Assembly (NCBI GenBank): GCA_902728285.1
Contig: CACVBU010000918.1
Location: 515,086-579,085, forward strand
Direction: 5' to 3'
From: Clytia hemisphaerica
Taxonomy: Eukaryota; Cnidaria; Hydrozoa; Leptothecata; Clytiidae
DNA length: 64,000 nucleotides
Part shown: positions 1 through 64,000 of the stretch, in pieces
Layout of the letters: every line of letters begins with the position of its first letter
Numbering within the stretch: the stretch's first letter is position 1
The notes under the pieces: model-generated
What the model saw: only the letters and a program-made list of their open reading frames with translations
Database searches by the model: none
Told to the model about the DNA's origin: nothing
Translations under genes and position numbers: made by a program

Positions 1-199
1 AGTTGGTATACTCAAACAAGAGGAATTTCGGCAAAAGTGTGATATTAAATATTAAAAATTCCCGTCTTTCTTTGCTTTTTAAGTACTGATTCTAGGTTTT
101 CAATCGACGTATTTAATATAGAATTTCGCACAACAAAATAACACATTAAAAAAACTTTTATTTTTGAACTGAGCAAATTTTCTTTACTTTGATAAATTT

Positions 200-2330
200 C
201 AGCTTTTTAATTCAATAAGATGTAATGTTACTTCAAAAAATGACTTCAAGATTCTTCCAAATTAATGACATTACTTCCTTAAAATCCATCGGCTCTGACC
301 ATTTACCTGTTTCTTTCTCTTTCTTTGATCCTTCTGCTCCTAAAAAATCTAAATTTGTTAAATTATATCATAAATTAAACATGGACACAGCATCCAGAAT
401 CATAAATCAATTCTCTTGTCTTTGGTACAAAGAAAGTAGAAGAAAAAACTAATAAATTTATGAACATTCTCCGAGAAATTGATAAGCATGTCCCTTTTAA
501 GAACATACCTAACAAAAACCAGGGAATGTCCATGGAATGCAGAAAACTAATCAAAGAAAGAAGAAGTACCATCAACCTGCTAAGAAAATACAAAAACAAT
601 AACTTTCTTAGAAACAGGAAAACAGAATTAAACAGGCAAATCAAAACTGAAATTCAAAAGAGCAACGATCAGAGATTTAATTTAATCAAAAAGAGGATGA
701 ACGAAAGGGAAACTACCAAAAAAACCATTCTAGATGCTGAGAAAATAAATACGTTGAGTATTTATTTTCTCAGCATCTAGAATGGTTTTTTGGTAGTATA
801 AAGACCAAACTTTCACTAAGGATGACGGCTCCAAGATTAAAGACAAGCAAGACATTGCAGATGCCTTTAAAGAAAGACAAGAAAATATCTTTCAGCCTAA
901 CTTATCAAATGATAGAAGACATAAGTATGTAGTTGACTACTGGTTCGAAAACACCCAATTCCACAGAAGAGAACGACATTCAATCTACCACATGTTAGAC
1001 CCATTATTAACCAGGCACGAAATAGATGAAAAAATAACAGAACAAGAAGTAGCTAATGTTCTTAAAAGCCTCAAAGTCCACAAAGCACCAGGTCATGATG
1101 CCATACAAAATAAACTTCTTTCCACACTTTCTCCTATTCTTATATCACCACTATCTTCTCTTTTTAATGACTGGTTAAATAATTCCATTTTTCCAGATAC
1201 ATTAAAAACAGCCAAAATTACAATGATTCCTAAAGTAAAAAACACTAAGAAAATTTCCGACCACAGACCTATAAGCCTTTTACCTGCCATAGGTAAACTT
1301 TTTGGAAAAATCTTAGCTAATAGAATTAATATTTGGGCTGAGGAAAATAATATTATAAATTAGGAACAGTCTGGCTTCAGAAATAAAGAGTACTGTAGCT
1401 AACTTTTTCTTTTATAATGACTTTCAAGAAGCAAAAATAAAAGGTGAAAGAATGCATGCTGTGTTTGTAGATTTCGAGAAAGCCTTTGATAAAATAAACC
1501 ACTCTCTTTTTCTATTTAAACTAAATTCTCTTGGAATCCCTAAATATCTTTTATATATCCTACATAGCTACTTAAAGGATAGGAAAGCATACATAAATCT
1601 CCCACTTTAATTCTGACCCTTTCTTGAGGAGGGTACCACAGGCTTCTGCCTATCACCCCCTTTTTTTTTTCTTTTTCGTGACATCCAAACCGTAAACAAT
1701 AAAATTCATGTCTCCTTCGCAGACGACCTTGCACTTTGAAGATACCGAAAGCCTATGCTTCTGCCCTAGATGATATGTGGCTCTCTTGATGGTTTAGCCC
1801 TGGGCTTAGTGGTAAATATGGACACACTCCGCAACATCCCTTTGGTACCGTAACTGTCCTTGGTCGCCCTGTTAGACTCCCCCCCGTAATAATAAAATTC
1901 CTAGGTTTACCCTTGACAACCCCCCTCTCTCACACACCATTACTGTAAATTATAAATCCTCCCCTCTTAACCTTTAAACAAAAACCCATAACCTGTTCCC
2001 CAATAAACTTTATGCTATATAAAAGTCTATTAAGATCAGATGGCTACTCCCTCTTTGTTTCTTAAGTACTCAAAGCCAAAGTATAGATGGAGAAATTCAA
2101 AATCAAGCCTGCCCTAATTAGGGCGATTATGAGACAGAATCGCAGACTTTACCCGATCAAAGTGTCATCAATCGAGCGTAAAAACACTTGCTAAAAACTG
2201 GTGACCAAAGTGTGAGTCTCCACCTCCTCAATTAAAACATTTCAGGACGAGACAAACCCGGAAAGCCAACATTATTGAAAAGATTAACTCTTTAGAAAAA
2301 CAATTCCTAGAAATCTATATCTTTTCTTCT
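200..2330 (+). pseudogene. degenerate LINE (endonuclease end plus reverse transcriptase)
   Basis: This is the decayed remains of a non-LTR retrotransposon. The first block ends an AP-endonuclease domain (SDHLPVSF near 290-320). The linker continues through 460-780 and resumes at about 800. Fingers-domain motifs follow at 992-1363 (HKAPGHDAIQNKLL, DHRPISLLPAIGKL). After the TAG at 1361 the frame breaks repeatedly, but RT pieces remain: SGFRNK near 1370, VFVDFEKAFDKINH near 1465 and SFADDLAL near 1710. A thumb-like piece (LYKSLLRSDGY) lies near 2010-2045. Several stops and frameshifts make it non-functional. The clade is probably Jockey/CR1-like, inferred from motif style only. A 40-bp inverted duplication at 713-796 interrupts the linker. 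Confidence 0.8.
713..796. repeat. near-perfect hairpin inside the LINE
   Basis: The left arm (713-752) and right arm (758-796) are reverse complements with a one-base bulge in an A run, around a 5-base loop (GTTGA). LINE coding is readable on both sides, so this looks like an inverted duplication of LINE sequence that arose in place, not an element insertion. No flanking target duplication is visible. Confidence 0.9.
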
Positions 2331-3840
2331 TAGCGCTACAGCTCGTTTAGTCTCCTAGGTCTTTTCGTTTTGTCAGTAATCGAGACCAAAACTTGATCTG
2401 TTCTCTTATCTAACAAGTTATCTGTCTACTCACCTTAATTCACTCCGACCTTTCTACTTTATTTTTATAAACCCGTTGATTGGCGTAGGTATCCGTTATA
2501 GTAACATTTAACCCAGGAAGTTAATTTACCAACCATATTATATGTATATATACATTAAAAAACCCTTTCTTTCTTTATTAAATAAATCTCCATAAATCCA
2601 GCTTCTTTCAACACTAATCATTAAAGTAATATCTTCTAAATCCTCTTAATCCTTTCTTAAAATTATTAATCCATTCTTTTCCATCTTACATATTTAAATT
2701 TTTAATCAGAAATTCCCCACGTTCAGTAGGCTGGGTACAGAAAAAGTTAACTAATTAAAATCCTCTTGACTACAACAACTTCACAGATCGATCGACTTCA
2801 AAAAATGACTTCAATTTCTTTTAAATCATTTTAGTATGTGACGCCATTTAATCAAAAAACTTAAATATCTTCCAACTGGAGCCACTTTTGGCGATAAAAT
2901 TTTGCCCATAAATTTAGTGGAGCATTATTGTAAATCAGTGAAATCAAAATTGTTATTATTTTTGCTGACGTCAGCGAAAATATGCCAAATTCGAATTTTT
3001 GCAATAAAATGCTGAAGTCATCATTTTTTTCCAAAATTTTTTTTTGAAAATTTTCTTTGCCTTAATATCTTTCAGTGTGCAAAATTTCAGCTTTATAATC
3101 AAAACATATCAAAAGTTATTGCAAAAAACGGTTTTATGATGTCATCGGGTGGCCTGAAATCAAAATTTCTTAATTTTGGGCCGAAAATTTGAAATTTTTG
3201 AAAAATTCTTTTTTCATACTACAAGTTACCATTTTTTTCACAGAAATTAATCAAAATGAACATGAAACAATGAAATCCTTACGTTTAATCGTGATTTTTA
3301 GTACTTTTTACCCCCGGATTTCTTCATTTTTTCATTAGGTGCCCCCTACAAAAGGAGTATTAATTCTTGGACAGAACTGATTTTTTTTCAAATTTTTTTT
3401 TCAACCCATAGTGTAATTATCAAAGATCATCTAGAAGAAAAAAGATCAGAAAATTCTAAACTCAAATTTGAATTATAGCCAAAACATGCCCAAAATAGAG
3501 TTTTTTTTCTATTTAAAAATGCCCCTTTTTGGGCCACTTTTTGGAAGGCCCTCTGCAGTTAAAGTTGGCTAACTTTTGCTCCAATTAGCTTCACAAAAAA
3601 TCCCATAGCTTTTTTTCTATAAATGCTAGGGAAGTCAACGACCCCTCGTTGAAACGAGAAAAGATAAAGCTTTCCAAAAACCAAGTTTGACAGGGGGGTT
3701 TGAAAGTTTGAAAATCGGCCTAAAGTGCCTACTTGCATTCAATAGAATGATATGTCCCTTGAGATATTAAATGATTTTTTTAATGAATAGAAAGTCGTTT
3801 TAGTGAAATCCGCTAGGAGTAAATCACCATGGCAATAATT
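2331..3840. other. AT-rich non-coding stretch, no gene seen
   Basis: No coding frame with recognisable features was seen. The right half (about 2930-3200) contains TGACGTCAGC-type motifs and poly-A/T runs in a style that recurs at 50846-51531, so it is probably an old non-coding repeat. The left half is simple AT-rich sequence following the LINE remains. Confidence 0.5.
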
Positions 3841-3964
3841 CCATCCAGGCATAGGTTATGCTTATTATATGCTTATGAATCATGCTTATGATTCACTTCA
3901 TTCGCCAAGTTTTTAGTGAAAATTCAGAAATTTTGTAAAACTTTGTTCAGATTTTGGGAGCAGT
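3841..3964. repeat. left half of an interspersed repeat split by the CR1-like LINE
   Basis: From the CAGGCATAG stretch to GGGAGCAGT this matches 49211-49330, including TTATGCTTATTATATGCTTA and the TTCAGATTTTGGGAGCAGT end. The rest of the same repeat reappears at 8816. The 49163-49520 copy is uninterrupted, so this copy was split by insertion of the LINE at 3965-8815. Confidence 0.75.
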
Positions 3965-3996
3965 ACATTTTGAACATTTTTTGAACATTTTGAATA
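3965..3996 (-). repeat. 3'-terminal short tandem repeat of the CR1-like LINE
   Basis: Read on minus, the element ends in two to three imperfect units of ATGTTCAAA just before the CAGT target site. CR1/L2 elements typically end in such microsatellite-like units, which serve as priming sequence for target-primed reverse transcription. Confidence 0.65.
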
Positions 3997-4243
3997 TATT
4001 TACTACCCAGGTGAGGTAGAAGGGACACCCCTTTTAGAAACTTAATTCTAATAAAAATACAGAGGTCGACCTAAGAAAAAATATACATATATAACCGTAA
4101 AAACTATAAACTTTGTTTGATATTTACATTTAAAAAATAGCCTTATTAGCTACAGGATTTATAAATATAAAACCAGTTACATCTGAGAAAAAAAAAATAA
4201 TAATAATTAAATAATAATAACAATAAGAATAATAACAATATTT

Positions 4244-6038
4244 CTAAATCTCGTACAAGCTCATGCAGATAACAAAAGAGAAATTTTTCAATTCTTTGAG
4301 TTTAAGTTCTGAAAGATTATCGTCGGAAAAGATACGTTGAAGCTCATTCCATTGGTTTGAGGAAATCCTTGTGAAAGAGTGCAATCCATAGTTAGTGTTG
4401 ACATTGGGTCGAAAAATTAATTCAATGATTTTATCTCTAGTTCCAATCTCATGTTGGGTTTTCATGAATTTTAAAGTGTTTAGGGATTCCAGAGGAAGAT
4501 TTTGGTTGAAATATTTATGAACATACATAATGTTCATAACTTTGACTTGATCAAAGATATTGAGAAGTCCTAGATTAGCTAGAAGAGGATTGGCAGATAC
4601 CATAGGGCCATTGAAGGTCATGATTCTGGCCGCAATATTTTGAAGAGTTTGGATTCTGTGGGTTGTTGTATTGTCACGCAAAGCCCAGATTTGAGCAGCA
4701 TATCTAGCATGTGAGGCAAAAATTGCATGATAGACATTGACTAAGGTTTTTGTAGGAACATAATGACGTATTTTTGAGAGAGCTCCGTTTGCTCTGCGGA
4801 GTTTAGTAGCAACGTTCGAGACATGTTGCTTCCAGTTAAGATGCTCATCAAGATAGACTCCAAGATATTTAACCCACTTACTGGGTGTTAGAACTTGACC
4901 GGCCAGCTTGAGTCGGGGAATGCAATCAGGGCGCTTCCAAGGAGATCGAAAGATAACAAATTCAGTCTTACTTGCATTGAGAGATATTTTGTTGGCCTTG
5001 AGCCAGCTGACCAAAACCCTAAGATCTGCATTAACTCGTCCACACAAAGACCATACTGTACTAGAAAAGTTAAGAAGATGAGTGTCGTCTGCAAAGTGGT
5101 AGGTTTCAGATGTCTTAATACAGGAATGTAGATCATTGATGTAGAGTAGAAAGAGCAATGGCCCTAGGACAGAGCCTTGAGGGACACCATGTCTTATAGG
5201 TAGAAGCTCAGAATTGGAATTAGATAGAGAGACAAATTGAGAACGGTCAGAAAGATATGACTTGAACCAAGCATTTTCGATGCCACGAATACCGTAGTGA
5301 TCTAATTTAGCAAGAAGAATTTCATGATCAACAGTGTCAAAGGCCTTCTGGAGATCAACAAACACGCCACAGGCAAATTCTTTATTATCAAGTTTGTTTC
5401 TAATTCGCTCTGTGATGTTTATAAGGGTATCAATGGTTGAGTGAGCTTTCCGAAAGCCAAATTGTTTTGAGTAAATCTGGTTATACCGATTTAGAAAATT
5501 TATTACTCGAGAGTAAGCTACCTTCTCGTAAATTTTTTCGATATTAGAAAGCAGAGATATAGGCCTGTAGTTAGAAACATCCAGAGGTGATCCTTTATTT
5601 TTAAAGACAGGAACGACTTTGGAGATCTTAAGAGATGAGGGAAATATTCCTGTTTCAAAGGATTTGTTGATAAGGAAAGATATTTGAGTGGATAAATCTT
5701 GGTTCAAAAGTTTAAGTATTCTGACTGGGATGCTGTTCGGACCTGAAGATTTAGAGGGCGAGAAGGAATTAATTATTTTAGTGATTTCTTCTGGGGTCGT
5801 TGGCGCAAAAAATATTGAGTTTTGATTTGGGTTTTTCATGAAGCTTGAGAAATGATGGTTAGGTGGCTGCATCTTTTCTCTGATAGAGTCCGCTATGGAA
5901 GTGAAGAAATCATTAAAAGAATTAGCAACTCTTTTGGGATCAGAGGTTACAGTGTCCCCAACTGAGATTGATATAGGGCAAGTTGACTTACCTGATTTTG
6001 AAGAAATAATGTCTCTAACACCAGACCATACTTTTTTT
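4244..6038 (-). pseudogene. LINE ORF2, reverse transcriptase half
   Basis: The open frame of 542 codons starts at an internal Met (5872) but continues upstream to about 6030 (VRDIISSKSGK..., KRVANSFNDFF), so the Met is not a true start. RT motifs in order are SSGPNSIPVRIL, VSNYRPISLLSNIEKIYEK, KQFGFRKAHSTIDTL, GVFVDLQKAFDTVDHEIL, HGVPQGSVLGPLLFLLYIN, and the catalytic FADDT at about residue 260. A thumb domain with KYLGVYLDEHLNWKQHV follows. The active site looks intact. Upstream the frame is lost in an A-homopolymer near 6035, which separates it from the endonuclease half. The stop at 4244 is followed by about 280 bp of 3' UTR. Confidence 0.9.
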
Positions 6039-7602
6039 CATATTTTTTAGAGTGTCGGTTGAAGTAATTAGTAAAATGAAAGGTACTTACTCCGTCTAGT
6101 TAATGAAACAATTGTATTTCTATAGGTGTTATATTTATTTTTGTAATTTAGTTTTTCTTCTGCTTTTTTTAGTTTTTAAGTATTTTCGTTGATAAAAATC
6201 TCGTTTTGACATAGATTTTACTATGCCAGGGGGTGATCCAAGGTTTGAGCTGTGATTTGACTTGATTTTTTGTAAGTTTGACTGTGGGAATGTGTCTCTC
6301 CAGAAGGTCTTTGATTTCATTATTAAAAACATCAAAACAAGCACTGGGGTGGAGATGAGAGGATTCATAAAGAGCAGCCCAGTCAATATCTAAGTAGTCA
6401 AGAATGAAGTTGACCTCATTAAATTTTTGCCAGTCTTTCCGAAAATAGGGACAATTGTCTAAGATTTTGTCAAGATTAAGAGAGGGGAAAAGGCAGAATT
6501 GTGGTAGATGATCAGATATAGAGTGGCATATATTACCTGAAATTGTTCCTGACTCAGAAGGGCTAGAAAAAATATTATCGATGAGAGTTTTGGAATGGTC
6601 AGTTATCCTTGTAGGGAGAAGAATTTGAGGAAGAATAAGGTGGGAGTCAAGGATATCCATGAATGATGAAGCCTCAGCTGATTCTTCACATTTGAGCAGG
6701 TCTATGTTGAAGTCACCAAGCAAAATAATTTGTTTTTTCTCACGTTTTATTTTGTGAAGCAGTGGTTGTAAGAATTCTTCATTGAAAGTTTTTATGGACA
6801 TGCATGGATGGCGATATATGTTACCAACTAAAATGTTGGGACGGTTTGAGAGAATGACTTCAACAAAGACAGATTCAAGACTGAGAGATTGATAACAGGA
6901 ATTACTGAGATCTTGTCTGGGTTTATATAGAAGTTTCTTGGAAATGTAGAGAGAGACCCCACCAGCAGAAGATTCTGTCGGAGTGAAAAATTTTTCATAC
7001 CCTGGAATAGTGAAGTCACTTTTTTGTTCCAGGGGAACAGATTCTAGAGTAGATTCAGGCTGGTCGGTCAAGCTTCTAGTTTCAGAGATACCAACAAAAC
7101 TAAAACTGGAATTTATCAATGCTAGAAGATTTATTAGTTTGTCAAAATGTTTAGACATTGATGCAATGTTTAGATGGAACGCAGAGCAATCAAAATTATT
7201 TTTAGAGATTACGTCATTGAGTTCGTTGCAGTCAAGGTAACTGCAACTGTTGTTGTGAAATTGGATGTTATCTTCTTCATCTTTTTCACTGGCAGTGGTG
7301 CCAGTGACGACTTTGTTAAGATCAGAAAGTAGTGTTTTCAACTCATCATTAAGATTGGAGCTAGAGAAATCAGTTGTTTTTTGGTCTTCAGGTTTATTAT
7401 TGAAAATATACGAACCTGGTAATGTATTGTTAATGCAAACAGGACAATACCAGTTTGGAGAATTGGGTAAAGACAGAGCTTGAAATTGTTTTCGTGATAA
7501 CCCTGAACATTTGTGTTGGTGGGTCCAGAGGTCACATATGTCACATTGAATTGAATTACACTTATCACTAACAGTTTTTTTACAAACAGGACATTTGTCC
7601 AT
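6039..7602 (-). pseudogene. LINE ORF2, PHD-like finger and endonuclease half
   Basis: ORF2 probably starts at the ATG ending at 7602. The first 60 residues form a cysteine-rich PHD-like finger (CPVCKK, CDICDLWTHQHKC, WYCPVC), a domain often found at the start of ORF2 in CR1-like elements of invertebrates. An AP-endonuclease follows: LNIASMSKHF, VGISETR, GGVSLYIS, GNIYRHP, LLGDFNIDLL and the terminal SDHLPQF. The main frame runs to 6169. Coding sense then continues in two other frames (SMSKRDFYQRKYLK, then YRNTIVSLTRRSK), so at least three small indels lie between about 6230 and 6030. Confidence 0.85.
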
Positions 7603-7833
7603 AAATGAAATGAGCTTAAAAAATTCAAAAGACGAGAAAAGTGTTTAAAGTAGTAAGAATCAGGCAATAAATGCAATGAGCTATGTACGTGAAGAGATTG
7701 TTGAGGTGGTGAGAAATAATAAAAAAATATACCTAAGATGAAATTGTTAACGAACTTTTCTTTCTTGGAGCATAGGTTGGAGTCATTCTACGTTAGTTTG
7801 TGTTAGTTTCAGCATTCAGGTTGGTTAGCATAG

Positions 7834-8652
7834 TTACATAGGGGCATCAAATCGTTCATAGTTTAGATCATGAATAATATAAGCAAGATGGTCCTCATTT
7901 GTAAAAGTGTGAATATTTCTGCCACGCAAAGGATTTTTGAGGCAAGCTTTCAAATTTCCTTCAATGTCCGCAAAAATAAAATTTACCAACTTGTTAAAAA
8001 TAGTTCCTTCTTTAGAAATTTTCTCTTTCAAGGATTTGAGAGTTTTCGAGCGTTGACGAGTAAGAGAAGGTTGAAGTGATACCAGTGAATCCTTCTTGAT
8101 TTGTCTTCGTTTCATGTAAAGACTCTTAACAGTTGAATGTTTGGAGAACTTTACAATTATTGACTGCTTTCCATTGATAACTGGTCCAACTGGGTGGGCT
8201 TTGTCAATTGATGATGTAGTGACCTCAGGGGCACTTTTTTCGAGGATTGTCTTGATGTTCCCAACATGGTCAAAGTTTTTGTCATTAGTTGCAGGAACAC
8301 CATTGACAACAATACATGATCGTCTTGAGTATTGTTCAGCATTGTCTAGTTCATTTTTCAGTAAGGTGGAGGTTTGTGAAGATATAGCGATTTGAGAATT
8401 AGCAATAACCAGGTTATGTTCAAGATTATCAACTCTTTTTGATAGAGTACTGACCTCTTTTTGTAGGGCTAAGATTGTAGTTAGCATCACTTCTTTGGAG
8501 ATGTCATCCACGTCAATATCGATGGTATTGTTCTCGCTATCATCTAATTTTTCAAGCCTTTTTGTCAAATTTACCATAGCAGGAGATTTCTGTGACAATG
8601 TTGGTGTTGAAACATTTTCTTGTTGGACTGCTTTCTTCCCTTTGTTGGGCAT
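7834..8652 (-). CDS. LINE ORF1 protein (coiled coil plus RRM-like)
   Basis: An intact 272-codon frame. The N terminus is Lys-rich. Residues about 45-115 are heptad-like and probably form a coiled coil (LALQKEVSTLSKRVDNLEHNL). The centre carries EQYSRRSCIVVNGVP, the start of an RRM-like domain typical of LINE ORF1 RNA-binding chaperones, with a basic C-terminal part (SLTRQRSKTLKSLKEKI). In the family, ORF1 trimerises and coats the element RNA. It lies upstream of ORF2 with a 231-bp gap. Unlike ORF2 it has no internal break. Confidence 0.85.
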   Translation of the reverse strand: MPNKGKKAVQQENVSTPTLSQKSPAMVNLTKRLEKLDDSENNTIDIDVDDISKEVMLTTILALQKEVSTLSKRVDNLEHNLVIANSQIAISSQTSTLLKNELDNAEQYSRRSCIVVNGVPATNDKNFDHVGNIKTILEKSAPEVTTSSIDKAHPVGPVINGKQSIIVKFSKHSTVKSLYMKRRQIKKDSLVSLQPSLTRQRSKTLKSLKEKISKEGTIFNKLVNFIFADIEGNLKACLKNPLRGRNIHTFTNEDHLAYIIHDLNYERFDAPM

Positions 8653-8815
8653 TTTGTTAGTGAATTATTATAGCTTGATGTTTTAATAATTGGATTTATG
8701 AAGATTGTTGATGAATGCTTCAGATTGACTTGATAGTTGAGTTGATTTGTAGAAGTTTTTCCAAAGTTATCAGAGCTACGCCGCCATTTTGAAAGTCCGT
8801 GAAACTTTTGAAACT

Positions 8816-9010
8816 CAGTGGAATGTAGGAAACCGTAGAAAGTCTTTTTTCTTACTTGACCTCTACCAAACCTTTTTCAACAGATGAAAATAATAACTGG
8901 AAAAATATCTCAGGCTGACATATATGCTTATGTGATGTTTAGGAATTCTGCAAATCTGAGCCTTTATAAGCTTTATGCTTATAAAAAGAAAAACAAGTAT
9001 CCCTTTCAGG
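8816..9010. repeat. right half of the split interspersed repeat
   Basis: From CAGTGGAATGT this matches 49326-49515, including TTACTTGACCTCTACCAAACC and GGCTGACATATATGC. It continues the repeat begun at 3841-3964, and the CR1-like LINE lies between. Confidence 0.75.
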
Positions 9011-9520
9011 TTCATCACAAAGTTCCCTAGGATATGGCAAGCTCATTTAGAGAGGATAGCTGTTTTTTTGGTTGTGAAAGAAATTTGGAAATAAACCATG
9101 ACATCAAGTTTAGCGACCTGAAAAAGCTCAATCTTTCTATCATCAATTATATAGTCATATTTTTCTCGTTTTTTATTTTCATTATAGATTCATCGTAGTA
9201 CTTTCATTATTATAAGGTTATTACTATAACGACGAGGAACAAGAAGTAAGGAGAAGTAAAGAGCAGTAACGAATGCTTAAATGGAAGTGACGATTACCAA
9301 ACCTAAGTAACGAGTACTTTAGTCAAGAAAATGACGCTTCATTGTGATGCTTTTGTCAGCAGTTAATTGTTTAAAGATTGATGACGTCATTTCTAGATTT
9401 TTTTTCAGGCACCTATATCTCGTGATTGGCTTGTTTGTTTCCTTTCAAAGTTGGCATGTGACACCTTGACAATAATGCTTTGAAATTAACCTAATTAGAT
9501 TTAATTTAGATTTTCCAACA
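9011..9520. other. no gene seen
   Basis: AT-rich sequence with a purine-rich direct-repeat patch (about 9225-9315) and a TGACGTCA-containing stretch near 9380. No coding frame or structured element was recognised. Confidence 0.4.
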
Positions 9521-11412
9521 GAAACACCCTATTACGAAATCAAAACAACAAAAACAACTTCATTGACAAACTACGACAACAACATAGAACACCTCTAACA
9601 GAGAAGAACATCATGTCCCAAACGACGATCTTAAAACTGTTAGAAAATTGTTATAAACTACTAACACCACACATTCAATCTCCTGAACAATGAAAAGCAG
9701 CTTAACTACCTGGAAGACTTACGCGAGTGAAGAATAACACCGAAGGGACTTATACCCACGTTACAGTCCAAACTCAAACTATCAGAAACGAACCAAATAA
9801 AATGGCGCCAAATATTGGAGGAGTCAGGGAGAAAACCTTATTATTGACCACCATAAAGAAACGATCACTTTCCACGAGGAAAAAGCTAATCACTTTAAGC
9901 TCAAACTGGACAAAGACACTCTAATGACAGCAAACATCGAAATCAAACGTGACTACCTTTCCAAATCCCGAAAGAGAAAAACATCGAAAACATTGACGAA
10001 CAAAACAACTAATTTGTAGTGTATATAATGTAAATAGTAGCTTTAAATTTTTAAAAAAGAAACATGAACCTTATTGCAAAAAAACTTAAACTCTCCAGTC
10101 AAACTATCCAAAAGAAACAAGAATAAAATCAATTCCCTTACAGAAGATATTCAACTTGCTGTTGACGCCTATATTCTCCCAAATATACTACTTTTCAAAG
10201 AATCCACCTAAGAAAAATAGAATAAAAAAGATTACAGAAAGAAAAACTGGAAACCATCCCTACCAGATAATTTTGAGTTTGTTTCTTATATCAATAAAAC
10301 AAAAATAGAAATCACGAATAAGTTTGCAAACGACATACTACTAAAACACTTAAACGATTGGCAACAAATAAAAATATCGAAATAAAAAAAAACAGACAAA
10401 GGCAACTCCATTGTTATTCTCAACAAATCTGATTATGAAGGAAAAGTCATGGAACATCTAAATGATACTAAATCTTACGAACACATTACATCTGAAAACC
10501 CATTAAAAGACCTAAAAACAAACATAGAGGCCTTCCTGGAAACAATTCTCAAACATTATCATATTGATTAAAATACCTATGAATTTTTACTCCCCCAACC
10601 GATCCTAGAACAAACCTTTCTATATACTACCTAAAATTCACAAAACATCCATACCAGGAAGGCCCATAGTATCCTCAGTCAACTCAGTTACCGAAAATAT
10701 ATCTGAATTCCTAACAAAGTGCATCCAACCTCTAACAAAAAAAACTGGACTCCTATATAAAAGACACTAAAGACTTCCAACAAACAATCCTCAAACATAA
10801 AAACGCACTAAACACAAAATAGCTTGTAACAATTGATGTAAAATCATTATATACGAACATACTTCATGAGGAAGGCATCCAAGCCTGCCTCTTTTTCACT
10901 GAATAATACAAAAGCGAATTACCATCTTTCACCCCAAATAACACAATCCTTAAAAAAATGCTACACTTTGTACTTGAAAACAACTACTTCTAATTTAAAG
11001 AAGACCTATATAAACAACTTTTTTGGTACCAGCATGGGAACCAAAATTGCTCCACCCTATGTAGATTTATTCCTCGGAAAATTCGAAAATGACCTAATAC
11101 TGACTGAAACATTCACTCCAAAAATAAACCTATACAAACGCTTTCTAGACGACATTTTTATCTTATGGATTAGCTCATTAAAATAATTAAATGCATTTTT
11201 TAAATCACCTCAACAATCAATCAAATTTACATGTAACTATTCAAAAAACAAGATTGACTTCCTTGACACCACAATATATATTAACAAGGAGACTAAATTT
11301 GTTTTTCAAAACCATTCCAAATGTACTTTTCATGTCACCACCACAAGACAAACAATCATCATCTAGACAATTGCAAAACATCGGATTACTGTTCCTAAAT
11401 CTAAATCCTTAA
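9521..11412 (+). pseudogene. Penelope-like element, decayed reverse transcriptase
   Basis: Coding sense is spread over all three plus frames with many stops. Ordered pieces identify a Penelope-like RT: DKGNSIVILNKSDYEGKV near 10396-10450, GRPIVSSVNSVTENISEFL near 10660, SYIKDTKDF near 10755, VTIDVKSLYTNI near 10830, GTSMGTKIAPPYVDLFLGKF near 11030, the catalytic RFLDDIFILW near 11140, and NKIDFLDTTIYINK near 11245. The palm signature (here LDD) and the SMGT..AP motif are characteristic of the family. No GIY-YIG endonuclease was found after the RT, because unrelated minus-strand coding begins at 11363, so the 3' part appears missing. The 5' part before 10066 is too decayed to assign. Confidence 0.75.
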
Positions 11413-13300
11413 TGCAGTTTTGAAAACTGTCGTAAGATGGCAATTCACCATTCTGACCCTTCAAAATCTTTTTGATATTTTTGTATCCTCTTTGTGAAAG
11501 ATCTGATCTATTTAGTATTAATCCAGCAGCTACTTTTACACCAATTTTATTAGCAGGAGGAGATTTTAAAAGCTTTTTGCTCAGTGTTCGTTTAAGGTCA
11601 TCATTATCTTCAATGGATTCTTCAATAAGATCACGATGTTCTTCCATCAAGAATGAAACATAACCTAGTAAGTATGATAAAGATGGAGATAAAAGTTGTT
11701 TACAAAACAAAATACCACGAACATTAACGGGCCACTTACGTAATACCGTAAAAAGTTGCCTAACGTCGTCAACCCTAGTTTAATCCCGTCAGCCATTTTC
11801 ACAGATTGGAAAGATGCAAGGATCTTAAAACTGTCAATTTTTTCACCTGGTCGCTTCCTTTAAAAAACAAGTTTCAAACAACGATTATGCCATGACATTA
11901 ACTTTTTCTCTCTTTCCAATCCTTGAACATGGCTGACGGAATTGAACCAGGGTTGATGACATTAAACAACCTTACGGTAATACAGATATAATAAGTCGCA
12001 TAAACTCCTAGAATTTCCCTCAGCTTTTTTCTCCAAAAAACATGTAGTCTTTATTATTGTTTAAAATAATTCATTTCAGTTTTCATTGCGCTTAGTTCAC
12101 TTTAAAAATGTACTACTTCAAGATCTCAGAATGTATATTAGGATATATACGTAAAAAAGTTAACAATATTTGAAAAAAACTGACAGACAGAATTAAACGA
12201 CAGTATCTGGTATTACAGCAACTCATTATATGAAGTTTGATAGTTAGTTGGGCTCACTCACATAGCTCAATCAGGCTACGCGCTTAGTGTCACTCAATAT
12301 AAGAACAAAATTTAAACTCACTTTTGACATCACCAAAGCTAGCATATCTAACAACCTCATCAATTTTTTTACGACAAGTCACTGCTTTCTTGGTTAATTC
12401 TTCTATAGGCCCTGCGTTACGGTGTCTGATATTTGCTGTGTCTTTGAGCGGTTCGTCTGACTGTTTATTTTTCTCGATGATTTCTGGATTGCTCAAAGCG
12501 TTGAATATTTCATTCCGATAGAAACCAAAAAATCCTGACCAGACCAATTTTTTGTCCCAACAAAACCAACTTGCTCTAGAATCAATTTGACTGTTTTAGA
12601 AGTATTTTCTAAGCGATTTCCAGCCTGACAAATAATTAATGGTAGAGTTCCATTTGCTAATACTTTGCATGAAAACAAAACATGCTCGCCAGAAACTGTC
12701 TCTAAGCCACGATGAGAAACATAACCATCGCGTAATAAATACTTATCATTGTTTTTATGCTTGACATAAAATGAGGAAAACTCTCCTGTAACAACTTTAC
12801 CAAAACTCTGAACCCCAAGCCATGTACATTTTTCTGGTAGTTTGTAATCATTAACTGATGGTGGTGAAATTGAACTACTTTCCTTCTCCTCTTCACTTTG
12901 CTTTCGTTTATTTCTTTGTCTTTCTCCTTTGGTAGATTTGGATCTTAATATTTCAACTACGTCTTTTCGATCTAAGCCGAAAACTTTGTTCCTGACCATC
13001 GTTTACTGGTTTGCACCTTAAGGACTTTCAAAATTTCATTGGCAACTATTGCTGGCTTCAAAGAATATGTATTTGCTTCAGAAGACGAGGAAACAACTCC
13101 ATTACTATCATTTTTAAAGGCATATGCTCCCCATATGCTTTATAAAAAGGCTGTCCAAGAGTAGTTTTCTCGATAAACAAATCAATTTAAAAACACTTTC
13201 TTCTCCTCTCACTATTCTTGAGGCAGAGTATGCATTAAAAAATGGGAGACCATCTTTCATGCTCGACGATAAGGGTACTTGACCAAATTCATCTCCAACA
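11363..13300 (-). pseudogene. decayed multi-block protein gene of unknown family
   Basis: I do not recognise this protein. Minus-strand blocks in order are about 13300-13030 (GDEFGQVPLSSSMKDGLPFF), 12999-12493 (168-codon frame; Lys/Arg-rich KGERQRNKRKQSEEE region, then WLGVQSFGKVVTGEF), 12547-12290 (FYRNEIFNALSNPEIIEK; an overlapping frame, so one frameshift near 12530), and 11710-11363 (ILNRSDLSQRGYKNIKKIL...LPSYDSF). Stops and frame changes separate the blocks, and a MITE-like element (11744-11979) lies between the last two. The LSQRGY...LPSY block resembles a short motif repeated in many uncharacterised invertebrate transposon-type proteins. That is memory-based and weak. Confidence 0.45.
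11744..11979. repeat. MITE-like inverted-repeat element
   Basis: The ends are imperfect inverted repeats of about 75 bp. The outer TACCGTAA and the inner GTCAACCC...CCCGTCAGCCAT on the left match the reverse complement on the right (GGCTGACGGAATTGAACCAG). It interrupts the minus-strand pseudogene between its 12290 and 11710 blocks. No coding capacity. The target duplication was not resolved. Confidence 0.6.
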
Positions 13301-14441
13301 GGGACTCAGTTGTTGTCAATGCTAGCCAAGAAACTTTATTATTTCCTTTTTTTAAACTCATTTATGAAAGGAATAGTGTTCATTTCTATTTAATTCTAGA
13401 TGGAAAAGTTGAAAGAGGTTTAGGAAATGAAAAAGAAATACCTGAAATTTTAAGAGCAATGAAAACCCATCATACATCTTTCATTAACTAACCTGATAAC
13501 AGCTGTTCATAATTTTCTTACGTGCACGGTAAATCTTTGAAGGCACTTGAAAATTAACCATCTGAGGAAAATAGTCCTCCACGGAAAATTTTACAACCAG
13601 AAAGTCAAAAACTGATACGGCGCCCTATTCGTAAACACAATCACGCAAATTTGTTGTCATCCCCAGTCCTTTTAGACGAACGCGGTCCTTACGATTTTGA
13701 GATATTATTCAGATTGTATGTTTTCATCCATCCCTTTAGAGCTTCAGCGTGGTGGGCAGAAAACAACCACAATCTGATCTCAGGTTATCATTAACAAGCT
13801 CATATAAACCAGATAACATAAAAAGCGGCAAAAACGTTCGTCCACTTCAATACGCCATTTTGAAATCACACGGCACCGGATTTGACGTCACGGGATCCTG
13901 CTATCCCTCAAAATCCCATCTCAGATCCCTCTAAAAGACAATAGAAAAAATTAAGAACAAAAGCATAATTTATGCAAAAACATGTTTTAAACCAATCAAA
14001 GAAGATCTAGTATGTTTTGAAAGCATATATTATATCATTCCGGTTAGTAATGTTAGCGGAACAAAGGAAAATAATCAGTTACACGCCCTTGGCAAAGCCG
14101 TAACCTCGCCAGATCGCCGTGTTGCCCTTATCCAAAAGTAAATATAAGTAAGTATAACCCTTACCTTATTAATCAGTCAGTTAGAGTGGGGGAAGGGGGT
14201 GCGAATTTTTTTAACCTTTTTGAGGAGGGAGGGTTTGAAAAAATTTTCCAGGTTAGGGGTGGCAGTGCGATTTTTTTTTTGGATTTTTTTAAATATCCTC
14301 CGGTCCCCCCTAGTAGATACTTTCTCACCACTCCCTTACAAATCTCATGATTCTTCTCCTTTGACATTGTTCGTTTATACTGTATCAAATGTTTATGGAT
14401 CTATCTTTCTGTATTTTGTAAAAGGCGTTTAAGCTGCTAAT
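13301..14441. other. no gene supported
   Basis: Short open frames occur on both strands, but none has recognisable domains. A G- and T-run-rich stretch lies at 14180-14300. A piece near 13840-13930 has locally higher GC. This may be spacer of the unknown minus-strand gene. Confidence 0.35.
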
Positions 14442-14921
14442 TCATTGGAAATGATGGATACCCTTTAAAGGACAAAGTATCTTTTCCCATAAAGGTACCA
14501 TCAGAAATGATTTTTGCACAAGTTCTTTCTGTGCAAGTTCAACAATCACATATACAGTTTGAGGACAAACGTAACTTCTACAATTAAATCTCTCCAACAT
14601 TTCTTTAAATTCTTTGTTGGAGTAAACAATTTGGTCGATTGCTTTTAAAGTTATGTTCAATAATTCGCTTTCACATGTTGAAACAGAGTTGCCAAAAGAA
14701 CTAAGTAATGCTGAATTCTCAACACTTCCAAAAGTAAACTTAGTTAGAAACGATTTACACAGTCGCATTGAAAAATAACAACTGTCTTTGAAGCCCTTCA
14801 ATAAAATTTTTCTGATGGCACTCCATTCAGCTATAAAAAGATCATGTCTTACAAACGAAACTCTCTCTCGATCGCCTATAAAAGGCGAGTCAAAAACCTT
14901 AAAACAAAATGTTGAATACAC
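14442..14921 (-). pseudogene. unknown 159-codon coding block
   Basis: An open minus-strand frame with protein-like composition, no strong repeats and no identifiable domain (ERVSFVRHDLFIAEWSAIRK; SYVCPQTVYVIVELAQKELV). Its strand matches the unknown blocks at 11363-13300, so it could be an upstream exon or block of the same decayed gene. That link is inference. The Met at 14921 need not be a real start. Confidence 0.35.
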
Positions 14922-14989
14922 ATCTCTTGTGACACCAATTCCTCAACCTTTTTCTCTCCCTCTTTTTGGATTTAGGATGACAAAATCGA

Positions 14990-15250
14990 TTTACTTGAAA
15001 GCATGAATAAGCTGGCATTCGTTAACCGGCTTTCTGGTCAAATGATGGGAACCAGAAGTGACTTCGTAATTGTCGTTTTGACTTGGTAAGGTACCCTTTT
15101 TTGATGGCGTCTTTTAACTCTTGGAGGGACGGATCATTTTCGGTTGCTTTGATGATTGTCTCCATGGACATTGATTCCACTATGTCTTCCCGTGTGCAGC
15201 AGCTTGTGCAAAGTGATTTTATTATTGAATTTTGTTCCTTGAATGTAGAA
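14990..15250 (-). pseudogene. Ty3/gypsy-type pol scrap (RNase H to integrase linker)
   Basis: On minus, from about 15245 downward, the frame reads REDIVESMSMETIIKATEND then PSLQELKDAIKKG. This resembles the linker between RNase H and integrase in Ty3/gypsy elements. It is joined to KRQLRSHFWFPSFDQKA, which resembles the end of the integrase zinc-binding domain. The intervening part of that domain is missing, so this is an internally deleted fragment. No LTRs were seen nearby. Confidence 0.6.
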
Positions 15251-15518
15251 GATCAAAATTTGAGAGGTGGGGCCGGGTGTGACCACCCGTTGCCATGGAA
15301 ACTGACGTCATTGGTTACTATGGCAACCAAAAGTGAAAAGTTTTTGATCCATTCGAAAGAGCATGAAAAACTGATAAAGAAAAAGGTCACAACCTATATC
15401 TCAAAATGAATATATCAGGAGATATTAAGGAACACAACACAATGCCTGGCACATCACCCACACTCTTGTATCAGAGTAATAATACCCAATTCCCCTTACA
15501 TGGTATGGGTTGACCCGG

Positions 15519-15640
15519 GTGAAGGTGTGTTCATTTGCCAAGTGAACCATAGTACTACAGTGGGAATCGAACTCGGGTCTTCCAGACGGGAGTCAAGAGC
15601 GATGACCAACACACCACTACGCCACACTACGTAGTATGAG
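15519..15640 (-). repeat. tRNA-derived SINE-like fragment
   Basis: Read on minus, TGGCGTAGTGG (15614-15624) fits a pol III A box and GAGTTCGATTCC (15563-15574) fits a B box, about 40 bp apart as in tRNA. The part between them has an anticodon-arm-like CTCCC stretch, but the cloverleaf is not clean, so a functional tRNA is unlikely. The downstream body and tail were not delimited. Confidence 0.6.
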
Positions 15641-16039
15641 ATGTCTTGGTGGCGTAGTTTAATAGGGTACCCCTTAAAGACTTCATTTTCAAGAAAATGT
15701 TTGTTATATTGTTGTTGTTCGACAAACCTTTGGATTTTTTTTGTTTTGATTGACATTTGAAATATTATTTGAAAAATTCACTGTACTATTGTTATTTTGT
15801 TATTTTGTTTTGGAATTTGTTTTGTTTTGAAAAGAACTCGAATGTCATTTATGAATACGATCGTTAATTACATTTGAAAACATTTAAAAGAAAAACAAAG
15901 GGGTGGGCAATCCAAGGCAGAGATGAAAATCACTAAATGTAGTTGGCCCTAAATTTCAAAACAAAGGCTGAGCAAATTCAAAACCAGGCTATATCAATCA
16001 AAATAAACTTATCGAGAACAAAAACATTGCTTGCGAATA

Positions 16040-16310
16040 CGAAGGTGACACACAGACAGAAAATAGACATACAGACTGCGGCAATCAACAGTGGAAAAAC
16101 TTAAATCTCAGGTTGGCATTTTAAACAAAAAGGTCGATGATTTTGAAGAGCAAGTCAAAGAACTTTCTCCCTTGAAAGGTGAGGTTTAGAAACTTGCTGA
16201 TACAAACGCCGTGGCATCAGCTGTTTCAGAGATCCTTTCCAAGAAGCTTGAATGGCTTCAACAGTATAGTCGACGGAATTGCTTGGTGTTAGCATAGTTC
16301 GTCTAAAAAA
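16040..16310 (+). pseudogene. LINE ORF1 scrap
   Basis: The plus frame near 16090-16290 reads VEKLKSQVGILNKKVDDFEE, a stop, then SAVSEILSKKLEWLQQYSRR and NCLVL. This is a coiled coil followed by the QYSRRNCL start of the RRM-like domain seen in CR1-like ORF1 proteins (compare the intact one at 7834-8652). It is truncated on both sides and has an in-frame TAG. Confidence 0.6.
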
Positions 16311-16494
16311 CTCGGTCTGGAAGCCTTTTGATTTTTTCCATTGTTTCTTACTTGATGATCTTGCGTTGAGAAATTAGTTCGTTTTGCTCACTTTTTGATC
16401 ATGTGATTAAATCTTAAACCAACCCCAAGAGGAGTACTTGGTATCGTGATCTAAAACTGAGCAAATCGATTTTCATCTTTTGATGATAACAGTT

Positions 16495-17240
16495 TTTTTA
16501 TAAAGACTATGGTGTTAGAGAACATACCACTGACGGAAAAGAAACTCTGCAAGACCTGGAAAGAAAAGTTGAATCTGCCATCACCTTAGAAAGTTCATCA
16601 GCAGATGATGGGTCAAATCATGATTTCTCAAGCGACTTGGAAAGTGATAGTGAACTTGATGAGGTAGTTTTTTAACCATAGATTTTTGCAAAACATTCTA
16701 ATGTTGCAGGTTTTCTCAGGATATATTTTCAGTAAAATGTCTTCTGTCCAAATAACAAGTCTTGACAGGCCAAGTCAGGAATTTAATGACTACCTTTGTG
16801 ATTTCTCTTTGATCTACCACAAGGATAGAATGGGACAGCTTTAATCTCAGAGTTTGTATTTAATTTGTTATTTCAGCTTGACAAGCCAACTGAAAGTGAG
16901 ACCGAGGATAGCTCGACACATTTGACACAAACAATTTCTACTCGTTCAAAATGCTTTACCATAATTCTTTGTGCAATATTTATTTTTCAAATTCATGCTT
17001 TCATTTCCAACTCATCAGTTGTACTGCTTCTTGGAATGATCAAGACCGTTACAACTTTAACTTCAACCAGGATTGATGCACTTTGCACCTTTTCCAATGA
17101 ATTTCCACTGGCATTGTGTTCAGCCTACAAAAAGGCAGGGATTAGTGTAGATGAATACGAGACATGGGTTGTTTGTCCTCAGTGCGAGACTCTCTACAAG
17201 TTTGAAAATTGTTTTAAAGGCCCTCTTACACGGAGCATTA
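16495..17240 (+). pseudogene. Tnp2-like transposase scrap, N-terminal part
   Basis: Two exon-like blocks. The first (about 16505-16662) is acidic, with DDGSNHDFSSDLESDSELDE, and ends at a GT donor. The second starts after TTTATTTCAG at 16876 and runs to about 17225 with FTIILCAIFIFQIHAF, FPLALCSAYKKAGISVDEY and the CPQCETLY zinc-ribbon motif. This order matches large Tnp2/CACTA-like proteins of invertebrates as I remember them. The matching middle part (DPMHNLLLG) is found separately at 25790-26063. It is disrupted, without a start or stop. Confidence 0.5.
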
Positions 17241-17377
17241 ATGAATTAAAAAAAGATAAGAATTTATCATTTTTCATTTTCATACACATAAAGATAACAA
17301 TAATCAATATCTTTCTGTATTATATTCTCTAAATGTTTTTGATTTGATACACAGAGCAATAATCCTCCATTACAATA

Positions 17378-18713
17378 ATGGATGAGCAGGAGAAGGTTTG
17401 TGCTGCTGCTTGTGCAGCTCTTGTGATCGTTTATAGTGCTGAAATTTTGAAAAGAAAAGTGAAAAAAAGAGAAAAAGATGGCTGTCAAGGGCGTATTAGT
17501 GACGGGGGCTTTTATCGAAATTGTTCCTTCTACAAGGCATTAGAAAGCGGTAATCTAGTTATTCCCAAGCCAAGATTACTGCCAAGTTTTAACGATCCCA
17601 ATTACATCAATCATGAATCAGTCCCTGTTCCCTCAGCCTGGATATCCAGCCCGTAAACTTTTTTTTGATTTTGATATTTCTTATGTTTACGGTCTGGTTT
17701 ACCTAGATTGTCTGCATTCTCATCTGAGGATGATTATGCGGATATTCTGATTGGTTGGTCCAAGCGAATCAGAGATCTGAATGGTGGCGCGCGTATAAGA
17801 AATTATGCGAGTACGCCTAAATATTTAGGTGGACCGCGCGGGCGATCAGCAAGGACGCTGCTTTGCAAATCTCCCTGACTTTTCTTCTTCAAAGCAAATA
17901 ACAATAGAATATCTAATTATCTCCCTTGGGTGTTTGACCACGCATCCAAATAAAAATAACAATAATGGTAGGGAAGAAGTGGGAAGATCAAAAATGGGAA
18001 TTTTTAGATGTCCTGGTTGTTTTCTTTTCAATTACTTGCTTAGATATTCTTGTTTTAATCTTCTTAATGACTTGGTTGCCTTTGTAAAGAACCAAAGGTA
18101 TATCTTTATTTTGCTTCGATTCTTCTTTTTTGTTTGGCAATTTTGTATTGCTGTTTTGGGTTGGATTTTGAAAAAAAAATTCTCCAAAATTCACTTTGCA
18201 CTTTTTGTCTAAACAGACTTTCCACCACACTGTCTATATTTTATGGTCAAGGCTGCCATTCTAAATTGATTTATCACTGCTGGGGTACCATCTTGAAATT
18301 ATGCATGTCATTATGTGCATATATTTATTTGCAGCCATGGGATTCATGCAGGAAAATCTGTCCACAGGGGTTCACCTGATTTCTAGGTGAACCAAGCTCT
18401 ATAATTTTAGAACTTTGTCTGGCTGAGGTAAAACTTATTTGTTCTAAAATTTTGAGCTTGGATATCCAGGCTACTGTTCCCTATGTATTTGTTAGAGATG
18501 AAGCTTTTCCTCTGGGTATTCACTGTCTCAAACCTTACAGGGCTTACAGTCAACAAGGCCTTACACTTAGAAGTCGTGTGTTCAACTATCGTTTACCTCG
18601 TTTCCGGAGAGTTATTGAAAATGCATTTGGCTTTTTGGCAAGTTATTACCAAAATCCCACCTGATCCTGACAAGGCTGTAACGATCACACTAGCTTCAGA
18701 TAAAAAAAGATAA
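17378..18713 (+). pseudogene. PIF/Harbinger transposase, deleted and interrupted
   Basis: This begins MDEQEKVCAAACAALVIVYS, a typical Harbinger N terminus, and runs into a basic stretch. At about residue 38 it jumps to SDGGFYRNCSFYKALESGN, so the middle of the DDE nuclease domain is deleted. After VPVP (17633) an 840-bp element intervenes. The frame then resumes with PYVFVRDEAFPLG (third-acidic-residue region), VFNYRLPRFRRVIENAFGFL and PDKAVTITLAS (about 18483-18700). With the insertion disregarded, the order is that of a HARBI1-like DDE_Tnp_4 protein. The adjacent DNA-binding Myb partner was not seen. Confidence 0.8.
17634..18473. mobile_element. Mutator-like non-autonomous element, copy 1 (840 bp)
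   Basis: Inserted in the Harbinger pseudogene. A perfect 9-bp direct repeat CTGTTCCCT flanks it (17625-17633 and 18474-18482). The termini are inverted (AGCCTGGATATCCA at left; its complement at right). The right 80 bp (AAGCTCTATAATTTTAGAAC...) is shared with the copies at 36176 and 43500. The 9-bp target duplication suggests Mutator-like mobilisation. No transposase is encoded. Confidence 0.85.
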
Positions 18714-18920
18714 AAGATAAAAAAAATTCACTCCATTAAGAATTAATGAATAAGGTGGTCTTGTATGCCCCTGCGGGCACGGTCACCATTGTTCTTTAGA
18801 TACAAAAAGTGAACAAACAACTATTAAAAACAAACAAAAATGTGATGTGATGAATTATTGTCTCTGGGTGAGGAATTGACCAAACACATCCTTATATACC
18901 CTGGTCGAACATTCTAATCG

Positions 18921-20907
18921 ATGCAAAACACCTATCAATGGAAACTTGGAACCATCAACGTACGTACAGGACGAGAAGACCAAAAGCTTGAACGAATTAT
19001 TTGCGAAATCGATATAGCAGATATCAGCATCTGTGCCCTACAGGAAGTCAGAGGATCAGCTTCTATCCCTATCAAAACAAATGACTTTACAAATAAATAT
19101 GAAGTATACTGGAGTGGATACACTCAAAAACAAATCCATGGTGTTGGAATAGTCGTGAAAGTCAACCCAAACATTGAAGTAAGCGATATTATTTATGTTA
19201 ACTCAAGGATTATTGTTGCAGAAATCACCCTCTACGGATGTCATTTGAAAATTATTTGTTGTTACGCTCCAACAGAGGAAGACTCGAAATCCTCAAAAGA
19301 TAAATTCTACAGCAAAATAAGAACTCTTGTCACTAATACCGAAACTAATCGTAAAGTTATATGTCTCGGGGACTTCAATGCAACAACATCGGCCAGTTGG
19401 TCAAACACATCACTACGTGAAAACTCAATAGTAGAAAACCTTGAATTCAATGACAATGGGGAGCGCTTCCAAAGCTTCTTCGACAATTGTCGTCTACCCG
19501 TCCTAAACACATGGTTTACTCACAAAATGTGCCGCAGAGTTACCTGGTATTCCTCCGATGGGAAAACACAAAAGGTATATGACTTTATTCTCACTTGCAG
19601 CTGGATTCGACAATACGTTAGTAACTGCAGAGTGCACCGAAGCTATGATTTCGACAGTGATCACCGTTTAGTTATCGCGACCTTGAATACGCCATGCACC
19701 AAAGCTGCACGCTACAGAAAAAGGAACAAAAATAGTCGCGCGGCTGAGGTCGAAAAAAGTGGCTAGAAAATGATTTTCGTGATACACCTCTTAGATTCCA
19801 CTTTTTTCGATGGAAACTCTCGAATTAGTATATGTAGATTCCAAAATCAAAAAGTTTCCACGATATTATCGTGCAAGTAACGAGTAAATGGCGATTTTTT
19901 GCGTTTCCAGGCAAAATTGCAAGGCCTGGAAATTCATGATTTTTGGGGGGTCTTCAAATTAAAAAAAAACCTATATCACATGATAGAGCTCTTCAAACTG
20001 AGCAAAAAAGTGTATTACACCAAAGTCCCAACTTCTCTAGATCAAAATTTATTGGCCTATTTGTGGTAAAAAACTGATGGAAAACAGGGAATTTCCCCAC
20101 AATCTGCATTAATTTATGCAAAATTAAACACCTTTTTGACCACAAATAGGCCCATAACTTTTGATCTAGAGAAGTTGGGACTTTGGTGTAATACACTTTT
20201 TTGCTCAGTTTGAAGAGCTCTATCATGTGATATAGGTCTTTTTTTAATTTGAAGACCCCCCAAAAATCATGAATTTCCAGGCCTTGCAATTTTGCCTGGA
20301 AACGCAAAAAATCGCCAATTACTCGTTACTTGCACGATAATATCGTGGAAACTTTTTGATTTTGTAATCTACACATACTAATTCGCGAGTTTCCGTTGTT
20401 TTTTTTTGAATCTAAAAGATGTATCACGAAATGAAACGTTTTTCGACCTCAGCCGCGCGACTAAAAGAGAAAAAACGAAAAACTCGAAAATGTTAGATAA
20501 CGAAAACATCAGAAATCAGTTTATACAAACTGCAATCGACAACATTAACACTAGAAATCTTGAGAATGAAAATAATGACACTATAAATCGACATATTATC
20601 CACTCAATAAATTCTGCTGCTGAAACAAATATTCCGAAACTGACCAAAAACCGTATAATTCACCCATGGCACAACGATGAAAAATTAGATAATCTATACC
20701 AACAAAAAGACAAATTGATGACAAAAAACATTGACTCCGCAGATATTCAAAATCTTCGTAAAAAGATCAGATTACGAGCACGTTTTCTTAAGAATGAGTA
20801 TCTGAAAACAGAAGCTGAAAAATTGAACCAGCTAGCAATTAATCGCAACCTACAAAAACTTTTCAAACGGGCAAAAGAGCAAAGTAGCACTCTTTCAAAT
20901 ATTTAAG
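18921..20907 (+). pseudogene. RTE-like LINE endonuclease and linker, split by insertion
   Basis: The start codon at 18921 begins MQNTYQWKLGTINVRTGRED. Endonuclease motifs follow in order: ALQEVRG, GVGIVV, CCYAPTEED, VICLGDFNATT, FTHKMCRRVTW and SDHRLVIATL. The frame enters the foldback element at 19735. It resumes at 20462 with KREKTKNSKMLDNENIRNQF and continues through a basic linker to 20904. The 727-bp element plus one TA equals 729 bp, a multiple of three, so the interrupted frame was open before the insertion. After 20907 a frame change precedes the RT. Confidence 0.8.
19735..20461. mobile_element. foldback MITE with about 330-bp arms
   Basis: The two halves are inverted copies (arms roughly 19735-20069 and 20139-20461) around a short centre. 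The ends are GTCGCGCGGCTGAGGTCG and its complement, each flanked by TA (19733-19734 and 20462-20463). This fits TA-target (mariner-type) insertion. It has no coding capacity and sits inside the LINE reading frame. Confidence 0.9.
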
Positions 20908-20929
20908 CTTCTTGTCCAACCCAAAGTCT

Positions 20930-22764
20930 TCTCAATCACTTCAAATCTCACTTCAACCCTACCAAACGGCAAAACAGGCAAATCGAACTATCGAATGATG
21001 ATCTTCCCCACTATGTTACACAACTTCGACAAATTTCAGCTACAACAAACGTCAAAAGTGAACCCCCTGATACTGACGAGATAAGTCAACAAATTACGAA
21101 ACTTAAAGTCAATAGAGCTTTTAACGATATTGACCCTACTCTAATCAAACGGCTCGATCATCCAGTTATGCTTGTGATACACAGAATGTCTTCAAATCTC
21201 TGGGAAAATTTTGACGTCCCGACTGCATGGGGGAATTCCCGTCTGCAAGCCATATGGAAAAAGAAAGGATCCAAAAAGACCCCAAAAAGTATCGTGGGAT
21301 AAGTATTGGCTCAACCGTTTGTAAACTCTTGATCAATTTAATTCTCGATCGACTTCGTCCTTGGTACGAGCTACAACTAAGTGACGAACAGAATGGTTTT
21401 CGGAAAGATAGGGGAACAACTGAAGGAATATACACAATTAAACGGATCCAACAGATTACTGATCGAAAAAGACAGCCCCTTTTTCTCCTTTTCGCCGACC
21501 TGATGGCAGCATTCGACCACATCCCTCGAGACTGGCTTTTCGAATCGATTCGTTTGCGATTCGATAACCGTCAATCAACCCCACTATTCGACATTCTTGA
21601 AAAATTTTATCTAAATACAAGTCTAACTTACGAAGATGCAAATAAAACGTTTCAAACCTCATCTGGTGTTCGACAAGGAGGACCAGAAAGTCCCTTCTTG
21701 TTCAATCTCTATATTGACTTTGTCATGAGACTCTTCAAAGAAAAATCAAATGATATAAACTTTTTCAAGCACAAATATCGCATCAACTTGAAAAGTCTCA
21801 CCCGAACACAGCGGTACCAAATACGAAATAAAAACATCCAAACGTCTGGACAAGCGGAACTCCCATGGATTGGGTATGCGGATGATTTAGTACTTTTCTT
21901 TACTGACAAAGAAAGTCTTTTATCTGGTTCTGAACTTCTAAACCATGTTTTCGAAAGTTTTGGGCTATTAGTTAACAAACTCAAAACAGAAACTATGGTT
22001 CTGAATCACCAAATTCTTGAACAACACAATCATTTCATTCGACGAGACACCAATCAAAAACGTCACCAACTTCACATACCTTGGATCGATAATTAGCCAT
22101 GACGAGCCCAATACCGGAAATGCAGAAGTCAATAATCGCATTCAAATGGCATCTGCTAAATTCAACGAAATGTCTAATCTCCTTCAAAATCAACGAATCA
22201 ACCTTCGCACCCGAATCAACTTCCTCAATAGTTTTGTGAGAAGTCGGCTTACGTACGCGTGTCAAAACTGGAATCTAACAAAAATCAATTCATGAAAGAA
22301 ATCATATAATTTTCCTCAAATCCGTAGAAGTAAACGTCGTAAGTTTGTACACCTGAAGTGTTTGAGTGTATCTCTAAAGAGGCTCGGTCTTCCTGAACCT
22401 GAGCAGTTGTTGAGGTTTCGCGGGGTTTACATTTACGAATTGATTATCAATCTATTTTAACTTGCAATTTCTAGTGTGTGACCCTATAAATATTTTGCTT
22501 GCAACTTGCGAATCGAGTGACTTGCCTGGATCGCTTCGCAATTCTTATACATATACACTAGTTTATAAGAGATCAACAAAAGAACTATATGTCACATGTT
22601 ATTCGAATGAACGCGGAACGTTCAATCAAGCAGCTGGCTTTTAACGATGATAAATATACAAAGAGAGGAAAGTCTGTGAGAACTCTACTCGACCAGGTCT
22701 TAGATAACTTAGATATTTCTATTGATAAATTTTGCACTCTTGCCCTTAAGGGCAAGAATTAGAA
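20930..22764 (+). pseudogene. RTE-like LINE reverse transcriptase
   Basis: RT coding runs from about 20930 (FKSHFNPTKRQNRQIE) in one frame to about 21265, then in a second frame to about 22010. Motifs are DPKKYRGISIGSTVCKLL, QNGFRKDRGTTEG, LLFADLMAAFDHIPRD, SGVRQGGPESPFLFNLYID and the catalytic YADDLVLFF. A further shift near 22020 leads to FDETPIKNVTNFTYLGSIIS and RSRLTYACQNW. The C-terminal piece TKRGKSVRTLLDQVL-like lies at 22655-22764. Two or three frameshifts make it inactive. Active-site residues look intact. Confidence 0.8.
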
Positions 22765-22870
22765 TTTGATGGAGAGATGTGTGACTGAGAAAACAGGGAC
22801 TTATCCCAGGTTTCCTCTATCCTTGTACATCTCTCCATCTCTGTTTAACCTAGGAATAGGGATACAGTAA

Positions 22871-23430
22871 ATTTTATATATATATATAGTGAAGATATGT
22901 AATATCTGTCATTTTAGAAAAAGAAAAGTATTGATATATAAATAACTCAAACTGATAAAAACGAAAAAAGTTAAGAATATTTTTGTTATATATATTCGGC
23001 CACTCTTTGTTGTTTGTAGGTCTGACAGGAGAAAACATTTATATTTTCATATTATATATATATCACTTGTTATTCATATTATGCTTAGGGAACTCTCAAC
23101 CGACTCTTATACACCATAGGGCTTTATCGACGAAGTCAACAAAGAAACCGGTTAAATAACTGAAGGAGCATGGCGTGAGCAAAATTTAGCTGACTTGGCT
23201 TTCCTCGAATTGTAGCGAAATAGAGGAAACAACGTGTATAACCGTAGCTAGCCAAGTTCGAGAAATGAAATTGTGTCTTCTATCACTTTTTAATAATTTC
23301 ACAAAAAAATACAACACAAAACACACTAGCTGAATGATCAAATGAATGGAATATTTTTATTTACATAGCCAAATCAACCAATAGATTTTTCTTCCTTTCT
23401 TTTGTTTTGAATATCGTAAGCTCGTGGATT
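22871..23430. other. AT-rich spacer with (TA)n runs, no gene seen
   Basis: It contains short TATATA microsatellites (22878-22890 and 23058-23070). No protein-like frame was recognised. Confidence 0.45.
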
Positions 23431-24930
23431 ATAATCAAACTAGTAAAGATTATGAGCAAGTCGTTAAAGAGATAAAAAATCTTCGAAGTGACTGCTCTGC
23501 GGGGTATGACAATCTACCAGTATCACTGATCAAACCTATCGCTGACCATCTAGCATCACCACTAACTCACATCATAAACACAGTGATCGCTTAAACCACT
23601 TTCCATCAGCAATGGAAAATCGGTAAGGTAACACCGATTCCAAAAACTGAACAGTCCGTCACTCCTGACCAATTCAGACCCGTCACTGTTTTGCCTATCT
23701 TATCAAAACTTTACGAACGTTTAATGACAAGCAGATCGTTGAGTACATCGAAAGAAACCAGATATATCAACAAACTATTTCTGGTTTCCGCAAGCGTCAT
23801 TCTACCTAAACACTCCTAATGAAGATACGAGACGACGTAAAAGCGAAGTCACACTAGCCGCCTTTCTTGATTATTCTAAAGCCTTTGATACCGTCGACTA
23901 AAAAACGCTGCTGGTAAAACTACGAAAGATAGGCTTTTCGAACAGTGCTGCCATGCTTATGCTTTCGTACTTATGTAATCGTCGCCAATTCGTCCAGATT
24001 AACGATAAAAAATCTGATTACGGAACTGTATCGTTTGGGGTACCTCAAGGCTCTATACTTGGACCAATTCTATTCAACCTTTTTACCGTTGACCTACAAG
24101 ATAACGTCGATGGTGGGAGTACAAACCGAAATGCAGACGACACTACTATCTATGAACACTGAAAGACAGTAAACCTCCCAGCTTCAATCGCCAACTTAAC
24201 ACATCGTTTAAACCAACTTAGAGAATCTGACGTTCAACAACAAAAAAACCAAAATCATGCTACTGCCAACACTAAGAATGTCAAACCTTCACGATTTCAT
24301 GAACCCCAATCACACAAGCTTTGATATCTATCACACAGACCAACTGATGCCAACTGAGTTACTGTGTATAAAGTTCATCCAATTCGATCAAAATCTAAAC
24401 TGGGAAACTCATATAGATAAACTCTGTCAATCAGTTTACGCAAAATTATACGTGCTACGCTATCTTCGTCGTGCAGCAATTTTTCGTCTGCAGAAGCAAC
24501 TGGCAGAAGCCCTTCTTATATCGAAATTACACTACTGTTGTTCATTGTTCTGGAACCTGCCACAAATCCAGTTGAAAAAACTATTAAGAATTGCAGCTCT
24601 CGTGACGCTGAGATATTCTACAATCGAGGATGTAGTACAGCTTGGTTTGTTACCGACCCAGCAGCAAATTCATTTTGAACTTTTGAAACTCGCACACAAA
24701 TCGATTCACCAGGATGAGTTTCCATCGTACTTAAAAGGTTTTAAATTAAGAGTCGCTGGAACTAATATTCGTAATGTTGAGGAAGTTGAATCTAAATACG
24801 AGACTAATGTATCGGAAAAATTATTTGTTGGCAAAGCAAGTCGCCTTTTGAATGATATTCCAAAAGCGATCAGGGAAGAACCTGATCACAAAAAATTTTG
24901 CAATATTTAAAAAAATTATTTAAAAAAAGT
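23430..24930 (+). pseudogene. Jockey/CR1-like LINE RT fragment
   Basis: Decayed RT on plus. Pieces in order are AGYDNLPVSLIKPIADHL near 23500, KVTPIPKTEQSVTPDQFRPV near 23625, SGFRKRHST near 23780, AAFLDYSKAFDTVD near 23860, a palm frame at 23953-24162 (SFGVPQGSILGPILFNLF, then NADDTTIYEH), and a C-terminal frame at 24257-24910 (FDQNLNWETHIDKLCQSVYA, LISKLHYCCSLFWNLP). Several stops occur, and no endonuclease part is present. It ends near a poly-A-like AAAATTATTTAAAAAAAG stretch. Confidence 0.8.
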
Positions 24931-25640
24931 ATTTATTAGATCGTAGTCTGGCAATATCTCTTACACATTGTAACTAATTTTTTTTCTACAATCGGTAACC
25001 TCACAGCAATCTATACATTAATAAGTCAATCTTATAGTTTTCTTCGTTCGAGTTTGTAGTATTTAACTCTACAATTTCTCATCATGTTCAAGTCTTAGCA
25101 ACGTTTTTCGAGTCGTGTCAGTTTTTGTTTTCAATCTTGGCACCATTTCTCACTTTTGCCCAATTTCTTCTATTCCAAGCCAATATATTCTAGATTCTAT
25201 GATCATGAGGTCTAGTGGTTATATTATTGACATTTACCTAAAATATTTACAATATTTACTTAATATTTTAGTCTGGTGGTCTGATCAACACTGAAATTTC
25301 CGCAGGATTAGCCACTTCAATATTACTACAACTTCTCCAAAATTAACCACTACAACATCAACAAGCTATACTTTCTGTTTTTTTCTGCAATTTTGTGAGC
25401 TCTGTCAGTATCTTATAGTTGTTTTTTTTGTGTTTTGCTTCTACAGCATATTTTTATTTAAATATGATCATTTTTAAATAGGACGAATAGCCATTGTAAA
25501 ATATGAAAGATAATTAAAAATAAAAAATAAATGAAAATAAAGACCATGAAAGGGAATGGTTTTTCAAAGACAAGAGAAACTTAGGTTTAACACTGAATAT
25601 TGATTGGTTTCAGCCATTTACAAATTTCGACTATTCACTT
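24931..25640. other. no gene seen
   Basis: AT-rich sequence between the LINE fragment and a small inverted repeat. No coding frame with recognisable features. Confidence 0.4.
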
Positions 25641-25654
25641 GGTGTGATAAACAT

Positions 25655-25783
25655 GGTTATGCTAAACTAGCGAGCTTTAATCTCTGGACATTTAATTGAC
25701 CTAGAGAAATCACAAATTAAGGGGTCCCAGACTTTTCTAGGTCAATTAAATGTCCAGAGATTAAAGCTTTGCAGCATAACCTT
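25655..25783. repeat. small inverted-repeat element
   Basis: Arms 25673-25705 and 25736-25768 are perfect reverse complements (AGCTTTAATCTCTGGACATT...). The pairing extends imperfectly outward through GGTTATGCT. The loop is about 30 bp. It lies just upstream of a Tnp2-like exon and could be a short MITE. Confidence 0.75.
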
Positions 25784-25789
25784 GTATGA

Positions 25790-26063
25790 ACTTATTTTTT
25801 CAGGATGTAATAAATGTTTGAAGACGTTTCTCACAGAGAAGTTTAGAGAAAAACCGGATTATTCAGACTTTGACTGTGAAAATTTCAATTTAAGAACTGG
25901 AATGGAACACAAGTTAGCTGCTGGATTAATTGAAAAAAGCAAGACAAAACAGGAAATGAGAAGAAAGAAAAACAACGTGTTAGATCTTCTTAACTATTCG
26001 AATTGCCATACTTTGATCCAATCGAAATGCATGTTATCGATCCCATGCACAACCTCCTCCTAG
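25790..26063 (+). pseudogene. Tnp2-like transposase exon scrap
   Basis: The exon follows a T-rich ATTTTTTCAG acceptor. It reads GCNKCLKTFLTEKFREKPDY, then through GMEHKLAAGLIEKSKTKQE. After a one-base frameshift near 26000 it reads YFDPIEMHVIDPMHNLLLG and ends at a GTAAGTT donor (26063). The DPMHNLLLG motif is a landmark of Tnp2-like transposases. Matching N-terminal sequence is at 16495-17240, but the two scraps need not come from one insertion. Confidence 0.65.
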
Positions 26064-26199
26064 GTAAGTTTTACCCAGATAAAGAACTTACTTTACTTTA
26101 TGTCACCGCAGTCGAGTACGTCTTCACAACATCCTGCCACCCTTGCTATCATTCATCATTGTTGGCAGATCTTCTAGCCGGACATTTGTTTCTCTGACA

Positions 26200-27846
26200 A
26201 TGCAATTTAAAGGACGCCTTCCTCTGTTTGGACATTTCATCTTCAGAAAAAGTACGTCGGAAACGATTTCTTCTTTTGCTCTGTGGCAATGACCTGCTTG
26301 CCTTGCTTTTCTTTGATTGACGACGGTTGAGATGTGCGGTAGATTTTCATAGATTTGAGCTTTGGTTTTATGCTTGCGCCATGAGATATTTTTTCACTCT
26401 CATGAGAAGACGGGTGTAGCAACCATCAAAACGATCCTGCAGTTCTTTCTTCATGGTACATGTTTCCGAACCGTAAAGTAGGATGCTTTCTACACAGGCT
26501 TTGAAAAAGGATATTTTTGTTTTGTTAGAAATTATTCATTGCCACACATTGTGCAGGCGGTTACATGCAGACCATTCTTGTGCTTCGAGTGTTGAAGTCT
26601 TTTCTGCAGTCTACGACGTAGGAGCCTAGGTATTTGATATCAGAGACTTCTTTTAGTGTAATTCCATCGTTTGAGGCTAACGGTAATTGAATCATGTCTT
26701 CATTGAGAGTTAGGTATTCTGTCTTTTTGGAATTCAATAGGAGATCAAAGCCAGAAGGGGCTTCTTCAAGAGACAGGAGAAGTTCTTGTCCATCTTGGAG
26801 TAATTGTGAGAGAAGAGTAATATCGTCCGCATAATCTAAGTCTGTGAGGTACTTTGCAGGTTTTCGGATTGTTTTTACATCAATCCCTTTCTCGTTCAAT
26901 AAGTCTGCCGATTGACGTATGATGTAATCTACTATAATTACAAATAGATATGGTGCCAATGAATCACCTTGCAGGATACCAGTAGTCGTTTTAAACAAGT
27001 CTGTTGGATTATCCGATGTGTTGACAAAGCTTTGAGGATTCTCATACATTATGGCTATGGCACGTATGATGTCATCAGGGATACCATAATTCTGTAAAAT
27101 GTGCAGCATTGCTCTTCTGTCGACACTGTCGAAGGCTTTAGCAAAGTAAACAAAGATAATTGTTGCCTTTTGCTTTCCAATTTTCATTTCCTCAATAATT
27201 CTCCTCAGCGCCAATATTTGAGGGATTGTTGATCGTCCTTTTCGAAAGCCATTTTGGTTACGACGTAGAATGGGATCAACATGTTCGGATATTCTGGATA
27301 GTATCATCGAGTTGTAGATTTTGAGGCAATCGCAGACAATGTAATTCCACGATAGTTTGTGGGCAATGAGAGGTCTCCTTTTTTTGGAAGAGGCAGAATG
27401 GACGACAATGATAGGGCTTTAGGTTTGTTGCCGGCTTTTGTTTCGTTGCAGAACTCAAGCAATGTGTCATGAAAGAAAAGGGATTTCCATGTAATAGCAG
27501 GAATAAAGTCAGGACCAGGCGTTTTGGCTTTTTGCAATTTTCTGAGTTCCTCTAAAGTAAAGAGTCCGGTGTTTATTGGTAGGGCGTTTGAAATTCGCTT
27601 GTTAAAGAATGGGGCGGTTATATCGAGATTGGTATCTGTTTCCTTTCCAAGCAAAGGATGGAAGTGCTTAAACCATACATGACGCCTTTGCTTTGGCGTA
27701 TCACCTTTGACGTTGATCACTGGAGAAGCTTTTTTGCTAGTAACTTCACGTAGGGCTTGCCATGAGGCTCCGTGTTGGTGCACATTGTGTAGCTTCTCTA
27801 TTACTTGTACTTTATTCTTGACTACTTCGTTAAGAGTTTCGTTGAA
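26200..27846 (-). pseudogene. non-LTR retrotransposon RT, 5' truncated at the giant element
   Basis: Minus-strand RT. From 27846 downward it reads VIEKLHNVHQHGASWQALRE, then KTPGPDFIPAITWK and LPTNYRGITLSAIASK. A frame change at about 27305 leads to QNGFRKGRSTIPQILALRR, FVYFAKAFDSVDRRAML, TGILQGDSLAPYLFVIIVDY, LDYADDITLLS and IKYLGSYVV. Downstream (26560-26200) decayed C-terminal pieces (QAGHCHRAKEE) continue. No endonuclease part lies to its right; instead the 27847 terminus of the giant element begins. The clade is uncertain (RTE- or I-like). Confidence 0.8.
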
Positions 27847-28487
27847 CAGTGTTTCCTCAACTCCGAAAAATACCTTTCCGGCATATACTAATAATGTATC
27901 CTGTAGGTTTCTGTTTTTTAAGATTTATCACTGTTGCGATTCCGTCTGGTTGCTGGTTTCTTCATTAATCAGCATTTTTTGAGCTCTTTAAAAAGTTATT
28001 TGCTGGTACGGCTACTAGAAATAAGATAGCCAGATGTAATCTTAAAAATCGATCTTAAGACTTACGCTTAATTTCCGTCATGTGTTAGAATAATTTTGAT
28101 TGCTAAAACTATGCAATTTCTACATGGTTAAAATTCCGTCAATGTGAGGAATAATTAGGCATTCCATTACATTTTACTCCGCAGAATTGGATCCTAGGTT
28201 GAAATTTTGCTGGATCTTATTCTAACTAGATTTTCGTTTTGGACGTTGTAAACATATTGCTGGAATGTCTTAGTAAACGGCAAAAGATTTAAAAAAATGG
28301 TTTCAATTATTTGAAATACGTTTTTCCAGCATTCTCTCGTATACTACAGAAGTGTACATTTTCTTTACTAAAACGTGATTGCTGGTTTTATAGAAACGAT
28401 TCTTTTCCAACAATTGCTGATTTTCTTTTTAAATTTTAGGTGCCGATTTAACTGGTTTTTCAATTTAAACTATGATGGCCGGCATTT
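27847..28487. repeat. left terminal region of the giant element
   Basis: The outermost 39 bp match the right end in inverse orientation. Further inside, the similarity to the right end (63721-63994) fades, but short TTTCCAGCA and TGCTGG words recur (28208, 28257, 28325, 28380), as they do on the right. These are probably diverged binding words. No coding seen. Confidence 0.6.
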
Positions 28488-28665
28488 CCTGGTGTATTTA
28501 GTGACAAGCATTTGCTGGTGTTTTTGAAAAAGTGTGTCGCCAGCATTTGCTGGTGTCTCTATAAGATTGTGTCGCCAGCATTTGCTAGTGTTTTCACAAA
28601 ATTGTGTGGCCAGCATTTGCTGGTGTTTTTGAAAAAGTGTGTGGCCAGCATTTGCTGGTGTCTAC
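28488..28665. repeat. left subterminal array of TGCTGG repeats
   Basis: About five imperfect units of 35-40 bp, each centred on a CCAGCATTTGCTGG near-palindrome with spacers such as TGTTTTTGAAAAAGTGTGT. The same units occur in reverse orientation at 63395-63720. Subterminal repeats of this kind are often transposase-binding sites; that role is inferred here. Confidence 0.85.
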
Positions 28666-29786
28666 GTTTTCCAAAAAGTATTTTGTTTCTTGATGGACGT
28701 TCTAATATTTGCAAAAGCCTAAAGCTCATAAAAAGCAAATCAAGCGTGTTCAATTTAAGCTTGCAAACAATAGGTCTTTTGTTAAGAAAATAGGTTTATA
28801 CATGTTTTTTATCGTTTAGTCCAAATCCTATAAAAATTAAGAACATGGCCAGGTAGAAAGCAAGAAAATGGGACATTTTAATAAATTTAGACTTCTCTTT
28901 TCACAAAACTGGATATGTATGTTTTGACAAGATTTCAAATTTTCCAAAACAATGTTGGTTTAATCATGTTTAATTTGACCAGATGTCAAAGAGATGTTAT
29001 AAGACGTTATTGATTTCAAAATCTAAAACTTTGATAAGAATATCTTAGGCTAAAATTTGCTGAAAATAAGCACATAGGCTAAGGCAGATTTTATAATAGA
29101 AAATAAGAAATACTGAGTATTCAGTGAAAGACCTGAGGAAGATCTATAAATAATGAACACAGTACTATCTTTTGTTTGTAAAACTAAGATATATTTCAGA
29201 AGATTTTATTACTTGATAAATTTGATAAAATAAACAATAATTACATATAGGCTTGCTATAAATCTTTAGCGGTGGGAAAAGGTATTTCAAGCTTTGGCAG
29301 GAGTTCGAAAAGCATGGCAAATCGTGTACAGGTTGTACAGAGTGGTGACAAAAATACGTTTTTACCATATGATTATAATGAAAAAGTATTCAAATGACAA
29401 AAACACGCACTGAATTTCTATCCACTTCTTTTTCTTCAATTATGAAAAAAATTGAACCAGTAATATATATTTTGCATTCTTGTTAGTTTGGACGATTTTA
29501 AGAAAGATATCGGAGTTTGCGAATTTGCAGTCTACCTTTTTTAAAACTGGGTGGAGCCGTGCTTGTAATAAAGATTAGTAATCTACCTAATAGGCTATTT
29601 CATAGTCAAAATGGAAAATGGTTGTCAGGAATAGTTGCCCTCTAGTAACGACTTCCGGTTAGCTTGACGCAAAAAAGTTTGACCAATAATAAGTTGTCAT
29701 TAGTGCTCAGTGGTCCTTATTCCCCATTACGATTTGCGACCGTGAAATGGCCTATTTTAAAGGTTAAATTATACATCTAGCGGCAT
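28666..29786. other. spacer between left array and gene A 3' end
   Basis: AT-rich with no recognised gene. A short MITE-like inverted pair lies at about 29588-29757 (AATAGGCTATTTCA against TGAAATGGCCTATT). The stop codon of gene A is at 29787. No clear polyadenylation signal was seen just beyond it. Confidence 0.4.
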
Positions 29787-30296
29787 CTATTTCAATTCCT
29801 TGTATTTCTTACGTAAATATTCACGATGTGACTTGGTCAGGACGTCGTTGATTAGTGTAAACCCATATAGAATAACGCTTGCTTTTGCAATCCAGCCGTC
29901 CCACGGTATCATCTTGCGCCTTTTGTCGTTTGAATAGAGCATATGGGGAGCCCATTTCTTATTCCAGCTTCCCTTCCAATAATTTACTCTCACTTGATTT
30001 TCCTCAACTTCGATGATCTTCCCTAAGAAATCAAAAGGTTGATATTAATAGATGTAATATGTAGGTCGGTAATCAATTGAGTCACTTATCTAGCGGAGCC
30101 CAGTGAAAGAATACAAGTATTCTAAATATTTACCTATTGTAGGTTCTGTTTTGCTATCAATCAGCCATATTGCTACCATCTGTCCAGATTCCATTTTCAG
30201 CTCCGATACTATTTCCACTGCATTTCCCTTTTGCATGGCTTGCTTGTATGCTCCCGTGTATGCCTTAAAAGATTTAAGTCTGAAATAGAGTTTTGT
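29787..30296 (-). pseudogene. gene A last two exons (barrel-like C terminus)
   Basis: Exon 30296-30134 begins after TTTTTACAG (TKLYFRLKSFKAYTGAYKQA) in phase 0. It ends ...EPTIG at a GTAAAT donor. Exon 30022-29787 follows TTCTTAG and completes the split Gly codon (GKIIEVEENQVRVNYWKGSW...), ending KKYKELK stop. The alternating hydrophobic and charged strands (VAIWLID, KIIEVEENQVRVNYW) resemble a Tudor/SH3-like barrel, which may act as a chromatin or targeting module. Only one copy exists, because the tandem duplication begins just beyond it at 30368. Confidence 0.65.
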
Positions 30297-30488
30297 CTGT
30301 AAAAATTGTTGTTTCGTATTACTTCGAATAAACATCCCTACACATGCCTCTTAAGAGGCAAATTATTTCTCCTCCTCAAAGTGTCGATATTATATCGGAA
30401 AATTATTATTCTTCGCAGTTGTATTATAAAGCTATAATTGATCATACACTTAAGTAAGATTAGTTTATGGGCTATAGTCCCGGCTGTT

Positions 30489-30612
30489 ATGCGCAAATAT
30501 GTAATTATTTTGCGCAGATATATAATTTCTGCGCAAATATGTAATTATTTTGCGCAACTATGTAATTTTGAGCTGCGCAGATATGTAATTAAATTTCTGC
30601 GCAGATATGTAA
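30489..30612. repeat. left terminal array of GCGCAGATATGTAATT words
   Basis: About six units alternating GCGCA[AG]ATATGTAATT and spacer. The same array is present in reverse at 35885-36030 and again in unit B (41735-41880 and 43210-43355). Confidence 0.9.
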
Positions 30613-30734
30613 AACACAACCTTTTTGACTTAGTTATTTTTTGAAAAACTAACTAAATTTTAACATTAATTTTTCACATACAAGAAGTAATATATTGAAC
30701 ATTGTTCTTGGACTAAGGCAAACATTTGGCGATT

Positions 30735-31060
30735 GTTGTTTTTATTATAAGCATCAACTTTATAAGAACACAATTCATAACTCTTAAACCAATGATTATT
30801 AGCTTTCGGCGGTAGGTTTTTTCAAAGCAAATATAGCATTGTACTTAAGCTAGAAAGATTTATTTTTCTTATAAGCATTAACTTTATAAGAACACAATTC
30901 ATAACTCTCAAACCAATAGATATTAGCTTTCGGTGATCGGTTCTTTCAAAGCAAACATAGGATAGTGCTTAAGCTAGAAAATTTTGTTTTTCTCATGAGC
31001 ATCAACTTTATAAGAACACAATTCATAACTCCTAAACAATATTTGTTGGCTTTTGTTTGA
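30735..31060. repeat. subterminal tandem repeat, about 125-bp unit
   Basis: Three imperfect copies of a unit containing ATAAGCATCAACTTTATAAG, CACAATTCATAACTC and ATTAGCTTTCGG. The reverse-orientation counterparts at 34330-34600 and 35410-35770 contain AAGATGATGCTTATAAG and CCGAAAGCTAAAACTTAG. Confidence 0.85.
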
Positions 31061-31661
31061 TAAATCAAATCTCTGAAAGCCTATTCCACTTAGAAAAAAA
31101 ACCGTGTCCTTATAAAATTATAATAAACTAATGTTAGATTTAGCAAAATTCCCTATTTCTTTCGATAGAGCCATTGTGTCTTTGTGAATGCCAATTCCGC
31201 TTCAAGAAAATTAAATTTGTCTCCTTTTAGATGGCTTAAAGTCAAATATTTTGCCTTAGTTTAATTTGTAAGGGGAAAGTAAGAAAGACATGTAATTTTT
31301 TTAAATGTCATTAACAATCAGTGTCAAAATATTCCTGAATTATGTAACATTCTTCAGAATTTCAAGTTCGAGCGAGAATCACAACTTCGATAATCCCACT
31401 CTATTTCATTGGATAATTCAATCAAATTTAATGACTTTGCTCGTAGATCGAGCCATGAAAAGGAAAAGGGAGTTTTGTTATCATAAATTAGTCCATGTAT
31501 TGGTAAAGACAACCAAGACAATTTTACTTTATCTCACTGTAATGTAAAGAAATGCAATTCATATCTACAAAATCAATAAAGTTTACAAAGGTGTGACTAT
31601 CTCGAGTCGAGGTTCTATCGAAAATCTCATTTGTACTTTTCTATTAGGTTGTAAAAACTAC

Positions 31662-31817
31662 CGTATTTCGTCGAATAAACGCCTTGGGCGTCTTTTTAAT
31701 TTTAAGACTTTCAGGAAGGGTGTTAAAGAAAAGGGTGTTAATTAAAACTTTTAAAACCTCCCATTGAGGGAGTCTTTTTTCTCAGAGAAGGAGCGTGTAT
31801 TCGTAGGAATACGGTAA
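31662..31817. repeat. MITE with CCGTATTT ends
   Basis: The left end TACCGTATTTCGTCGAATAA pairs imperfectly with the right end TATTCGTAGGAATACGGTA. The interior has ACGCCTTGGGCG. A flanking TA on both sides is compatible with a TA-target insertion. Non-coding. Confidence 0.6.
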
Positions 31818-32033
31818 TTACTGAAAGGTAAATATTACTCTACCAAGAGTTATTTGATTCTCATAAAGTAGTTGCTTATAGGAAAAATTAATATGCTCAT
31901 ATTGTGTGTGCGCTGTCCCTTGTTTACTCTGTAAAAACTAATGACCGAAGGGTATATCACCGTCTATCAAGAGTTATTGATTTGATTCTTATAAAGTAGT
32001 TCCTTATAAAACAAATAATCAACATAAAAGGGG

Positions 32034-34324
32034 TTGCGGAACGACCGTTCCGTTTTCGCAAAGCGAAGAAATTTCGACACTAACAAATTATTTTTATAAG
32101 TCAAACTTTTATTGATAATGTTTTCCAACTCAACTCTTTCTTTTTTATAAGAATTTTATAAGAACAATACGAGGCTCAAAAATTAAATACGCCGGGTTTT
32201 GAGCAATTCAAAAACAATTTAAGGCTCAAAGTGCAAAAAAGGACAGCCAAACCTTTAAAAAAATTTACTGGTTCTTATAAAAAATAGTGCAAGTGACAAA
32301 AAAGAACACACATGTTTCTTGTGCAATGGCTGAATGACCAACAACAAAGATATTACATTAGGCTTTAGGCTGGTAATTTATCTGAATAAATTGAAAGACT
32401 TTTATCCCATCTTTTCGTGAGTTTTTGAAACAATTACTTAGCTCTCTATAAAACTTTTACAAAGACAAATTTATCAACAATTCAAAAATTATATTATACA
32501 TTTCCCTTCAAAATTTAAAAGAAAATAGTGCGTAGTTTGAAAGATGATCTTGAGCTTTTCAGCCATTAGAACCTAGGTATACAATCTCTCAAAATGTGCT
32601 ACCTCTTTATGATATCATTCACTTCAAATGTAGTATCAATTTTCCGAAAAGGAATCAGCAGCCTAGCAATAATTTCCAGTAACTTATCAAGACTAGTGAG
32701 ATTTTTTGCGTGATGAAATTTTGTCTTTTTGTGAGTCTATTTTTGCGATATTGTGTGTTCGGCAAAAAGATGTTCCCAATGTTTCATTTATAAAATCAAT
32801 CCAAACCAGTCCAAACTAATTTTTTCAAGAACCTTGCCTTGCAGAATAAAATTAAAAAACTTCTTCATATAAGTATATATATCTAAGTAATGCCATTACT
32901 TTTTATTAGGCGGTAATAATAACAAGCGTTATCTACAATCTCACGTCAAAGAGTTTATGAAAATATAAGTTGATTCGCCAGTAAAAAACACTTTTTTGTG
33001 AAAGATATCTTGTTTGAAAATATATTCGAGCTAGCATCAAAAGTAACATACAGGTACTTTTATCATTTAAGTTGTCTTTTGGGCTAAAGTCATCAATCAT
33101 GCTTTTGTTATCACTTTATCGTACAAATATAAATCGGCATTATTCTAATTGATGATGATCAAGCTCCAATGTTAAACAAAAATCTCTCGAGAGTCAGCAA
33201 GCGACAATGGAGGAATCAACAATCAATCAAGCCAAATCAAAATGATTCCATTATCGAATAAATATCGAAGAAATCTTCAAAGACGAAAATAGCAACTAGT
33301 AATTATCATTTTGATTCTGCTTTCCAGTACAGTCTTCTCTTTTGTCTCGTAAACATTGCACGGAATAACATGGAACTGGCACAATTTATATTCAGCAGGA
33401 TAGGACCATTTTATTATTCTCCATCAATCACAATCTGTTCATACAGTCATAATACTATGTATATTTTGGTTTTATGCTGCTTCTTTGTTGTGCACGTTCA
33501 CCCACCAAAACTCTGAAACACTGCTGATTCAGCCAGTCGGCCGATCGGTAGTTAAAAGTCACCCATCACATCAATCAAGCTCCTTCACCTGAACCCTGAA
33601 GACAGAAGAGATGAAAATAATTATAGTTAGAGTAAAATGAAATAAACACACGACCCATATGAATAAAAATAAGCCTGTGGAAAGAAAACATGGCCATATG
33701 ATATCCATGAAACACATGGCCGAGAAAAAAACATTTTGTTTTGTGAGATGAAATCCAATTTAATACAAAAAAGTCAACACAAAGAAAACGTACTAATGTA
33801 ACATTCCAAAGGTAGTTGAAACTATAAAGGTGAAAAAAAATGAAGATTTACCTTTCAATGGGCCATAAATCAGTCCAAAAGTTAATGCATGCACCTCAAA
33901 AACCGAAGAGATTCGTTGGTTTTCAGGGCCATCTTTGTTGTTTTGAAAATGAAACGCAGAGAAAAGACTGGGCCCAGACATCTGGAAGAAGCGGGAAAAA
34001 AGCAAAGGAGATAAAGTTTTGGTACTATTACTATTATTTGTACAAAAGTTGCAATTTTCATAAAAGATCTTACATTATAATACTCAAAACATAGATTATA
34101 TTCTATTAAAATAAGTAATTTATGAAACAAATACTTCAAATAGTGCTAAACTAATTTTAACCCCATCCAACACGAAGCAAAGTCGATATTTCGCCATCCC
34201 ACCGGCTCATTTTCAGAAATTTTCGTACATATACAGATTTTTTACGCCACGCGCAGATCTAGAGAAAGGATGCTACACTCCCTATTCGGGCGCTTCGCGC
34301 CCTCAAAACGGTCGTTCCGCAAAT
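32034..34324. mobile_element. 2.3-kb inverted-ended element, no recognised gene
   Basis: The termini TTGCGGAACGACCGTT (32034 onward) and its reverse complement (ending near 34324) are perfect over 16 bp. CGCAAAGCG- and GCGCGAAGCGC-type sequence lies just inside. The interior is AT-rich with only short frames. No target duplication was resolved. It may be a non-autonomous DNA element nested in the foldback element. Confidence 0.55.
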
Positions 34325-34620
34325 ATGATCATATTATGCGCCGTCCCTTATTTACTTTGTAAGAACTAATTACCGAAATGTATATGACCGTCTATCTAGA
34401 GTTATTGATTTAATTCTTATAAAGCTGATGCTTATAACAAAAATAGTCACATCTATTTAAGGCGCTATTCCATTTTTGCTTTGAAAGAAATTTATAGAGA
34501 ATTCTCTTATAAAGATGATTCTTATAACAAAAATAATTACTTTCATTTTAGGCGCTAGTCCATGTTTCCTTTGAAAGAACCAATTACCGAAAGCTAAAAC
34601 TTAGTGGTTGAAAAGTTATA

Positions 34621-35407
34621 CCGGGTGCACCAAAAAAAAGTATACAACTTTGTCGAGATATTGTGAGCTTCAGGATTTAACTTTTTTGTTCATTCTTTTT
34701 TTATTGTATAGAGGATGCTCTAACTTGAATTTCGAAAACTATTTAAAAAAAACTGACTTTTTTTTAATGTCGAAATTTCAAAAAACCATCAAAAACAGCG
34801 AGCAAACTTTTCTCTTGACACTTACCTTGTTTACACATAAAAATACCAAAAAATGCAACTGTGTTCATCAAAACTCGTCACGGAATTTAAGAATATGGTA
34901 AAACAAGCTATTTCCATGTAAGATAATATTTTTGGAAAAGCTGAAATTTTTTTTTGGAAATCTCCAAGGTTTTGATGTTATGATATGTGAGAAAATTTTT
35001 GAAAAAAAAGATCACCATTTCTTGACTAGTTGTTCAAAGAACTTGGGTCTGCATTGAGTTTGATGGTGTTGGAAATGTTCATGACGTGCAAATAAGATGG
35101 GCAAACTGTTGGTCAAATATAAGATAAGAGAAAAAAGAATAAAAGAAACAATGAAGTTGTTTTTTTGTCATTTTGTCTTATTTATAGCGTGATTGCTGTT
35201 TTTAATGATTTTTTGAAATTTCGACATGGAAAAAAAGTTAGTTTTTTGGAAATAACTTTCGAACTGCTTTTTCAAATTTAATCTATAATAGCTCAAAATT
35301 CAAGTTAGAGCATCCTCTATACAATAAAAAAAGAATGAACAAAAAATTTAAATCCTGAAGCTCACAATATCTCGACAAACCTGTATACTTTTTTTTGGTG
35401 CACCCGG
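34621..35407. mobile_element. mariner-like foldback MITE (787 bp)
   Basis: The ends are CCGGGTGCACCAAAAAAAAG and its complement, with arms of roughly 180 bp and flanking TA on both sides. It is inserted in one copy of the subterminal satellite. A neighbouring satellite unit (about 35523-35545) shows the empty site AAAAGTTATAGAGAATTTTC, confirming the TA duplication. Unit B keeps only the right part (about 42534-42735). Confidence 0.85.
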
Positions 35408-36092
35408 TAGATCATTTTCTTATAAAGATGATGCTTATAAGAAAAATAATTACTTTAATTTTAGGTGCTATTCCATGTTTCCTTTGAAAGAACCAATCAC
35501 CAAAAGCTAAAACTTAGTAATTGAAAAGTTATAGAGAATTTTCTTATAAAGATGATGCTTATAAGAAAAATAATTACTTTAATTTTAGGCGTTATTCCAT
35601 GTTTCCTTCGAAAGAACCAATCACCGAAAGCTAAAACTTAGTGGTTGAAAAGTTATAGAGAATTTTCTTATAACGATGATTCTTATAAGAAAAATAATTG
35701 CTTTCATTTAAGGCGCTATTCCATTTTTGCTTTGAAAGAACCAATCACCCAAAGCTAAAAATTGTTGTTATAAGATATTACTTCTTGTATTCGATAGGCA
35801 TTACCTAAAATACCTTAAGTCGAAAAAAAGGTAACAGTAATGGTAAAAGCTATCAAGGGGGTACCATTGATTTTAAAAATCGTGTTTTACATATCTGCGC
35901 AAAAATTTAATTACATATCTGCGCAGCTCGAAATTACATAGTTGCGCAAAATAATTACATATTTGCGCAGAAATTACATATCTGCGCAAAATAATTACAT
36001 ATCTGCGCAGAAATTACATATCTGCGCACAACACACCGGCTATAGCAGGGGCTATGTCTAATTTCAAATGATTCTTTATTATAATTCAATAC

Positions 36093-36979
36093 CTGTGGAG
36101 CTTCACCATGGTCCATATCGTATACTGTTCGAGCGACTTCGATTCCAGGCTCCTCGGTATTGACGGTGAAGTCCGTAGCCTGGGAATCCAAGCGTTAAAC
36201 TTTTTTCACAGTCTAGTTTATGATATTTTTGCTGCTTGTTTAACGCTTGACGCAGGTAACTCGCCTACAGGGACATTTTTCCCTGCAATGCAGGTTCGGC
36301 CTGATTGGCCAGCTTTTGGCGTATTACTTAGCAGTACTTTCGCGTGCATTTTGATAATTTCGATGTGCAAGCAATTTATGGAAAAAGCTGACTCTGCAGA
36401 AAAAAGAAAAACAAATGAAAATGAAAACATATATTCATTTCGAAACAAAATGGCTGTTGGCTGGAAGTCTAAATACATGTGGCTGATGTTTTGATGTGGT
36501 TTTTAGTAGTTTTGAAAGTCTTTAGAGCTTGTGAAAGAGTTTTTATGGTAAGTTGATTATGTGCGTTTGCCTGGGTTTCCAAAGTTCAGCAAGTCTGTCA
36601 ACAAGGGTTCACACACAGACTGTTTATAAGATTCTGTATCAGACTAATCTACCTGCACCAAGCTCTATAATTTTAGAACTTTGTGAGGTGAGGTATTTTT
36701 TGTTTTTTCTAAGATTATGAGCTTGGAGTCCCAGGCTATGAAGTCCGTTGGATTGGTCTTTTCCAGCAATTTCGGAAGCCCCCATTGAGTTTCACCTTGG
36801 TATTGGTACAACTCACTCTCGATATTTAACAAGTCACTCCACTCCTCTTTCAGTTCGACCTTGAAAAGACGAGATTCTCGGTAGTACTTTCCAATATCGT
36901 TCTTCAGGCGTGCAAAGTCTTGGCAATCTTTGTTAACTGGCAAAAGCTTTGGTGTGATTTGAAGGTTGATGTTTTCCTC
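36093..36979 (-). pseudogene. gene A exon carrying a Mutator-like insertion
   Basis: The acceptor ATATAG precedes EENINLQITPKLLPVNKDCQ. The exon runs through SDLLNIESELYQYQ to PKLLEKTNPTDF, where the element 36176-36738 intervenes. It resumes TVNTEEPGIEVARTVYDMD and ends GEAPQ at a GTATTG donor (phase 0, matching the next exon at 30296). Ignoring the insertion and one 9-bp repeat keeps the frame open, so the exon was intact before insertion. Unit B has the equivalent at 43417-44304. Confidence 0.7.
36176..36738. mobile_element. Mutator-like non-autonomous element, copy 2 (563 bp)
   Basis: The 9-bp direct repeats TGAAGTCCG flank it (36167-36175 and 36739-36747). The ends are TAGCCTGGGA and TCCCAGGCTA. 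The internal right end (ACCAAGCTCTATAATTTTAG) matches copy 1 at 17634-18473. The plus frame at 36108-36494 runs through exon and element and is not a gene. Confidence 0.9.
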
Positions 36980-37248
36980 CTATATGAACAGTAAAAAAAG
37001 AGTTTCATAAAATGGAGAATACTGGGATCTACAGTTATCTTATTTTTACTTCTATATGTCTCAGTCTCATGATCGCAAAAACACGGATAGGTAATGAACA
37101 TTTCTTCTCAGAGGCAGTCTTTATGGCAAATCTTTCGAATTATATTTGCAGTCCACAAATCAAAATGTCTCACTTAGAATCTTTTTGCCGAACCTCAGTC
37201 CACACCTTTATTATAATGATACTGTAAGTCGATGCTTATATAACTTAC

Positions 37249-37491
37249 ATTTAAAATTTTTAGTGTCTCGTAAAGTGGCAACCATTCTTTGTCGTTGGCC
37301 CAGTTTTTGTATTTCATTGATGCCACACCGTTGGACTTTACGATCTTGAAACAGTGCGGGTACACAATATTGTGAAGGCCTTTCATCATTGGACCCAACC
37401 ATTACCGAATATTGTACATGTACTCCATCAATGATATTTCAGGCATTGGCTTGTAGGTTTCCCTGATAACACGCATAAGATCTAAAATGAG
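37249..37491 (-). pseudogene. gene A exon with premature stop
   Basis: Reads RVIRETYKPMPEISLMEYMY, a TAA at 37402-37404, then MMKGLHNIVYPHCFKIVKSN, GVASMKYKNWANDKEWLPLY and ETLKILN at a GTAAGTTA donor. The C-terminal part (F..KYKNW..DKEWLP) is conserved in DUF7869-type proteins as I recall them. Unit B (44574-44804) lacks the TAA but carries a 4-bp deletion at the same place. Confidence 0.6.
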
Positions 37492-38003
37492 ATTACCGAA
37501 CTATTATCTTCAAATATTTCCACCCCACACCGCAGCCTAAGCGAGTTTATGTATCTACCTTTTGTCCTGAAACAATTTTTGACACGCAAAATCGATTACG
37601 GAAAAAGCGCTGATTTACCGTAGTCCTCAGCCGAGAAAAATAAAAAACTAAACGTCGCCGCCATTGAAAATACGGGATACATAAACTCGCTATAGATTGT
37701 TTTCTGGTGAATCAGTGATAGGTATTGATTATCTGAGATAGAGTGCTAACTATTTGGAGGCTTAAAAATACACACACAAATATACATTATTCTGGCCCCA
37801 TACCATTTGACTTACAAGATTTTCTTTGTTCTGACGGTACCAAAAGGATCGTTCGAGTTAAGGAGCCATTATTGAGACTACTACATTTCGTGCATACTGG
37901 TGATTTTTTTTATTGGAAAAGTATTTTAAAAACTACCAACGTCTAGGGTGATTGATCCCCACCACTCCCAAAATCAACGAAATCGAAATTATTTACTATT
38001 TAC

Positions 38004-38334
38004 CCTGAGTAGGTTGCTTGGGTTGGTTGAAATCCGTGAAAAGAATTGATCAATGTCATCATGTGTATGTCTGAATGGTATTGAAAAAGAAAATGCTAGA
38101 AAAGGACAAGTTTTTAATTCTAGGGTGACTTTCGGCATCTTATTAGTATATCACCGAAGAGAATTTCTTTTCAGCTCACAATTCAATCATAAAGCCACTA
38201 TATTCGCTCCAAAAATAACTAAATAAGAACCATTGTAGTCAGTTGTGGATTAGGCTAATAGCTAGTTGTCATTTCATGGGCAAATAATAATATATGAAAT
38301 ATTCTTACCCTTTCATCATGAAGTTCAACTTGAT
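38004..38334 (-). pseudogene. gene A: 26-nt micro-exon and GHTHDDIDQ exon
   Basis: Micro-exon 38334-38309 (26 nt) reads IKLNFMMKG, between ATTATAG and GTAAGA. It joins exon 38070-38004 by a split Gly codon to read HTHDDIDQFFSRISTNPSNL. The resulting GHTHDDIDQ is the family hallmark with two conserved Asp. Phase agreement across three exons makes the tiny exon credible. Confidence 0.65.
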
Positions 38335-38470
38335 CTATAATTAAGACAAGATTTTAGTCAGTTAAGAACGCAAAACATATATTACAAATCCAAAAAAACA
38401 TTTTTAATCGAAGAGAGGATAATTTTTAAAGATTGTCATAGAAAACGAAAAAAAAACCAATACACCATAC

Positions 38471-38880
38471 CTTTTTGAAAACTTCAAGATGGACAAGAAG
38501 CGCAAGGAACGATACGACGTATTGGTTTTTACATTCACGGTAACAGTTGTCCATTTGGAGATAAAGTGTGTCCGGTAGACTAGTTCGTCTGCTCAATATC
38601 AGAACAAGAATGTTCAACGTCAAGTTCGAATCATGTGGCCACTGAAACAGGTCAAGCTTGCAAAATGGTTTCTGCCCATGGTCGAGTGCTCCAGTCAAGT
38701 GCGTTTTGAGTTTGAAGGCATCCGAGAATGCTTTGCTTAAGTTATTAAGCCTTGGTAGAAGCAGTTTTTGCTGATCCATGCCATCGATAATTACAGTCAT
38801 ATACTTCTCAGGACTGTTCTTTGCCTTTGCCCTCCCTATGTTTGTAATACTTCTCCCGTTGTTCGCTGTAATACAAATCT
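38471..38880 (-). pseudogene. gene A core exon (IDGMDQ, DNC), copy A
   Basis: Carries YYSEQREKYYKHR, MTVIIDGMDQQKLLLPRL, THLTGALDHGQKPF, FQWPHDSNLTLNILV, LYLQMDNCYRECKNQYVVSF and LVHLEVFKK. The Asp residues in IDGMDQ and in MDNC, with the following Glu, are likely catalytic if the core is RNase H-like. A 4-nt insertion near 38830 shifts the frame here. Unit B (45796-46201) is unshifted. Confidence 0.75.
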
Positions 38881-39117
38881 CTGTAATTGAAAATTTTTAA
38901 TAGTAAAAATGCCCCTAGGAAATCGGGAAAAATATTTTTGGTATAACGCTAATGGTCTCGAGATTTTGAACACTTTAGTTTTCGATTTCACTTTATTCAT
39001 GACGTATGGTGCTTATAAAAACCAAGGCTTCTCTTTGACCCAATTTTCTGGCATGCTTATTAAATTGATTAAAATTCTATTCTCTCTATCATCATCTAGA
39101 AGATTTGAAACACTTAC

Positions 39118-39239
39118 TATTGAAGTTTGTTATGCAATTTGAAGACATTATCCAGATAAGACTTTGTTAGCTTGGTTTTTGCTTCCAGTCTCTCCTCCAT
39201 TAAGATCGTGCAAGATTCACACTTCGCCATACGATCGCT
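39118..39239 (-). pseudogene. gene A exon with KCESC motif
   Basis: Begins after TCGTTTCAG (SDRMAKCESCTILMEERLEA) and ends HNKLQ plus two bases at a GTAAGTG donor. Joining to the next exon gives TAA across the junction, so either the splice choice differs or the site has decayed. The paired Cys fits the short zinc-knuckle-like spacer before the catalytic core in this family. Confidence 0.55.
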
Positions 39240-39412
39240 CTGAAACGAATGGAAATGAAAGTGTCTTTAAAGAAGCCCTTGCATTACTTCGAACGTACAA
39301 AGTTGAGAACATAAACATTCGTAAATTGCCCATTAAAAATTTTCTGAAGCATAAATTTAGGAAATGGGTTAGCAAAAACGCAATATACTTATAATTCAAA
39401 TAAAAAGCTTAC

Positions 39413-39800
39413 TTTTGGGATGACCACATTGCTAAACTCCCTTTTCCACAGTTCACAAAACTTTGAGTAGTTAAATCCTTTGTCATCGCGTAACTTGAAC
39501 TCTGCAGTCATAGCTCCGTGAAGTTTCAGTTTGGTTAAGTATGAAGGTAGATGAATTTGATTCCTCGTTGGCATTTTCTCACCATACATATCGACATAAA
39601 TCCTCAGTCAAGCCCTCGTTACCCAAGTCTTCTTGGCGAATCTATTTTGCATTTTTAGGGGCCTTTCAAACGACTTCTCCTCTTTTTTGAAACTTTGCCA
39701 CGCTTTGTAGAATAATGTATCATTGATTCCTAAAAGCTTTTTCCAATCACAAAAGCAAACCCAGTTTCCGAAAACCATATACCGTGCCGTCTTCACGTCT
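39413..39800 (-). pseudogene. gene A exon with MPTRNQIHLPSYLTK
   Basis: Starts after ATTTTCAG with RDVKTARYMVFGNWVCFCDW, then LLGINDTLFYKAWQSF. After an in-frame TGA (39608-39610) it continues LRIYVDMYGEKMPTRNQIHL and SNVVIPK at a GTAAGC donor. The TGA is in both units, so it predates the duplication. Sequence on both sides is in one frame. Confidence 0.65.
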
Positions 39801-40392
39801 CTGAAAATAAATCGAAATGATTCCAGTTATATTTATTGCTTGAATCTGAGAATCAATTGAAATAACCAAAATTAATACTGATAAATCGAGGCGCAAGTAG
39901 AGAGTGGTGCTGGCAGAATGGATGATCAGTTACGAAATTATAAAAGAAGATAGATTCGAAAACAGTCGAAAGTCAATCTCCTTGAAAATGCAAACTTCCC
40001 CATCTTTTTAAACTGCCACATAAATTTAGTTCCATACAAGTTAATCTCGGAGAAATCAAATGACGTGGACGTGCGGCTTAATTATTGCATAAATCGCATA
40101 AATCGCATAAATCAAGCCTTCAAAGGCTGTCGTTTTGAGCGCAACAGGAGTTGAAACTTTGGTTTTTTATAAGAGCAAGTTAATTTGATTTTGGGCTGAC
40201 CCTAAGGCTGTTTTGAAATTTGTTTTAAACAATAGAACTTTAGTACTGAAGGCCTAAATTTGAGGCAAAAGGCTTCTATGAAACTGTTCTTATAATATAT
40301 TAGAAAAAGCGTTTAACACTCTTTGCTAGATATAATCACGTCTTTTTATTAATGTTTCCTTATTATTATATTCTGTTTGTATTATTAAACTA

Positions 40393-40716
40393 CTTTAATG
40401 GGATAAATTTTCGCGGGGATTAATTTTCGCGGATTTCGCGGATTTGGGTGTCATCCGCGAAAATAAGTCCCATTGGAAATTTGAAAAAGGCCCATCTGCG
40501 AAATATTTCTAAACAAAACTCAAAATATGTCAAATAAATACTATTTGAATGGTTACTTGCATCAAAGAGGCGCAAATAATGTGTATTTGAACAACCAATA
40601 TGCATGGTTTGACAGTAAAAGTAACAAAATCGAGAAAATAATGCCCCCCAATAGTGCCATCCGCGAAAATTAATCCCCGCGAAATTTAATCCCCGCGAAA
40701 ATTTATCCCATTAAAG
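40393..40716. mobile_element. foldback MITE with TTTTCGCGG arms, unit A
   Basis: Ends CTTTAATGGGATAAATTTTC and its complement, both flanked by TA. The interior is rich in TTCGCGGATT words. It lies in a gene A intron. The unit B copy (47739-48096) is longer by about 34 bp internally. Confidence 0.85.
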
Positions 40717-41036
40717 TAAACGAATAAGTTTAAAGGATCTTAAAAATACATTGAGCCGGAAACAGCAAAAGTAAGAAGAAAGAGTGGGAGGATCGTCCCC
40801 CCGAGAATAAAACCCCATAACAAAAACCATTAAAAAACAAGATTTTCAGCCTCTGTAAGGAGTCCAAAAATAACAGTTCTATTCCCTCAGTGTCAATTTT
40901 CTAACTTTGGTTTAAACGTACGAACCCAATCTCGCAAACTACCGACGGCTATCCATTCCCGCCATTCCTTTTTCTATCTCCACTTTTTATAATAGAAGAT
41001 ATATGTGTGCATGAGAGGGTAAAAACAGATCCTTAC

Positions 41037-41202
41037 TTTGATCGTATTCCAACGAATGTTTCGAACTGTTTCACTATGTATTCTCCATTGTTTTTGTATG
41101 ATAATCTTTGAAAATCATTGCGAGCGAAAAATCTATCCACAAGTTGCAGTTTTCCCAAGCAATCGTTTTCGCAAGATGACTCGAGATGAACAACATGATC
41201 CT
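41037..41202 (-). pseudogene. gene A upstream exon
   Basis: Between a TTTTTTCAG acceptor and a GTAAGGATC donor the exon reads DHVVHLESSCENDCLGKLQL then NNGEYIVKQFETFVGIRSK. It has no recognised domain. It is the most 5' exon common to both units. Upstream coding in unit B may lie at 48769-49901. Confidence 0.5.
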
Positions 41203-41390
41203 CTGAAAAAAAAAAACAAGCAAAAGACTCATTGACTTGAAAGTGAATGTTTAAACTGTAGCATATGAGCTAAATAATCCATCCAAGGATTGGACAGGAT
41301 AGAATAACACGAATAGTAAGAGTAAAAATAACCTGAAATCTATCAACAACCTGTTAATTTATGGCAAGTTCGAGAAAAAGGTAATTAAAA

Positions 41391-41584
41391 ATCATTGGAC
41401 CCAACCATTACCGAATATCGTACATGTACTCCATCAATGATATTTCAGGCATTGGCTTGTAGGTTTCCCTGATAACACGCATAAGATCCAAAATGAGATT
41501 ACCGAACTATTATCTTCAAATATTTCCACCCCACACCGCAGCCTAAGCGAGTTTATGTATCTACCTTTTGTCCTGAAACAATTT
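41391..41584. repeat. 194-bp inserted copy of 37385-37578
   Basis: The sequence from ATCATTGGACCCAACC to CTGAAACAATTT repeats the gene A exon/intron edge at 37385-37578 in direct orientation. It interrupts AATTAAAATTTTCTTCTC, which is uninterrupted at 48772-48789. Confidence 0.9.
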
Positions 41585-41719
41585 CTTCTCACTACTAAAA
41601 GAGTAATAATTAAATGTCTCCTCAAAGTGTCGATATTATATCGGAAAATTATTATTCTTCGCAGTTGTATTATAAAGCTATAATTGATCATACACTTAAG
41701 TAAGATTAGTTTATGGGCT

Positions 41720-43360
41720 ATAGTCCCGGCTGTTATGCGCAGATATGTAATTTCTGCGCAAATATGTAATTATTTTGCGCAGATATATAATTTCTGCGCA
41801 AATATGTAATTATTTTGCGCAACTATGTAATTTTCAGCTGCGCAGATATGTAATTAAATTTCTGCGCAGATATGTAAAACACAACCTTTTTGACTTAGTT
41901 ATTTTTTGAAAAACTAACTAAATTTTAACATTAATTTTTCACATACAAGAAGTAATATCTTGAACATTATTCTTGGACTAAGGCAAACATTTGGCGATTG
42001 TTGTTTTTATTATAAGCATCAACTTTATAAGAACACAATTCATAACTCTTAAACCAATGATTATTAGCTTTCGGCGTTAGGTTTTTTCAAAGCAAATATA
42101 GCATTGTACTTAAGCTAGAAAATTTTGTTTTTCTCATGAGCATCAACTTTATAAGAACACAATTCATAACTCATAAACAATATTTGTTGGCTTTTGTTTG
42201 ATAAATCAAATCTCTGAAAGCCTATTCCACTTAGAAAAAAAACCGTGTCCTTATAAAATTATAATAAACTAATGTTAGATTTAGCAAAATTCCCTATTTC
42301 TTTCGATAGAGCCATTGTGTCATTGTGAATGCCAATTCCGCTTCAAAAAAATTAAATTTGTCTCCTTTTAGATGGCTTAAAGTCAAATATTTTGCCTTAG
42401 TTTAATTTGTAAGGGGAAAGTAAGAAAGACGTGTAATTTTTTTAAATGTCATTAACAATCAGTGTCAAAATATTCCTGAATTATGTAACATTCTTCAGAA
42501 TTTCCAATGATGAAAGGCCTTCACAATATTGTGATTTTTTGAAATTTCGACATGGAAAAAAAGTTAGTTTTTTGGAAATAACTTTCGAACTGCTTTTTCA
42601 AATTTAATGTATAATAGCTCAAAATTCAAGTTAGAGCATCCTCTATACAATAAAAAAAGAATGAACAAAAAATTTAAATCCTGAAGCTCACAATATCTCG
42701 ACAAACCTGTATACTTTTTTTTGGTGCACCCGGTAGATCATTTTCTTATAAAGATGATGCTTATAAGAAAAATAATTACTTTAATTTTAGGTGCTATTCC
42801 ATGTTTCCTTTGAAAGAACCAATCACCAAAAGCTAAAACTTAGTAATTGAAAAGTTATAGAGAATTTTCTTATAAAGATGATGCTTATAAGAAAAATAAT
42901 TACTTTAATTTTAGGCGTTATTCCATGTTTCCTTCGAAAGAACCAATCACCGAAAGCTAAAACTTAGTGGTTGAAAAGTTATAGAGAATTTTCTTATAAC
43001 GATGATTCTTATAAGAAAAATAATTGCTTTCATTTAAGGCGCTATTCCATTTTTGCTTTGAAAGAACCAATCACCCAAAGCTAAAAATTGTTGTTATAAG
43101 ATATTACTTCTTGTATTCGATAGGAATTACCTAAAATACCTTAAGTCGAAAAAAAGGTAACAGTAATGGTAAAAGCTATCAAGGGGGTACCATTGATTTT
43201 AAAAATCGTGTTTTACATATCTGCGCAAAAATTTAATTACATATCTGCGCAGCTCGAAATTACGTAGTTGCGCAAAATAATTACATATTTGCGCAGAAAT
43301 TACATATCTGCGCAAAATAATTACATATCTGCGCAGAAATTACATATCTGCGCACAACAC
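41720..43360. mobile_element. internally deleted foldback element in unit B
   Basis: Holds left and right terminal arrays of GCGCAGATATGTAATT (41735-41880; 43210-43355) and subterminal repeats, without the 3.84-kb interior. CTATAG lies beside both ends, as in unit A. Confidence 0.75.
42504..42533. repeat. 30-bp inverted filler at deletion junction
   Basis: This is the reverse complement of 37363-37392 (CACAATATTGTGAAGGCC...). It joins the sequence matching 31362 directly to the sequence matching 35207. It is a templated filler. Confidence 0.9.
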
Positions 43361-43499
43361 CGGCTATAGCAGGGGCTATGTCTAATTTCAAATGATTCTT
43401 TATTATAATTCAATACCTGTGGAGCTTCACCATGGTCCATATCGTATACTGTTCGAGCGACTTCGATTCCAGGCTCCTCGGTATTGACGGTGAAGTCCG

Positions 43500-44063
43500 T
43501 AGCCTGGGAATCCAAGCGTTAAACTTTTTTCACAGTCTAGTTTATGATATTTTTGCTGCTTGTTTAACGCTTGACGCAGGTAACTCGCCTACAGGGACAT
43601 TTTTCCCTGCAATGCAGGTTCGGCCTGATTGGCCAGCTTTTGGCGTATTACTTAGCAGTACTTTCGCGTGCATTTTGATAATTTCGATGTGCAAGCAATT
43701 TATGGAAAAAGCTGACTCTGCAGAAAAAAGAAAAACAAATGAAAATGAAAACATATATTCATTTCGAAACAAAATGGCTGTTGGCTGGAAGTCTAAATAC
43801 ATGTGGCTGATGTTTTGATGTGGTTTTTATTAGTTTTGAAAATCTTTAGAGCTTATGAAAGAGTTTTTATGGTAAGTTGATTATGTGCGTTTGCCTGGGT
43901 TTCCAAAGTTCAGCAAGTCTGTCAACAAGGGTTCACACACAGACTGTTTATAACATTCTGTATCAGACTAATCTACCTGCACCAAGCTCTATAATTTTAG
44001 AACTTTGTGAGGTGAGGTATTTTTTGTTTTTTTCTAAGATTATGAGCTTGGATTCCCACGCTA
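43500..44063. mobile_element. Mutator-like non-autonomous element, copy 3 (564 bp)
   Basis: The duplicate of 36176-36738 within unit B. The same 9-bp TGAAGTCCG repeats lie at 43491-43499 and 44064-44072, so it was inserted before the tandem duplication. Confidence 0.9.
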
Positions 44064-46803
44064 TGAAGTCCGTTGAATTGGTCTTTTCCAGCAATTTCGG
44101 AAGCCCCCATTGAGTTTCACCTTGGTATTGGTACAACTCACTCTCGATATTCAACAAGTCACTCCACTCCTCTTTCAGTTCGACCTTGAAAAGACGAGAT
44201 TCTCGGTAGTACTTTCCAATATCGTTCTTCAGGCGTGCAAAGTCTTGGCAATCTTTGTTAACTGGCAAAAGCTTTGGTGTGATTTGAAGGTTGATGTTTT
44301 CCTCCTATATGAACGGTAAAAAAAGAGTTTCATAAAATGGAGAATACTGGGATCTACAGTTATCTTATTTTTACCTCTATATGTCTCAGTCTCATGATCG
44401 CAAAAACACGGATAGGTAATGAACATTTCTTCTCAGAGGCAGTCTTTATGGCAAATCTTTCGAATTATATTTGCAGTCCGCAAATCAAAATGTCTCACTT
44501 AGAATCTTTTTGCCGAACCTCAGTCCACACCTTTATTATAATGTTACTGTAAGTCGATGCTTATATAACTTACATTTAAAAATTTTAGTGTCTCGTAAAG
44601 TGGCAACCATTCTTTGTCGTTGGCCCAGTTTTTGTATTTCATTGATGCCACACCGTTGGACTTTACGATCTTGAAACAGTGCGGGTACACAATATTGTGA
44701 AGGCCTTTCATCATTGGACCCAACCAACCGAATATCATACATGTACTCCATCAATGATATTTCAGGCATTGGCTTGTAGGTTTCCCTGATAACACGCATA
44801 AGATCTAAAATGAGATTACCGAACTATTATCTTCAAATATTTCCACCCCACACCGCAGCCTAAGCGAGTTTATGTATCTACCTTTTGTAATGAAACAATT
44901 TTTGACACGCAAAATCGATTACGGAAAAAGCGCTGATTTACCGTAGTCCTCAGCCGAGAAAAATAAAAAACTAACCGTCGCCGCCATTGAAAATACGGGA
45001 TACATAAACTCGCTATAGATTGTTTTCTGGTGAATCAGTGATAGGTATTGATTATCTGAGATAGAGTGCTAACTATTTGGAGGCTTAAAAAATACACACA
45101 CAAATATACATTATTCTGGCCCCGTACCATTTGACTTACAAGATTTTCTTTGTTCTGACGGTACCAAAAGGATCGTTTGAGTTAAGGAGCCATTATTGAG
45201 ACTACTACATTTCGTGCATACTGGTGATTTTTTTTATTGGAAAAGTATTTTAAAAACTACCAACGTCTAGGGTGATTGATCCCCACCACTCCCAAAATCA
45301 ACGAAATCGAAATTATTTACTATTTACCCTGAGTAGGTTGCTTGGGTTGGTTGAAATCCGTGAAAAGAATTGATCAATGTCATCATGTGTATGTCTGAAT
45401 GGTATTGAAAAAGAAAATGCTAGAAAAGGACAAGTTTTTAATTCTAGGGTGACTTTCGGCATCTTATTAGTATATCACCGAAGAGAATTTCTTTTCAGCT
45501 CACAATTCAATCATAAAGCCACTATATTCGCTCCAAAAATAACTAAATAAGAACCATTGTAGTCAGTTGTGGATTAGGCTAATAGCTAGTTGTCATTTCA
45601 TGGGCAAATAATAATATATGAAATATTTTTACCCTTTCATCATGAAGTTCAACTTGATCTATAATTAAGACAAGATTTTAGTCAGTTAAGAACGCAAAAC
45701 ATATATTACAAATCCAAAAAAACATTTTTAATCGAAGAGAGGATAATTTTTAAAGATTGTCATAGAAAACGAAAAAAAAAACCAATACACCATACCTTTT
45801 TGAAAACTTCAAGATGGACAAGAAGCGCAAGGAACGATACGACGTATTGGTTTTTACATTCACGGTAACAGTTGTCCATTTGGAGATAAAGTGTGTCCGG
45901 TAGACTAGTTCGTCTGCTCAATATCAGAACAAGAATGTTCAACGTCAAGTTCGAATCATGTGGCCACTGAAACAGGTCAAGCTTGCAAAATGGTTTCTGC
46001 CCATGGTCGAGTGCTCCAGTCAAGTGCGTTTTGAGTTTGAAGGCATCCGAGAATGCTTTGCTTAAGTTATTAAGCCTTGGTAGAAGCAGTTTTTGCTGAT
46101 CCATGCCATCGATAATTACAGTCATATACTTCTCAGGACTGTTCTTCGCCTTTGCCCTATGTTTGTAATACTTCTCCCGTTGTTCGCTGTAATACAAATC
46201 TCTGTAATTGAAAATTTTTAATAGTAAAAATGCCCCTAGGAAATCGGGAAAAATATTTTTGGTATAACGCTAATGGTCTCGAGATTTTGAACACTTTAGT
46301 TTTCGATTTCACTTTATTCATGACGTATGGTGCTTATAAAAACCAAGGCTTCTCTTTGACCCAATTTTCTGGCATGCTTATTAAATTGATTAAAATTCTA
46401 TTCTCTCTATCATCATCTAGAAGATTTGAAACACTTACTATTGAAGTTTGTTATGCAATTTGAAGACATTATCCAGATAAGACTTTGTTAGCTTGGTTTT
46501 TGCTTCCAGTCTCTCCTCCATTAAGATCGTGCAAGATTCACACTTCGCCATACGATCGCTCTGAAACGAATGGAAATGAAAGTGTCTTCAAAGAAGCCCT
46601 TGCATTACTTCGAACGTACAAAGTTGAGAACATAAACATTCGTAAATTGTCCATTAAAAATTTTCTGAAGCATAAATTTAGGAAATGGGTTAGCAAAAAC
46701 GCAATATACTTATAATTCAAATAAAAAGCTTACTTTTGGGATGACCACATTGCTAAACTCCCTTTTCCACAGTTCACAAAACTTTGAGTAGTTAAATCCT
46801 TTG

Positions 46804-46853
46804 TCATCGCGTAACTTGAACTCTGCAGTCATCGCGTAACTTGAACTCTGCAG
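46804..46853. repeat. 25-bp tandem duplication in a copy B exon
   Basis: TCATCGCGTAACTTGAACTC plus TGCAG is repeated back to back and is single in unit A. It shifts the gene A frame. Confidence 0.95.
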
Positions 46854-47738
46854 TCATAGCTCCGTGAAGTTTCAGTTTGGTTAAGTATGAAGGTAGATGA
46901 ATTTGATTCCTCGTTGGCATTTTCTCACCATACATATCGACATAAATCCTCAGTCAAGCCCTCGTTACCCAAGTCTTCTTGGCGAATCTATTTTGCATTT
47001 TTAGGGGCCTTTCAAACGACTTCTCCTCTTTTTTGAACTTTGCCACGCTTTGTAGAATAATGTATCATTGATTCCTAAAAGCTTTTTCCAATCACAAAAG
47101 CAAACCCAGTTTCCGAAAACCATATACCGTGCCGTCTTCACGTCTCTGAAAATAAATCGAAATGATTCCAGTTATATTTATTGCTTGAATCTGAGAATCA
47201 ATTGAAATAACCAAAATTAATACTGATAAATCGAGGCGCAAGTAGAGAGTGGTGCTGGCAGAATGGATGATCATTTACGAAATTATAAAAGAAGATAGAT
47301 TCGAAAACAGTCGAAAGTCAATCTCCTTGAAAATGCAAACTTCCCCATCTTTTTAAACTGCCACCTAAATTTAGTTCCATACAAGTTAATCTCGGAGAAA
47401 TCAAATGACGTGGACGTGCGGCTTAATTATTGCATAAATCGCATAAATCGCATAAATCAAGCCTTCAAAGGCTGTCGTTTTGAGCGCAACAGGAGTTGAA
47501 ACTTTGTTTTTTTATAAGAGCAAGTTAATTTGATTTTGGGCTGACCCTAAGGCTGTTTTGAAATTTGTTTTAAAACAATAGAACTTTAGTACTGAAGGCC
47601 TAAATTTGAGGCAAAAGGCTTCTATGAAACTGTTCTTATAATATATTAGAAAAAGCGTTTAACACTCTTTGCTAGATATAATCACGTCTTTTTATTAATG
47701 TTTCCTTATTATTATATTCTGTTTGTATTATTAAACTA

Positions 47739-48096
47739 CTTTAATGGGATAAATTTTCGCGGGGATTAATTTTCGCGGATTTCGCGGATTTGGGTGTCAT
47801 CCGCGAAAATAAGTCCCATTGGAAATTTGAAAAAGGCCCATCCGCGAAATATTTCTAAACAAAACTCAAAATATGTCAAATAAATACTATTTGAATGGTT
47901 ACTTGCATCAAAGAGGCGCAAATAATGTGTATTTGAACAACCAATATGCATGATTTGACAGTAAAAGTCACAAAATCGAGAAAATAATGCCCCCCATTAG
48001 TGCCATCCGTGAAAATTAATCCCCGCGAAATCTTAAAATTTCGCGGATGAGCTCAACCACGAAATTTAATCCCCGCGAAAATTTATCCCATTAAAG
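47739..48096. mobile_element. foldback MITE with TTTTCGCGG arms, unit B
   Basis: The counterpart of 40393-40716, with the same CTTTAATGGG ends and TA flanks and an additional internal CGCGAAATCTTAAAATTTCG segment. It may represent the fuller ancestral form. Confidence 0.8.
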
Positions 48097-48768
48097 TAAA
48101 CGAATAAGTTTAAAGGATCTTAAAAATACATTGAGCCGGAAACAGCAAAAGTAAGAAGAAAGAGTGGGAGGATCGTCCCCCCCCCCCAAGAATAAAACCC
48201 CATAACAAAAACCATTAAAAAACAACATTTTCAGCCTCTGTAAGGAGTCCAAAAATAACAGTTCTATTCCCTCAGTGTCAATTTTCTAACTTTGGTTTAA
48301 ACGTACGAACCCAATCTCGCAAACTACCGACGGCTATCCATTCCCGCCATTCCTTTTTCTATCTCCACTTTTTATAATAGAAGATATATGTGTGCATGAG
48401 AGGGTAAAAACAGATCCTTACTTTGATCGTATTCCAACGAATGTTTCGAACTGTTTCACTATGTATTCTCCATTGTTTTTGTATGATAATCTTTGAAAAT
48501 CATTGCGAGCGAAAAATCTATCCACAAGTTGCAGTTTTCCCAAGCAATCGTTTTTGCAAGATGACTCGAGATAAACAACATGATCCTCTGAAAAAAAAAA
48601 CAAGCAAAAGACTCATTGACTTGAAAGTGAATGTTTAAACTGTAGCGTATGAGCTAAATAATCCATCCAAGGATTGGACAGGATAGAATAACACGAATAG
48701 TAAGAGTAAAAATAACCTGAAATCTATCAACAACCTGTTAATTTATGGCAAGTTCGAGAAAAAGGTAA

Positions 48769-49100
48769 TTAAAATTTTCTTCTCACTACTAAAAGAGTAA
48801 TAATTAAATGTCTTACAACTTTTCTTTTTACTTTTATGAAGAAAACCATGTTTTGTACCGAGTGACTTAAAATAAGTTTAAGAGTTTGATGGCTAATTAG
48901 TAAATGTGAAGATATACCCATTTCTTTTTCCATTAAAAAGGAAAAAGCAAGCTTAAAATTGGTTAATATCTTTTTGAATTTAATTTTATATTTGTTTTGC
49001 AATTCTTTTGATTTTTGTTGGCATCTTTTAATTTCTGAAGGAACTTCATTGTTAGAAAATATTTTAGTTGGTTTTCCTTATTATTTTTAGATTTTTTATA
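48769..49100 (-). other. possible 5' coding trace of gene A
   Basis: The open minus frame reads CQQKSKELQNKYKIKFKKIL then LTNFKLAFSFLMEKEMGISS. It is Lys-rich and not recognised. The position just upstream of the first duplicated exon makes a gene A 5' exon possible, but no convincing splice sites tie it in. Confidence 0.25.
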
Positions 49101-49162
49101 GTTTTCACTTGATTTTCGCACATTTTTTATGTTCTAAATACATGTTTTCTTTTTAAAAGCAA

Positions 49163-49520
49163 GTGTATGCCCCTTGGTCAGGCTCGTGTATGCTTAAGTT
49201 CTCAAAGCATTCAGGCATAGTTTATGCTTATTATATGCTTAAGAATCATCATTATGATTCACCCCGAGCCAAGTTTTTAATGAAATTTCAGAAATTTTGT
49301 GAAATTTGTTCAGATTTTGGGAGCAGTGGAATGTTAACTAGTCGTGGAAAGTCTTATTTTTTACTTGACCTCTACCAAACCTTTTTAAACAGATAAAAAC
49401 GACCACTTGAAAAATATTTTAGGCTGACATATATGCTGATGTTATACTTTGGAATTCTGCAAATCTGAGCCTTCATATGCTTATAAGCGTTATGCTTACA
49501 AAAAAAAACATGTACTTTTC
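49163..49520. repeat. uninterrupted copy of the 3841/8816 repeat
   Basis: Contains TTATGCTTATTATATGCTTA, GATTTTGGGAGCAGTGGAAT, TTACTTGACCTCTACCAAAC and GCATATAAGC-like stretches in the same order as 3841-3964 joined to 8816-9010. A weaker relative may lie near 58140-58290. Non-coding. Confidence 0.75.
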
Positions 49521-49565
49521 TTGATTTTTTATGTTCAAGATTCTTCAAATAGTTTGCTGTCTATT

Positions 49566-49901
49566 TCATAAGTTTTCTTCTTCTGGTTCACTTTCAGGTT
49601 CAGTTAATAATGACTCGACAATTAACGATGTTTCAGTTTCCACAACTTTCGGCAGTAATGAATTCTCAATCGAATTTTCCAAAGTCCCATTTAAACTTTC
49701 TAGACAATTGGTCGATGTATCCGTTAATGTTTTTAAAGATTCGATACCAAAAGACTCATCAAAACTTTCAAAGTTTATAGTGCTTACAATAGCTGAAGAG
49801 TTTTCCTCTCCTAAGATTTTTCTGCGTTTGGACAAAGGAGAAGATGGAATCACTCCTCCTAAGAACTTTCCACGTTTCGAAAAAGGAGTAGATGCGATCA
49901 T
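49566..49901 (-). other. candidate first exon of gene A
   Basis: A 111-codon minus frame from ATG at 49901: MIASTPFSKRGKFLGG, then PSSPLSKRRKILGEE. These are two related basic motifs (a likely nuclear localisation signal), followed by a Ser/Thr/Glu-rich tail ending EPESEPEEENL. A GTAAGC donor lies after about 44 codons. Composition fits a disordered N terminus of a nuclear protein. The link to gene A is positional inference. Confidence 0.35.
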
Positions 49902-50279
49902 TTTGAAAGCTTTCCTCTACTACAACTATTTTTGCACTCTAAAAGATTTTCAATCCAAAAGTTTTTTTTATTGGCTAGAAAAACTTATTTAGGCGCGCAA
50001 ATTTAATAGAATCTAATTGATACTAAAAAAACGCGACTGAGTTGAAAGTCACGACATTGAAACACGCACAACTTAGATTTTGAAATTTCTGCTATTGAAT
50101 CAAAAATATTCCCAGCAAGAGGCTTTTCGTGAAAATGAAAAATCACAACCAAGGAGCTAGCATTGTACAATTTACGACTGCGAGGGAAAAAATCTTCCTT
50201 GTAATAATTTGCATTGCGCTTAAAAATGTCAGACACAACAGTACCAAGAAATCATTTATCATATTTCATAAACATTTTG

Positions 50280-50620
50280 ACCTACACGTTTTTTTTTATA
50301 AGGAACCTTAACTTTGCTCTGAGCCTGGAGTTCCTTATTTTTACAGAAAATTTCAGCCTCAAAGTTCCTTATCGAGTTCCTTATTTACATAGCTGCTAGG
50401 TCAAAGGAAACTATGAAAATGGGTGGTTTTATGGAAACATCGACTATTTCAACAAAGAACTCGGAGAATACAAGATAATTGCTAGTTCAAGTGAAAACTC
50501 TTACTGTTCCTTAAGACTTGTTTTCTATCCTCAGCCTGGGCAGTTCCTTAACAATTCCTTATTTTTTGGACCATTTTCAGCCTCGAGTTCCTTATAAACG
50601 TGTTCCTTATATTAGAAAAA
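50280..50620. repeat. GTTCCTTAT word cluster
   Basis: Short words such as GAGTTCCTTAT and CAGCCTCGAGTTCCTTAT recur at about 50327, 50359, 50374, 50540, 50550 and 50590 in a non-coding stretch. This is an irregular short repeat of unknown origin. Confidence 0.5.
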
Positions 50621-50845
50621 ACGTGTATTTCACTCATTTCTTAATTTTTATAGCACCCTCTGCATCCCTTTCAAAGCAAAAGGAAAACAAGGACACCAGA
50701 ACATTGCGTGATGAGATCGGCCAAATTTTTCGGTCCTGTGCCGGTAGGACTTGAACTAGGGGCGCCGCGACCGATGCCGCCCTGTTTTTTGACCCTGCCC
50801 GAATAAAAAGTCGAAAACGACAAAAAACTTTCTGAGTTTGGGCAC

Positions 50846-51531
50846 ATCTCAGGTAAGTTATGGCATGTCTCAAAAACCTGAAAATTACCATAATTTTTGA
50901 AGGCCATTAGCCGGCAGAAAATGAGGAAACCAATGATTTGCAACGAAGGATACCATGATGAAGTTTCGCTGTAGGGGTGTTACCTAATTGTTTACGCCCT
51001 AATTTTCGCGAAAAACCGCAAAAACTAAAAAATGCTGACGTCAGCAAAACTTGTTTTTTAAATAACTCCAGTTTGGCTAAAGATAGAAATATGAAATTTG
51101 GACTGAAGTTGCACATTATTAAAAGGATCATTTTGCAAAAAGAAAATTTTGAAATTTTGCTGACATAAACACTTTTTTGCAAAATTTCGTATGTTGCTGA
51201 TTTCTGCTGACGACAGCAAAATTTTGAAAAGTCCTTTTTTGAAAATTGACCCTTTTAATGATGTGCAACTTCAGTCTAAATTTCATGTTTCTACCATTAG
51301 CCAAACTGGAGATATTTAAAAAACAAGTTTTGCTGACGTCAGCACTTTTTGGTTTTTGCGGTTTTTCGCGAAAATAAGGGCGTAAACAATTAGGTAACAC
51401 CCCTTCAGCGAAACTTCATCATGGTATCCTTCGTAGCAAATCATTGGTTTCCTCATTTTCTGCCGGCTAATGGCCTTCAAAAATTATGGTAATTTTCAGG
51501 TTTTTGAGACATGCCATAACTTACCTGAGAT
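50846..51531. mobile_element. palindromic foldback element (686 bp)
   Basis: The two halves are inverted copies at roughly 90 percent by eye, centred near 51190. Outer ends are ATCTCAGGTAAGTTATGGCA and its complement. Inner words include GCTGACGTCAGC and GTTTACGCCCT. It lies between the divergent genes A and B. No coding. Confidence 0.85.
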
Positions 51532-51757
51532 ACGCGCATTTGGAAGTTAGGAATTGATTTGATGGCATTTAATGGGTTAACATCCAGTTGATAAAAAAAG
51601 AAAAATAGAATTCTGGAAAGTTATTCTTTTAAGACGTGCAGTGGAAAGAAATTGAACATATTAGTTAAGTTAACATTAGGTTTTACTGCCCAACAACCTG
51701 TGATACCTCTTGTTATTTTTTGGATTCAACCCACCTAGTTATTAACATTGATATAAG

Positions 51758-51892
51758 TCCATTCCATTCAAGTTGGCGCTCTTTTTTGCTACCATGTTCA
51801 TGTGGGAACCACTACATAGACATACATATTACAAGAGGATTCGTCTAATTACACATGGTAGCAAAAAAGAACGCCAACTTAAATGAAATGGA
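51758..51892. repeat. small MITE
   Basis: About 39-bp arms (TCCATTCCATTCAAGTTGGC...; right arm its imperfect complement) around a 57-bp loop. Words inside include TTTTTTGCTACCATG. Non-coding. Confidence 0.75.
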
Positions 51893-53900
51893 CCTCAATA
51901 TAAAATTCAACAGTACCGAAAGGTTACCCTTTCTTCCCCATTGAATTTTAGAGATTCATTTTATTTAAACATTTTTGGACACTGACTTCGTTTTCAACTA
52001 TTCCAGTATTATTTCAAAGTCTTTCTTCAGTGTTCAAAATAGATTTTCGCGTCAGACGGAAATAGGGATTTACACAAAAAGCTACACTCTTCACATTTTG
52101 CGGACCTATTATTCTTCAGTTTGTTTATGGTTACAGTCCTCATTGCAAGTTCGTCTTTTAACTTTGTGCTAAAACTAATGAAAAACTATCGGTGATAGTT
52201 CTTTATTCGTGAGAGCCTGGTAGACTGCGACATTATCTTCAAAACTCCTTTTACTCAACTTTTAAAACGCAAGGGTTGATAGGCGTATTCTTTCAGTGTA
52301 AAAGCTATTCCTAACAGGAAGTTACCGAGAGTGAAAAACATCATATTTTCTTTTTTGCCCAGGTTCAGAATGTAGTCCAAGCAAACAGGTTATGATTACG
52401 GGCATGGATGAGTGGCAATGGGTGGAAGAGTAACTAGTTCATACCTGAAAAATCTTACCAAAGTTTGCAAAAACAAAAATATAAATATAAAATATAAAGA
52501 GGTCCATAATCTTTAGAGGGTCAATATTTCCGAAAGATTAGAGAAAATTCGAAGAAAAAATCAAGAATCAGATCAATTTTCTGCAAAAACCTCCCTACTC
52601 TTAGGTGCCAAATAAACGCCCCCACCCCTCCCCGCTTGTTAATTTTTCAAAAATTCCCCGTCGGACCTTATATAGCTATTTTGGCAGGATGTGTGCTCTC
52701 TAGAGAATAGCTTTTCGACCTTGGACATATGGCAGTCCCATCTTCTAGCTGTTTTTTATAGGTCCAAGGATTTTTGGGTTGAGAAATAGTCATCAACGAA
52801 AAATGACACCCCTGTCTCAGTGCCCTGGTGAAACTTTTTTCCTCATTGGAGATGAAAATTTCTATCAAAATCCCAATGGGAATAGAAAATATATTGCATG
52901 CAGCTCGAAAACGTCAGTGGGGAAGTGGGGATGGTTTTGAAGTACAATTATCTCTAATGTCCCACTCGGTGGGGTTGATATTTTAGGTTATTTTTTCAAC
53001 CTGAAACGATATTTTGGCTAATTTTTCGAGTGAGGTGGAGACTCGACGAGTCTGTGGCACAGGGGTGTAAAATTTGCGATCTTTAGAAAGGAAAAGAAAG
53101 TTGATGGTATTTAAAACGTGGTATAATTTTAATTTGACTCTGGTCTTCACTCAGAACGAGACTTAAGTAGGGCCTCTGCTGGCTTTGTCGTCACTTGAAG
53201 AGTTTGTTTGTACTTTTGGATATTCATTAAAAACTATCAGATTATAAAACAGTGAGAAAGCCAGGGTTTCCGCTTCTTTTTAACTTCCAATCAACAATGA
53301 AGTAACCTGCTGTTGTGTCTTAAATTTAGACCACCTGAAAAGTATTTAATTACATTATTATATTTGCATAAGGCCTCTTAGGTCACGAAATTAATTTTTG
53401 AGGTGTAGAATTAACGATACAACCACACAATGTTTGAAATGAAGCCTTTCACACAAAAAATGTAAATTAAAATAAATAAATGAATAAATAAATCAAAACT
53501 AAATTTTCAACTATTATCTATGAAAACAGAGTGTTTTCTTTACCCTAAATTTCATAAAGTACGTGACGTGTTAAACACTCTTAACATGTTTTGGACAACC
53601 CTCCAATAAAAAGAAGTAACTATATCAGAAATGTTTTGAAAGGAGGTCTTTTAAAAATTTCCAAGACCTTTCACGTTAGGATTTTTAAGGGTAAGCCACA
53701 TCTCCAAAAGTCGCAAAAATACGATTAAATGCTACTAACTAGTAGTCAAATTGATGAAAATATGATTTCCTACTTTAATTTTGAGAATACGAGAGATACC
53801 GCTAACAGTTTCAATCTCTATTTGAAACAGAGTTTATTTTAACTCCTCAAACACTCGCTCAAATGACTAGCCTGTCCAAGACAGGTACGGCTTTTTTCCA
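51893..53900. other. no gene supported
   Basis: A minus frame at 52668-52868 (66 codons) has no recognisable features. A C-rich patch lies at 52615-52640 and an AT-rich simple stretch at 53465-53500. Nothing else is supported. Confidence 0.4.
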
Positions 53901-53904
53901 TTGT

Positions 53905-54145
53905 ACCGTGCCCTCTGAAATAGCGAGCACCTCACCAAAAACCGAGATTTTTCATTCCATTTCTTGGTGAGTTCTACTTTGACGATTTTTGAAAAATAGA
54001 AGCCTTTCAAGTGCTTTGACGCAATACCGTGCCCTCTGAAATAGCGAGCACCTCACCAAAAACCGAGATTTTTCATTCCATTTCTTGGTGAGTTCTACTT
54101 TGACGATTTTTGAAAAATAGAAGCCTTTCAAGTGCTTTGACGCAA
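53905..54145. repeat. 121-bp tandem duplication
   Basis: Two perfect back-to-back copies starting ACCGTGCCCTCTGAAATAGC (53905 and 54026). On minus the single unit reads as protein-like (CVKALERLLFFKNRQSRTHQ, a stop, then VFGEVLAISEGTV), vaguely like a helix-turn-helix. It could be a decayed upstream gene A exon. Confidence 0.8.
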
Positions 54146-55680
54146 ATTCGATTTTTTTCGCTACTGCAGGAAATTCGAAAGCTAAAAGTGATGTAAAAAA
54201 ATCGAATGTTTGGAGCCCCAAACATTCGAAAAAGTCGCAGAGTGGAATAGAAGTTAGTTGCCCTGAGTATCAGAGTTTTCAAAAAACATATCAACCTCTG
54301 ATGACCAAATGTAATTGAAATGATTTTTTTTTGCGAAGGAATCCTCTACATGATTCCCAAATGTATAACAGTAATTACTAAACTATTAATTATGGCAATG
54401 TTAATTTAATGGAATCGAAATAATAGAAATGTCTTTATGTTATGATTTCTCTGTCGCTGACTCTTTTTAAAAAGCGTCGATGACATCTTTGAGTTGTGTT
54501 TTCAACGACGCGAATAAAAATATCAACTTGCAATTTACTCTAAGATCTTGGATTGTCGTCATGGTTACTGTTCTCTGCGTTGATTGCGCACTCAGTAGAA
54601 TCTTGATTGGTCGGCACAGGTCGAAATATGGGAAAGCCATAATTGACGGTTTTTTGAAAAAACTTTCGTAAGCATATGATATGCACAATGTGAGGCTAAA
54701 AAAAGTTTGCTAAGCCTAATGAGCCTCAGCACAAATTTCTCGAATGCTTTATAAAGCAAAATGGGTGTATGAGTACTTTAATTAAGGACAGAAACTTTCG
54801 CATGCAGAAACTTTCGCCTTTTTCGCGATTTCGACCCTTTTTCTCGAAAGTTACTGCCTGGTAAAAAATTAAACCTGAAAAACGCGAAGGAACTGTTTGC
54901 GAAAAAGGGGTGCTGATACAGGGGTGTTTTCATAGGGCGATTTCCCAATGGTAATATTATCTGTTTTTCATAATAATGAATTCAATGTGATGTGTTTTAT
55001 GCATAAACCTCAGCATCGCTTTCCCAGTGTCGTTTGAGTATCATGGTAAACGCTATGGCTTAGCAGCTCAAGTTTGTAAAATCACAGTGTCTGTCAGCGC
55101 CCTGATTCCTACTCCTTCGGGATTAGGACCCTTTTTGATACATCCTGAATGCTCACGTCAGTCTGTCTGGAAGGAAAACCTCAAATTATTTTCTTCCCGG
55201 TCGGGGAAAATGAAGTACGTAGCGTGGTTAGCAGGGAGCAGACGGGGCTGCCTCCTCGTACGGCGGTTTTTCTCAGGGGGTGTCGAAATGGAAGTTGCGC
55301 TATAAGGCCTTTCAGAACAAAATTCTCAGCGCCATTTTCTTTTCAAATCCAAAAAAATATGGTAATTTTTCGAGAAAAAAAAGGGAATATTGGTAGAGAA
55401 ATATTCCCCCTGGTAAAGGAAGTGCGAATTTGTCAACGTTTCAACATTTTATCTCCCACCGTTGGTCACCACATCACTGGTAAATGTTTCATCAATTTGA
55501 TTATTTAGTAGCGAATTTTCTTTGAAGAAGTCCTATAAATAATACGAATCATATTAATGAACCATGTTAATGTGAAGGTAGGTTCGGACATTTCAAAGAG
55601 CCATAAATTGAATCTAAACCAGTATAATTTGATTATCCAAAATTGTAAACGAACTAACTTCGACCAGCATTTTTTATCAG
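54146..55680. other. divergent spacer with uncertain coding traces
   Basis: Plus and minus frames near 54467-54690 and a locally GC-richer plus frame at 55027-55305 (92 codons, no domain) are open but unrecognised. This interval probably contains the 5' ends and promoters of genes A and B. No promoter motif can be fixed by eye. Confidence 0.3.
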
Positions 55681-56345
55681 ATTTTATTCAAGATTTCAAC
55701 AAGTTCGTGTTGACGTTCTAGTGGGAGAAATTTTATATGATATTCCATTTGAAATTTCAATCGATCAGGTATGTAATTTTTTTACATTGAATACGGTGTA
55801 CACATAAAAATAATTCTTAAGAAGAGAAATAGTTCATTAAAGACCTACACACTTAGCAATCTCCTCAAATTTTTTCATAGATCAAATTTCAAAGAATTTG
55901 CTGGACATACATACTAAAGTGATGACCCGTGAAAGAATTCAAGGTAGGAAATTATTATTTTAAAAAATGTATTGTTTTTCCATACATAAACCTCGCTACG
56001 TTTTAAACGTTATTCTAAAGGCCGTTACAGTAAAAAGTGTCTAGTATAAAATATAATTAAAATGATTGATCGTCCTGAATATTTTCAATGTAAAGTTCAA
56101 ACACAGAAGCGTTTTTATTTTATTTGAGTAAAATTTAAAACATATATGTAGACGTTTCGTTGTCATCTGATCACCATCATCAGTAAAATTGAAATGAAAT
56201 TCTATGTCATAAAATATCATTTCATATTCTAAGTTGAAAAAAATTTAACTTTTATTTTAGAAGAAAGTCATATCACGATCAAGAAGAAAACGAGCTGCCG
56301 AACGAGCTGATAATTTTTTTATGTGTAAAGCTTTTTTATTTTAAG
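55681..56345 (+). other. possible small spliced gene or pseudogene
   Basis: Three exon-like blocks: 55681-55768 (acceptor TTATCAG; FQQVRVDVLVGEILYDIPFE; donor GTATGT), 55881-55943 (acceptor CATAG; donor GTAGGA), and one from about 56262 with the basic KKVISRSRRKRAAERADNFF. Phases between blocks do not agree, so it is either decayed or misread. Splice-like signals and basic composition are its only support. Confidence 0.25.
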
Positions 56346-56752
56346 GACAATTTATTTATTATATTTCCAATAAATCATAAAAATATGGGATCTATTTTTC
56401 ATTGTTTCGTAAAAGTTTGAATATTGGAAGGATGAGAATAGTAGAACTAAAAATGCATCAGGAATTAAAAGTTATGTACCTACATTTTTAGGCGTTCTTT
56501 TTGGGTACTAAAATTAAATTTAATTTTCGTGCACTACAATTCTTAATTCTTTGAACTTTTAGTTTCACGATGGTTTTTTTTTCGAACAGCAGGGGGAATC
56601 GTAAAACAGATTTGTATAATACAATTCATAGGCTAATTTTTTTTGCTTCGTGATGTCTACGTAAAGTCAATCACGAAAATTATGTGTGAAAGTCCTTAAA
56701 AGCACTGTCCAAGGTGAATCTCTGGAATCATTATCTTTATTTGAAAATTAAA

Positions 56753-56938
56753 ATGTCTTCGCTCAACTCGTCATCTGATAGCGGCAAAAAAGATAAGCGG
56801 TGGTTTTTAAAACTTTTATCCAACCAGAGCGTAAACTTATTTCGCGTGAAAAGTGGGAAACCCATTGCAAGCCAAGCCGGAAAAGAAGTTGGAAATGTGG
56901 TGGCTGTGAGAGAAGGAAAAGATGAAGGGCAGATTATT
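56753..56938 (+). pseudogene. gene B exon 1
   Basis: Starts at ATG 56753 (MSSLNSSSDSGKKDKRWFLK) and runs exactly 62 codons to a GTAAGT donor in phase 0. Residues 30-62 (VKSGKPIASQAGKEVGNVVA) are Gly/Ala/Lys-mixed. No signal peptide or membrane segment. A good start choice because upstream stops close the frame. Confidence 0.65.
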
Positions 56939-57435
56939 GTAAGTATTTTAAAAAAATACGTAATTCAATTTTTTATAAACTTTCTTTGATCAATAGCTAC
57001 AGTCCACCGAAGTTGGTCCATTTTATCTGTTTTGCCCGTTTTTGACCTATAAGCCTACTTTAGAGGGCTGTGACTTTTGATAGAAGAAATATATGAAAGA
57101 ATTAAATACATACTTGAAATCAGCGAAGTTCAAAGATGAATTGAATTAGTTTGGCTCATTAGAAAACAAATTTAATTTTGTTCTTCTTCTTTTTTTTCAT
57201 TTTCAAGTTCTCCTACTCATAGTTATCTTTTCAACGAGTTATGATTTTTAATAATGTTTTTTCCTTCAAGAGCAATTAACCAAACTGTGCGGACTGCAAG
57301 TTACAGCAAAATACACACAAAATGCTGAAAATAATAACACGTGTTAAGGGAGGATATAATAAAAATATTCTTGTGAACATCATGAATATCAACAAAGCGT
57401 GGTACGTTGACTTAAGGTTCTTTTTTACTTTTAAG

Positions 57436-57745
57436 GTGATGTTTCAACATGCAACAAATGCTGTGAAATTACAAATATGCGATTTTGAATGGACAGAAAA
57501 CGAGGATTGTCAGCCGTTCGAAAAATGTGTTTGCGATGCACAGAGATTCATTGAAAAATTTAATTCGCTTTTAAAACCTCGATCGGGAAACGAAACATCT
57601 CCTATTCCAAGCAAACGACCTTTAGCAACAGCTGTCGCTAGTTCCTTATCAAAAAGACGCAAACAAGACGAAGCACAAGGATCAGGAACAGAGACTATGG
57701 ATGTTTTCTACAGTAAATTGAAGACGGAAGGAAAAATGTCTTTTG
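57436..57745 (+). pseudogene. gene B exon 2
   Basis: After CTTTTAAG: VMFQHATNAVKLQICDFEWT, CQPFEKCVCDAQRFIEKF, then a basic, disordered stretch with SLSKRRKQDEAQ (likely nuclear localisation), ending KMSFG at GTATGTG. The basic motif resembles the SKRRKIL motif of the candidate gene A first exon. Confidence 0.65.
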
Positions 57746-58602
57746 GTATGTGTCATACATTCTCTTCACTACGTGATCACTAAATTAATTTCCTTGCTTC
57801 TTTTTCTACACTTTCTTCATATGCACGTAAAGTTACTCGTAAGACTTAAAGGGGGGTTTGTACTTTTAAGATGTGACGGGATTTGCCCTTTTTTAGTACG
57901 GTATTACGGGATTTGACGAAAAAAAAAGACCTTTAAAGGAATAGGGAAATTTTCCCAACTTGCCTACTATTTCTAAGTCTTCAAGCAGAGAATTTGCTTA
58001 CCACAATATCAGTTTCTTTGAAAATTAAAAAATGTTAACAAAATCCAAAAAATAGGAGTATTTTAAAAACTTTGAATAGTTAGCACTTAAGTTTACAGGA
58101 ATGTTTACTTTTTTTTATTTCTTAAGCAAAGATTAATTTTTGCTGAGCCTGGGCATTGCCTGGGCATATGCTTATAAATTTTCTGAATTTCTATTGTTCT
58201 ATAACACTAGATCTATAGTTTTCAAACCAAAATCTCACCCTTATTATACTTATAAGCGTTATGTCTATGAATAACAAACTTGTGTATTCAACTAAAACCC
58301 TGGACTTTCTATAAATTTCACTTAAGGCAAAAATAAATAAATTTAGTGCTTCCGGAAACTATTGAAGTTCTATTTCAATGATCAAAAGTTATCAAAAAAA
58401 GCAAAAAAACAATTTTTTTCCGGCCGGCCGCATGAAAGCTTTTTTTCCTTCACCCGCATTCCGGAAACGCTACATTTTCTAAAATTATATTTCTTTAAAT
58501 CTTTCACTTCATTCTTAATTTGATTTCTTAATTACATATTTGAGAAATTTTTTCAATCTATTTCTGACGAGAACAACGCAATAATTTACGCTTTTTATTT
58601 AG

Positions 58603-58878
58603 GTTATGTCGATATTCCAGTAATTCAAATGGCTGGTGCGACCAATAGATGAAAATTTTGTCAAAAACTTGAAAGAAGATATAAGAAAACACCCGCTCTG
58701 TGTCCCCAACCTGTAATTTGCCTGGTTGAGAGTGTCAATCGGTCGGAAGATTACAAAGCTGGACAAACAAATGTTTACACGGCGATTGGAGGAAACCATC
58801 GTCGTCGTGCAATCATGGACCTTATCACAGATGGGACTTTTGATGAAAATACTACCTTGTCGACTGCCCTTGTTTTCG
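58603..58878 (+). pseudogene. gene B exon 3, ParB-like core
   Basis: Phase 1 entry gives GYVDIPVIQM. A shift then gives WLVRPIDENFVKNLKEDIRK and HPLCVPN, and a second shift gives PVICLVESVNRSEDYKAG then VYTAIGGNHRRRAIMDLI. The order (VRPI strand, helix, P-x-I strand, GGNHRRRA) is that of the ParB/sulfiredoxin fold, with GNHRR corresponding to the G-E-R-R nucleotide-binding box. Confidence 0.75.
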
Positions 58879-59715
58879 GTAAGAGCTTTCTATAATAAAT
58901 GTGCCCAATTCCTTTTTTGTGATTATAATGTCAATACTTTGCTCAGCCTCAATCATGTATTACATCAGAGAGGTATTAGTATGCTATTTGGATGAATACA
59001 CGCTTTTTCATTTCATCATTAATATTCTTTACTTTTCCGGAAAAATCTTCTTAAGGTATTCTTTGTCAATTTAAAACTTTTCAACTCTGTAACACAAAAC
59101 GGAAAAAAATTTATTGTAATTTCCTGAATTAATACTATTTCGATGGCAAAACCCTGAAATTCTTGAAATTGTTAGTGTAAATTATTTTAGGAGAGAGAAT
59201 CAAAGAAATCTCAAAATAGAAATTCTGGGCTTGCAAAACGAATTTCATGATTGCATTAATATTATTGTGACATTCTTAACTTTTTGATCAATTCCATTGT
59301 CTTTATAAAGTATATTCTTTAAAAAAAGCATGTATTAGATAAATTTTGAGTGCTTTTGAGCGCTGTGATTGGTATATCCAAAATGGTATTTTGTTTGTTA
59401 CGATTAGGTGTCTAGCTCACGAGATCATTCTAGATAATTTATTTTCTCAATTCACTACCTCGGTCACTAGTCTACACGTTTTTGTTAAAAGAATAGTATT
59501 TATAGTATTCCTAAGAAATTTTCAAAATTAAGGGTCAAATATTCTTACATTTTAAGACTTCATACAAACATGAAAATGACCTTTTTGAGAGTTTGAGCTC
59601 ATATAAAAAAGACTGTAATTGAGGTAGAACGTTTTGCGTTCAATTTGAAACATTTGCATAAATGTCCGAAATTTTACGTCGTTTTGAATATGATTTTCTT
59701 TTGTCTCAAATTTAG

Positions 59716-61478
59716 GTCTTGATGAACTTGAATGTTTGGAATTAGGCATAGAGCATAACCGACAAAATCAGCAGCTGAAGAAGATGACAAATAGGGACAA
59801 ATTAGAAATTTGTTGGCGTGTTCGAAAAAGTTCAAACAAGAAACAGTGGAGGCAGCGTTGTTTCACAATCTTCAATGAAGAAGTAAGAACAATTCGAAAT
59901 CATCCGAAGCAACCTTCTGTTTTCATTACCATTAGCTTGGTAATTGTTTTTCTGACGCCTAAAATGTTCTGTTTGCACTATAGATTTTTGCGAGCTTCTT
60001 ATCAACATTATGCCTTGTACCTTGCCTTTTTACTAGATGGGATTCTCCTAAACTCGAACTTGTAGTTTTTGCGAGTTAAAAGACAACAATTATTGACCAC
60101 ATTTCTTCTTCAATCTGCATTTTTCTAGGAATCCACGTTAGAATATTATTTCGCAATTGCAAAAAATGGATGACAAGATTGTCGAAAACGTCATCAATAT
60201 CATGACGGTTTACAACAACACCAACAAGTTTGAGTGTAAAATGAGCCAGTTTAAAGAGCTTCTTAATCTTCCGTCAGAAGAAGTAAGAGCAATTCTGGAG
60301 GACTGCTTCTCAGAGCCGAAGCAAATCAACAAGAAGGCAAAAGCGCGAAAAGAGATTCAAGATGTTAAACTCGCAATTTCGGACAGCGTTGGAATAGAGG
60401 ATTGGGATGTTATCACAGAAAGGTATAAGATTTTATTTAAGCCAAAAACATGCTTTTGTAATTTAATATACAGCTTAAAATGCTCTTTTTTAATATGCCA
60501 AATTCAACTCCCTCTATTGACTATGCTTAGGTCATTTGAACTCATCTGATTCCAAAAATATAATTTTTCCAAGCTTTACTGGGTCGAAAAGGTACTGCCT
60601 CTAGAAGGTGAATCCCAGCAAAATAGGTGGTTTTCAGCTCCATCTCCTATTGTTGACTGGGGAGAAATCATTATACTGTTGGAATCAGTATAATTCCAAA
60701 GTATTTCTGTACCAAAAATGAGGCTTTGTCAACTAAAAAAATATGTATATTAACCATGTATGTGAAGTAACTTTATTTTCTCTATTTTAGCTACCCTATA
60801 TTCGCAGAAGAAGAATCTTACACCCATTTCTCAGGACGAGTAAAACGCGGGAAACCTATTCCAGACTCGTTTAAGACGTTCATTCGAGGTGTTTTTAAGG
60901 ACACAGAAAAAGAAGAACGCAATATTGAGCTTTTGGAGATAGACTTGAACTCGCCAAGACCTTGCTTCGATAAAATTCGTTCCTTGGAGCAACCGATCAA
61001 AAGTTGATTGTGAACACCAAGACAGTAAGCATCTATTTTTTTCTTATGTTCTTATGTAAAAAGATAAACTTCCTTCAATATCTTTGATCTTTTAACTTAA
61101 TTATTCATTGTCTCGGTGTAATTTACCATTTTCCTCTACGTACAAACAAAGATTCCCTTATAGTTTTAGAATTCAAATCCAAGCAAAGTTTGCAGAATGC
61201 ACAATTTTAGTGGTAACATGTGCAAAAGGGCGTTTTTCAACAACCGTGACTATACATTTTTCAACTTTACTTTTAGGATCACACAGAACATTTTTATGAC
61301 GATTTGGTTCGACAATACATTTCGGTCAATGTGCTTTCGGGTGAAATCGGTGACCATCAAATCACTTTTATAGTGAACCCTGATACAGAGGAATGGATGT
61401 CATTGACTTTGAAACTAAAGGCTATTCTTACAAGTGCAAAACTAAACTACAGAGAAGTCCTGGTTACCGAAGAAAATG
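59716..61478 (+). pseudogene. gene B exons 4-7
   Basis: Exon 4 (59716-59882): DELECLELGIEHNRQNQQLK, KLEICWRVRKSSNKKQW. Exon 5 (60129-60422): MSQFKELLNLPSEEVRAILE, probably helical; one-base shift near 60150. Exon 6 (60791-61024): PIFAEEESYTHFSGRVKRGK, FIRGVFKDTEKEERNIELLE; one-base shift near 61000. Exon 7 (61277-61478): DHTEHFYDDLVRQYISVNVL, ending TEENG. All have canonical splice edges and mutually consistent phases. No domain was recognised after the ParB-like part. Confidence 0.6.
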
Positions 61479-61823
61479 GTTAGTACATAGCTACACATAC
61501 TGTACTTACATATAGTCCTTCCTTCCATTTTCATTTGGATAATGCCTTTTACAGACTTCGATTAAATAGTGATACCAATACTCTCAAAATACTTAAAAAA
61601 TGTCGATCGTTTTTTGCCTTGAGTAGAGTAAGAAAAGAAACTGCTGCTTTCGAACAAGCGCTCTATTTCATTACTTTGACGCAATCGCTAACAATTATAC
61701 AAATAAAAATAGATCGACTATAATCGAATACATTCACCGACTGCAAGGAAGGGTTTCTAATGGTGCACCTATTTTTCATCTTTCACAGAGGCTGTATCAG
61801 GTATTTTTCTGTGACCTTTTTAG

Positions 61824-62372
61824 GAAAGTCCGTCTTGATGGTTGTTGGAAGCACTACAAAACCAAGCAAACGATTTACAGCAATCAATGGACACTATTTG
61901 GAAGAGATCAATAAACTTGATGGTTGTGTTAATGGCTTATTCGTTCATATATTTAATAACAATGGTAAATTTTTATTCTATTAGTTTTCATTTGGCGAAC
62001 ATCCTGAGAAAGAATCTATAAAAGGCCTCCTATAAAGGGACGATAAAATTCAAAACAGAGAGTCCAGATATATCATATGTATTATTTTTCGTACTGGAAG
62101 AAAATTGAGTTTTGATATATGGGGATCTACACTTGATGCTAAAATAATGCTTCAAATACCTTAGAATGAATGATCAACCACTTTTTTATCTGTTTGTTAT
62201 AAGTAACACAATCTCTGAAATTCTAAACAATATAAATCACAGCACAGTGCTCATCGATAACGACCTGAAAGAGTTGGAAATTGCGTACAGTCTCTCCACG
62301 GACGATGTTAATTTCGAGCAAGATGTACTTGAGAGTCTCGAGAGCAACGAAACGGTGAACGAAACTACCTGA
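61824..62372 (+). pseudogene. gene B exons 8-9 and stop
   Basis: Exon 8 (61824-61964): GKSVLMVVGSTTKPSKRFTA, ending FNNNG at GTAAAT. The last coding block (about 62166-62372) reads FYLFVISNTISEILNNINHS to ESLESNETVNETT stop. Its acceptor does not keep phase, so an indel or another acceptor is likely. The acidic tail is unremarkable. Confidence 0.5.
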
Positions 62373-62451
62373 TTATATATAATGATTACTTTTTTTCTCA
62401 GGTTTTATTTTAATATCTTTCATCTTGTGTTGGAAGCCTTTCAAAATGAGA

Positions 62452-62457
62452 AATAAA
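62452..62457 (+). terminator. polyadenylation signal after gene B
   Basis: AATAAA lies 80 bp after the gene B stop codon, on the coding strand, in AT-rich DNA where chance matches are common. Confidence 0.4.
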
Positions 62458-62459
62458 TT

Positions 62460-63220
62460 AGATTAAAATTTTGTAGAAAGATTTTAATGGTGTGAAATCG
62501 TTCCAAATTTTTATGCCTTCCTGTGTCTCAAAGGAGAAAGATTTTCATTGTTTGTTCTTTAAATCAATGTACATAATATTAACATTTTTAAAGCATCTCG
62601 TTTTTATATTGCTTAGTAATCTGTTGGGCTTTTGTAGTGTAAATGCTTTATCTTGTACTATAATTATTCTTTTACACCAGATATATTTTCAATATTCCAA
62701 AATAATTTTATATTAGAATAATTGACATTAAATAATTTATCTCAAAAATCAAAATCAATCTAAAGTTGTGTCTGTCTTTTTATTTGAAATATCTTATCAT
62801 TAATTAATTGCCTTATTGATAGGTTGATAAAGCAACTTTTTTTCGGAAAAACAAAAACATTGAATAGAATAGCGATCAGCTATCAGATCCTTGTTTTTGA
62901 CAAGAGTCATACGGGTATACAGGATGCAGTCCATTCAGTTGTTTTTGTTTTCCGTTTGCCTTCGTCCTTGTGTTAATCGTGTTAAGTGTTTTGAAGTAAA
63001 CTTTCTTTCTTGTGTAAAAACTGCACGAGGCTCAAAATTCGGAACAATAAGAACACATTAAGAACAACTAGACTCGACGTGCTGAAAGAATATGAACAGC
63101 TAAGCCTCAACAAAAACTTACTGTTTGATACAAAAATTCATTAACACCATTATGGTGATAAGTAAGTTAAATTCCCCGAAAAAAGAATACATCATGTTTA
63201 TACATTTCGAGCACCATTTA
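62460..63220. other. spacer between gene B and right terminus
   Basis: AT-rich, with short frames only. No gene recognised. Confidence 0.4.
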
Positions 63221-63223
63221 GAC

Positions 63224-63343
63224 CTTTTCATAAATTACGTCACGAACATCACTTGCCTCGTATTCAAACAATTGCCATGGTGATTACGTCCCATGTCAAA
63301 AACAAGCAAGACAAGTAATGTTCGTAACGTAATTTATGAAAAG
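63224..63343. repeat. small MITE (120 bp)
   Basis: Inverted ends CTTTTCATAAATTACGT and its complement, arms about 36 bp with few mismatches. Centre GCCATGGTGATTACGTCC. Non-coding. Target duplication not resolved. Confidence 0.8.
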
Positions 63344-63394
63344 ATGTATTATATCTGAAAGTCTGAATAGAAAAAACACCAGGAAACAGCACAT

Positions 63395-63720
63395 ATTTTT
63401 TCGAAAATACTAGCAAATGCTGGCCACACAATTTTGTGAAAACGCAATCAAATCTTGGCCACTAAAAACATCAGCTAATGTTGGCCACACAATTTGGGGA
63501 CAACACCAGCAAATGCTGGCGACACACTTTTTCAAAAACACCAGCAAGTGTTGGCCACACACTTTTGTGAAAACACCAGCAAATGCTGGCCACACAATTT
63601 TGTGAAATCACCAGCAAATGTTTGTCACTAAATACACCAGCAAATGTTGGCCACACACTTTTGTGAAATCACCAGCAAATGCTGGCCACACACTTTTTCA
63701 AAAACACCAGCAAATTCTAG
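63395..63720. repeat. right subterminal array of CCAGCAAATGCTGG repeats
   Basis: About nine imperfect units of 35-40 bp (for example GCCACACACTTTTTCAAAAA then CACCAGCAAATGCTGG), in reverse orientation to 28488-28665. Not a CRISPR array: spacers are not unique and the genome is eukaryotic. Confidence 0.9.
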
Positions 63721-63994
63721 GCAGAATCTGGATAATATTTTCCACAAGCTCTTGTTAATTATGATGTACCAGCTAATACAACTTCCAGTTAATATCTATG
63801 AAGGGATTAATAATTTGTTGTAACTTAGCAATAAATTTAACGCTTGTCTGCTGGAAAAAATGTGACTTTCCGAAATTCAGGAGGGAGTATACAAATATTA
63901 CTTACGGGTGCTGGAAAATTAATTTTCAGGCAAAAAGTTTCTTTTTGAATACAACTATGCTGGAAAGGTATTTTTCTGAGTTGAGGAAACAATG
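63721..63994. repeat. right terminal region of the giant element
   Basis: The last 39 bp (63956-63994) are the inverted match to 27847-27885. GCTGGAAAA words at 63850 and 63910 echo the left end. The window stops six bases after the putative end. Confidence 0.65.
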
Positions 63995-64000
63995 TTGTTG

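Follow-up and report, generated by a model that had tools for sequence, protein, structure and literature searches.

Genes and Duplicated Segments

The window, i.e., the whole 64,000-nucleotide stretch of Clytia hemisphaerica DNA that was analysed, contains at 27847–63994 an element delimited by inverted repeats and carrying two multi-exon genes. The first of them encodes a protein with the domain of unknown function DUF7869 (PF25273; presumably IPR057191 in InterPro); it lies on the minus strand and is present in two copies through tandem duplication, both of them broken. Copy 1 (36668–41269; exons and introns, the exon near 41036–41269 being assigned by eye) contains an in-frame stop and a frame-breaking change, and its PF25273 match (E 3.4e-34) is accompanied by a match of the C-terminal part in another frame (E 1.7e-8). 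Copy 2, the tandem duplicate (43966–48653, minus strand), matches the family with E 5.5e-34. The PF25273 bit scores are 118.6 and 117.9 against a curated cut-off of 26, and no other Pfam family exceeded its cut-off in those parts of the element that were scanned. Six-frame scans for other families covered 27847–42500 and 49000–63994 at E ≤ 0.1 and revealed no herpesvirus gene or retroviral-type integrase above cut-off; weaker matches (e.g., DUF5609, 0.043; TetR_HI_0893_C, 0.038; Herpes_U34, 0.051; SWIRM-assoc_1, 0.058; PH, 0.044) were taken as chance. Rfam produced no match in the window at gathering score.

The second gene, on the plus strand at 56752–61478 and possibly continuing to about 62369, is directed towards the right end of the element; its exons were delineated by eye, and it is decayed, with frame changes. 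An acceptor AG is found within 1 base in all six cases (exactly placed in three) and a donor GT within 2 bases in six of seven (exactly placed in three); GC content is 0.40 in the exons and 0.30 in the introns. No Pfam family scored above cut-off for this gene, and none of the 7994 scored candidates qualified as a homologue at E ≤ 0.001. For its protein, a ParB-like GNHRR motif was considered and dropped as unsupported by Pfam, NCBIfam, PHROGs and PDB sequences.

The tandemly duplicated segment spans 30372–41617 (11.2 kb) in its first copy and 41618 to about 48811 (right limit by eye) in the second, which has no counterpart of about 31364–35205 (a 3.8-kb deletion); the stretches 42532–48774 and 35206–41390 are 98.1% identical. 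Inside the segment, a unit at 30487–36012 is bounded by inverted GCGCAGATATGTAATT repeat arrays (arms 30487–30626 and 35875–36012, 132/138 identical) and may represent a nested element. Alternatively, inverted arms of the GCGCAGATATGTAATT-type repeat (35875–36046 and 41717–41891, 163/171 identical) define a unit at 35875–41891 that brackets DUF7869 copy 1.

This 6-kb stretch between inverted GCGCAGATATG arms would be the candidate for a composite origin, in which the DUF7869 gene belongs to a smaller separate element nested in an older, unrelated large one, with the tandem duplication following. The near-identical bracketing arms fit such an origin, as does the first repeat scan, which returned 208 candidate pairs; the 15 listed are all located in these arrays or in inverted duplicates. 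However, the GCGCAGATATG arms also pair on the gene's other side (30487–30626 with 35875–36012, and 41717–41891 with 43201–43370), and to the right of copy 2 the GCGCAGATATG array is missing (0 matches in 48601–63400 versus 21 in 28001–48600). No target duplication was found at the ends of the 30487–36012 unit, nor one of 3–10 bases at any of these arm ends. Outside the arrays, seven candidate pairs had right ends in 48600–63380, the best at 19/22, compared with 3–12 candidates and best values of 15–18 in 10 shuffles; none had right ends in 41250–41618. We consider the composite origin less likely, though a serious rival, and tentatively assign the DUF7869 gene to the large element itself.

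Terminal and Subterminal Repeats

The outermost sequences of the element, 27847–27885 (plus strand) and 63956–63994 (minus strand), are inverted repeats located 36 kb apart; their identity of 36/39, given in the preliminary description of this DNA, was reproduced. With two more bases on each side (left start at 27845, right end at 63996), a longer repeat is obtained, AACAGTG...CAATGTT, identical at 38/41 positions and following the pattern AACA(G/T)TGTTTCCTCAACTC. By its terminal inverted repeats, the candidate element at 27847–63994 would be of the TIR type (class II, subclass 1). A pattern built on the 30-base terminal core (up to 3 mismatches) matched exactly twice in the window and in none of 100 shuffles, and the terminal pattern was absent from the viral and prokaryotic sequence collections viral_contigs and genome_contigs. 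Ends of the TG..CA form, as in integrase-type elements, were also considered: the core TGTTTCC...GGAAACA has this form, but no fitting duplication was seen by eye, and this assignment was rejected.

Just inside the termini lie the inverted arrays of one short repeat that had been described initially, and these were borne out. The left array (28476–28680, plus strand) consists of a 35-bp unit with the palindrome CCAGCA..TGCTGG, repeated 4.4 times in 28507–28661; the right one (63377–63720, minus strand) contains the same unit inverted, with 9.8 copies in 63390–63715. The longest ungapped arm pair between them extends over 186 nt with 82% complementarity. At each end, the motif TGCTGG/CCAGCA was counted 14 times, versus only nine times in the 34.7-kb interior, indicating that the ends form a pair. 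TGCTGG is also present within the right terminal repeat, and the left one has TGCCGG.

The same ends could be produced with no insertion at all by two unrelated repeats of one family, placed 36 kb apart in opposite orientation, a reading to which a single known copy and a right flank visible only to 64000 lend some room. We regard it as highly improbable: the ends face outward at the extremes, the array and the motif lie just inside both, the flanks agree, and the terminal pattern is found once per end. The latter argues against repeats of a short element because such an element shows both of its ends at each place. The initial proposal of one large element, inflated later, is instead supported by the paired ends, the 11.2-kb tandem duplication and the internal unit with its own inverted arrays.

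Flanking Sequences

The left flank (27839–27846) contains a candidate 8-bp duplication, TCGTTGAA, or a 4-bp one, GTTG, at 27841–27844. The visible part of the right flank is TTGTTG (63995–64000), with GTTG at 63997–64000. Under the 8-bp reading, 5 of the 6 bases visible before the window ends at 64000 agree (chance 0.007 for one length); the 4-bp reading, combined with the 41-bp repeat, yields an exact GTTG duplication (4/4) and fits at least as well. The computed test covered outward shifts of −2 to +4. The flank agreement reported earlier is retained at five of six visible bases, the duplication being of either 8 or 4 bp.

A LINE fragment on the minus strand occupies 26561–27846. Its reverse-transcriptase frame matches RVT_1 within 26561–27418 (E 3.3e-25), which agrees with the preliminary description of a LINE in this flank; the abrupt end of its frame at the terminus was not confirmed, as the adjoining piece (27304–27846) is an open frame matched by no Pfam family and stays open beyond the terminus, to 27924. 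The candidate interruption may reflect a cut by insertion or a LINE 5′-truncated on its own.

Predicted Fold of the DUF7869 Protein

Two AlphaFold2 models of relatives resemble integrase-type DDE enzymes, with D, D and E/D residues that are near-invariant; the second and third of these are separated by about 40 residues, with no long insertion. Judged by predicted structure and residue conservation, the DUF7869 core looks DDE-like. The N-terminal part of the relatives weakly resembles an RFX-like winged helix. PDB sequences produced two matches at E ≤ 1, neither of them a transposase or an integrase. We infer that the DUF7869 protein may be the element's own DDE transposase; its predicted DDE nature stands on its own even if the gene belongs to a smaller nested element.

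Comparison with Known Transposons

Elements of the hAT type have CAGTG-like termini, carry short repeated motifs in subterminal position, are a few kb long, and insert at targets with the consensus nTnnnnAn. The CAGTG-like ends and the subterminal motif arrays of the Clytia element are similar. These likenesses could be explained by a giant non-autonomous hAT-type element, relying for recognition of its ends on a hAT transposase encoded elsewhere and carrying the DUF7869 gene and the second gene as passengers; the 5/6 agreement under the 8-bp reading also suits it, and the right copy fits nTnnnnAn as far as visible. However, six-frame scans of 27847–42500 and 49000–63994, which a transposase decayed beyond Pfam would escape, detected no hAT Pfam family at E ≤ 0.1, and the 4-bp duplication reading is exact. 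The element further differs from hAT in that the DUF7869 core has no long insertion and in its size of 36 kb (about 23 kb before later changes) versus a few kb. We judge the passenger arrangement improbable. The hAT type proposed in the preliminary description is likewise not upheld, DUF7869 being the only transposase-like family above cut-off, with a predicted integrase-like fold, the residue spacing given above and an ambiguous duplication length.

With integrase-type DDE transposases (IS21 IstA, Mos1/SETMAR, retroviral integrases), the DUF7869 core appears to share the predicted fold and the D, D, E/D layout. The ends of such elements are mostly TG..CA, whereas those of the Clytia element are CA..TG or AA..TT. 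Polintons/Mavericks, Teratorn and other giant elements likewise reach tens of kb with terminal inverted repeats; no type-B DNA polymerase, integrase or capsid gene of the Polinton/Maverick kind was found by Pfam in 27847–42500 and 49000–63994 at E ≤ 0.1. A possible 4-bp duplication and a loose resemblance in the D-N and G-H motifs are reminiscent of Sola, compared here by duplication and these motifs; GTTG does not fit the AT-rich AWWT duplications of Sola2 described in PMC3627910. The terminal inverted repeats are also a likeness to Zisupton/KDZ, and the possible 8-bp duplication one to Zisupton; PMC12730594 attributes both features to Zisupton and 8-bp duplications to hAT. No KDZ Pfam match was obtained in the scanned stretches of the element or in the seven relatives scanned.

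Proposed Origin and Distribution of DUF7869

We give an even chance to the interpretation that 27847–63994 is a dead, very large hydrozoan TIR transposon of C. hemisphaerica, mobilised by a DUF7869 transposase and later enlarged. An old, now inactive element would have inserted next to or into the LINE. The N-terminal part of the DUF7869 protein may have bound the GCTGG sites at both ends, pairing them, and its putative D-D-D/E centre could have cut at the CA(G/T)TG borders; joining to staggered target DNA would then leave a short duplication of 4 or 8 bp. The present 36 kb would have been reached later, when some 11 kb were duplicated in tandem and, possibly, a further element inserted inside. 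Subtracting the later additions gives roughly 23 kb.

More tentatively, and with clearly less than even probability, DUF7869 could represent a superfamily of animal DNA transposons not described before, whose integrase-type DDE transposase includes an RFX-like DNA-binding part and moves two-gene elements of >20 kb bearing inverted arrays of palindromic binding sites at their ends. If true, a domain that is widespread in animals but functionally uncharacterised would be given a role, the candidate transposon superfamilies would gain a member, and TIR elements would be seen to reach tens of kilobases while carrying a second gene. The searches covered open-licence PMC papers, none of which contained the term DUF7869, and no DUF7869 transposon was named in the matches seen, although a Repbase name may exist; among the matches listed for PF25273, IPR057191, DUF7869 or GHTHED, the hits are to the string only, under unrelated titles.

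Animals in which DUF7869 was seen here comprise cnidarians, echinoderms, lancelets, bivalves and one hemichordate. Of 54 stretches in viral_contigs that matched a DUF7869 pattern, none was confirmed; in genome_contigs, 33 matched and three were confirmed, on MAG contigs of 3.6–6.4 kb. Terminal inverted repeat candidates on these contigs were not convincing (none in L001, one weak in L002, and six in L003 with one common right end). The MAGs are labelled Bacteroidetes (two) and Arcticimaribacter (one), and the DUF7869 sequences on them are probably eukaryotic contamination.

Terminal Repeats and Flanks

The stretch 27847–63994 is a real giant element, and its two ends are a pair from the same element, since terminal inverted repeats (TIRs), subterminal arrays and TGCTGG enrichment are common to both. 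As the preliminary description claimed, the outermost 39 bases (27847–27885, plus strand; 63956–63994, minus strand) match in inverted orientation at 36 of 39 positions; the TIR core pattern turned up nowhere else in the window, and 100 shuffles yielded none. The inverted short-repeat arrays described inside the ends were likewise recovered; their 35-bp unit is present 4.4 times in the left array and 9.8 times in the right one, each array being built on CCAGCA..TGCTGG. Counted on both strands, TGCTGG occurs 14 times in 27847–28680 and 14 times in 63377–63994, nine times in the 34.7-kb interior and eight times in the 27.8-kb left flank. CCAGCA is the top-enriched 6-mer common to both ends, and the terminus-to-array stretches carry CCAGCA/TGCTGG at 9.5 and 11.1 per kb versus 0.26. 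The left TIR holds TGCCGG and the right one TGCTGG. This distribution resembles that expected of transposase binding sites located at the two ends of one element.

With the ends read as CAGTG..CAATG, the flanks agree at five of the six visible bases of the 8-bp target duplication proposed earlier, but lengthening the repeat by two bases gives a 4-bp duplication agreeing at four of four, both readings coming from one alignment register. The chance of at least 5/6 agreement is 0.007 for a single length, uncorrected for the number of lengths tried. The duplication may be 8 bp or 4 bp, since the outer AA/TT could also stem from a palindromic target preference. A Pfam reverse transcriptase domain at 26561–27418 bears out the minus-strand LINE frame in the left flank, but not that this frame stops at the terminus, as the open piece touching the terminus (27304–27846) has no Pfam match. 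LINEs are frequently 5′-truncated, so this fragment alone is insufficient proof of insertion. Further reverse transcriptase frames lie at 4244–6037 (minus strand; RVT_1, E 3.9e-34) and 21215–22096 (plus strand; RVT_1, E 7.1e-30), and a weak DDE_Tnp_4 match, below cut-off, at 18380–18664 (E 0.014).

DUF7869 Gene

Six-frame Pfam scans of 27847–42500 and 49000–63994 (E ≤ 0.1), skipping the mostly duplicate 42501–48999, detected one family, DUF7869 (PF25273), which leaves the suggested hAT type unsupported; single-frame scans at a looser limit added below-cut-off matches only. The gene, read from the minus strand, is split into several exons (GC 0.40; introns 0.33) and is present as tandem copies at 36668–41269 and 43966–48653. 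Each copy is interrupted by an in-frame stop and by one or more frame-breaking changes; the gene is therefore dead in this element. Exon 38426–38896 shares 99% identity, across 71% of the query, with the C. hemisphaerica NCBI protein P0001, pieces of which map to exons of both copies; this makes that hydrozoan, or one close to it, the very probable source of the window.

Among the open-licence PMC papers searched, none names DUF7869, and those listed by a wider search have titles on unrelated subjects. An annotated Branchiostoma lanceolatum protein (P0098) combines the domain with a Ulp1-type protease piece (PF02902, E 1.6e-6), reflecting either a fusion or a gene-model error. DUF7869 genes on short contigs (L001–L003) of metagenome-assembled genomes labelled bacteria are probably eukaryotic contamination.

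Interior Duplication and Ownership of the Ends

Self-comparison of the window shows that segment 30372–41617 recurs at 41618 to ~48811, which supports the earlier suggestion that one element was later enlarged. The copies align over 6253 bases at 98.1%, with another two stretches matching at 93.8% and 96.2%. About 3.8 kb is missing from the second copy, and the first has a 194-bp extra piece of the DUF7869 gene. A unit at 30487–36012 is delimited by inverted GCGCAGATATGTAATT arrays (arms identical at 132/138 positions), as is its shortened counterpart at 41717–43370 (162/170). In these inverted arrays the repeat is TGCGCAGATATGTAATT, and the shortened unit, which lies in the second segment copy, is the one with the 3.8 kb deleted. 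Subtracting the second segment copy and the array-bounded unit leaves ~23 kb.

DUF7869 is the only transposase-like gene detected between the TIRs. The main rival reading is that it may belong to a nested 6-kb element with GCGCAGATATGTAATT arms as its ends, as inner arms at 35875–36046 and 41717–41891 (163/171 identical) bracket copy 1. However, a 3–10-base target duplication was found at none of these array-bounded ends, no GCGCAGATATGTAATT array lies right of copy 2, and the simplest history is joint duplication of the gene and a neighbouring unit, leaving arms around copy 1 by accident. Outside the arrays, no repeat pair around DUF7869 clearly exceeds shuffles (seven candidates, the best 19/22 with a 4-bp duplication; controls, 3–12 candidates, best 15–18). 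That the gene owns the 27847–63994 ends is the likeliest single reading, though far from proven; the element is most likely a dead transposon once mobilised by a putative DUF7869 DDE transposase, and there is a fair chance that it represents a new superfamily.

Second Gene and Other Repeats

A decayed second gene of about seven exons (56752–61478, plus strand; GC 0.40 in exons, 0.30 in introns) heads towards the right end. Searches with it returned neither a Pfam match above cut-off nor, among the candidates scored, a homologue. With exon limits placed by eye, AG is exact at three of six acceptors and GT at three of seven donors; AG lies within one base at all six acceptors, and GT within two bases at six of seven donors.

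Pieces of 49208–49514 resemble 3842–3964 (88%) and 8816–8999 (81%), and therefore represent an interspersed repeat found inside and outside the element. An inverted repeat at 50839–51538 (320-nt arms, 93% complementary, 60 nt apart) is a small foldback or MITE-like element, and at 53904–54145 a 121-bp unit is duplicated perfectly in tandem.
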